Origin: Candidatus Altimarinota bacterium
Lineage (GTDB): Bacteria; Patescibacteriota; Gracilibacteria; BD1-5; UBA2023
DNA length: 37,400 bases
NCBI GenBank assembly: GCA_014377245.1
Contig: JACMPX010000029.1
Location: 1-37,400, forward strand
Direction: 5' to 3'
Positions 1-37,400 of the stretch are shown one piece after another; the first letter of the stretch is position 1, and each line of letters starts with the position of its first letter. The position numbers and the translations under genes were made by a program. The notes below the pieces were generated by a model. The model was not told the origin of the DNA. It was given only the letters and a program-made list of their open reading frames with translations, and did not search any database.

Positions 1-126
1 GGAACAACAGGAACTGGAACAACAGGAACTGGAACAACAGGAACTGGAACAACAGGAACTGGAACAACAGGAACTGGAACAACAGGAACTGGAACAACAG
101 GAACTGGAACAACAGGAACTGGAACT
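1..126 (+). repeat. 15-bp tandem repeat, eight perfect copies, inside a CDS
   Basis: The unit GGAACAACAGGAACT occurs eight times without a mismatch (1-120), followed by one GGAACT. It codes for GTTGT each time. Perfect identity at synonymous positions points to recent expansion by slippage or unequal recombination. The array is cut by the window edge, so the true copy number is unknown. Confidence 0.95.
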
Positions 127-519
127 AATTGTAGTACTGGAAATATCCAGTCTAATCAGGCAGTTCTCCTCGCAGCTCAGTCCGCGTTTTCGACTGAGGT
201 TGCTCGACTCATCGCTGTGAAGCAATCTGCATATACTGTAATTTTCACACTCAGTGGATCCACTCAGATAGATGCCATGCGATCAGCTAACCAGGCATTC
301 CGTACAGGATTCAAATCAGCTGTCAAGTTACTCCAATCTGTAAAACAGTCTAATAAGTTTAGTTATAGTGAGTTCAAAGAATGTAGAAAAGAGGAAAAAA
401 AGGAAAAACATGAAGAAAAAAAGGAATATAAGGATGAAATCAAATCCCAAGTAAAAATCCTCAGAGATCAAATCAAGGACATCAAACGTGAGAACAAAAG
501 TCGTGATGGTTCTCGCTAG
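1..519 (+). CDS. Gly/Thr-repeat protein with charged C-terminal coil (5' end outside window)
   Basis: The frame is open from the first base and ends at TAG (517-519), so the gene begins upstream. The visible 172 residues start with eight perfect copies of the pentapeptide GTTGT, then a short linker (NCSTGNIQ), a helical segment (about 50-115) and a Lys/Glu-rich tail (about 118-172, with runs such as KEEKKEKHEEKKEYKDE) that should form a coiled coil. Gly/Thr repeats of this kind are common in surface or stalk-like proteins, but the family is not recognised. No TGA codon occurs in the visible part, so this section reads the same in the standard code. A strong hairpin terminator follows 14 nt after the stop. 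Confidence 0.75.
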   Translation, partial: GTTGTGTTGTGTTGTGTTGTGTTGTGTTGTGTTGTGTTGTGTNCSTGNIQSNQAVLLAAQSAFSTEVARLIAVKQSAYTVIFTLSGSTQIDAMRSANQAFRTGFKSAVKLLQSVKQSNKFSYSEFKECRKEEKKEKHEEKKEYKDEIKSQVKILRDQIKDIKRENKSRDGSR

Positions 520-532
520 TACATAGCTCATC

Positions 533-564
533 AAATCCCCTTCGAGTAATCGGAGGGGATTTTT
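533..564 (+). terminator. Rho-independent terminator
   Basis: AAATCCCCT (533-541) pairs with AGGGGATTT (554-562) across a 12-nt loop and runs into TTTT. It lies just after the TAG at 519 and closes the repeat-protein transcript. Confidence 0.85.
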
Positions 565-614
565 GAAACAGTGAAATGATTGCAATCGAACCAAAAGAGT
601 ATAGAATACAGTTA

Positions 615-643
615 TTGTTGTGGTTTTTTTCTGATTATATAAA
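615..643 (+). promoter_or_regulatory. Predicted sigma-70-type promoter
   Basis: TTGTTG (615-620), 17-nt spacer, TATAAA (638-643). The predicted start would leave a leader of about 30 nt before the ATG at 679. There is no clear Shine-Dalgarno sequence in that leader. Confidence 0.5.
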
Positions 644-678
644 TCTACTATCCTACCAATATACTAACCCACTACCCC

Positions 679-1461
679 ATGGAAACAGACATCCGACTAG
701 CAGTCCTCATCGACGGTGACAATATCCCATCAGCCTATGTGAAGGAAATGATGGAAGAGATCGCAAAATATGGCAATCCCACAATCAAGCGAATATATGG
801 CGATTGGACTCGTCCTGGACTCGCCAAGTGGAAAGATCTCCTCCTCGAACATGCGATCCAACCGATCCAACAATATGGATATACTACTGGGAAGAATGCG
901 ACGGATAGTGCTATGATCATCGATGCGATGGATATCCTCTACTCTGAGAAGGTGGATGGATTTTGTATTGTATCGAGTGACTCAGACTTCACTCGCCTTG
1001 CCACCCGCCTGAGAGAAGCAGGGATGCGAGTCTATGGAATAGGAGAGAAAAAGACTCCTAAACCATTCATCGTCGCCTGTGACAAGTTCATCTATATAGA
1101 GATACTCAAGCCTGCGAAAGAAGTAAATAAAAAGCTCGTAACACCCGAAACAAAAATAAAAAAGTGAGAAGTACGACCCTCTGAACCGACTCAGGAGACT
1201 CCTCCTACTGCTGTAGATATGATCACTCCAGAGCTCATCCGCCTCATATCAGCAACGATTTATGATCTCTCGGGAGACGATGGATGGGCGTTCCTCGGAG
1301 ATGTCGGAACACTATTACAGAAGAAGCAACCCAATTTCGATCCTCGAAATTATGGATTCAACAAGTTGACTCCCCTTCTCGCCTCGACATGAGTATTCGA
1401 CATCATGGAACGAGAGTGAGGCAGTAGTAGATATAAGATACTGTATGTGAGAAATAAGTAA
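679..1461 (+). CDS. NYN-domain (LabA/DUF88) protein with C-terminal LOTUS/OST-HTH domain
   Basis: The 260-aa product has an N-terminal NYN fold (about 6-140). Its acidic PIN-like residues are visible in LIDGDNIP (D12, D14), ATDSAMIIDAMD (D76) and SSDSDFTRLATR (D101, D103). A Lys/Pro/Thr linker (about 145-175) leads to a winged-helix OST-HTH/LOTUS domain (about 178-258) with the features WAFLGDVGTLLQ and FDPRNYGF. NYN domains are metal-dependent ribonucleases and LOTUS domains bind RNA or protein, so an RNA-processing role is likely; the target is unknown. TGA is read as Gly at residue 163, in LLASTGVFD and in ERESGG. The LOTUS half exists only if TGA is translated: the standard code would stop at residue 162. 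The start is the ATG in CCCCATGG. Confidence 0.9.
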
Positions 1462-1472
1462 TAATTTTTTTA

Positions 1473-2048
1473 ATGAAACATATTCTCTTTGATACTGATG
1501 ATGTCGTGGTACACTCCGATATGTGGAGTCAGGAATATTCTCGTAGAACTGGGATTACTACAGATATTATGATTCCATTTTTTCGATGAGTATTTCAAGA
1601 TTGTTTGGTATGAAAATCGGATCTAAAGGAGAGCTTGTCTCCATTTTTGTGAGAATGGTGATGGACTAAAAGTACTCAAGAATATCTCGATGCCTGGTTT
1701 GCATATGAGAATAATATCGATAAAAAACTAATAGAAAAGATAAGACAATATAGATGATATGGGATCCAGTGTCATGTTGCAACGAACCAGGAGAAGTATC
1801 GTCTAGCATACCTCAGAAACGAGATGTGATTTTCTAGAGAATTCGACTCAGTATTTTGTTCTTCCGAAATTGGACATAAGAAACCTGCAAGTGAATTTTA
1901 TACACATATTCTTGATGTGCTCGAGATAAAAGATACAAATGACATAGTCTATTATGATGATGCGGAAGAAAATATAGAAGCTGCGAAGAAACTATGAATC
2001 AACGCAATACTCTACAAAACAATTGATGATTTAGTTATATCCAATTAG
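1473..2048 (+). CDS. HAD-superfamily hydrolase (probable phosphatase)
   Basis: A 191-aa protein that starts 11 nt after the previous stop and is probably cotranscribed with it. Motif I is FDTDDVVVHSD (nucleophile D7, acid D9). Motif II is HVATNQ, motif III the Lys of GHKKPASEFY, and motif IV the acidic pair in YYDDAEENI followed by AAKKLGINA. This is the order and spacing of HAD phosphatases of the beta-phosphoglucomutase/5'-nucleotidase type with a helical cap. The substrate cannot be read from sequence. TGA-coded glycines are frequent (for example FFRGVFQD, FLGEWGW, KLGIN); the standard code would leave only fragments. The TAG stop overlaps the stop of the convergent ABC permease gene. Confidence 0.85.
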
Positions 2049-2818
2049 CTCCTGATCCCTTGTCCTCGTGAAAACATATACCAAATAATAGAGAAAAATA
2101 GGATACACAATATTATGAGTATCATGAATGATACCAGTGGATTGATATCTGAAACTCCGTGCATCCCATATCGAAACCCATCAATCATATAGAGAATAGG
2201 ATTGGCATGTGATACTTTTTGCCAGATATCTGGAAGCATCGTTATAGAATAAAATACTCCACCGAGATATGTCAGTGGTGTGAGTACGAAGTTGGGAACT
2301 ATCGATACAGAGTCAAAACTATCAGCTACGAGTCAATTGAGTAGTCCAATGAGTGAGAATAATAGTGAAGTAAGGAATGCAAAGAGGAATGTGAGTCCGA
2401 TATGAGCAAATGTCACATGAGTGAAAAAAAGTGCTACACTCAGAACAATCGCTCCTGTTACCATACCTCGTATGACACCTCCTGTTATAAATCATAGGAT
2501 AATTACCCAATATGGAGTAGGAGAGACTAGTATCTCTTCGATTGTCTTCTGGAACTTCGCCATATAAAACGACGATACAACATGTGAGAAAGAGTTCATG
2601 ATCACCGACATCATCACAAGTCCTGGCACGATGAACTCCATATATGAGAGTCCTCCAACTACTCCGATCCGAGATCCGATGAATTGTCCGAATATGACGT
2701 AGTAGAGAGTCGTCGTGATGACTGGTGGGACGATAGTCTGCTTCCATACTCGGATGAAGCGAGATACCTCTTTACCGACGATGGTCATATAAGATATGAA
2801 GAGCTGTGATGGATTCAT
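2045..2818 (-). CDS. ABC-2 type transporter permease
   Basis: The 257-aa integral membrane protein has about six hydrophobic segments and the family signatures KEVSRFIRVWKQTIVPPVIT (about 17-36), YYVIFGQFIGSRIG and, near the C-terminus, NPILYMIDGFRYGMHG. It resembles the YadH family of drug, lipid or polysaccharide exporters, which are about 256 aa long. An ATG at 2854 is in frame but lies inside the predicted -10 box TATAAT (2858-2853), so it could not be in the mRNA. The ATG at 2818 (MNPSQLF) gives the usual family N-terminus, with about 15 residues before the KE, and is preferred. Partner: the ATPase at 3625-4536, same strand, separated by a convergent gene. The stop overlaps the convergent HAD stop. 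Confidence 0.88.
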
Positions 2819-2852
2819 TGAGAATAGTTTATAAAATGAAGTAATGACTCTC

Positions 2853-2902
2853 ATTATAGAAATATAAATAGAATTTGCAAAAAAGAGTTCTAGACGTACT
2901 AT
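2853..2902. promoter_or_regulatory. Divergent promoters sharing one palindromic -35 (TTGCAA)
   Basis: TTGCAA (2875-2880) is its own reverse complement. Leftward: 16-nt spacer to TATAAT (2858-2853) for the ABC permease. Rightward: 16-nt spacer to TACTAT (2897-2902) for the gene at 2928. The two polymerases could not occupy the site together, so expression of the two genes may be mutually exclusive. The same design recurs at 19505-19555. Confidence 0.6.
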
Positions 2903-2927
2903 CTCATCATAATATCACCAAGCAATC

Positions 2928-3620
2928 ATGAAAATCAAAACAGGATCCAAAAACAGTAAAATCGGTACACCGAAAATCGAGAAAATCACAAAGCCAATAG
3001 CCGAGAAAAGAGAAAAAACTCCAAAAGTACAAAAAACACAAATAGACTCTATCCCAACATGGGTACGTGAGTCCAGTGAGAAAAAACCAAAGCGAGTTGA
3101 GTGAGTTGAATCCAAGCTCCAGTGGAGAAAAGAGACAAAAAAGTCTCAGCGAAGTTTCAGTAAAAATAAAGAACGAGACTATACTGAAACAAATTCAAAA
3201 AAAGAATCAGCTCCATCAGATGCAAGATGAGGATTTCGCAATACATTCGACAAGTCAGCGACATATGAATGAGAGAGTCGAAAATCGAGCTGGGATCTCA
3301 ATTCCAAAAAATCTGGGACAGGATTCGAAAAAAGTAAAACAGGCTACAAATGAGCCGGATCTACATGGGACAAGTCCGCGTCTCCACGAGTCTCGACTCG
3401 TACTTGGGATGATTCCGGTGACAAGCCAGCAAGATCTATAAATGCTCTGAAGAGGGTATATTCAAAGTCAACATCTACAAATTCGGATTCTACAAAGTCT
3501 ACACCAACAAAAACTGCCAAAGAAGAATACAAAAAACCAAAATATATAGCTCCAAAACCGACCTGGGAAAAAGAGGCTGAGATCATCGATAAGAAAAAGC
3601 TGATAGATCCTACTAAATAG
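2928..3620 (+). CDS. Lys/Ser/Thr-rich basic low-complexity protein, unknown function
   Basis: A 230-residue product appears only when TGA is read as Gly (codons in RVEGVES, DARGGF, YEGES, YKGAGS). In the standard code it is broken into pieces. It is rich in Lys, Ser, Thr, Asp and Glu, has no predicted membrane segment or signal peptide, and looks disordered, with recurring WxK/WD motifs (TWVRES, SSWDLNSK, STWDKSAS, RTWDDS, PTWEKE). Such basic tails occur in RNA- or DNA-binding proteins, but no domain is recognised. An in-frame TAA just upstream fixes the ATG at 2928 as the first possible Met. It lies between the ABC permease and the ABC ATPase on the opposite strand; its TAG is only 4 nt from the stop of the ATPase. 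Confidence 0.75.
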
Positions 3621-3624
3621 ATAT

Positions 3625-4536
3625 CTACTTAGCTGTACTCTTCAAAAAAAACTCCTCGAGTCTACCACTCTTTGGTTTGATTGATTTGATCTGATATTCC
3701 TCCTCTTGGAGGATTTGTATCGCTTGATCCAGACTATGATTGGATGATACTGTGAGATCAGCAGATTGCATATCGAATACTGGTGTATATTTATCTAGAT
3801 TTTTGCCTACATATTCTCGGTCCAGCTCTACAGTTACCACCTCATCTTCCATAGATGCCAGAAGTGTACGAATAGGTCCATATTTCACAATTATTCCCTG
3901 ATCGATAATAGCGATATTGCGACAGAGACTCTCTGCCTCTTCGAGATAGTGAGTCGTGAGAATGATAGTCACTCCTGACTTGTTGAGTTCTCTGAGAAAC
4001 TCATACATACCATGTCTGAGCTCGAGATCTACTCCCGCTGTCGGCTCATCGAGGATGAGGAGCTCAGGATTATGTACCAGTGCTCGGGCGATCATGAGAC
4101 GACGCTTCATTCCACCTGAGAGAGTCCGAGATGCTGCATTCCGCTTTTCCCAGAGTCCGAGAGCTCTGAGATATTTCTCGACATTGGGCTTCGCGACTTC
4201 TGGTGAGATTCCATAATAACCTGCCTGAGCGAGGACAATATCGTATACCTTCTCGAATATGCCAAAATTGAATTCTTGAGGTACTACACCAACTCAGAGT
4301 CGAGCCTCAGCACCTGCAGTATCGAGATCATGTCAACCGATGATCACGCGACCACTCGTCTTGTTGATAAGTCATGAGATCACTCCAATAGTAGTTGATT
4401 TACCGGCACCATTAGGCCCAAGGAGTGCAAAAAAGTCACCCTTCTCAATATCGAAGGTGATTCATTTGAGTGCATCAGTTCCACTAGAATATGTTTTTTT
4501 GAGATCGGTTATCTGGAGTGCGAGTGTTTTTTGCAT
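3625..4536 (-). CDS. ABC transporter ATP-binding protein (ABC-2 / DrrA-CcmA type)
   Basis: A 303-aa nucleotide-binding subunit. Walker A is GPNGAGKST (40-48), the Q-loop is in GVVPQEFNFG, the signature is LSGGMKRR (139-146), Walker B is LLILDEPTAGVD (about 157-168) and the switch His is in ILTTHYLEEAE. The C-terminal extension (about 225-303) is usual for DrrA/CcmA-like ATPases of ABC-2 exporters. It should energise the permease at 2045-2818. It starts 15 nt after the DUF1993 gene and is likely in one transcript with it. TGA codes for Gly in DALKGITFD and elsewhere, and a family glycine falls at several of these sites. Confidence 0.93.
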
Positions 4537-4551
4537 TGGATTTTTGAGAGA

Positions 4552-5070
4552 TTATTCTACATCTGGAAGGAATACAAGCCCAGGACCCATATAGTCTCAC
4601 TTGCCAATATCGAATCCTGCATTTCGAAGTATCGCATATGCCATCACGACATGGAAAAAGAAGTTCGGAAGACCATACGTGAGGATATATCCTTCTCCGA
4701 CGAGCTTGATTCCAGGCATCCACTTGGAGCGAAATTCTCCCGTGAGACCGTTTTCGAAGTCAGATTCAGCAAATGTCTCGAGATAGGCGATAGTCTTTTC
4801 GAGACGGGCACGGATTTCTGCGAGATTCGATTCATTATCCTCATATGAGGGGATCTCATGATGTGCCATTCGAGAAGCCATTCCCTTGGCATTATCTGTC
4901 GCTATTTGGATCTGCTTCACAAATGAAAGCATATCAGGAGCGAGTCTCAGGTCGAGGACTTCTGCATCGGTCATTCATTTTATTTTCGCTTGTGCTTCGA
5001 CCTTATCCAGAAGTGTGAGAAGCCCCTGAAGTCGGACAATCGGGAGTGTGATAGTAGTTTGATAAAACAT
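4552..5070 (-). CDS. DUF1993 family protein
   Basis: The 172-aa protein shows the DUF1993 pattern from end to end: an N-terminal MFYQTTITLPIVRLQGLL, then LRLAPDMLSFVKQIQIATDNAKG, HHEIPSYEDNE, and near the C-terminus GLPNFFFHVVMAYAILRNAG. The predicted fold is a four-helix bundle related to the DinB-like superfamily. The biochemical role of DUF1993 is not known. TGA is Gly at residue 32 (KIKGMTD) and near the end (GKGDYMGPG). It heads a probable two-gene unit with the ABC ATPase. An upstream TATAAT-like box lies about 12 nt before the ATG. Confidence 0.88.
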
Positions 5071-5132
5071 AGTATGTGGTGTATTATATAAAGTAAATTG
5101 ATTATATTCTTTCTAGTATGGATTGCAATATT

Positions 5133-6842
5133 TTATATTCATTCACTCTCATAGAGCATCTGTTCTTCAATTTTTCTACGATCAGGGATCGAGAGAAAGA
5201 GGCGAGCCATACGCAGCTCATCATAGGTGTAGTCCTCGTCATGTAGACTTGCGAGGAATTCACGAACTAGAGAGAGTGACAGCGTACCCACCTCGACAAA
5301 TGCCCTATGAATATCAGAGAGTCGGTCACTATCATCAGGCCGATGTGCTGTGAGATCTATGATCTTCCCTTCTTCAGTCAGCTTCTCGATATGAGAAAAT
5401 ATAGTCGAGATTTTTATATTGCGAATTTCCGCAATATCATCGAGTGATTTACCAGAGACGATAAGTGAATAGGTCTCTTCATGAGTAGTGAGCTTGGCTC
5501 TCTTGGGAACTGTGAAATCGAGATCGATCTTCTGGAGTATACCTCCGAGTTTTTTGATCGCTGTTTCAATTTTAGTTTCTTTTTCACTATCAGAGATCTG
5601 GGCAAGTCGCTCGATGACCGCAAGAGAGGTCGCCCTGAGAATCTGATCATACTCTCGTACCCGAGGATCGATCTGGAGAGCGGTCGGATTGTATCATCTC
5701 AGTATCAGTCACTCGAGTGAGCGGACACGAGAGAGGGCTACATATCACTGCCCTCGGACGAACGCATCCGAGAGATCCATGACAGCAGTATCGAGAGTCA
5801 TACCTTGCGACTTATGGACGGTGATCGCCCAGGCAAGACGCAGTGGAATCTGAATAATCGATGCTTTGATTTTACCATTTTCCTCAATCGACCAGTCCAT
5901 ATGATCTGCAATGATACGCGTGCCATCCATGAGCTCGACGATGGGAAGTGACTCATATTTTCCGACCACATGTCCAATGGAGCCATTCACATATCCGGCA
6001 TCGAAGTTATTTTTCACGAACATGACTCTGGCTCATTTTTTGAGGATCAAGGTCTCAGGTGCGAGACATCACTTCTTCAGAGCCTCCACAAGCTTCTCAG
6101 CTCACTTAGACTGCATCTCAAAGACAAATATATCATCGTGAATCGCATTGAGCCGTTGAGTATTGTAGGTGTCAACCGATATATTGCGAGTAAAGAGCTC
6201 GGTATGATCCTCAGTCTCTACTGGCATATTGCGACTATCGAGGAGCGAAAAAGACTCCTGACTCATATCTCATGAACGGATCTCGTTCAATATGGTGAGA
6301 AGTGGATCCTCTCACTGTCGGTACTGGATATCGAGTACACAGATGGCCAGTCGGAGCGTCCTCCAAATAGGATCCTGAAATGCGAACTCGATATCGCTTC
6401 CCCTCGAAACTGGTGGCAACTGGAAAAAGTCTCCAACCAGAACGACCTGAATCCCTCCAAATGGCTCCTGAGAAAAACGAGTTGATCGCAGGAGTCGATC
6501 TAGATTCGCGAGGAACCTGCCCGAAAGCATCGAAATCTCATCGATGATCAGGATATTAGTTTTGGCGAATCTCTTCGCAAGATATTCCCGTGATACTATC
6601 ACATCGATATCCTCATCCGTGAGCGTATCTCGTATGCCCATACCACTCCACGAGTGTATCGTCATCCCACCTATATGAGTCGCAGCTATCCCTGTCGAAG
6701 CTGTGACTGCAATGATGATGCCATGTTCGCGAGCATGTCGTATGAATCGGTTGATCAGGTAGGTCTTGCCAGTTCCCGCTGCTCCGGTGAGGAACACATT
6801 GTGTCCCATGGTGAGTATATCGTATGCTTGATCTTGAGTCAT
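5133..6842 (-). CDS. PIF1/RecD2-like superfamily 1 DNA helicase with C-terminal HTH
   Basis: A 569-aa SF1B (5'-3' type) helicase. Walker A is GAAGTGKT (20-27), followed by [21 protein letters not shown] (motif Ia), IIDEISML (about 98-105, Walker B), GDFFQLPPV (motif III), ARVMFVKNN and the C-terminal motif [12 protein letters not shown] (about 340-351), then [14 protein letters not shown]. The region about 455-510 ([29 protein letters not shown]) is a helix-turn-helix of the type found behind RecQ and PIF1-like helicases. It probably acts in DNA repair or replication-fork restart. The ATG at 6842 ([10 protein letters not shown]) fits the family better than a hydrophobic 16-residue extension to 6890. 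TGA is read as Gly after residue 176 (RQGEDP) and in several later places. The last codons run through TGA to a TAA. Confidence 0.9.
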
Positions 6843-7023
6843 GGAAATGAGTGTATGAAAAATAAGGCGAAAAACAATAAAAAAATCCATATATTTCTGT
6901 CTTGGATTTGTCTTTTTTTCACGGTACTAAAAGGTATAATACAAATATCTAGATGCAAGATATTCACTTCTATTCTAGACTTATGACAATTAAATTATTT
7001 TTTTATTTCTCACTTTCATATAT

Positions 7024-7335
7024 ATGTTCCAACTACGCATCATCTCAAGTTCCAATGTGGATGGAAAAGTGCCTACATTCCAGAAAGATTTTGAAGACTA
7101 TGATTCATATAGAGAATTCATGGATCAACATCCTGAATACTTGTCTCGAGCGTACCTCGGGAACTGGTGAAATCCTTGGAGCCAATGGGATCCGCTCCTC
7201 CCAGATTTCCAAGACAGTACTACTCTGCCGTTTGATAGCCACTATCTGCCTGAAGATGTGGATCTCGATAAATATGAGAAAAAATGACTCGAAAAAAGTC
7301 ACGGAGAAGCTGAGAAAACAGAAAAAAAATACTAA
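7024..7335 (+). CDS. Small hypothetical protein; same frame stays coding-like beyond its TAA
   Basis: A 103-aa acidic product with TGA as Gly in YLGNWGNPW and YEKKGLEK. The region FQKDFEDYDSYREFMDQHPEYLSRAY resembles a short helical domain; no family is recognised and no membrane segment is seen. Oddly, after the TAA at 7333-7335 the same frame stays open for another 36 codons (LVRSRAYFIQYIAENSENN..., to TAA 7444-7446) with typical composition, and the strong hairpin terminator lies only after that second stop. Either the gene has a nonsense mutation or sequence error, or the tail is chance. An A8 run lies just before the TAA. Confidence 0.5.
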
Positions 7336-7448
7336 CTTGTACGTAGCCGAGCCTATTTTATACAATATATCGCTGAAAATAGTGAGAATAATAAGGTAGA
7401 AAAGAATCTCGAAAAAATCGAGAAGGAAATCAAATCTCTCATGTAATG

Positions 7449-7505
7449 AATTACTAGAGTGAGGAGTAATATCACTCTAGTAATTAGTACTAAATAGTTT
7501 TTTTT
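7449..7505 (+). terminator. Strong hairpin terminator
   Basis: A perfect 14-bp inverted repeat, AATTACTAGAGTGA (7449-7462) and TCACTCTAGTAATT (7472-7485), with a 9-nt loop. A run of eight T follows at 7498-7505. It starts right after the second stop of the small upstream gene. Confidence 0.75.
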
Positions 7506-7539
7506 AGTAAATATAGTTGTTCTGACTATACTATAGGAT

Positions 7540-8047
7540 ATGTCTCTCTATACTACTACTATCATCTCATCACCTCTCTGAGATCTCTACGCCATAGCGG
7601 ATGAGGAGTATCTCTTGGTGCTCGAGTTTCTAGATAGCCAAGAATTGGGGAAAAAGATTGCTCGATTCCCTTCTATTGAACAATGAAAGAATAATATCAT
7701 CAAAAAAACTATAGTAGAGCTCGGAGAATACTTTGAGTGAAAAATAAAAAAAATTCACTATACCTCTCTCGGTGGTTGGTACAGATTTCCAAAAAAATGC
7801 CTGGAAGTGACTCCAGGCTATCCCTTATGGTCAGACTCGCAGCTATGGCGAACAAGCGAAAATGATCGATAATCCTCGAGCCGTGAGGGCCATAGGATGA
7901 GCCAATCACAATAATCACATCGTCATCATCATACCCTGTCATCGAGTCATCGGCGCATCAGGAAAACTCGTGGGATACGGTGGTGGCATCGAGCGGAAAA
8001 TATGGCTATTGGATCACGAAAAAAGATACTCACTTGTATCAATATAG
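7540..8047 (+). pseudogene. ogt: O6-methylguanine-DNA methyltransferase (Ogt/MGMT), apparent +1 frameshift in an A8 run
   Basis: The C-terminal active-site domain is clear: TDFQKNAWKGLQAIPYGQTR, then [34 protein letters not shown], with PCHRV holding the methyl-acceptor Cys. The N-terminal half (MSLYTTTIISSPLGDLYAI...) is in a different frame. The switch is needed within the A8 run at 7746-7753: removing one A joins both halves into about 168 aa, a normal Ogt length. TGA is Gly in both halves (SPLGDL, AWKGLQ, IGGANH). This could be a sequencing or assembly error in a homopolymer, a true pseudogene, or slippage decoding. The protein repairs O6-alkylguanine by suicide transfer to Cys. A TATACT box lies 7 nt before the ATG, so the mRNA may be leaderless. 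Confidence 0.85.
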
Positions 8048-8436
8048 CATACTAACTTCTATACTCTATCAAAAATATAGTGAACTTCACAAGGTTTACT
8101 AGAAATTGTGGAGATATCAACTCACGTTTGCTTAAATGTATACTTTCTTTTTTATAAACTATTAGTTAGTATCGAGAGTTCCTATTATAACAAGCATTAT
8201 TTTTGGAGATTTTGTCATATTTTAAGTCCAATTTCATAATTCCCAATAATGCCACTTGATTGGACTTTCGTATGAGAAATAAAATTTTGTACTATATTTT
8301 TTGCTTCTTGCAATTTTCTCCATTGAGAAACCTTTTAAATAGCATTTATACTTTCATACTCAATAATTTTATCACATCACACTGGAACTATACTGATCAA
8401 TCTAGGAGATGGAGTGATCCATCTCGATTATCAATA
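8048..8436. other. AT-rich intergenic region with two hairpins
   Basis: No convincing gene was found in these 389 bases. A long hairpin is possible from AAGTCCAAT (8224-8232) and ATTGGACTT (8259-8267). A second, GAGATGGA/TCCATCTC with a GTGA loop (8406-8425), lies 12 nt beyond the miaA stop on the minus strand and may end that transcript, though no T run follows. Open frames here have poor composition. Confidence 0.5.
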
Positions 8437-9333
8437 TTATTCATATCGTTTGTTCCAGGTTATCTGCCTCTTAGCGTAGTTGCGAGATCTCTGCTGGATG
8501 AGAACTTTCGCAGCTACGAGTGTCATATTTCACTCCAGAGCATCGACGACTTCTCGGTATCCGATAGTCATGAGTCCAGGACAATGTGAGCTAAATAACA
8601 TAGTATTATTCTCTACTTCTTGTATGAGTCAATAGTCAAACATCTCGTCTACTCGTTTATTGATATTCTTATAGAGATCCGGTCGATTTATATCATCATA
8701 TGGTGTGAGAAATAGTGGTGAGAATCTCGGATTTTTTTTTCACTTGGACTCTAGCTTGGATTCACCAGTCTGCCGCATCACCTCGAGTCATCGCATCACA
8801 TAGCGATAGTTGCCTGGATCGAGCGTATGAGCATATTCTGGATCAACTCTCTCGAGCATATTCCAGAGTTCCTTGGTTCATATTGTGAGTCTGATTGTTT
8901 CGAGTTCTGCCCTATAGTCCCAGTCAGGAGGTGTATCAGGATAGGCCATCTCATATAGGAGTCCGTCGATATAGAGTCCAGTGCCACCGCAGAGGATCGC
9001 TATAGCTCATCGCGAGTGGATTGTTTCAATGATCGGGAGTGCCATATTCACGAACTCGACTACCGAGAATATCTCATTCGGATTGATCACATCGATCATA
9101 TGATGTGGGATATTTCGCATTTCTTCGCTCTTGATCTTGCCAGTTCCAATATCCATATATCGATATATCTGACGCGAATCTGTGGAGATGATCTCACTCT
9201 GTATATATTGAGCTACATCAAGCGAAAGGTCGGTCTTACCACAGGCAGTTGGACCATATATGACGATAACTTTGGGGAATTCGGTCTCACTGCGGATGAA
9301 TTCGTCAACAGATGATTTATACTTTTCATGCAT
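8437..9333 (-). CDS. miaA: tRNA dimethylallyltransferase (MiaA)
   Basis: A 298-aa protein, the normal family length. Walker A is GPTACGKT (27-34), followed by the family signature STDSRQIYRYMDIGTGK (about 51-67), PHHMIDVINPNE, LCGGTGLYIDGLL, the tail of the insertion domain, GYREVVDALEG and QQRSRNYAKRQITW. It transfers dimethylallyl from DMAPP to A37 of tRNAs reading UNN codons. TGA is Gly in HSRGAIAILCGG and ALEGNM. The ATG overlaps the last 17 nt of the AI-2E-type permease gene, so the two are likely translationally coupled. In an organism that has moved UGA to Gly, A37 modification of UNN decoders is of added interest. Confidence 0.95.
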
Positions 9334-10462
9334 TGAGTTTAGTTTTGATATGGGATATATGTTGGTCGATATCCTTTAAGAATCCTGTACAGATAACAAA
9401 TATAGGTACTCAGATAAGTAATCCAACGAGTCAGAAAAAATGCTCAGAAATCATAAGGATCAAAAATATCATAAAAACAGGAATATGTACATATGATGAA
9501 ACTATTCGAGGATTGAGATAGTAAGCCTCAATAGCATGTACAAGTGCAATCATAGCAATAGCTAAAAGGAGGGAAATATTCCCACCGTATCAATAGGCGA
9601 TGATGAGGATAGGAACTCCAGATATGAATGTACCAAAAACAGGGATAAATCCAAATACAAGCACAATTAGTGAGAGGGTAAAAATAAATGGAAATAAGTT
9701 TCCACCATGAATAATACTTATAGCAATAAGACCCAATGTAGTGAGTATAGCATTGACTACTGCGATGAGCGACTGAGCCTTCAATATTGCTCCGAATCCA
9801 TTCCCAATTTTGTGAGCAATGATGGCATATTCTTCATAAAAGAATGCAAAATTCCCACCTCGTATCTGAGACAAGAATAGTACTATCGGAGCACGTTCTA
9901 TGACAAATATATATGAGAGTATGAGTCCGATGAGGAACTTGGTCAGGATGATCCCAGTATTGCGTAGATACGCAAGAGTTGTTTGTCCGATAGACTCAAG
10001 CGTACGAGTATTGACAAAATCTCCCACGATTTGATTGAGTCCGAGATTGACTGATAGGGCTTGCTCTATCTCAGTAGCAAAATTCTGGAGCTGGCTGGCT
10101 ATATGTGGTGCTCTATTGATGAACTGGATAATCTCACGGACAATCTGTGGGATGATATTGACAAAGAGAAATACAACAATAACTATAAAAAGTATATAAA
10201 GAACAGTTACTACTATATTGGTATTGCTATAGCGAAGAGCTATCTCTGATGCCTTGTTCCTCTTGCTATGGAGTCACCAAGTATGGATGACGCCCGTGAG
10301 CCATGAGCCAACCTCGAGAAACAGATATGCGAAGAGGAAAGTGATGAAAAAAAGAAGCAGAAAATCAGATAAGATATAACCAATGAGAAAGAGGAGACCG
10401 AATGCGAAGACTTTTTGGAAAAAGACACTCGAGAATACAAGGGGGATGATTTTGCGAAGCAT
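9317..10462 (-). CDS. AI-2E family transporter / PerM-like permease
   Basis: A 381-aa membrane protein with seven to eight hydrophobic segments in the AI-2E (UPF0118, YdiK/PerM/TqsA) order: an N-terminal hydrophobic pair, a long periplasmic-type helix (EIIQFINRAPHIASQLQNFATEIEQ), LIGLILSYIFVIER, FGFIPVFGTFISGVPILIIAYG and IEAYYLNPRIVSS near the C-terminus. This last element is a family hallmark. Substrates in the family differ (autoinducer-2, Na+/H+), so no substrate is assigned. TGA is Gly in IHTWGLHS, IAYGGG and FFGLVG. Because TGA is read through near the end (LNAGKV), the gene extends to a TAA that lies inside miaA. Confidence 0.9.
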
Positions 10463-10720
10463 AGTTCGAGAGAGTTATATAGAAGAATTGTATCGAAAAA
10501 GTGAGAAAAGCAAGAAAATGGATATTTCCAATATCCAAACTTAAATATTTTTTAAAAATCTTTTGACAAGTTGGGGGGGGGTATCGCGATAATAGCATCA
10601 CTTTCGAAAATAGTACTTCACAAAAACTATGGAATATCTAAGATATTCTCATACAATACGAGTATATCCAATACATATGTTCCACCAATACTCAGATATT
10701 TTTTATACAAGGATTTCACC
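10463..10720. other. Intergenic region with a TTGACA box and a G9 run
   Basis: The sequence AAAAATCTTTTGACAA (10554-10569) ends in a consensus -35 TTGACA (10563-10568). A G run (10573-10581) follows and then GATAAT (10588-10593) at a long 19-nt spacing. The same 16-nt string occurs at 27083-27098 before another gene without TGA codons. It may drive the gene at 10721. An in-frame ATG at 10571 is not used as a start because it would add an unlikely 50 residues. Confidence 0.35.
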
Positions 10721-11620
10721 ATGCAACTCACACAAAAACACATCATCGGTATCATCATCTCAGGACTCGTTCTTGTGGGAGGATACTTCGCAGTACAAGA
10801 TACTACACCATCCCAATCAGATGGAGTGAATACAAGTACTGGAACAAACAATACTATATCCCAATCAGATACAGGAGTGGAAACAGATACAGGCAAACGA
10901 CTTGAGATAGTCTCAAAATCAAATACTGGATGGGGAATGTCACCTTTTGGAAGTGGGAAACCACTGACAGAAGAAGAAAAGAAATCAGAGTTCAAGAGAC
11001 CAAATACAGAATGGAAAACCAGAACCCTACAGCTTGCTGATGGACGATGGATGACCTATGTATTTGGTGAAGGGAATCCAGTAGGGGTGGCTATGAGTCT
11101 CGAACAGATCAAGGAGATCGACAAAATATGTACAGATGAAACAAGTCCCGAAGGACGGAAATTGATCGATAGTCATGTCTGTAGTCAAGAAAGTGGAACT
11201 ATGTTTTATATGACTCCCGAAATAGAAAAACATCTCTTACTCGCTCTCTCTGATTCAAACTGGATAAAGCTTGCCACAGAATGTAAGAAGAATTTTAAAT
11301 TTATGGAAACCAGTGATGCATTTATAAATGCACAAAACGATTCTGAGTACCCACTTTTTGATCGTGTGTTCTCACCAGGATGGCTGGATATGGATCGATA
11401 TTTCTATATTGATCCAAATACTGGACTAAAGCTTTTGAATAGAATTCGTGTCAATAATATTGCCGGATTTTTAATAGATTCGTCTCATTATGGTCGTCGT
11501 AAAGATGATGGATGGATCAACCCTCATGGAGATTGTGTTGATAGATACGCTAGAGAGATTGTTCGTAATTTGTACATTGCTCAGGATCTATATAAGTTAC
11601 CACTGAGTTATACACAATAA
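10721..11620 (+). CDS. Membrane-anchored or secreted protein of unknown function
   Basis: The 299-aa protein has a short basic N-terminus and one hydrophobic segment (about 8-26, HIIGIIISGLVLVGGYFAV), giving a signal anchor. A Thr/Ser/Asn-rich linker follows (about 30-65) and then a globular outer domain with four Cys. No family is recognised. The ATG at 10721 is preceded by AAGGA at good Shine-Dalgarno spacing and directly precedes the signal anchor. None of its roughly 25 glycines is coded by TGA, unlike most neighbours, so the gene would be read correctly in a standard-code host. This may mark recent acquisition or strong selection against UGA. A homology search would show whether it has relatives outside code-25 lineages. 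Confidence 0.7.
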   Translation: MQLTQKHIIGIIISGLVLVGGYFAVQDTTPSQSDGVNTSTGTNNTISQSDTGVETDTGKRLEIVSKSNTGWGMSPFGSGKPLTEEEKKSEFKRPNTEWKTRTLQLADGRWMTYVFGEGNPVGVAMSLEQIKEIDKICTDETSPEGRKLIDSHVCSQESGTMFYMTPEIEKHLLLALSDSNWIKLATECKKNFKFMETSDAFINAQNDSEYPLFDRVFSPGWLDMDRYFYIDPNTGLKLLNRIRVNNIAGFLIDSSHYGRRKDDGWINPHGDCVDRYAREIVRNLYIAQDLYKLPLSYTQ

Positions 11621-11676
11621 TATACGAATCAGTTTTTCTTATCTCGAGATTTCAATCTTTCTCAATTCTAAATTGT

Positions 11677-11715
11677 TATAATTTTTATAAGGAGGTCATT
11701 ATGACTTGGTACTAA
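11677..11715 (+). promoter_or_regulatory. TATAAT box, perfect Shine-Dalgarno and four-codon mini-ORF
   Basis: TATAAT (11677-11682) is followed by AAGGAGGT (11689-11696) and, four bases on, by ATG ACT TGG TAC TAA (11701-11715), a leader MTWY. The SD is the strongest in the window, yet it serves only this mini-ORF; the real gene starts 52 nt later with its own GGAG. This could be a leader peptide, a standby ribosome site or a transcript-stabilising element. Confidence 0.4.
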
Positions 11716-11767
11716 TTTTTATCCCTTTATCTTTTATTCTTTTTTCTTTCATTTTTGGAGTTTTATC

Positions 11768-12493
11768 ATGAAATACAGTAAGTTGATCCTTGCTCTCTCC
11801 CTCGTTTGTATCACAGCAACAACTCTTGCAGCTACGGCTGTCGCCCCTGCCAATCGTATTCGTATCTGGGATGGTCCCTATGCTATATCTGATTCTGAGT
11901 ACATGATTGGAAACAATCCAAGTCTCGGAACTGTGAAGTCACTCAAATATAGTACCACCACAGGAAATATCCTCAAAAATATCAACTATGTCCAAAATAC
12001 GGGCGGATTAGATATGAGTAATAAAAATCTCGCATCTTTCCCTTGGAATACTGGTTACTATGAACGTCTTTCTGAGGATAGCGTTCCATCTGGTGAATGT
12101 GTGGCTTTCGCAAAGTCTATGACTGGCGTAGGCGTGACAAGTACTTGATACAAATGCAGCTCACTCATGAATTATCTGGTTTGGAGTGGTAATGGCTATT
12201 CGATCAGTCCATATGCTGCAGCATTGCAACCTGGTACGATGATCGCCCATTTTCAGGGATTAGCGAGATATCCACAAGGTCAACCATATGGACATGTTGC
12301 CATCTTTCTATCTTGGTCGAAGAACGCACAAGGTATGGTCGACGGCATCAATGTCGTAGATGAAAACTTTGTTTGGGTCATCAACGGTGTATCTGGTGCG
12401 AAAGGGATTATACAAAAGCACAAGATCCCATTGTCAGGTTCTACTACGGCAACATATAACTCTAGTGGTTATCATGTAGTTGATGTCCGATAA
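11768..12493 (+). CDS. Secreted CHAP-like (NlpC/P60-superfamily) amidase or peptidase
   Basis: A 241-aa exported protein. The first 23 residues (MKYSKLILALSLVCITATTLAA) are a classic signal peptide. The catalytic-type Cys lies in SGECVAFAKSM (about 117), and the His in PYGHVAIFLSW (about 178) is followed by an acidic stretch. This C...H order, with the Cys at a helix start and the His in a strand, is that of CHAP and related BPSL0067-type amidases that cut peptidoglycan cross-links. The single TGA (12146-12148) is Gly at residue 127, between the Cys and His blocks; without recoding the enzyme would lose its His. A GGAG motif sits 8 nt before the ATG. In an epibiotic or host-attached CPR cell such enzymes could remodel its own or a neighbour's wall (inference). 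Confidence 0.75.
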
Positions 12494-12570
12494 ATACCAA
12501 TACACATAACCACCAATATTCCTCTCGTGCAATGCGAGAAATGAGAACTCTTTAGTTTTCAAAAACCCTT

Positions 12571-12600
12571 AAATCCGCCAATTGGCGGGTTTCTTTTTTT
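12571..12600 (+). terminator. Rho-independent terminator
   Basis: AAATCCGCC (12571-12579), loop AATT, GGCGGGTTT (12584-12592), then a T-rich tail. There is one G-U pair. It closes the CHAP-like gene. Confidence 0.9.
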
Positions 12601-12610
12601 GCTCTAGGAT

Positions 12611-12639
12611 TTGCAAAAATACGTCATATAGCATACAAT
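12611..12639 (+). promoter_or_regulatory. Promoter predicting a leaderless mRNA for the PilB gene
   Basis: TTGCAA (12611-12616), 17-nt spacer, TACAAT (12634-12639), then only six bases (AGAGCT) before the ATG at 12646. Transcription would begin at or next to the A of the ATG, so no ribosome-binding site can exist in the RNA. Confidence 0.65.
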
Positions 12640-12645
12640 AGAGCT

Positions 12646-13995
12646 ATGAATGACGAAACTATCACACCAGTAGTCCCAGAGTCTGTATCCACTATCCGAG
12701 ATGAAGACCAGTTTCAGGATGCGATAATAGCAGCCAAGGAGAAATCAAAAAAGTCAGATGGACATATCAGATTCGAGACGCTCGCGACCGAGATCCATTC
12801 AATGCTCTCTCGACAAGATAGTGACGCTACTCTGACCCTCATCACGAAGTGAGCTCTCGGATTCGGATCATCAGATATCCACTATGATACTGCTGAGTCA
12901 GATGTCCAAATAAGGTTGAGGATCGATGGAGAACTGGTCACCATAGCGACACTCACGAGACCTGAGTACAAGCTCCTCCTCGAGCGACTCAAATACAAAT
13001 CCGATCTCAAGCTCAATCTCACAGATATCCCTCAAGATGGGAAATATCGTATCAAAACGGATGATGAGAGGATCGATGTACGTGTTGCGACGCTCCCTGT
13101 TCGCTATGGTGAGAATGTGGTATGTCGAATACTCGACTCAACGAAGGCGATCCCATCGGTGAATGATCTCGGATTCATGTGGACATCAAAGAGGCAGATA
13201 GATCGTAGTCTGAAGAAGAAAAATGGAACCATCCTCGTCACAGGTCCGACAGGATCAGGGAAAACTACTACTCTCTACTCGATGTTATCGAGCCTCAATA
13301 CTGAGACTCGCAAGATCATAACACTCGAGGATCCCATCGAATATGAACTCGCTGGAATCGTGCAAAGTGAGGTCGATGATAAGAAGAACTACACCTACTC
13401 TACAGGACTCAAAGCTCTCATGCGTCAAGATCCGGATATCATCATGATCGGTGAGATCCGTGATCTCGAGTCTGCGACAATATCCATGCAGGCTGCTATG
13501 ACATGACATCTCGTCCTCTCGACGCTCCATACCAAGAGTGCAGGTGAGACGATCGAGCGACTCATGAATATGGGCGTGCCGAACTATATCATCGCATCAG
13601 GACTCGATGTGATCATTGCTCAGAGACTAGTCCGCCGACTCTGTCCTCACTGTATATCCTCATATGAGGCAGATCCGAGTCAGATCGATATTATCAAATA
13701 TATGCTCAAAGATCTTGGTATCGAGAAACTCGCGAGCAAGAAAGACGGATTCAAACTCTGGAAATCAGCAGGATGCAATGAATGTGGTATGACAGGATAC
13801 AAGGGTCGTATCGGTATCTATGAGGTAATGAACTTCTCTGATGATATCCGTATGCTCATCCGTAATGGATCGAGTCCCAGAGAAATCATTACGGCAGCTC
13901 GCAAGGGAGATCTCATGCTCATGCGAGAAGATGGTATACTCAAAGCGATGCAAGGCAAGACGAGTCTGGATGAGCTCTTTAAAGTGATAGAATAA
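12646..13995 (+). CDS. pilB: Type IV pilus assembly ATPase, PilB/GspE family
   Basis: The 449-aa secretion ATPase has Walker A GPTGSGKTTT (200-209), Asp box ITLEDPIEYE, Walker B DPDIIMIGEIRD (about 261-272) and His box GHLVLSTLHT (287-296). A tetracysteine zinc site, CPHC (333-336) and CNEC (377-380), favours PilB/GspE over PilT. The N-terminal domain is short (about 60 residues before ALGFGSSDIHYD), where PilB proteins are usually about 560 aa. Gly287 in the His box is encoded by TGA, as is Gly69. It would power pilus extension at the inner membrane. No pilin, platform (PilC) or PilT gene is adjacent; instead two large exported proteins lie downstream past a minus-strand gene. The gene starts with a probable leaderless mRNA. 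Confidence 0.95.
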
Positions 13996-14074
13996 ATATA
14001 ATCCCCACTTTTATCGAGGATTTTTGTTTTTTATAGAAACTTAGAGTGTTCCATATATCACGGGTGACAAAACC

Positions 14075-14698
14075 TTATTTCATACGACTCTCAAGGAATG
14101 TCCTAAATCCAGCAAGATCCCGAAAGAGTGATATATCTAGTTTGATGCCATCGAGATAGATCGTCGGAGTTCCTGAGACTCATTTGCTATCTCAGAGTGC
14201 GATATCTGCCTCAACCTGTTTCTCGTAAGCTCGTGATGAGAGACAAGTCGTGAACTGAGCTGTCGCGAGTCCAGTAGCTGTGGCAAGTGCGATTCGGTCC
14301 TCATCAGTAGCAGCTTTGCCAGCTTTTGCCTTCTCCATTGCGTAGAGTGCCTTTTTATAGTCCAGATACTTGCCTTGCTCAGCACTACAGAGTGCTGCGA
14401 TAGCATCGAGCTTAGCATTCTTGTGCATACTCAGCGGGAATTGTCGATAAGTGATCATGAGTCGGCCACTTGCTGCATATTCCTCGAATATCGGCTGTAT
14501 CGTCTCGTTGAACGAGATACATGCAGGACACTGGAAGTCAGCAAATATCTCGACTTGAGTCCGCCCTGATCCAATAGTAGGAGTTGCGATAGTACGTACC
14601 TCAGCTCCGGTAGAGATAGGAGGAGTATTGCCAGTAGGAGCCTGAGTAGATACACATGATGCGAGAAATAGGAGAGAAGCAATGACAATGATACGCAT
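14075..14698 (-). CDS. DsbA-like thiol-disulfide oxidoreductase lipoprotein
   Basis: A 207-aa protein with a lipoprotein signal (LLFLASC, lipid-accepting C15), a Thr/Pro linker and a thioredoxin fold of the DsbA/DsbG/Thioredoxin_4 type. The active site is FADFQCPACISF (C57-P-A-C60), there is an inserted helical domain, and the cis-Pro loop is GVSGTPTIYLDG near the C-terminus. It should form or shuffle disulfides in exported proteins. The gene sits between pilB and two exported Cys-containing proteins, a plausible pair of clients. TGA is Gly in ALGDSKGVSG, next to the cis-Pro loop. An upstream ATG in the same frame was rejected because it would bury the lipoprotein signal. Confidence 0.9.
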
Positions 14699-14805
14699 AA
14701 GAGGAGAGTTATAGAAATATGTTGTTGAGTATAGAGATATGTGACGAATTAGCAAAAAATATCGAATAGTATCCGAAAAATTGTATATCCATGTGCGCTT
14801 TTCTT

Positions 14806-14834
14806 TTGCATTTTTCTCCTCTATTTGATACAAT
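14806..14834 (+). promoter_or_regulatory. Promoter predicting a leaderless mRNA for the exported-protein pair
   Basis: TTGCAT (14806-14811), 17-nt spacer, TACAAT (14829-14834), six bases, then ATG at 14841. The geometry is the same as that of the pilB promoter 2.2 kb upstream, which suggests shared control. Confidence 0.65.
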
Positions 14835-14840
14835 AACTCT

Positions 14841-16388
14841 ATGTTTAGACTGAGATCCATGTTCGTGATTCTCTTGCTCATCTTGATGCCATGTTTCGCT
14901 GATGCAGCAGAGGATCCTGGGATCGTCGGATCCAATCTGGGTCTCGACTTTTACTCGCGAATCGATGACGCGTGAGATAGTCTCGCTCAGGGAATCACGC
15001 GAAGACGTCTCGGAGAAAAATGAAACTATGGATCACTCGGCTGTTGAGCAAGTTGGCTCTCGGGAGAACCTATCGATCAGAATGCACTCAATGAGCTGAG
15101 AGCGGGCAATACCGCAATACTCGTACAGATTGCCAGCAGCAAAAAAGTCAATCTCACCACTGGACCTGAGAATAGCCTCAGACAGTGTCTCGTCGAGAGA
15201 TATAATACCATACAGAGATCGGCATATGAGGATCAGAATACTCTCGAGACAGTCGGGAATGTCGGACTCTATATGGATGGAGACACTGCTAACTCTGACT
15301 ATGATATCCTCGCAGACGTAACTCGGATCAATACTATCATATTCAAAGAAAAATATGAATACAAATGAACCAAAAATGCGAGTGTACAGGCAGTCGCTGA
15401 TATGCTCGTCGGTAAAGTGATCGCTCCACTATTTCCTCCAGCCATATGATCATCACTCTCAGGAGGAACTACTCCAACGAGTTTAACTGGAGGTATCGGT
15501 GGTGCAGTATGATCTACGACGAGTGTAGGATCATCTATACTCCCTTGGGCAGGGATCTGTGCAATTGGACCTGGAGGGAGCTCATCATCTACTGGACTCT
15601 TTGGTGATGGATTTTTCGATGATATTGGCTCATCGCTCGCTGGTGGCAAGAATGGAGGTGGAATCGTATATACTCCGATATGATCTCTAGGATGATGAGC
15701 GACATGATCTGGATCTAGCAGTTCATTCGGATTATCTGAGAAGTCAGACTACTACCATAAGCCATCTTGTGATGGGATATTCTGTATAACAATCAATATG
15801 GTGGCGGGGAGTCAGGCTGGTCTGGGCGGATTCTCCAATACCTCGATCGAGTCACTCCTCGAACAACACTCTAAGATGATGGATCCGATATCATGGTCAG
15901 ACCTCACGCAACAAAAAATGACGAACAACTCCTACCAGTTACCATGGCTCAATATCAAATTCAAAAACAAGATTGCTTGAGGTCGAATATATATGACGGA
16001 GTCTCCTCAACCCAAGAAAAATCTCAAAACAGAAGATACCCCTGAGGCGAAAGATGCTGTATTCAATGCTGCATATCGCTGTGCGATGAACGAGGCAGGA
16101 CTCTCCTGAGATGATATGCTCTCGAGTGGATTCATCGGTGCAGGATTCGTACAGCACAACTGACAGACGACTGGCAACATAGTGAGAACCACTATATCTC
16201 TATGACCCAAGGAGATGGACTCACTCGCTGGATGCTATGCTACTCGTATCGGTCGCGGACAAAGAGAATCCTACAATAGTCTCTCTACAGATCTCAATGA
16301 GATCCAAGCATTCACCTCTGCTATGATGAATATAATACTTGAGATCATCGATACAGATCGCAAGCTCGATCGACTCCCAACCAAATAA
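14841..16388 (+). CDS. Large exported protein, unknown function (Gly/Ser-rich middle)
   Basis: A 515-aa product read through about a dozen TGA-Gly codons, including clusters (SLGGGATGSG around 15688-15714). The N-terminus (MFRLRSMFVILLLILMPCFA) is a signal peptide. The N-terminal domain (about 24-190) has several Cys (for example SLGCGASW, SLRQCLVE). A Gly/Ser/Pro-rich hydrophobic middle (about 195-310) includes GGTTPTSLTGGIGG. A C-terminal domain (about 330-515) follows with AYRCAMNEAGLSGDDML and SLAGCYATRIGRGQ. No family is recognised. It is followed after 2 nt by a second exported protein and shares the promoter type of pilB. A role in a pilus or secretion apparatus is inferred from context only. 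In the standard code this gene would be seen only as short fragments. Confidence 0.75.
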
Positions 16389-16390
16389 TC

Positions 16391-17620
16391 ATGCCAATGA
16401 AAATCTTCACCACATCCGTTATTATTTTTACTACTGTATTTTTTTCGACTCAGATTTTTGCAGATGCTAGTTGTCAAATCGAGAATGGACCGATTCCAGA
16501 ACTAGCCGAATACACTCGTACAGTCGAGGCTCGTATCACAACACTCATCACTGAGGCTCGTAGCTCCTGAGGCTGTGGCATAACTCGAGGATGAGCATCA
16601 GTGAGTGCAGAAAAAGCTACCGAGACGATCGATCGGGCATTTCTCGAGATCCCAGTTTTTGATAATACATTCCTCGATTTCCTCTACAATATCCAAGTCG
16701 CGATCAATGGTGAGACTCGAGCTCCAGTTCTGCGAGATGGTACTATATTTTCCACCACTGAACAGCGGATTACTCGTGCTATCGCGAATGTTACCAACAC
16801 ATGTAGCCTCAACTGAGCTGTGAGATCAGGATTCCAGTCGCTCCTCCAGGAGAATCAGACCCTCGAGAATATTTACAAGCAGACAGTACTCGGAACTCCA
16901 ATACCTGAGACAACATGACTTTCCCCGAGCAATATCATAGTTGCTAACGCGATCACTCGATGATATGTTCCTACGGCGACTGAGTCTTGTAAAAGTCAAA
17001 CTGGTATAGCAGAGCTGACTGCCAAGCTCCAGCAATCTCTAGAGTCTGTAGGAGCTAAGAGTGAGTGAGTATTATCCGATTGGAAAAAATGAATCGCCCT
17101 ATTTCAGTGAGGTGGAGGCAAGATGAGCACACTCGAGTACACTCGGATTCAACGCAAACTCCTTCAGTCAGAGATTGCTCGACAGGGATTCTCTCCTCGT
17201 ATGGCTGAGACGATCCTCGGCAATTTCGACTGCTTCAAGTGAAAAACAATATGAGACGATAGTGCAGAGGCCGCTATACTCGCGAAGAGGGCATGTCTCT
17301 CAAATCCTATCCTCGGACTCGAGACTATACTCCTCCCATGGAGGAAGAGAGTAGATAGTGCGAGAACCACAAATGCTCGAGTGATCAGTGTCAATGAGCT
17401 CTCGAAAGAACAACAAATAAAATCAGCAATAATAAGAACATATAGTAATCTGGAAGCATACAGAACTCCAGCTATCGATATCAAGTCAGCTCTAATGAGT
17501 AACTTGATAGATATACATCTCTGATTGATCTCAACCGCAGAGCAAGTAGAGAAGCGTCTGCCAACTATGTATACCAATTGTATGAAGTCTCAGTCATCTA
17601 TATCTTGCCCAAAACCCTAG
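16391..17620 (+). CDS. Exported Cys-containing helical protein, unknown function
   Basis: A 409-aa product starting 2 nt after the previous stop, certainly in the same transcript. An N-terminal signal peptide (KIFTTSVIIFTTVFFSTQIFA) is followed by a mostly helical exported chain with spaced Cys (DASCQIENG, SSGGCGITRG, NTCSLNGAV, ESCKSQTG, NFDCFKG, KRACLSNP, YTNCMKS), suited to disulfides made by the nearby DsbA-like lipoprotein. There is no recognisable domain. Roughly a dozen TGA codons are read as Gly. It ends at TAG, 3 nt before the convergent dnaX stop. The pair resembles accessory proteins of surface machines, but this is inference from neighbourhood and export signals alone. Confidence 0.75.
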
Positions 17621-17623
17621 AAT

Positions 17624-19117
17624 CTAGAATACGACATCTGCGATACTGACTCCAGGCATTCACTCGAGTCGACATACCACACTCCAGCTATTGCTATAGA
17701 GATTACCTAGAGTCTCGATGACTATATTTCTCATAGCGGGTGTGTTGGCTCTATTGTAGTGCCACTCTTTTGAGAATATGAGAGTGAGGCTATTTTTTGT
17801 ATGTTCAAATCGGGCGGTTTTGAGATCGAGAACGAGCGTTGATTTTGTTTTTTTGATCTCTTCGAGGAGATGGATGTAATTAAAATTGGAACTGGATATA
17901 TTTTTTGGTCATTCTGTAGGCATAACTACCCCTTGAGTGCTAATCTGCTCTGCTAGTTCTATTTTATCTTTCTCCTCCTTTTTCTTTTTGCTTTCAACTT
18001 GAGTACTAGGTGTGACGTTATTTTCTTGGGCTTGTAAATTTTTTTCATCCTGTAGGGATCTACCTATCTTCTGATTTTCTTCTTTTGTTGCAGATTTCTC
18101 TCCCCTTGCCACTGCCCGAAGTAGCGTGATCTCGATGAGGAGTCAGCCATCAGCTATAGAACGGATTCGACTGTATGCAGACTCGAATATGGCGAATATC
18201 TCACTATACTCTGCGAAATTCGCTGTATTATTTTTCCCGAGAAAACTCGACATCATCGCATCTCGGAGTCCGTAGAGAATCTGATCAAATAGTCCTCGCA
18301 CCTCAGCATGACGAGAACGGAGTGTATCGAGTATGGTCATCATCCGCACTTTGTCAGCAGTCACGATAGTCTCTATGATCTCCTCGATGAGTGAGTCTTC
18401 GATGAGTGAGAGTGTTGATCTTACATAGTCGGTCGATATCTCGCTATTGACTGTACTCTGCTCAGTCAGAGTCAGAGCATCACGCAAGGCTCCTCGAGCG
18501 GCTTGAGCAATGATCTCAAGTGCTTCTTGTTCTGCCCTGATCCCTTCTTGTCCACATACATATTCTAGCCGCTTCACGATATCTGCTTCGGATATTTTTT
18601 TGAAGTCAAACCTGAGTGAACGTGATCGGATCGTCTCAAGAACCTTGTCAATCTCGGTCGTTGCTAGGATGAACTTTACATGTTTTGGTGGTTCTTCGAG
18701 GGTCTTGAGGAGAGCATTGAACGATGGAGTTGAGAGCATATGCACCTCATCTATGATATATACTTTGTATTTTCATTGATTGGGTTCAAATCTCGCCTTC
18801 TCGATCAGATCACGGATATGGTCTACTCCAGTATGGCTCGCAGCATCGATCTCGATACAATCGAGCATATTCCCCTGGTCAAATGCTATACAATGAGCGC
18901 AGATATGGCATGGATTCCCATTTTGCAAATCCAGACAATTGACTCACTTAGCAAGTATACGAGCAGTCGTCGTCTTGCCAGTTCCACGAGAACCCGTCAG
19001 GATATATGCGTGACCGACACGACCCTGGATGAGTGAGGTACGTAGTACTGTGGATATGGCATCCTGTCATATAACAGAGTCCCAATCGCGAGGACGATAT
19101 TTGGTATAAAGAGACAT
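17624..19117 (-). CDS. dnaX: DNA polymerase III subunit gamma/tau
   Basis: The 497-aa clamp-loader ATPase starts [19 protein letters not shown], where the invariant Gly is a TGA codon. Walker A is GSRGTGKTT (42-50), the zinc site is C61, C70, C73 and C76 (NPCHICAHC), Walker B is IIDEVHML (about 122-129), then [11 protein letters not shown], the sensor-1 region [10 protein letters not shown] and RCRxxxF-like SRSLRFDF. Domain III ends near residue 340. A Lys/Glu/Gln-rich linker (about 340-405) and a short C-terminal domain (about 410-495) follow, like a small tau tail. It loads the sliding clamp during replication. No clear tau/gamma frameshift signal was seen. The gene is single-copy here and convergent with the exported pair. 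Confidence 0.95.
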
Positions 19118-19218
19118 ATATAAGCAAAAAAGAAGTATCAATACTATATGAAAAAGTGATCAAAAAACAATCAAAAAATCCCACCTGAGATGAGAGATAG
19201 AATTTATTCGTAAGCAAA

Positions 19219-19482
19219 TTATTCATGTTCTCCTGCCTCCTCTACTGCCTCATCGAGGAACTGGTTCACAAATCCCCGCATCAAAATCATGATTCCCATA
19301 CCGATCAACAGAGAGGTGAATGCACTCAGATTTGAGTTGTCAGGAAAGAGGTAGTGATCCGCGAGATTCCATATTCCACGCCAGAAGAGGATGATCGCTG
19401 CACCCATGAGGAATGCTTCAAATCGTTTTCTCCAGAGTTCTACTTTGGTGACCTTATGATGAAAAAAATGAAAGAAAGTCAT
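19219..19482 (-). CDS. Small two-helix membrane protein
   Basis: An 87-aa protein with two hydrophobic helices (EAFLMGAAIILFWRGIWNLAD and LSAFTSLLIGMGIMILMRGF) separated by a short loop (HYLFPDNSN). The N-terminus is rich in His and basic residues and the C-terminus is acidic. This topology recurs in uncharacterised small bacterial membrane proteins; function is unknown. A TTG start at 19533 is possible by frame, but that TTG is part of the shared -35 box, so the ATG at 19482 is the first codon after the predicted transcription start and is chosen. It lies upstream of dnaX on the same strand, with a gap of 101 nt. It contains no TGA codon. Confidence 0.75.
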   Translation of the reverse strand: MTFFHFFHHKVTKVELWRKRFEAFLMGAAIILFWRGIWNLADHYLFPDNSNLSAFTSLLIGMGIMILMRGFVNQFLDEAVEEAGEHE

Positions 19483-19504
19483 ATTTCTATATTTATATAC
19501 TCTG

Positions 19505-19555
19505 AGTATATCAGATAAAAGATTTTTTTGCAAAAAATGGCAGATTCTCTATAAT
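19505..19555. promoter_or_regulatory. Divergent promoters sharing one palindromic -35 (TTGCAA)
   Basis: TTGCAA (19528-19533) reads the same on both strands. Leftward: 17-nt spacer to TATACT (19510-19505) for the small membrane protein. Rightward: 16-nt spacer to TATAAT (19550-19555) for serS, whose ATG is at 19586. Both -10 boxes are near-perfect, so the single hexamer very likely serves both directions. Confidence 0.7.
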
Positions 19556-19585
19556 CCGATGTATATCCCCTCAATCCACCCAAAT

Positions 19586-20887
19586 ATGATCGATATCAAG
19601 ATACTGCGAACCAACCCTGAACTCATCAAAAAAACCCTCCATGATAAGGTCACCAAGTGAGTCGATCTCGACCGTGTGATCGCACTCGATGCTCAGCGTA
19701 TCGCTCTCGGGCAGGATCTCGATATCCTGCGTATGCGTCGCAACGATATATCAGCAAATATGGGATCGGGCAAGCCTGAGCCACATATCCTTGCCGAGGC
19801 GAAGGATATCAAGGAAAAAATCCAAAATCTCGAACCAGAATTTGAAAAAGTGGAAACAGAGTTCATCGATCTCTACAAGAAAATCCCAAATATCCCAACC
19901 GCAGATACTCCAGTCGGACTCACCGAAGAGGAGAATGTGATAGTGAAACAATGGGGAACAATTCGTGAGTTTGATTTTCCTATAAAAAACCACGCCGAGA
20001 TCGCAGCTGTACGAGGCTGGATCGACAAGGAGAGAGCCGCCAATGTCGCGGGTTCACGATTTGCCTATCTGATGGGAGATATCGTCCGCCTCCAGTTTTC
20101 CCTCATAGCATGGGTGATGGATACCCTCGGAGATAGATCCATATTGGCTCAGATCATTGCTGAACATGGGCTCTCTGTCTCAGACAAGCCGTTCACTCCA
20201 GTACTGCCTCCATATATGATCAAAACCGCTCCATACGATGCGATGGATCGTCTCGAACCACGAGAAGATAGATACAAGATCGAGGGTCATGATCTCTGGC
20301 TCCAGGGATCTGCTGAGCATGTGCTCGGTTCTATGCATGCAGGTGAGATATTCGCCGAGGCGGATATGCCAGTTCGCTACCTCGGGTATGCAACGAGTTT
20401 TCGCGGTGAGGCTGGGACCTACGGTAAGGACATGGAGGGGATCATCCGTATGCATCAGTTCGATAAGCTCGAGATGGAGTCATTCTCAACCGCTGAGACC
20501 TCACACGATGAGCATCTACTATTTGCTGGCATACAGGAATACATGATGCAACAACTTGAGATCCCATATCAGAAGCTCCAAAAGTGCACATATGACATCG
20601 GGAAACCGAATGCAAAATGATCAGATATCGAGGCGTGGCTCCCAGGACAACAACAGTACCGTGAGACACATACCGCTGACTATATGACTGACTATCAGTC
20701 TCGCCGTCTCCAGACTCGTGTTCGTAGATCATCAGGTGATGTCGAGCTCATCCATACCAACGATGCGACAGCATTCGCCTGCGGGCGTGCTCTCGTGGCG
20801 ATCATGGAGAACTATCAGAACGAGGATTGCACTGTGACAGTTCCGAAAGTGTTGAGGAATTATATAGGTGGGAAGGAGAGGATTTAG
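19586..20887 (+). CDS. serS: Seryl-tRNA synthetase
   Basis: A 433-aa class II synthetase of normal length. The N-terminal arm (about 30-110) is a coiled coil (LDILRMRRNDISANMG... KEKIQNLEPEFEKVE). The catalytic core has the motif 2 region GYATSFRGEAGTYGKDMEG and IIRMHQFDKLEMESF. Motif 3 near the C-terminus is ELIHTNDATAFACGRALVAIMENYQ, with the ATP-binding Arg. The enzyme charges tRNA-Ser in the cytoplasm. Only two of its glycines use TGA (TKGVDLD near residue 25, NAKGSD near 315), far fewer than in the exported unknown genes. Expression starts from the shared TTGCAA promoter. The start MIDIKILRTNPELI matches the family N-terminus. Confidence 0.96.
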
Positions 20888-20904
20888 TATTTAACTGTAA
20901 AAAT

Positions 20905-21174
20905 ATGATTTATGCAGCAATAGTTTTAAAGGAAAATTCACAATGAAAAGGTTATGATTTAGAATTTTATTGAGAAAATATAATTCAAGAACGAGATCTA
21001 TGGAATATTAGAATTTTACCATATTACGATAATAAAACCTCAAAAGATATAAATTTTGATGGTTTATATTTGAATTCTAAAAGTAAAATTTTAGATCATT
21101 TAGCCGAAAGATGATTTGTTCCATGAGGAGATAATATTTTTTACAGAAAAGGATTTTTTGATTTTCTGAGATAA
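20905..21174 (+). CDS. AT-rich hypothetical protein, first gene of a two-gene island
   Basis: An 89-aa product (MIYAAIVLKENSQGKGYDL...), intact only with TGA as Gly (four codons, including NSQGKG and ERGFVPGG). It is a mixed alpha/beta chain without signal or membrane segment; no family is recognised. Codon use is extreme (TTA, AAT, GAT, TTT, AAA dominate), unlike serS immediately before it, which uses CTC, GAG and ATC. It ends 6 nt before the HEPN-like gene and is probably cotranscribed with it, which would suit a toxin-antitoxin or regulator-effector pair, but no nucleotidyltransferase (MNT) motif or other antitoxin mark is visible. Confidence 0.65.
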
Positions 21175-21180
21175 TAAAAA

Positions 21181-22146
21181 ATGAAAAAATACTATATCCA
21201 ATCAAGAGTGAGTACTGGAAATCAGATCCTTGCAAAATATACTCATAATGAGGATGAAAAAGATATAAAAAAGAGATTTGATTGTAGTTTTGAATATGAG
21301 TGATTAGATTTTGATCAATGGAATTTTTCTCATGCTCATTGAGCTCTTGGTGATGCATAGATTGTAAGTGGTGAAATTGAAGCCGATAATTCAACTGAAG
21401 CAATAAATATATACCTAAAGAAACAGAATGATATTCTGAGTAGAATATTTTTCTGTGTTCCTGTTTGGCATTCCTATGGATTCCACCATCATTTATTAAT
21501 ATCAACTGATGAATTTTACACATGATTTTATTTTATGAGAGTTGAAAGTAAATGAACAGGATTAGTGATTACCCCAGAAATATTATCTTCTATAAAAAAT
21601 CAAGATTTTACAAATATACCAAAGAAATTTTTCTCATTTTATGCTGAATATATAAATGCAACAACTGCTTTGGGATGATTGTCTCTTGGTTGTATTGCAA
21701 TGGAAAGTATTTTGCCTCACTGAAAAGATGCAAGAATAGATATTTTATGAGAAGATTTATATTATAGGATTTTTTCAAATGATAAAAATATATGAAGAAA
21801 ACAGGGTTTTAGAAATAGAATATTTCATGGTATATATTTTGATGATTGAGATAGTACACAAAAAGATTATGAGGATTTATTAGAAGCAATAAAACTGGCG
21901 CTTCTATCAAAAAATAAGAATATTGGAGATATATTTTCTTTACAGAAAAATTTTAAAAATATCCCAAGACAAAAAACCAGAATTGATTGATATTGATGAA
22001 TTTTTTTAAGATCAACTAGTGATTATAAGATAAGTATCAAAGATCTTGTAAATTCGGATAATATACTCTTTTATGAATTTCAAAAAAATATTCAGAATGA
22101 ATACTGAATTAAAACTGATATTCATTTAAAAATTGAAAATTACTAA
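21181..22146 (+). pseudogene. HEPN-like protein interrupted by an in-frame TAG
   Basis: The frame codes for 321 residues if the TAG at 21358-21360 (codon 60) is ignored. Both sides look coding, with the same very AT-rich codon use and TGA as Gly about 15 times. The C-terminal third contains GFRNRIFHGIYFDDG; RNRIFH (about 211-216) matches the R-x4-H motif of HEPN ribonuclease domains, followed by a long helix (DYEDLLEAIKLALLS) as in abortive-infection or Apea-like HEPN proteins. TAG is a normal stop in this window, so this is most simply a nonsense mutation (CAG to TAG fits one change) or a sequence error. Abundant TGA-Gly shows it has long lived in a code-25 host or a virus of one. A role in defence is inference. 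Confidence 0.6.
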
Positions 22147-22272
22147 AATAATTTATGCCCTTCCTACGCAATCCTCATCTCAATCTCACATCCCATTCTA
22201 GTTCTTTGTCTTCGTAGTTTCTTTGATATTCGTCGTGATCAGCATACAGTGAGATTTCACTTATTCTCCACT

Positions 22273-22755
22273 ATGATCATCAGATATAGTCTCATCGCAT
22301 CGCTCATTGCTCTCTCATCCTGCTCCAACTGAGTCGATACTCCGACACCACCAGTTATCAGCAACCCTCCAGTCGCCACATGAACTGTGGGTGGAGAGCT
22401 ACCACCGACGAGTGTGGCAACAGGCTCCACGCCTAAGTATACTCTCTCATTCGCGGATACGAATACTGGTACTGTGATCGTACGTCATATAACGGGAGTC
22501 AGGACTCATGTTTACTTCGTCAACTCGGATTCCAAGACAGCACGTGTCATCGTCACATTCCCAGGAGGTGCACAGGGCAATCTCCGCTGGTCTCAGGTCG
22601 TCATGCCAGATGGTAATATGGATGGGCCATTCGGACAAGATACGAACTATACACTGACACAAACTGGTAGATACGAGCTCATATTCCATGAGAATATGAT
22701 GACAGGAGATCCATGGACAGGAGATGCACAGATCGCCATAACTCTAGGGAAATAG
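22273..22755 (+). CDS. Small lipoprotein, unknown function
   Basis: A 160-aa protein. The N-terminus MIIRYSLIASLIALSSCSN carries a lipobox (LSSC, lipid on C17). A Pro/Thr/Val-rich linker (about 20-55) leads to an all-beta domain of about 100 residues (YTLSFADTNTGTVIVRH... GRYELIFHENMMTGDPWTGD). The beta-sandwich-like pattern fits a surface-exposed domain, but no family is recognised. TGA is Gly at residue 20 (SNGVD) and in VATGTVGG. The last ten codons and the start of the 3' flank are repeated with five mismatches about 1.56 kb downstream, which suggests that a paralogue once lay there. Confidence 0.75.
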
Positions 22756-22760
22756 TATTT
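22721..22760 (+). repeat. Direct repeat copy 1 (3' end of lipoprotein gene)
   Basis: Forty bases at the end of the lipoprotein gene match 24280-24319 at 35 positions, including CTCTAGGGAA before the stop. The two copies flank the two unknown genes at 22955 and 23835. Confidence 0.8.
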
Positions 22761-22903
22761 CAGTGATATGGGAGGATCTCGAGCCATACAGTTTTGAATT
22801 TTTCTATAGTTTGAATGTAAGCATATCACTAATAGAATTACAAATTTGGAAAAATAAATAATTCTGAATTTAAGATGTTGATTTTTTTTCGAGTCTACGA
22901 TTT

Positions 22904-22932
22904 TTGCATAGTACACAACAATATGATATTAT
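22904..22932 (+). promoter_or_regulatory. Predicted promoter
   Basis: TTGCAT (22904-22909), 17-nt spacer, TATTAT (22927-22932). The leader to the ATG at 22955 would be about 16 nt with no Shine-Dalgarno sequence. Confidence 0.5.
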
Positions 22933-22954
22933 GATTTTAGCATATCATATATAT

Positions 22955-23821
22955 ATGAATTCTCTATCACAAATATCTAGGACTAATTATACAGATTCCC
23001 CCAATACCCTATTACCAGTAAATAATCAGGTATCCTATTCTCAAAGTGATCGTGTTACAGATGTCAGGAATGACACACAGGATAGACTTCAGTGAGTATT
23101 GAGAGATACTATCTGATCTATTGGTATCGGTGATCTCACATTTCCCCAAATATGAGCAGCTGAAAATCCAGTAATCTTTGAGACGTGAGATCACTATACA
23201 TCAGTGGCCCCTACTGCTACCTTACCCGATGGCATAGATGTCTATACGATGCGATATGGTATCACTACTATCAGTAGTGCACCTCCATTCACTGCTATAT
23301 CGCTCTTGTTTAGGAACCCCGATGGACATATCTCTCATCAATGAGTGATAGGTAGAGATTCTCGCATAGAAGAATACCATGCTATAGCAGAGGAGGTCGC
23401 AACTCATCTGGCGTGACCTGATATGACAGCTAGATCTATATCACTGAGTGAAGTACTGAAAGAGGTACGAGAAGTATGAGATGATCTCGGCAATATCTAC
23501 CATATGTGAGTGAACCCGAGATGAGAGAGTATCTACCTCACGACACTCTATGAGATTGGAACTGATATCGTCTGACTCCAATTCGAACTCAGGAAATTCA
23601 TCGATAAAGACTGACAAAACTCTATCTATATCTGAGGAATGGCGAATAGTGGATCTATCAAGATCGCAACGGCTATGAAATATATCCTCACACGAGGGGT
23701 CAAGCTGGGTATTGATAATGATTGGAGAGTTTACTTCTTCCGGGATGATGCACATACTGATACTAGTGCAGTTCGAACAGTAGCAGAATACTATAGAATA
23801 GCTGGAATGCATCGATCTTAA
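22955..23821 (+). CDS. Hypothetical protein, TGA-rich, no recognised domain
   Basis: A 288-aa product with about fifteen TGA-Gly codons, invisible as a whole in the standard code. It has no signal peptide and no membrane segment. The N-terminal 45 residues are polar and probably disordered (Ser/Asn/Asp/Gln); the rest is a mixed alpha/beta fold with features DGIDVYTMRYGITTISSAPP, HGVIGRD-like HQGVIGRDSRIEEYHAIAEEV and NSIYIGGMANSGSIKIATAMK. No enzyme motif is recognised. It has its own promoter and is followed after 13 nt by a second unknown gene. Both lie between two copies of a lipoprotein-gene 3' end, which hints that the block was inserted or that a paralogue decayed next to it. Confidence 0.7.
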
Positions 23822-23834
23822 TATACTATATAAT

Positions 23835-24248
23835 ATGCCATCAAAAACACCAATACATACAACACCAATACGCTCATATGTTGGACTCTCTCAGCAAGCT
23901 ATTGACAAGCAAGCTTGAGAGACCTACCTGAGCATGTGTGCGGTGCAGTCATCAATAACTATTATACAAGTTATAGATAATTATATCAGCAATAGTCTTG
24001 ATATAGTTATGAGTCCTGATGATAGCTCGAGTTCTCGACTCGATGCTCTCCTGATCGTCGAATGAATACTAGAAATATATGCAGAATTAAATCCTAATAG
24101 TTTAAACAGCGAATGGTATGCGGGAACAATACAAGAAATCATAAATACAATAAAGAAAGAGAGAATTAGGCTCAAGGAACTCTGAGTCAAGAGTATTCCA
24201 AATATTCCAAAAGCACACATTTATGTTGCAAGAATACTCTGAGAATAG
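23835..24248 (+). CDS. Hypothetical helical protein
   Basis: A 137-aa protein beginning MPSKTPIHTTPIRSYVGLSQQ, with four TGA-Gly codons (KQAGETY, VEGILEI, ELGVKS, ILGE). Mostly helical, no membrane segment or signal. No family is recognised. It follows the 288-aa gene by 13 nt and is probably cotranscribed. The stop is TAG, 31 nt before the truncated lipoprotein repeat. Confidence 0.65.
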
Positions 24249-24279
24249 ACCAACTAGTGGTATAATAGTAAATAAATAA

Positions 24280-24319
24280 GAGATGTACAGATCGGGATAA
24301 CTCTAGGGAAGTAGTAATT
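24280..24319 (+). repeat. Direct repeat copy 2: remnant of a lipoprotein-gene 3' end
   Basis: This copy matches 22721-22760 at 35 of 40 positions and still reads DVQIGITLGK then TAG. A TAA lies three codons upstream in the same frame, so only the gene end remains. It marks a decayed paralogue or the scar of a recombination that placed the two unknown genes between the copies. Confidence 0.75.
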
Positions 24320-24389
24320 CTAAAACATGAAAAAACTCGAGAAAATAGGATTGGGATTTTTAAAGGCTTTGAATTAGGGTGAAAAGGTT

Positions 24390-24470
24390 ATGCTTTTTAT
24401 TTGTGTTACAATTGCAGCAATTATAACAATTACTTTTTATCTGACTCTATGATTATCTCTAAATAACTAA
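24390..24470 (+). CDS. Possible 26-aa membrane peptide
   Basis: ATG at 24390 opens MLFICVTIAAIITITFYLTL and ends at TAA 24468-24470, a single hydrophobic helix with one TGA-Gly. The same frame upstream also opens with ATG at 24327 (MKKLEKIGLGFLKALN) and is separated by one TAG (24375-24377), so a broken 47-codon gene is also possible. Evidence is limited to hydrophobicity and an AAGG before the ATG. Confidence 0.3.
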
Positions 24471-24616
24471 AACTAGTCTTTTCTATAGATCTTTCTGTAA
24501 TTACAAATATCGGATATGCGATCTAGTCAATCGAATATCTGGAATGCTTACGAGCAGATCGATCTCTGGGGAGGATATTTGCTCAACTGAACTCCAAAAA
24601 CAAATTCATATAAATA

Positions 24617-24644
24617 CCTCTCAAATCAACATTTGAGAGGTTTT
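24617..24644. terminator. Bidirectional hairpin terminator
   Basis: CCTCTCAAAT (24617-24626), loop CAAC, ATTTGAGAGG (24631-24640), then TTTT. It abuts the stop of the convergent tsaC-like gene and can serve both strands. Confidence 0.8.
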
Positions 24645-25164
24645 ATGAGTAATTGCGTCTCACATACTGCAATTCACCATCTGCACCAATCGAAAAGATA
24701 TCTGATGGTGGCTGATCGCAGACTCATCCATCATATCACTCAACTCATGGAAAACATGATATTGCTCCTGCAAAAGTAGTAGACTCTGAGTGACCTGAGA
24801 GATTCGCCGAAGTGAGAAAAAGTGGAAAATGAGGCAATATCTCCAAGAGGGTAGGCGGGAGACATACACTCGCCACACGAAAGGAAATATTTGAGTACTT
24901 GGTGCGATCAAGAAAGTCAGGTAAAATAAAGGTATCACGTCGCTTCAGGATAATACTCCATGGATGAGGATAGTTTCTCAAGAAATCTATCTGTACATCT
25001 GTGATCTCACTATATTTGCAGAGCATATCCCAATCAGATACGAGGAGTGCTAGTCTCTTATCGAACTCGCGACCCTTGAGTCTATATATCTCATGATAAT
25101 CCTCTGGCGAATAGACATCTCCAGCGAGTCAGTAGCAAGTATCTGTTGGAATTATTTGAATCAT
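24643..25164 (-). CDS. tsaC: Threonylcarbamoyl-AMP synthase, TsaC/YrdC/Sua5 family
   Basis: A 173-aa YrdC-domain protein. Family motifs: IIPTDTCYGLAGDVYS (N-terminus, PTDT-YGL), IYRLKGREFDKRLALLVSD (the K-R-x-x-x-x-P-L equivalent), YPHPWSIILKRRD, the S-A-N-S motif LTSANLSGH, and the end CDQPPSDIFSIGADGELQYVRRN. It makes the threonylcarbamoyl-AMP used for t6A37 in tRNAs reading ANN codons. The Sua5 C-terminal domain is absent, as in TsaC. TGA is Gly in YGLAG, SCFPGVEGYDGG and elsewhere. Upstream are a 50-aa membrane peptide and murC on the same strand, but a gap of 163 nt suggests a separate transcript. Confidence 0.88.
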
Positions 25165-25327
25165 AAATAGTTTTTGATGTTAATATTTTCTTATTTATCA
25201 TCCCACTGAGTGGAATCTTTTTCATAATCATCTTAAGAAAATATAGTTTTTTTATTATTATAATTGCAGAAAAAGAAGGTTGCTTCAATAGGCTATATAA
25301 TGACAAAAAATAAGTAATTAATTCTAT

Positions 25328-25480
25328 CTAAAGAAGTATGAGTCAGATAATAAGTGATATGATCGTGAACCAAAACCAATATCCTCTCGGAGTTATATGA
25401 GATAGATAGCTAGCACCAAGATGGGATACTATCAGATTGAGTATAGTCGTCCAGAGGAGATGTGTGAGAACTGAATTCAT
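25328..25480 (-). CDS. Small 50-aa membrane protein downstream of murC
   Basis: Begins MNSVLTHLLWTTILNLIVSH and ends ISLIIGLILL (with TGA as Gly) before TAG. Two hydrophobic helices are joined by a short polar loop (ISLS-type, THITPRGY). It starts 11 nt after the murC stop and is likely cotranscribed. No family is recognised; the size is typical of small regulatory or scaffold membrane peptides. Confidence 0.6.
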
Positions 25481-25491
25481 GGATATTCGAG

Positions 25492-26955
25492 TTATAGTAT
25501 CTGACTCCTGAGTCCATCGATATCACCCGCACCGAGCAATAATATTATGGAGCTATTCGGATTCTTTTCATCATATTCTCGGATGAGCGTCGCTGTATTC
25601 TCGAGTCCACCACCATCTCGGATATTCGGTTGATTCTTGGTAATCTCAGTGATCAGTTTTTCCATCGTCATCCACTCTACATCTTCCTGCTTGTCCCGAG
25701 AGAAGTAGATATTCGGGATGATGAGTTCTGATGCATCTGAGAAGCTATTTGCGAATTCTGGCAATAGCTCACGAGTGCGTGAGTACTGATGTGGCTGGAA
25801 TACGACGAGGAGTTGCTTGTCGCTATATTTCTCATGGATAGCAGCCAATGTCGGGCGGATCTCATTCGGATGATGTCCATAGTCACTCATCACGATATTA
25901 CCACTAGTAGTTATTCCGACGATCTCAGAGCGACGCCATGATCCCATATATCACTCGAGTTTTGGTACTATGATATCGTCCTTCATCCCGAGCAGTCGAC
26001 CAACAGCAAAGGCAAGGTGAGCATCCTGGAGGAGATGAGAACCTGGCACCTGGAGTATCATTTGTGGTATTGGCATTGTTTTTTCGATATAGAATGTCTC
26101 GACAATACCATCTTTGTTTTCTTCTACTCGTGGGTAGTAGGTGATGGTATTGTTTCCGACGATAATTTTTTTCTCTTCTGGTATATTGAGGCGAGCACTA
26201 TTCTCATCATCTGCTGATATGAGGACAAATCCTGATGTCTGATCTACGAGTGACTGGAATGCTGAGAGGTAATCTTCGAGATTTTTGTAATAATCGAGAT
26301 GATCGAGATCAATATTGGTGATAACGGTGATATATGGATGATACTGGAGGAATGATCTCTTGTATTCACATGCTTCGATGACGAAATTATCCGTAAGTGG
26401 CTCTGTGTAGAAGTTCGAATTGTTCAGTTGTGGAACCTGCGTTCCGATGATCGCTGAACACCCTGGAGCAGTCGGAGCGTAGAATGCTGCCCCATCATCT
26501 GGGAGCTCGATAGTCGGATTGGTCGCATAGTCATTCGCGAGCATGAGTGTCGTCATAGCGGTTGTCGTCGACTTGCCGTGAGAACCTGTAATCGCGATTC
26601 CCTGTTTTGTATTGAATATTTCTCCAAGAGCTACTGGATAAGACAGATGTGTTATGTTGAGATCTTTTGCTTTTGCAAGTTCCGGATTCGCATAAATCTG
26701 CTCCTCTGGAGGGAGATCAGGTTGAGTGATAATCGCCTCGGAATAGATTACGAGATCAGTATCCTCCCTGAGATTGGTAGCTACATGTCCGATCTGGATG
26801 TCGAATCCCTCAGAGCGGAGTCTATCCAGAAATGGTGAATCAGCTCCATCAGAACCAGATACACTATATCCGAGACGCTTGTAGTAGCGAGCAAGAGCGG
26901 AGACTCAGATTCCACCGATACCGATGACGTGGAGATGTTTTCGGGCGTGAGACAT
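25492..26955 (-). CDS. murC: UDP-N-acetylmuramate--L-alanine ligase
   Basis: A 487-aa Mur ligase. N-terminal Rossmann motif HVIGIGGIGVSALARYYKRLGYSVSGSD (about 9-36), with the sixth residue of GIGGIG encoded by TGA. The ATP loop is ITGSHGKSTTT (about 115-125), the central-domain signature ITNIDLDHLDYY, and the C-terminal domain carries SDYGHHPNEIRPTL and VVFQPHQYSRT. This fits MurC rather than MurD-F: the GHHP and HQ-YSRT blocks are MurC/Mpl features. It adds the first L-Ala to UDP-MurNAc in the cytoplasm, so the organism makes peptidoglycan. The start matches a promoter with -10 only 8 nt upstream. Confidence 0.95.
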
Positions 26956-26963
26956 AGAAGGGT

Positions 26964-26991
26964 AGTATATGGAAAGAGGAGCTGAATGCAA
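26964..26991 (-). promoter_or_regulatory. Promoter predicting a near-leaderless murC mRNA
   Basis: Minus strand: TTGCAT (26991-26986), 16-nt spacer, TATACT (26969-26964), eight bases, ATG at 26955. Transcription would start 0-2 nt before the ATG. Confidence 0.6.
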
Positions 26992-27160
26992 GAATGAGCG
27001 TCATACATGGAAAATAATAATAGGTTATATATTTGATATCCCCCTAAGTGGCGTTACTTCTTGTAAAATTGCAATAAATAATAAAAATCTTTTGACAAAT
27101 CTCTCTCTCTACAATAGAAATTGTCTAATTTTGGACAAAAAAACAAATAGGAGTCTTATC

Positions 27161-27343
27161 ATGGGTATTTTTCGCGATGCTGGCATTATTAAGGGACCAA
27201 GTCCATTTTCCAACGCCAGCAAAGGTAAAGACGCCAGCAAGGGTGACCACAAAAAAGGGAACACCAAAGACAACAGCAAAACGCATACACGATCCAATCC
27301 AGGCAGGTCTGGTGGAAAAGGTGGCAATGGCGGTCGTCGATAA
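27161..27343 (+). CDS. Tiny basic Gly/Lys/Ser/Asn-rich protein
   Basis: A 60-aa product, MGIFRDAGIIKGPSPFSNAS then a Lys/Asp/Asn-rich middle and the tail RSNPGRSGGKGGNGGRR. Probably disordered and nucleic-acid or polyanion binding, judged only from charge. TAGGAG lies 9 nt before the ATG, one of few good ribosome sites in the window, and the string AAAAATCTTTTGACAA (27083-27098) upstream is shared with the region before the gene at 10721. All 12 or so glycines use GGN, none TGA. A strong terminator follows. Probably well expressed. Confidence 0.7.
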   Translation: MGIFRDAGIIKGPSPFSNASKGKDASKGDHKKGNTKDNSKTHTRSNPGRSGGKGGNGGRR

Positions 27344-27394
27344 AAATAAGTATCTATTTCGACTTTCCAAGTTTGAAATAACTACTATACTCAC

Positions 27395-27418
27395 GGGGAG
27401 CTTTGCTCCCCATTTTTT
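27395..27418 (+). terminator. Rho-independent terminator
   Basis: GGGGAGC (27395-27401), loop TTT, GCTCCCC (27405-27411), A, then T6. The T run leads straight into TATACT (27418-27423), the -10 box of the next gene. Confidence 0.9.
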
Positions 27419-27423
27419 ATACT
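27418..27423 (+). promoter_or_regulatory. -10 box six bases before an ATG
   Basis: TATACT, six bases (ACCTGT), ATG at 27430. No -35 is evident because that position lies in the terminator hairpin. The geometry equals that of the pilB and 14841 promoters and again predicts a leaderless mRNA. Confidence 0.5.
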
Positions 27424-27429
27424 ACCTGT

Positions 27430-28335
27430 ATGTACTATATCATTCTCCGTACACCTCCTGATATATATAACTCAGAATATACGGCTCATCTGATCGAGCA
27501 TCTGGAACTCGCAGTACAAGCAGACATAAGTGAATATTTCAATATACAACAATACGATGGAACATCATATTCATACTACTCGACCTATACTATTGATACA
27601 ACTGACAGAGAAAAAGTAAATATATTCATCGAAAAGCTAATATTACCGATACAATCAACATATCTCACGAGAGAAAAGAAACGAATTCGAGAAGAACTCG
27701 CAGATCCAGATTATTCTAAAAAAATCGTCGAAGCAGTAGGAAAGATATGGTATGGCGAGACCTATCGATATGCGAGACCAACTCGATCAAGTCTCACAGA
27801 GATACAATCCTATCATAGTCAGTACTACACTCGAGAGAATATTTCTGTCTATACCAAAAGTAATATTATAACTACCGATATCTATGATCCTGGGCTCAAT
27901 ACTATATCGAGGGGCGAGTTCCGAGTCGGGCATAATCGCAATATTTTTCTCTATACTGATCTGAGTTCAATTAGCATATGTGTATTTTTCTTGCTAGAAA
28001 AACTATTCGATAGTTATCTCGACTATCTCGATGTCCTCTCAGGGAAGTATTGGGCACGATATACCGTCCAATGAGAACATCCAGAAAAGGTCTGGATCAG
28101 CTATAAGACATCAGATAGAGATGACCTTGCAAGCATTCCTGATGACTTTATTCGGACATTTGTCATAGATACCCTAGAAAATAGCGAAAAAGATAGCGAA
28201 AATAATATACCAGAACATGATCTCGTATCATTGTTACACTTCTGATCTGCCCTCTCGAAAACTGTAAAAACTACAATTATCTGAAATATAGATAGTTACT
28301 ACCAGCAAATACGAACACATATGCTATCTAAATAG
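27430..28335 (+). CDS. M16-like (inverzincin) metallopeptidase, single half-unit
   Basis: A 301-aa protein whose N-terminal region has YTAHLIEHLELA (about 18-29): HLIEH fits the inverted zinc motif H-x-x-E-H of M16 peptidases. About 60 residues later TREKKRIREELADPDYSKKI resembles the M16 block that supplies the distal Glu (REK...EE). Downstream are a beta-rich region (ENISVYTKSNIITTDIYDPG) and a helical C-terminus. M16 domains are usually about 210 aa, paired in tandem or in heterodimers; here a single unit plus a tail is seen, so it may dimerise. There is no signal peptide. TGA is Gly in YTVQGEHPE, HFGSAL and IIGNID. It is convergent with the MBL gene, with a gap of 5 nt between stops. Confidence 0.65.
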
Positions 28336-28340
28336 GATCC

Positions 28341-29957
28341 CTAGATTTTTCCCACTATCCCCTTTACCCACTCACTTGCTGTCTCCCCTCTCGTAGCTCT
28401 CTCGAAATGGAGCCTATACTTCGCGATGACGAGCGAGTTGTTCATATAGTCAGCCCCGAGACATGTCCAGAGTCGATATATCCGCTTAGGATCGAGTGTG
28501 TGCCAGAAGTTAGAATAGAGTTCTTGTTTTCATTCAAGAAAATCCAAAATATCAGAAATCCAATAATCCTCATCGATATGCATATTTAGAACAAATGAAA
28601 CCTCATGAAATTGCATGGATGCAAAGGCATATTCAAAAATAATTGACGTATTACTATCAACTTTGAATTGAATTCGATAGGCTCCATCTGTATTTTGTAT
28701 CAGAGCACTTCGCAAACTTGCCACTGGAGATGCCGACCAATACGGGAGGAATCTATTATTGAGTATATTGCGGATTTTTGCGATAGATAGAGTGAGTTCA
28801 TCAGGAGTATATTCTCGTGGGATGAGTGGTCACTTAGCGTAAATTCGTTTTTCTATTTCTTTATCGACTTTTATTATTTCATTTTTATTTTTTAGTTCTC
28901 CTATCGGACATTCCTTCCTCCCCTGTTCGATAGTTCCATTTTCTATCTTGTATTGTCGTCCTACTACCAATGCCTTCTGAACAAAATCATAGCCAAATCC
29001 TCTAGCAATATCTGACTCCATCGATGCAATCTCATCAAGTGGGAATATAGACAGCTCAGCAAGTGAGGCAGAGAGCGAAACAGGGTATTGGAGTCATTGT
29101 CAGACATATCCTCGTACAAATCCTGGAAGTGTCGCTATGTTGTCGATATCCGAGTATTCCTCGTATTCGTACTTCTCATAACTCGCCCTGATCTCTTCTT
29201 TGCGATTCGCTATATACTCACTTCGGAACGATTTTCGTTTATTACCCTCGAAATCATATATACGCAGTTGTCACTCCAGCTCATTGCGACTCGCAAGGTA
29301 GCATCTTGTTTCGTACTCATTACGGTCAAAAATCCGAAATAACTCAGAGGCAATATTTGCATCATATTCATCAGGAACGGTATCGATCTCAGCGAAGAGG
29401 AGTTCTCGATCACTCGAAATTGAGATCATCATCACAGCATCTTCATTGGTGATATCAGCCTGAGCAAACATATATCCCGTGATCTCAACTCAGTTGAGTA
29501 AGAATATGTCACGAGGGACGAGCCAGTGAATGCGAGCACTCGGGAGATATTCTGCAAATAGTGGAGCAAGGAATCAAAGGGTCACAGGGAGGATGAGGAG
29601 AGGTTTCTGTGAGTTCCTTTGCAAAGGAACTGTCTGAAGTAAATTGGAAGACTGAGGATTTTTTTCTTTTGTTTCACAAACAAAATCCCCCTCATCCCTC
29701 TTTATAAAAAGGGTTTTAGAATTATATATCTCCATGAGTGTATATGGATCGAGATGATCTGTATGAGGATGAGAGATATAGATCGCATCGATAGAGGTCA
29801 TTTTATCCGAATCGAGTATTATTTTTGTACTGCGTTCCATCAGATCACCCACGACATAATCCGAGAGCCAAGTATCGACGAGTATCCGTACATTGTCTCA
29901 GGCAGGATTCGCTATATCCACAAGAAACTCGGTATGTCAAAGAGGAGTAATGACCAT
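28341..29957 (-). CDS. MBL-fold metallo-hydrolase with long C-terminal extension and a palindromic insertion
   Basis: A 538-aa protein. The N-terminal metallo-beta-lactamase fold shows GHTEFLVDI (8-15), VDTWLSD (about 28-33) and the metal motif SHPHTDHLDP (H63-x-H65-x-D67-H68). A later strand (LLFAEIDTVPDEYDAN) fits the distal Asp region. Residues about 82-122 (FIKRDEGDF... QRNSQKPLLILP) are coded by a stack of inverted repeats that looks inserted. Beyond about 190 a C-terminal part of about 350 residues has no recognised domain. The family includes RNases, lactonases and sugar-phosphate hydrolases (UlaG type); the substrate is unknown. It starts 3 nt after the stop of the small membrane gene at 29961, as last gene of an operon. 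TGA is Gly in TPLGHTE and VTLGFLAP. Confidence 0.8.
29591..29713. repeat. Palindromic MITE-like element inserted in frame
   Basis: Three inverted repeats lie in a row: GTTCCTTTGCAAAGGAAC (29613-29630, perfect), TTTTGTTTCACAAACAAAA (29668-29686) and CCCTCTTTATAAAAAGGG (29696-29713, near-perfect). Outer ends GGATGAGGAG (29591-29600) and CCCCTCATCC (29688-29697) are inverted copies with one mismatch. The element keeps the MBL frame open and codes for a low-complexity insert between MBL strands. No other copy was noticed in the window. Confidence 0.6.
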
Positions 29958-29960
29958 ATA

Positions 29961-30263
29961 TTAATTCTGTGGTGCGCTCATTTTTTGATTTGAACTTGGC
30001 ATTATTTTCTTGAGTTGGTCGAGGAGTCCATTTTTCTCATTATTCATTATCGTCTTCATCTGTTCGATAACTATGGGTTGTATATACTCTGTGATCTTAC
30101 CCGCAACATACCCAGGATGAGTGAATGTAAAATATACAATCCCAAGTATGAGTATCCACTTCAGTATTCTATACCAAAAGGCTCTACTCATACGAGCTTG
30201 ATTATCTTTGAGCATGATATAAACGGCATCGAGTTTTTCCTCCGAGGTCATATAGGAATTCAT
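29961..30263 (-). CDS. Small single-pass membrane protein
   Basis: A 100-aa product (MNSYMTSEEKLDAVYIMLKD...) with an N-terminal amphipathic helix, one membrane helix (about 33-52, ILKWILILGIVYFTFTHPGY) and a charged C-terminal helix (EQMKTIMNNEKNGLLDQLKKIMP). A second Met (30251) could be the start. No family is recognised. It lies in the minus-strand operon between a 40-aa membrane peptide (24 nt) and the MBL gene (3 nt). No TGA codon. Confidence 0.7.
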   Translation of the reverse strand: MNSYMTSEEKLDAVYIMLKDNQARMSRAFWYRILKWILILGIVYFTFTHPGYVAGKITEYIQPIVIEQMKTIMNNEKNGLLDQLKKIMPSSNQKMSAPQN

Positions 30264-30287
30264 AGGAAAATAGGGTAAAATTATTAA

Positions 30288-30410
30288 CTATTCTCCGGAG
30301 ACTATAGGCGTCTGTGTAGGATTCTCCGTATTAAACAACACAATGAGTCAAGTCGAGAGGATAGAGAGAATAAGGGCCACTACAGTAACAGTGATGATGA
30401 CTTTTCGCAT
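30288..30410 (-). CDS. 40-aa membrane peptide
   Basis: MRKVIITVTVVALILSILST then GLIVLF (Gly from TGA) and a polar tail ending in TAG. One membrane helix with a short basic N-terminus, so the C-terminus is probably outside. It starts 18 nt after the lipoprotein stop and ends 24 nt before the next gene. No family is recognised. Confidence 0.6.
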
Positions 30411-30428
30411 AGGGAATGTGATAATTGA

Positions 30429-31976
30429 TTATTTTGGAAGTGATACTGAGCCTGTTCCTGGTACACCAAACTCTGTCGATAATTCAGTAGATGTTGGATC
30501 AGCTGGAGTGAGTGCACTAATCTCAGTCATGAGATCTTGGAATGACTTCGAGCTGGTGGGCACTACTACTTGCTTAGTCGATGGTGTTGATTTTGCTGAG
30601 ATATCGAGATCAAAGTGAGCTGGGAAATCTTGCGAGAGGATATCGAGAATTATTGCGAATTTTTGCTTTGCTATCTGAAGTGCTAATTTAGCATTCAATA
30701 TTGTCTCTTCTCCAGACTTAACTACTACAGGCCCTGCTACCATACTACCACTCTCTGTGAGATTAGCGGTGAGAGATCCGACTGGTGATGTACCCGTGAC
30801 TTTGAGACTCTTGAGTGCTTCATCACGAGTTGTTCCAGACCACTCCATTGTACCCACTACCGTCGATAGCTTACCAGTGAATTTGTCTCCATCGACGCTA
30901 TGTTTGAGTGTGATGGTCATACCTTGGGCTGACGCCTCGAGAGAGAGCTCACGGAGCTTAATACCAGTAAGTTCAATATATCAATTGAGTTTTCCCATCT
31001 CTGTTCATGACTGACTCAGTGATCCATCGAAGCTATATCGATTGTCCTTTTTTCCATAGTTGAGGATCATCTCACTACGAGATTCTCGATTACTGAGACG
31101 TACTGAATTATTATTCTCATTTTTGGTAAAAGAGAGATTTCCTATCGTCTTACCTGATTCCGAGAATATACCATCGAGAGTAAATATTTTCGCATTCGTA
31201 GGGTCAAGTCCCATTTTTCCTGAGAATGAGAGTGATTCGAGGTTTTTTTGGAGATTCACTATGTCACTATCTGTTATACCAGTACCAGCAAGATCTCGAG
31301 TTATCTGTTTCGAGAGAGATACTATATTCTCGCGATCAATCTCTACAGTCCATACATGGAGTGATCCGCTCATCCCGAGATCTGCAGTATCTCTCAATAT
31401 AGGGTATTCTGTGAGATATTTTTCTATATCTGAGAGAGACCTGGTTGTGAGATTGCGAGCTATATTATATGATACGAGATCCTCTCCAGAGATATTAGTA
31501 TCTGGTTTTGCCGCTAGAGAGAGCCAACTATTTTCATATTTTTTGAGAACTGTTTTGATATCATCACTCATCATATCTGCATCTACTATATTCTTGTATG
31601 AGAGCCAGCTATCTGCTCAGTGTGAGATAACTCAGATCTCATCTGTAGTGATAGATCCTGAGTTCACGAGTGAGGTGAAGAGGAGACGAACATTACGAAA
31701 AAATGACTCAGAATTGCGTCCATCGATGAGTCAGACATAATCAGAAGAGAGGCTCCCACTGAGTATACCAGGAACACTCACTCCACTGCGTATTGCTCCT
31801 ACAATACTCTCATGGCGATTGACACCGAGGAGTACTAACAACTCATCCAGAGATGCTATATTAGAGCGCACATTAGCCTGATAGAGATCTGTGAATGAGC
31901 CGTTATTCTTGTTTTGAAAAAATGAGCAAGATGATAAAACAAAGATAAGAATGGATATTAGTATTATTTTTTTCAT
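30429..31976 (-). CDS. Large lipoprotein, unknown function
   Basis: A 515-aa exported lipoprotein with the signal MKKIILISILIFVLSSCSFF (lipid on C17). The mature part is Ser/Thr/Leu-rich, with repeating beta-strand and helix patterns (SGSLHVWTVEIDRENIVSL, FSGKMGLDPTNAKIFTLDG, LSLEASAQGMTITLKHS, GSLTANLTESGSM), reminiscent of periplasmic or surface beta-structure proteins. No domain is recognised. TGA is Gly in DYVGLIDG, SHGADSW and SQSGTEMG. It is first gene of an operon with two small membrane proteins and the MBL hydrolase, which suggests an envelope function. A promoter with TATACT lies 32 nt upstream. The complementary strand has a long open frame (31060-31740) that is a shadow. Confidence 0.75.
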
Positions 31977-32007
31977 AATATTATAAATGAATTATATTGA
32001 CTCGCAG

Positions 32008-32035
32008 AGTATAGCGAAAAGTATGAGAATCACAA
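32008..32035 (-). promoter_or_regulatory. Predicted promoter of the lipoprotein-MBL operon
   Basis: Minus strand: TTGTGA (32035-32030), 16-nt spacer, TATACT (32013-32008). It lies in the short gap after the csaB-like gene, so the operon has its own start. The predicted leader is about 25 nt and AT-rich, without a clear Shine-Dalgarno sequence. Confidence 0.5.
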
Positions 32036-32050
32036 ATTTGAGATTGAATT

Positions 32051-33169
32051 TTAGATACTTTTGAGCTTTTCTATGAGAGTATCACGAAAGTAGATATGAG
32101 ACTCTCTCATCTTGGATTTTTCTCGGTCATAGTCTCGTGTAAGTATCTCCCATCGTGACATACAGTCCTCGAGAGTCATCTCAGATGCTCACATCGAAAG
32201 ATGGCTCAGATCGAGCATCTCTATGAGCTGATCCGTCTTGGGACCATATGATATCGGAATATATGGTATCTCATGGACGCAAGAGAGTATACCTGCATGG
32301 AGTCGCATACCGATGACAGCATGAAGAAATGGGAACATATCGAGCGTCTGAGTGATATTCTTCGTTGCATTATAGGTCTTCCCTATCATAACCTTGCGTA
32401 TGAAGAGAATATCATTCTGTTCTTCTTCGCCATTGGTCGAGAATACGAGGAATATCGGCTTGTATCCGAGCTCTACGAGCTTATCATATAGGAGTGGTAT
32501 CACAGCTTCACCTTCCCCGAGAAATCATCATCTCATAGATATTCCGACGAGCTTGATTGGGGAGATCGGCTTCGCGAGCTGTGGTGGCTCATAGAGAAAT
32601 ACTATATCCTGTACCTGTACTGAGGGTATCTCGAGGGCATCGAGGAGTCATTTGCTCTGTTCATCTCGAACAAGTATGAAATCGCCTGGTACGAAGAGTT
32701 TACGGAGTTTCATCTTATTGTGGACCTCTGTGACCTCAAGTCCTATTCACCAAAATAGGAGAGTAGTATGAGCTATACGAGCTATATTGACACGCCACGA
32801 CCACTGAGCAAAAAGAGACCAGAAAGATATTCCTGGCTCATTATCGAAGATGATCCCACCACCACCGATAATCAATACATCAGCACGAGCGATGAGCCAT
32901 ATATTATGGAAAAAATAGCCAATATTATGAAATGGTTTGTGCATGACATCATTAGGAAAATATGACGCAAACTTCACCTGATCACCACGGATAATCGTAC
33001 TCGTAGGATCATACGTACAGGCTGTGATCTCAATATTTGTTCCATAGTGCTTTTGTATATATTCAACTTCACCCTTGAGGATCAGTTCATCTCAGAGATT
33101 ATGAGATCCGACAGCCGCCATGAAGAGGATTTTTTTGGGTTTTATTTTCTTGGGCTTATGACCGAACAT
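32051..33169 (-). CDS. Polysaccharide pyruvyl transferase family protein (CsaB-like)
   Basis: A 372-aa protein with the family start ILFMAAVGSHNLGDELIL (about 14-31; the Gly-Asp part uses a TGA Gly), ARADVLIIGGGGIIFDN (about 95-111), KLVGISMRWW, KPIFLVFSTNGEEEQND, and the C-terminal GMRLHAGILSCVHEIPYIPISYGPK. These blocks are typical of CsaB/WcaK pyruvyltransferases. CsaB adds pyruvate to secondary cell-wall polymers that hold S-layer proteins with SLH domains. The enzyme uses PEP at the cytoplasmic side. No SLH protein is in the window. The length is normal for the family. It is transcribed alone, with the lipoprotein operon downstream on the same strand. Confidence 0.87.
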
Positions 33170-33244
33170 AGTAGTAGGATATTATTATCACAATAATATA
33201 CAACTTAGCGATAAATGCAAAAATATAGATGACTTTTATTATTA

Positions 33245-33272
33245 TTGATTTCATCTCACTTGTGACTATACT
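33245..33272 (+). promoter_or_regulatory. Predicted promoter
   Basis: TTGATT (33245-33250), 16-nt spacer, TATACT (33267-33272), 47 nt before the ATG at 33320. A second TATACT-like box lies nearer to the gene (about 33295), so more than one start is possible. Confidence 0.4.
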
Positions 33273-33319
33273 ATTTATATAGGAATCAATTCTTATACTT
33301 ATCCTCTTATATCTCCACT

Positions 33320-34048
33320 ATGAATACATCATTCTCAGCACTCATAATAGGTCTCGCGATCATAGCCTCTGCTTGGATAATAGGCAACAATATCAATCAC
33401 AATAGTACAATAACTAGCGGAAACCAAAATATGATTTCAGTGAGTGGTGATGGCAAGGTTTTTGCTACACCAGATACATTTCTCCTGACCATTATAGCTG
33501 AAGAGAAAACCAAAACAACTCGTGAAGGATTTGCTCAAGTAGGAGCAAAAATAGCAACCCTCAAGGATCTGCTGTTAAAAAATGGAATTGCCGAAAAAGA
33601 CATACAGAGTATAAATATTGCTATCAATCCAAATTATATCTATGATAATGGAAAATCGACAATTGACTGATTCGTGGCAACCCACGGACTCGCTATCAAA
33701 ATCCGAAAACTCGAAACAGTGGATGAGATTCTCACGGGTGTGAGTACGGTTGCTGGTGTCCAGATCCAAGGTACCTCATATGATATAGATGATAAGACGG
33801 AACTCTATAAACAGGCTCGAACTCTCGCAATAGCGAAGGCTCGAGCAAAGGCAGAGGACATGGCTCAAGCAAGCGGTATAACTATCGGAAAAGTGACATC
33901 AATCAATGAGAATCAGAGCTCTCCACCAATTCTCTACCAGAATCAAATGATGAAGGTATCCAGTGATGGAGCAGGCAATGCTGGAGGGATATCAGCAGGA
34001 CAACTGGAGATTATGACTACTGTTTCTATTAATTATGAAATTCTCTAG
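33320..34048 (+). CDS. SIMPL-domain (DUF541, YggE-like) exported protein
   Basis: A 242-aa protein. An N-terminal signal anchor (FSALIIGLAIIASAWIIGN) is followed by the SIMPL fold: ISVSGDGKVFATPDTFLLTI (about 40-60, the hallmark G-x-G-x-V strand), IATLKDLLLKNGIAEKDIQSINIAINPNY, IDGFVATHGLAIKIR, and the helix YKQARTLAIAKARAKAEDMA (about 155-174). It ends with a beta strand (LEIMTTVSINYEI). SIMPL proteins such as BP26/YggE assemble into rings outside the membrane; their role is poorly defined, often tied to stress. The single TGA (33668-33670) is Gly at residue 117, in the middle of the fold, so recoding is required for a full-length protein. Confidence 0.88.
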
Positions 34049-34067
34049 ATCAGAGTGAATCGAAAAC

Positions 34068-34103
34068 CAACCCTAAGTGTATACTGGGGGTTGATTTTTT
34101 TTT
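34068..34103 (+). terminator. Rho-independent terminator
   Basis: CAACCC (34068-34073) pairs with GGGTTG (34088-34093); inside, AGT and ACT extend the hairpin. A run of T follows (34095-34103). Confidence 0.7.
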
Positions 34104-34174
34104 ATTTTCAATAGAGTATTGTCTAGTAAATTTTCAAAAATCGAATTTTTTATTCTACTTTCTAACTACCTCAT

Positions 34175-34759
34175 ATGGCTAATATCGATATCGCTCCGTC
34201 GAAAACTATGCTCAATCTCCTCCATATCCTCCCAGCATTTGCTGACGAAGCAAGGCTCAGAGTCAATGTACTCGTAGAGATCAACTCTATGACGATCAAC
34301 AAGTACGAGATCATCACTGAAACTGGTACACTAAAGCTCGATCGTGTTGGATATTCCTCACTAGCGTATCCGTTTGCATATGGTGCTATCCCATGCACTT
34401 GGGATCACGATAATGATGCCCTAGATATAGAGATCGTAGGAGTCACGGAGCCACTCGTACCCGGGTGTCTCGCAGAAGTCCGTATTATCGGTATTATGAA
34501 ATTCGACGATGGAGGTGAAGTTGATGATAAGGTGATCGGAGTCCTCGCTGATGATAAGCGTATGGATCATATCTCCAGTTATACTCAGCTTGGATCTCAT
34601 TGGGAAAAAGAAACTACATACTACTGGGAACACTACAAGGATCTCAAAAAACCTGGAACCTGCAAAGTTAGCGGATTCTATGATACAGTTGAAGCTGTGA
34701 AGACGATTAAAGAATGCGAAGAGAGATATGTGAGTGAGTACCTACCAAAATTTAATTAA
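34175..34759 (+). CDS. ppa: Inorganic pyrophosphatase (soluble, family I)
   Basis: The 194-aa enzyme hydrolyses PPi to phosphate. Family I signs: VLVEINSMTINKYEI with the substrate-binding Lys, LDRVGYSSLAYPFAYGAIPCTW and the metal signature DNDALDI (79-85), whose Asp residues bind Mg2+. The usual signature has Pro or Glu at the fourth position; here it is Ala, a mild deviation. Then EVDDKVIGVLADDKR and HWEKETTYYWEHYKDLKKPG with the catalytic Asp, Lys and Tyr residues. It contains no TGA codon although it has about twelve glycines, in line with a highly expressed gene avoiding UGA. The length fits bacterial Ppa (about 175-195 aa). Confidence 0.94.
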   Translation: MANIDIAPSKTMLNLLHILPAFADEARLRVNVLVEINSMTINKYEIITETGTLKLDRVGYSSLAYPFAYGAIPCTWDHDNDALDIEIVGVTEPLVPGCLAEVRIIGIMKFDDGGEVDDKVIGVLADDKRMDHISSYTQLGSHWEKETTYYWEHYKDLKKPGTCKVSGFYDTVEAVKTIKECEERYVSEYLPKFN

Positions 34760-34762
34760 TTT

Positions 34763-34966
34763 TTAAAAAAACTCTCGATCTCTGTACTCATAGTTTGCAG
34801 TATTACTATCATCTCATTCATCGGGTATATCTTGAGTCCAAAAATCCAAATGAGCCTACAAAATATCCCATATTTTTTTGTATTCACCACCATACCCTTC
34901 ACGGCACTCGTCGTATTTGTAACAATTGGGTGGATAAGTTATCTCACACGTCAAGCAAAAAAATAA
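34763..34966 (+). CDS. Small two-helix membrane ORF without a standard start codon
   Basis: Directly after the ppa stop, in the same frame, an open stretch codes for KKLSISVLIVCSITIISFIG, a linker and FVFTTIPFTALVVFVTIGWI, then YLTRQAKK and TAA (34964-34966). Two clear membrane helices with a basic end suggest a real small membrane protein. Yet no ATG, GTG or TTG precedes the first helix; the first residues are TTT TTA AAA AAA. Possible explanations are a near-cognate start, a lost start codon (indel in the T/A runs at 34760-34771) or readthrough from ppa. A terminator follows 8 nt after the stop. Confidence 0.45.
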   Translation, partial: LKKLSISVLIVCSITIISFIGYILSPKIQMSLQNIPYFFVFTTIPFTALVVFVTIGWISYLTRQAKK

Positions 34967-34974
34967 TAGAACAG

Positions 34975-35000
34975 CCCCTCATTCAGAGGGGTTTTCTTTT
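34975..35000 (+). terminator. Rho-independent terminator
   Basis: CCCCTC (34975-34980), loop ATTCA, GAGGGG (34986-34991), then TTTTCTTTTT. Its T run merges with the -35 box of the next gene. Confidence 0.85.
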
Positions 35001-35027
35001 TGATATTTCTCTGGTTTTCCATACACT
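35000..35027 (+). promoter_or_regulatory. Promoter predicting a leaderless mRNA for the RlmL-like gene
   Basis: TTGATA (35000-35005), 16-nt spacer, TACACT (35022-35027), seven bases, ATG at 35035. Confidence 0.55.
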
Positions 35028-35034
35028 CGCTCTC

Positions 35035-36123
35035 ATGCAAGATCAAATCAATATACTTACTCGAAGGCTCGTACTCACTTGTCAATCCGGACTGGAGTCA
35101 CTCGTGAAACGTGAATGTGAACGACTCGGATGCAGTGAGATCCGGGCAACAGATCGTCTCATATCCTGTACCGGAACAGACCGAAATATGTACGAACTCC
35201 TGATTTGGAGTCGATTCTCGAATCGGGTATATATCGAGCTCACATCGAGCAAAATAGAAGATTTCGATACTCTCTATGATACTCTGAATGGACTCAAGTG
35301 GACAGATTATCTCACAGGAAAAGAAAGAATAATAGTTGAGGCAGCTTCGACCAGATCTACACTCGAACATACTCCGACGATCCAGAGTGTGAGCCAACGG
35401 GCAATATTCTCGACACTCAATACTCCAAATCTCACCAATGGTATAGAAGTACATATACTCATACTAATTATAGATAATATCTGTCATATTCTCCTCGATA
35501 TCACGGGAGATCCACTCCACAAACGTGGCTACAGACGAGAGGCAGGCGAGGCCCCATTGAAAGAAAATCTCGCGAGCGCCCTCGTCGCATTCGCTAACTG
35601 GAAATACTCTACTCCCCTCTCAGATCCCATGTGTGGATCTGGTACTATAGCGATAGAGGCAGTGATGATCGCTCGCAATATTGCCCCAGGTCTCGCTCGA
35701 CATTTTCGTGTAGAGGAGCTCCGTTTCCATGATAGTACTGTCCTCCAACAAGTACAAGATACAGCTCGGAGCAAGATCTATCCGAGTGGCAAATACACGG
35801 TCACAGCGACAGATATTGATCCAGAGATGATACGGATCGCGAGGTGAAATGCGAAGCGTGCAGGAGTCGATCTCGATATCACATTCGCAGTGGCCGATTT
35901 CGTCAGTAATCCAGTATCAGAAGGTATCATCATATCGAACCCTCCATATGGAAACCGATTACAAAATAACCAAATAGATGCAATATACCAAAAACTGGTT
36001 AAAAATGTAGGCGAACAGTGAGGCGGATTCATCACGAGTCATGATATCGGGAAAAATCAACTCGCTAACAAAAAACTTCTCAATGGAGGAGAAGAATGCA
36101 GGTTCTGGTATAAAAAAATATAA
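35035..36123 (+). CDS. THUMP-domain RNA methyltransferase (RlmL/YpsC-like)
   Basis: A 362-aa protein. The N-terminal ferredoxin-like and THUMP region (about 1-160) starts LVLTCQSGLESLVKRECERLG and includes NRVYIELTSSKIEDFDTLYD. The class I SAM-dependent domain follows: LHKRGYRREAGEAPLKENLA, motif I LSDPMCGSGTIAIEA (about 195-209), TATDIDPEMIRIARGNAKRAG and the target-base motif NPPYG (302-306). This layout is that of RlmL/YpsC, which makes N2-methylguanine in 23S rRNA; the exact target is inferred from family. TGA is Gly in IARGNAK and GEQGGG. It lacks the RlmK half fused in E. coli, which is normal outside gammaproteobacteria. Confidence 0.9.
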
Positions 36124-36169
36124 CAAATAATAGTATCTACTTATATAAATACTATTATTGAATCATGTC

Positions 36170-36385
36170 TTATTCCATTCCTGTTATATTAGCAGCTTTT
36201 TTTGCTACTGCAGTTGATATTGTATAGCTAGTCTTTTTTCAAGAGAATGCTGAGGGAGGCTGAGAGCTTAATCATTTTTCATCTAATACTCTTTGTGCTA
36301 AGGCTTTTGCTCTATGTCATTTGGGATCTCTCAAATCAGGCATAGTAATCCATCTTCATGACCAAGAGTCAAATATTTCAGCCAT
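36170..36385 (-). CDS. Small basic protein, unknown, read only with TGA = Gly
   Basis: A 71-aa product beginning MAEIFDSWSGRWITMPDLRD and ending with the Lys/Ala/Thr-rich tail AVAKKAANITGME before TAA. Four of its five glycines are TGA, so standard-code callers would miss it. Charged N-terminal half, helix AKALAQRVLDEKG, no membrane segment. The family is not recognised. It lies between the RlmL-like gene (convergent) and another small protein on the same strand, 41 nt after that gene's stop. Confidence 0.65.
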
Positions 36386-36426
36386 ATATAAAAAGGTTAA
36401 TAATTTTTATTATTCTACTCATGCGA

Positions 36427-36792
36427 TTACTTGATTCCAAGGAATCCTTTGATTTTTTTGAATACTCCTCCTACATTCTTTGTTGCGAATTGTTTGACTT
36501 GATCCATGTCAGTATTCTTCACAGCATCTTTTACATTATCGATAGCCTCAGATATACCCGTCTTACCGTCACCATCGACATCCTTACCTATGAACTCCTT
36601 GATTGCTTCCATAGCATTTTTGAAATCAATCTCAGGGAGATCTGTTGTATCTATACCGACCTTCGCAGCTGCTGCCTTGAATCCATCAGACATGATACTC
36701 GATTCGAACTTGTCACCGAGACCTGATTTGAGCTTCTCTATAATATCAGATGATATTCCTGATGCTTTGAGTTTTTTGATAATATCGTCCAT
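36427..36792 (-). CDS. Small helical protein with an EF-hand-like Asp loop
   Basis: A 121-aa acidic helical protein. It starts MDDIIKKLKASGISSDIIEK and carries one loop DVDGDGKTGISEAI (about 75-88), which matches the calcium-binding DxDxDG...E pattern of EF-hands and dockerin repeats. The rest is amphipathic helix, ending VGGVFKKIKGFLGIK, a basic tail that could touch membrane. Function is unknown; calcium or magnesium binding is plausible from the motif. A longer in-frame start at 36903 would add 37 hydrophobic residues but would start inside the terminator, so the ATG at 36792 is chosen. No TGA codon. Confidence 0.7.
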   Translation of the reverse strand: MDDIIKKLKASGISSDIIEKLKSGLGDKFESSIMSDGFKAAAAKVGIDTTDLPEIDFKNAMEAIKEFIGKDVDGDGKTGISEAIDNVKDAVKNTDMDQVKQFATKNVGGVFKKIKGFLGIK

Positions 36793-36893
36793 GAGAAAAA
36801 GTGAAAAGGTATAAACACAAAGAGTATAAGTAAAATATATCCAAATAAAAAAAGAAATATTTATTTTGCTTGCCAATTTTATTTTATATACAT

Positions 36894-36923
36894 AAAAAAA
36901 CACCTCATTTGAGGTGTTTTTTT
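36894..36923. terminator. Bidirectional hairpin terminator
   Basis: CACCTCAT/TTGAGGTG (36901-36916) flanked by A7 on the left and T7 on the right, so a U tract exists on both strands. It ends the collagen-like gene on the minus strand. Confidence 0.85.
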
Positions 36924-36937
36924 ATGACGAGAATATA

Positions 36938-37400
36938 CTAGAGTGTTGTCGCACATATAGCATATGCTGTGAGCGTCCAAGTATTATTACCGCTTGCCAC
37001 TCGATCTACTGAAATAGTCCAAGTGTTTGTAGCACTAGGAAAACTGGCACTATTTGCAGTTCATACCGAAGATGTGAATCCACCTCAGATAACACTTTTT
37101 CCACTTGGACAAGTAGCTACTTGTGTTCTTGTTGCTGTAGTTGCACTAGCACCAGTAGTCTGAACTATCTCATACCCACTCACTCAATTGACACCATTTG
37201 TACCACCTGTTCATGCTGCTCATTTTGCTCAAGTGGCTCCAGTTCCTCCGATTGCTCATGCAGGTCCAGCTATTCCAGCAGGTCCTGTAGCACCAGTTCC
37301 TCCGATTGCTCATGCAGGTCCAGCTATTCCAGCAGGTCCTGTAGCACCAGTTCCTCCGATTGCTCATGCAGGTCCTGTAGCACCAGTTCCTCCAGTAGCA
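36938..37400 (-). CDS. Collagen-like repeat protein (5' end outside window)
   Basis: The minus-strand frame is open from the window edge to TAG (36938-36940), giving 153 visible residues. The first part is a Gly-rich repeat with Ala/Pro/Ile/Thr (GATGPAG, GIAGPAGAIGG), close to collagen-like G-X-Y order, then GVNGVSGYEIV and a C-terminal domain (about 100 residues: QVATCPSGKSVIGGGFTSSV... NTWTISVDRVASGNNTWTLT) like the compact beta caps that end collagen-like surface fibres. Gly is coded by GGA, GGT and TGA mixed, with one TGA per repeat. A cell-surface or attachment role is likely by analogy; none is proven. Confidence 0.8.
37239..37400 (-). repeat. 54-bp tandem repeat in the collagen-like gene
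   Basis: Copies start at 37239 and 37293 (identical 54-mers). The copy at 37347 has lost 18 bp in the middle and is followed by a partial copy at 37383. The unit codes for 18 residues and includes one TGA glycine. The array runs off the window. Confidence 0.9.

Follow-up and report, generated by a model that had tools for sequence, protein, structure and literature searches.

The use of UGA as a glycine codon was documented earlier for the Gracilibacteria (BD1-5), in which NCBI genetic code 25 is supported by, among others, proteomics on a BD1-5 population (PMC4032931, PMC6851277), and the Absconditabacteria (SR1) have this reassignment in common with them but also read CGA and CGG as tryptophan (PMC8629427). 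A stop UGA turned to sense is also found in code 4 (Mycoplasmatales and some insect endosymbionts), where the residue is tryptophan rather than glycine, and in insect symbionts with sense UGA the change was tied to the loss of prfB (PMC6851277). We analysed a window of 37,400 nucleotides, i.e. the whole stretch of DNA under study, which almost certainly is chromosomal DNA from a bacterium of the Gracilibacteria type (BD1-5 kind) with code 25. Four of the six loci matched by a protein of the window come from Candidatus Gracilibacteria bacterium (78-88% identity), a similarity that places the window within the Gracilibacteria/Absconditabacteria. An earlier note on this DNA had matched it to translation table 25, and that match stands: UGA reads as glycine, the stops are UAA and UAG, and among named records those of Candidatus Gracilibacteria are closest. 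The likeness to the code 25 systems, as they are described in PMC4032931 and PMC6851277, extends to the near absence of prfB and the retention of prfA (both at the level of the order) and to a UCA tRNA in relatives; set against those descriptions, we saw no difference in kind, UGA being a minor glycine codon in the window. The altered code is real and was rightly interpreted; it is not new, having been documented in the group for about a decade with experimental support. Our analysis adds counts of prfA, prfB and tRNA(UCA) over 77 genomes and leaves the knowledge of the code unchanged. In practice, the annotation of this genome needs table 25, since table 11 would cut most genes.

UGA is a fifth glycine codon. 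In the proposed mechanism it is read by a tRNA that has the anticodon UCA and carries glycine identity bases; two of the congeners and the majority of genomes in the order have this tRNA, and it presumably occurs in the genome of the window as well. Charging of this tRNA with glycine is predicted from its identity bases. Release factor 2, the factor that would end translation at UGA, is lost in the order and probably also in this genome, and release factor 1 would terminate the genes, at UAA and UAG only. As codon exchange shows, UGG has stayed tryptophan and CGA and CGG, taken together, have stayed arginine.

In-frame TGA occurs at least once in 28 of the 30 called genes (147 codons of 10,067, besides 564 GGN and 92 TGG) and makes up 147 of the 711 codons formed by TGA and GGN, which bears out the claim that UGA is read as glycine throughout the window, glycine being dominant in the congener pairings presented below. 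The earlier note had put the genes that stay intact only with TGA translated at about 35 of some 43, against 28 of 30 in our own list. Genes of the window include:

2045..3115, minus strand, ABC-2 type permease, 3 TGA
3625..4536, minus strand, ABC transporter ATPase, 4 TGA, with Pfam match and solved homologues
5133..6890, minus strand, Pif1-like helicase, 9 TGA
8437..9333, minus strand, MiaA (tRNA dimethylallyltransferase), 6 TGA, Pfam IPPT 238.2 bits, with solved homologues
9317..10462, minus strand, AI-2E family transporter, 5 TGA
12646..13995, plus strand, PilB/GspE-type ATPase, 2 TGA, Pfam T2SSE 390.9 bits
14739..16388, plus strand, protein without Pfam match, 16 TGA, aligning in three congeners
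16391..17620, plus strand, protein without Pfam match, 11 TGA, aligning in three congeners
17624..19117, minus strand, DnaX (DNA polymerase III gamma/tau), homology starting near 19117 and frame open to 19372
19391..20887, plus strand, SerS (seryl-tRNA synthetase), homology from residue 66 of the frame
24643..25164, minus strand, TsaC/Sua5-like protein, 4 TGA
25492..26991, minus strand, MurC, 2 TGA
32051..33169, minus strand, polysaccharide pyruvyl transferase family protein, 6 TGA
34175..34759, plus strand, inorganic pyrophosphatase, one of the two genes among 30 without TGA
36938..37399, minus strand, collagen-like gene with G-X-Y repeat, 5' end beyond the window

Homology-supported frames pass through TGA across the whole window. 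Nineteen of its 26 Pfam envelopes contain TGA, and the 48 TGA inside them cannot, for that reason, be protein ends. Read in their coding frame, 17 genes have TGA at 11.6 per 1000 codons (TAA and TAG being zero there by construction), and in the five non-coding frames of the same genes TAA and TAG each reach 4 to 19 per 1000. Neither tRNAs (ARAGORN) nor Rfam matches at gathering thresholds were found within the 37,400 nucleotides.

The TGA codons of the window were compared with the corresponding codons of four congeners, excluding tblastn pieces below 40% identity and counting each window codon once per congener genome. In all, 245 pairings were obtained for 93 TGA positions, which lie in 17 genes. 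Twelve of the 30 genes yielded nothing above the 40% cut, and mid-window genes carry extra weight, since the choice of congener stretches was based on matches that span 19,991 of the window's 37,400 bases. The window TGA face TGA (85), glycine (99), serine (16), alanine (9) and tryptophan (2), and never cysteine, TAA or TAG, whether the congeners are read by code 25 or by code 4. Among the 160 pairings with codons other than TGA the 99 glycine against 2 tryptophan uphold the earlier choice of glycine over tryptophan. In the reverse direction, the 261 congener TGA under code 25 face glycine 97 times, TGA 85, serine 19 and tryptophan once (under code 4, 251 TGA: glycine 92, TGA 85, serine 16, tryptophan 1). 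An ambiguous UGA, mostly glycine with an appreciable share of tryptophan or another residue, would be conceivable if U34 of the UCA tRNA could read UGG or tRNA-Trp could read UGA, and in the BD1-5 proteome, as reported in PMC4032931, the highest stringency left 40 glycine peptides along with single peptides for tryptophan, alanine, aspartate and lysine. We consider such ambiguity unlikely, as the exchange bears no sign of a second residue: serine and alanine, which come next in frequency at TGA, are likewise the residues that most often take the place of GGN (38 and 28 of 1048).

At the level of sequence comparison, the reading of TGA as glycine is supported by this exchange together with alignments to solved structures, a collagen-like repeat and Pfam scores. 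The earlier note had named TGA at known glycine positions of five proteins, and for three of them glycine was indeed present in the solved homologues shown: in DnaX the TGA at V-I-G-Q (GGA in all four congeners), in PilB the TGA in T-G-H-L-V (glycine in PilF chains, GGA or GGG in all four congeners) and in TsaC the Y-G-L position (glycine in both solved homologues), the rows for DnaX, and likewise for PilB, being chains of one protein. MurC conforms in part, with TGA or glycine in four congeners but serine or alanine in the solved homologues, and the Ogt motif lies in a frame different from that of the Ogt start, Ogt being interrupted in this assembly. Other TGA columns are not glycine in distant homologues (alanine in R-A-L-E of MiaA, lysine or threonine in SerRS). 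The collagen-like gene adds homology-free evidence for UGA as glycine: in the first 72 codons, a repeat end chosen after reading the sequence, the glycine phase is GGN or TGA in 24 of 24 codons (GGA 12, TGA 7, GGT 5), with three of the 7 TGA being copies within a 54-base tandem repeat. Two further TGA lie behind the repeat, and the match to Pfam Collagen (PF01391; 28.4 bits, cut-off 27.2) was obtained with TGA preset to glycine.

Four other readings, namely code 4, an Absconditabacteria-type code, pseudogenes and selenocysteine, were each rejected on exchange counts, Pfam scores, prfB or tRNA structure. Code 4, in which UGA would be tryptophan as in mycoplasmas, has precedents in several bacterial groups (PMC8629427) and could account for the two pairings that face TGG, but we regard it as highly improbable given the preponderance of glycine there and the Pfam scores. 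Ten of the twenty residues were tried at the TGA of three proteins (ABC ATPase, MiaA and polysaccharide pyruvyl transferase), and the bits summed over the main family of each protein were highest for glycine (444.8), followed by asparagine (431.7), lysine (428.0), alanine (426.1), serine (425.4), aspartate (420.2), arginine (418.6), cysteine (404.0), leucine (395.6) and, lowest, tryptophan (395.0). Taken singly, the main match of the ABC ATPase scored asparagine (110.6 bits) about equal to glycine (110.7), and in the pyruvyl transferase leucine fell 0.2 bits below tryptophan. The secondary families were omitted from the sum; in one of them (AAA_21, ABC ATPase) glycine scored lowest, 45.1 bits versus up to 50.7 for arginine, and in the other (IPT) the residue hardly changed the score. 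Tryptophan was also the lowest of the twenty residues for TGA in a profile test on MiaA and DnaX (29 homologues each; 11 TGA columns, in which one codon figures twice), in which glycine and alanine tied; the test is a poor one, assigning a wrong residue to 17 of 61 ordinary codons, TGG and CGG included. Finally, the acceptor bases of the UCA tRNA are of the glycine type, and separate tRNA-Trp(CCA) genes are present in a congener (G008).

Equally improbable is a code of the Absconditabacteria type, with CGA and CGG as tryptophan in addition to UGA as glycine, for which there is the precedent of that group and, for CGG, of some Gracilibacteria (PMC8629427). The 30 genes use 128 CGA and 30 CGG, and these codons, tallied together, face arginine in 210 of 289 congener pairings, lysine in 30, glutamine in 11 and tryptophan in none. 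CGG taken in the weak profile test (5 columns) gave no clear residue.

A standard code, with TGA as true stops in decayed genes or as sequencing errors, might be suggested by the broken frame of Ogt in this assembly, but we give it hardly any credence. TAA and TAG are absent from 48 Pfam-supported frames, TGA-bearing and TGA-free alike, and both appear in every other frame; moreover, 85 of the 245 TGA pairings have TGA in another species of the genus too, and GGN accounts for 99 of the 160 that are left. The statement that all terminal stops are TAA or TAG is true by construction for the frames of the window, and it acquires content at the aligned gene ends of the congeners: traced to the next TAA or TAG (n = 48; 31 TAA, 17 TAG), the stop comes immediately in 32 cases and no more than 4 codons on in 44, and a TGA was met earlier at two ends (Ogt and one hypothetical protein). 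Release factor 2 also argues against decay, as prfB is over the cut-off in just one of the 77 genomes of the order, compared with 130 of 145 genomes sampled across the phylum, among which all 9 that belong to the same class have it. Of the 77 genomes of the order, 67 have prfA over its cut-off. The exception, a full prfB (507.7 bits) in G058, is probably contamination: on its stretch (GC 0.281) five long frames run uninterrupted when read by the standard code, and the assembly, of 2.7 Mb and 500 contigs, also holds a prfA with 16 TGA. The expected loss of release factor 2 is therefore seen in the order, whereas the incomplete assembly of the window itself shows neither prfA nor prfB over the cut-off.

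A UCA tRNA bearing the identity bases of glycine was found in 64 of the 77 genomes of the order and in two of the four congeners (covariance model, at least 100 bits), 14 of the 64 genomes having as matches the model's own sequences; it was not found in congeners G009 (93% complete) and G010 (74%). Its cloverleaf is backed by covariation. A first pattern had hit 20 places in 16 of the 77 genomes, and ARAGORN reads 14 of these places as UCA tRNAs. The pattern missed the tRNAs of one family (f3) and some of two others (f1 and f2); all of these were recovered with the covariance model. The tRNA-Gly(UCA) that the earlier note called for is thus present in relatives, and was not found in the window's own assembly (80% complete), which is probably just incomplete: prfA and tRNA-Trp are also missing from it, so that the absence decides nothing. 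A DNA search of this genome with 3 kb around the congener tRNA(UCA) gave no match, an empty answer that is uninformative. In tRNA-Sec, the acceptor/T arm is extended and the variable arm long, and selenocysteine at some UGA sites, to which the 'SeC' label given by ARAGORN at 14 loci might point, is practically dismissed by the structure of the UCA tRNA, with a 7-pair acceptor stem, a 5-pair T stem and 4 bases that separate the anticodon stem from the T stem, by TGA in nearly every gene and by the lack of cysteine opposite TGA.

The glycine tRNA proposed to read UGA has features of its own. It lacks a GG pair in the D-arm region, and its anticodon loop is CUUCAAC, with a C behind A36-A37 (both in 30 sequences, and in 14). 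MiaA needs A36-A37-A38, and this C might keep the tRNA off UGG or out of the reach of MiaA. Across the order, prfA contains anything from 0 to 18 UGA codons, so that in some families the code may be spreading or receding even now; that it does so, and that the UCA tRNA is a distinct and unusual kind of glycine tRNA, is a tentative view to which we give about one chance in four.

The reading of TGA as glycine across the window, as the earlier note had claimed, was borne out by codon exchange with congeners, a collagen-like repeat, Pfam scores and solved homologues, and the assignment to NCBI table 25 (UGA = Gly) of Gracilibacteria/Absconditabacteria proved correct, the code itself being known already. 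Under table 11, the standard bacterial code, many long frames of the window (GC 0.408) are broken, and under table 25 they are joined into genes with recognisable domains. The 30 called genes contain 147 TGA, 564 GGN and 92 TGG in 10,067 codons, with TGA present in 28 of them, and 26 Pfam envelopes in the window proteins enclose 48 TGA. In 17 genes TGA occurs at 11.6 per 1000 codons in the coding frame, whose lack of TAA and TAG is given by construction; the other five frames contain TAA, TAG and TGA alike. The last codons of the 30 genes (TAA in 20, TAG in 10) are likewise preset by how the frames are read, and gene ends in congeners are a better check on stops. In 48 such aligned ends the first TAA/TAG was TAA in 31 and TAG in 17, placed directly at the next codon in 32 and within four codons in 44; a TGA was met earlier in two.

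The residue was assessed by masking TGA in the 30 window proteins, aligning them to stretches from four congeners (G008-G011) and noting the codons opposite. Alignment pieces were obtained for 18 genes, 17 of them with TGA, and 93 TGA positions gave 245 pairings: TGA 85, Gly 99, Ser 16, Ala 9, Asn 6, Asp 5, Lys 4, Thr 4, Glu 3, Arg 3, Pro 2, Leu 2, Trp 2, Ile 2, His 1, Tyr 1 and Gln 1. None of these pairings with the four congeners involved TAA or TAG, and the counts were identical whether the relatives were read by code 4 (UGA = Trp) or code 25. The exchange pattern of TGA resembles that of GGN, for which 1048 pairings (relatives read by code 25) included Gly 765, TGA 97, Ser 38, Ala 28 and Asn 27. 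Of 144 pairings of window TGG, 120 were with Trp and one with TGA. Whereas Absconditabacteria read CGA/CGG as Trp, window CGA and CGG, pooled, faced Arg in 210 of 289 pairings and never Trp, and the window therefore gives no sign of that reassignment.

Repetitive frames lie at both ends of the window:
1-519, plus strand, frame open at the contig start, in which a 15-base unit encoding Gly-Thr-Thr-Gly-Thr is perfectly repeated 8.3 times
36938-37399, minus strand, collagen-like G-X-Y gene at the window's right end, its 5' end beyond the window

In the first 72 codons of the collagen-like gene, the glycine phase is occupied by GGA (12), TGA (7) and GGT (5), that is, 24 of 24 positions; three of the seven TGA recur as copies of one another within a 54-base tandem repeat, so that five are independent. 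This stretch matched Pfam Collagen in a search run with TGA already set to Gly. The 1-519 frame uses GGA for every glycine of its repeat and had no Pfam match.

When TGA was set to each of ten of the twenty residues in an ABC ATPase, MiaA and a pyruvyl transferase, the summed bits of the main Pfam matches were 444.8 for Gly, 431.7 for Asn, 426.1 for Ala and 395.0 for Trp. For the ABC ATPase by itself Asn (110.6) was level with Gly (110.7), and its secondary match, AAA_21, scored lowest with Gly. In a profile test of two proteins Gly and Ala tied, and Trp was last of the twenty. Solved homologues (three to four listed alignments per protein, two for TsaC, several being chains of one protein) were aligned with TGA masked as X, and Gly was found opposite X in ABC ATPases (L-T-G-L), several MiaA columns, DnaX (V-V-G-Q and A-K-G), PilB (T-G-H-L-V) and TsaC (Y-G). 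Other columns held Ala (MiaA), Lys or Thr (SerRS) and Ser or Ala (MurC); Trp was seen opposite X in none of the alignments examined.

The assembly carrying the window (779,031 bases, 54 contigs, completeness 80.24%) yielded no release factor. Among its 22 tRNA matches, of which ARAGORN reads 21, Gly(UCC) and Gly(GCC) are present and neither Gly(UCA) nor Trp(CCA) was found. Release factor 1 and tRNA-Trp are normally indispensable; since both are missing, gaps in the assembly are the most likely reason, and the missing Gly(UCA) and prfB (release factor 2) therefore carry no information there.

The loss of release factor 2 expected by the earlier note was recovered for the order, where prfB was above cut-off in 1 of 77 genomes and prfA (release factor 1) in 67, and not for the window's own assembly, which shows neither factor. 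In a phylum sample prfB was above cut-off in 130 of 145 genomes, including 9 of 9 from other orders of the same class. The sole prfB of the order (locus L023, contig G058:C153) is full length and without TGA; it lies in a stretch of GC 0.281 in a large, fragmented assembly and is probably contamination. The number of in-frame TGA in prfA varies widely: six genomes, all belonging to family f1 like the window, have 0, congeners have 1 to 4, and the maximum is 18 (G032, of family f3).

A putative tRNA-Gly(UCA), not found in the window's incomplete assembly, was recovered in relatives. By pattern search a UCA-anticodon tRNA was located in 14 genomes, congeners G008 and G011 among them; a model built from these reached at least 100 bits in 64 of the 77 order genomes, counting the 14 from which it was made. 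The remaining 13 genomes had no match at this threshold; completeness does not exceed 90% in 11 of them and is 93% in congener G009 and 91% in G032. The acceptor bases (G1-C72, C2-G71, G3-C70, U73) are those given as the glycine identity criterion by Shulgina and Eddy (PMC8629427). Across 10 distinct sequences, 99.1% of cells conserve the pairing at the 22 proposed pairs, five of which show changes on both sides. In all the UCA tRNAs inspected, which were 30 of the 65 strong matches plus the 14 (largely overlapping sets of genes), the D-arm region lacks a GG pair and the anticodon loop is CUUCAAC, with C following A36-A37; we found no discussion of these features in the literature searched, which a 2013 description lies outside, and claim no novelty. 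ARAGORN labels this tRNA as tRNA-SeC. Congener G008 carries two different tRNA-Trp(CCA) genes (loci L069 and L075). At positions 1501-1556 (minus strand) of locus L022, Infernal accepts a tRNA-like fragment that is absent from the ARAGORN output; on visual inspection it resembles a tRNA with a CAT anticodon and an unusual 3' half.

UGA = Gly has been reported for Gracilibacteria and Absconditabacteria (PMC8629427), and peptides from a BD1-5 population supported it, with 97 that fitted only Gly, 3 only Trp and 0 only stop (PMC4032931). The BD1-5 genomes then available were described as having lost prfB and kept prfA (PMC6851277), and an Absconditicoccaceae phage as encoding a UCA tRNA-Gly (PMC13059738). 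UGA = Gly in the window is an instance of an already known code. Window PilB matched six genome loci, four of them labelled Candidatus Gracilibacteria bacterium, with 78-88% identity. One gene is broken in the assembly:
7540-8100, Ogt-like gene, frame-interrupted, with Pfam Methyltransf_1N at its start
Its I-G-x-A-N-H and P-C-H-R motifs lie in a different frame from the gene start.

What the first reader, a model, noticed from the sequence alone, without database searches (positions are those of the whole stretch)
20905..22146. AT-rich two-gene island with a HEPN-like protein
Base composition changes abruptly after the serS stop and returns at about 22150; codons shift to TTA, AAT, GAT and TTT. 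The second protein carries RNRIFH, a fit to the R-x4-H HEPN ribonuclease motif, followed by a long helix. A small gene directly precedes it. Both use TGA-Gly heavily, so the donor must share the altered code, perhaps a phage or plasmid of the same lineage. It could be an undescribed toxin-antitoxin or abortive-infection pair.
Basis: partly seen in the sequence, partly recalled or inferred. Interest (0 to 1): 0.62.

Follow-up and report, generated by a model that had tools for sequence, protein, structure and literature searches.

The report
Broken HEPN gene in swap site
A foreign, AT-rich gene pair sits in a chromosomal slot where each related species keeps a different insert; one gene encodes a probable RNA-cutting (HEPN) protein of the kind used in phage defence, and in this genome it is interrupted by a stop codon, so it is a neat but fairly ordinary relic of gene exchange.

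Summary
In detail: 20905-22146 is the most AT-rich stretch of the window (25% GC against 41%), with shifted codon usage, and carries two co-directional genes using TGA as glycine. One point was missed: the second gene has an in-frame TAG at codon 60 (21358-21360). Two full-length homologues in other Gracilibacteria, 24-35% identical, align straight across the TAG, so this is one 322-codon gene interrupted here.

The HEPN reading is supported at superfamily level. The motif G-x-R-x-R-x2-H-G-x-Y-F is the most conserved block of the family. Its profile matches the MAE_28990 HEPN family better than all 300 shuffled profiles. Structure prediction was too poor to test the fold.

The toxin-antitoxin reading is not supported. 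The small gene has no detectable relative, and both homologues stand without it.

The locus is a gene-swap slot: between serS and a GNAT acetyltransferase or lipoprotein gene, five congeneric species carry different cargo, one of them an AriA/PtuA-like defence ATPase. In this genome the GNAT gene survives only as a deleted remnant directly behind the island.

Best reading: a horizontally acquired two-domain HEPN RNase, probably for phage defence, now interrupted. It is a new small family of a known kind.

The parts
20905..22146 (+). AT-rich two-gene island (GC 25%); cargo of the serS-GNAT slot, DNA boundaries about 20910 and 22144
   Evidence: composition; boundaries from G447 alignment
20905..21174 (+). 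small gene P0002, 89 aa, no detectable relative; stop 6 nt before the ATG of the second gene
21181..22146 (+). HEPN-like gene, 322 codons, interrupted at codon 60; read through as P0001/P0003
21358..21360 (+). in-frame TAG (codon 60) at a column where both homologues have a sense codon
21181..21540 (+). N-terminal alpha/beta domain (about residues 1-120, predicted beta-rich with one helix; low confidence)
21628..21909 (+). all-helical HEPN-like domain (about residues 150-243)
21811..21828 (+). R-x4-H motif RNRIFH, within the invariant block G-x-R-x-R-x2-H-G-x-Y-F
   Evidence: motif definition PMC3710099
21535..22146 (+). longest ATG-initiated frame after the TAG (203 aa), keeps the HEPN motif; no obvious ribosome-binding site
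   Evidence: sequence
22155..22201 (+). remnant of a GNAT acetyltransferase gene: first ~12 codons joined to the last ~6, about 480 bp of the gene missing
19544..20887 (+). serS, left conserved flank of the slot
22291..22755 (+). lipoprotein-like gene, right conserved flank of the slot

Best explanation
The island is a recently acquired, species-specific cargo in a chromosomal slot between serS and a GNAT/lipoprotein gene, where each species of this Gracilibacteria genus carries something different. Its main gene encodes a protein of about 320 aa with an N-terminal alpha/beta domain and a C-terminal HEPN domain. The likely mechanism is that the N-terminal domain holds the HEPN domain off and senses infection or stress, and on activation the R-x4-H site, probably in a dimer, cuts cellular or phage RNA and stops growth (single-gene abortive infection). 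In this genome the gene is interrupted by an in-frame TAG, so the full-length protein is not expected to be made and the copy is probably decaying. The small upstream gene is passenger or accessory cargo of unknown role. Shown here: foreign composition, slot boundaries, cargo turnover, the homologous family, motif conservation, the interruption. Inferred: RNase activity, autoinhibition by the N-terminal domain, a defence role.
For: Composition. The gene is in 3 of 353 class genomes and absent from the four congeners. DNA homology with G447 runs through the serS stop to 20909 and restarts at 22145 in a GNAT remnant. Slot cargo differs in five species, including P0008 in G509, an AAA_15 ATPase matching AriA (1.4e-25) and PtuA models. 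The HEPN motif block is invariant among sequences 24-35% identical. The only Pfam family touched by the G459 homologue over the motif is HEPN_MAE_28990, E 0.01-0.06, below its cut-off. hhalign score 30.2 with the R-x4-HG motifs in register, against a maximum of 23.0 in 300 column shuffles. In the MAE_28990 family itself the gene sits beside DUF262 and restriction-modification genes. The G459 homologue is also AT-richer than its neighbours (31% against 43-46%) and lies about 225 bp from a tRNA-Lys gene.
Against: No curated model is passed. AlphaFold models are of low confidence and fold searches found no HEPN structure. The two homologues lie among housekeeping genes (recJ, aroB; secA, ruvA), not in a defence island. 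PADLOC has no model for the family. Only one of the other slot cargos is recognisably defence-like. No activity data exist.
Confidence: 0.6

Rival explanations
1. A two-gene toxin-antitoxin module: the 89-aa upstream gene encodes an antitoxin that binds or modifies the HEPN toxin encoded behind it.
For: Antitoxin-first order, a 6-nt gap and shared composition; HEPN domains are toxins in MNT-HEPN pairs with the antitoxin gene upstream (PMC3710099).
Against: Both homologous HEPN genes stand without the small gene. P0002 has no relative anywhere searched and no nucleotidyltransferase (MNT) match. The gene before the G549 homologue is an unrelated lipoprotein. The conserved Tyr is at H+3, not the H+2 of the HepT R-x4-H-x-Y motif (that motif is from memory).
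Confidence: 0.1
2. The TAG is not a real interruption: it is a sequencing or assembly error, or is read through, and the full-length protein is made.
For: It is the only defect in an otherwise perfect 322-codon frame, and the genome is a draft metagenome assembly (54 contigs, 80% complete).
Against: TAG ends serS and several other genes. No CTA-anticodon tRNA was found among the tRNAs detected, but that list is incomplete: it also lacks the tRNA for TGA.
Confidence: 0.25
3. A lineage-specific RNA-binding or RNA-processing protein with a HEPN-like domain and no role in defence.
For: Homologues lie between housekeeping genes, and there is no PADLOC match.
Against: Sporadic presence in 3 of 353 genomes, AT-rich composition relative to neighbours in two of the three, and a swap slot shared with a defence-type ATPase. 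The complete R-x4-H motif suggests catalysis.
Confidence: 0.2
4. Not HEPN at all: the motif match is coincidental in an unrelated helical protein.
For: R-x4-H alone is weak, the structure searches were inconclusive, and no curated score is passed.
Against: The motif is the densest invariant block of the family, sits before the last long helix, has a polar residue after R as in HEPN, and an upstream invariant Glu (PMC3710099). The profile comparison beats 300 of 300 shuffles.
Confidence: 0.15

Closest known systems
MAE_28990/MAE_18760-like HEPN family (Pfam PF18737)
   Same: Best and only Pfam match over the motif; R-[NH]-x3-H-G motif followed by a long helix; mobile, on plasmids and viral contigs.
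   Different: Score below the curated cut-off; our family has its own ~120-aa N-terminal alpha/beta domain and no DUF262 partner gene.
HepT/MntA (HEPN-MNT) toxin-antitoxin systems
   Same: HEPN domain with R-x4-H behind a small upstream gene.
   Different: No nucleotidyltransferase; the upstream gene is not conserved; conserved Tyr at H+3.
ApeA and AbiJ type single-gene HEPN abortive-infection proteins
   Same: Architecture of variable N-terminal domain plus C-terminal HEPN (PMC3710099).
   Different: No match to these profiles; about 300 aa, with a different N-terminal domain.
Core-gene-flanked defence hotspots (for example Pseudomonas aeruginosa core defense hotspots, PMC10250203, listed; not read)
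   Same: Fixed flanking genes with exchangeable cargo including defence genes.
   Different: A small slot carrying one or two genes, in a TGA=Gly Gracilibacteria genus; the defence nature of most cargos is not established.

Membership tests
HEPN superfamily | R-x4-6-H motif with a polar residue after R | tested here: met
   RNRIFH, RHRLSH and RHRIIH in three members; definition in PMC3710099
HEPN superfamily | all-helical domain of about 100-120 aa with the four-helix core | tested here: inconclusive
   Helical in the model with the motif before the last long helix, but pLDDT only 51; fold searches not informative
HEPN superfamily | profile similarity to a known HEPN family | tested here: met
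   hhalign against MAE_28990: score 30.2, 0 of 300 shuffles reach it, reversed profile 15.1; hhalign's own probability is only 18%
HEPN superfamily | upstream acidic residue, typically E-x3-[KR] | tested here: inconclusive
   Glu invariant (E175); the +4 basic residue only in the G459 member
HEPN superfamily | metal-independent RNase activity | not testable with these tools
   needs biochemistry
HEPN_MAE_28990 (PF18737) | score over the curated cut-off of 26.8 bits | tested here: not met
   best 16.4 bits with the core of the G459 homologue; no hit with the window protein
HEPN_MAE_28990 (PF18737) | operon with DUF262/ParB-type nuclease | tested here: not met
   no such neighbour in the window, L006 or L007; present beside true members
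HEPN-MNT toxin-antitoxin | adjacent minimal nucleotidyltransferase gene | tested here: not met
   P0002 has no Pfam or NCBIfam match; homologues lack it
Toxin-antitoxin pair (any) | conserved co-occurrence of the two genes | tested here: not met
   P0002 found only in this genome; the HEPN gene occurs alone in two others
HEPN_Apea / ApeA | match to PF18739 or a PADLOC model | tested here: inconclusive
   no hmmscan match; the genome search with PF18739 rang nowhere, controls included
Variable genomic slot / hotspot | same flanks, different cargo in related genomes | tested here: met
   five congeners, serS flank in all, lipoprotein in four, GNAT intact in three
Defence hotspot | most cargos are known defence genes | tested here: inconclusive
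   one AriA/PtuA-like ATPase; the other cargos unrecognised or only generic AAA

The most novel reading that the evidence does not exclude
The serS-GNAT slot is a dedicated defence hotspot of TGA=Gly Gracilibacteria, and the HEPN protein founds an undescribed single-gene abortive-infection family with a new N-terminal sensor domain that has moved between TGA=Gly and TGA=stop lineages.
Probability: 0.3. Interest if true: 0.55.

Novelty: new member of a known kind. Interest (0 to 1): 0.36.

Why it matters
It adds a small, previously unlisted HEPN-like family found only in Gracilibacteria so far, and it maps a precise, recurrently refilled slot in a genus with a changed genetic code. Such slots in tiny host-dependent genomes are where new defence genes can be sought. 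Members on both sides of the TGA code change give a natural test of whether defence genes cross that barrier. As a single locus it is modest, because the copy in this window is broken.

Tried and rejected
Family libraries for both proteins: nothing. Phage and plasmid protein searches with the window protein and both homologues: nothing. Five viral-contig scans with the proteins or core alignments of this locus (HEPN-like family and P0002): nothing. The genome-contig scan returned only the two homologues already known. The hit in G647 is a short C-terminal match without a matching gene and was not counted. Two AlphaFold jobs with three-sequence alignments gave pLDDT 43 and 51; the Foldseek and VIA-align lists contain only middling matches, nearly all to the N-terminal part, and no HEPN structure, which is not evidence either way. 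Searching an artificial family consensus against Pfam gave the same weak MAE_28990 match. Promoter and terminator scan: no excess over shuffles. No long flanking repeats or tRNA at the island. The tRNA list cannot exclude an amber suppressor, because it also misses the tRNA for TGA. Apea family search: no control rang.

Full report
Observation. The stretch 20905-22146 is the lowest-GC segment of the window (25.4%; mean of equal-sized stretches 40.8%, sd 3.6; lowest elsewhere 34.5%). Third-position GC, leucine and arginine codon choice shift by 3 to 10 standard deviations from the other genes of the window. Two genes run on the + strand: P0002 (20905-21174, 89 aa) and, 6 nt after its stop, a 322-codon frame 21181-22146. 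TGA supplies 17 of 31 glycines in the two genes, which fits code 25 but is within the range of the other genes (0-75%).

A missed detail. The second frame has an in-frame TAG at codon 60. With the whole frame as query, two other genomes of the class gave homologues aligning from residue 34 onward, on both sides of the TAG: G459 (L004/L006, 296 aa, Ca. Gracilibacteria Tobar13m-G49, JAIPJB010000001.1; no TGA in the gene, and recJ and gyrA end in TGA, so TGA is a stop there) and G549 (L005/L007, 314 aa, 19 TGA-Gly codons). The three-way alignment is ungapped over the TAG column, where both homologues have tryptophan. TAG ends serS and several other genes of the window. The gene is therefore interrupted, unless the base is an assembly error. 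A search limited to the 203-aa downstream frame, in a different sample of 380 genomes of the phylum, found only itself.

Family and domain. Members are 24-35% identical. Of 42 invariant columns, seven fall in the 12 residues G-x-R-x-R-x2-H-G-x-Y-F around the R-x4-H motif, the densest block, and an upstream Glu is invariant. This is the pattern described for HEPN: Rx4-6H, a polar residue after R, and an acidic residue upstream (PMC3710099). hmmscan finds only HEPN_MAE_28990 over the motif, below its cut-off (E 0.06 for the G459 homologue, 0.01 for its core). I built an alignment of eight MAE_28990 members and compared profiles: score 30.2, motifs in register. Column shuffles gave mean 13.5 and maximum 23.0 (0 of 300 reach 30.2), and the reversed profile 15.1. 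hhalign's own probability is low (18%), and much of the signal is the motif with the last helix. The AlphaFold models (pLDDT 43 and 51) show an N-terminal alpha/beta domain and a helical C-terminal domain with the motif before the last long helix, but they are too uncertain for fold searches. I conclude that HEPN membership is probable at superfamily level and that the protein is not a member of MAE_28990.

Distribution. In all 353 genomes of the class, the family profile finds only the window genome, G549 and G459, plus one spurious short match; the four congeners lack it. No relative was found in phages, plasmids or viral contigs. P0002 was found nowhere else. The G459 gene lies between recJ/tRNA-Lys and a TspO-like gene/aroB; the G549 gene lies between a lipoprotein gene and ruvA (gene names by my reading of the translations). 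Neither has P0002, so a conserved pair is not supported.

The slot. In five species of the genus serS is followed by different genes before a common GNAT and/or lipoprotein gene. G447 has a 77-aa gene, then GNAT and lipoprotein. G633 has a 1058-aa orphan, then GNAT and lipoprotein. G509 has an AAA_15 ATPase of 502 aa, a tRNA-Ser and a transporter, then lipoprotein. G610 has a Lon-like AAA gene, then GNAT. The G509 ATPase matches AriA (1.4e-25) and PtuA models and is 28% GC. Against G447, DNA homology runs through the serS stop to 20909 (the ATG of P0002). It restarts at 22145 in the first codons of GNAT (22155 onward), then jumps about 480 bp to the end of GNAT and continues into the lipoprotein gene. 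The island thus occupies exactly the cargo position of the slot, and the neighbouring GNAT gene has been lost by an internal deletion.

Mechanism. Shown: acquisition into a defined slot, a conserved HEPN motif in a two-domain protein, interruption in this genome. Inferred: the intact protein is an RNase kept silent by its N-terminal domain and released on infection or stress, stopping translation by RNA cleavage, as other HEPN defence proteins do (PMC3710099). The interruption would remove the N-terminal control domain from any product restarted downstream; a free HEPN domain could be harmful, so the copy is more likely silent or inactive than a working toxin.

Verdict. This is a new small family of a known kind in a variable slot.

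Noticed in passing
22155-22201: Remnant of a GNAT acetyltransferase gene (start and end joined, ~480 bp missing); intact in G447, G633 and G610 at the same place.
   Followed up: yes
L018 10426-11931 (G509): The same slot in a congener carries a 502-aa AAA_15 ATPase resembling AriA/PtuA/OLD defence ATPases, 28% GC, next to a tRNA-Ser gene.
   Followed up: partly
L017 7161-10337 (G633): The same slot in another congener carries a 1058-aa AT-rich orphan protein (34 TGA-Gly codons) without recognisable domains.
   Followed up: partly
L006 5702-6891: In G459 the HEPN homologue (31% GC among 43-46% genes) starts about 225 bp after a tRNA-Lys gene, a typical insertion point.
   Followed up: partly
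window 1473-2048, 22904-23821, 23835-24248, 36358-36960: TGA supplies 48-75% of glycines in these ORFs but 0-10% in several others, a wide spread within one genome; the two ORFs tested (22904-23821, 23835-24248) have no Pfam match and no significant PHROG match.
   Followed up: no
own genome G000: The tRNA search found no tRNA with anticodon TCA, although TGA is clearly a sense codon; probably missing from the 80% complete assembly or not recognised.
   Followed up: no
L024 356-2106 (G098): A true MAE_28990 HEPN gene behind a DUF262-like gene in another Patescibacteria genome, the same pair as on plasmids L052, L053 and L055.
   Followed up: partly
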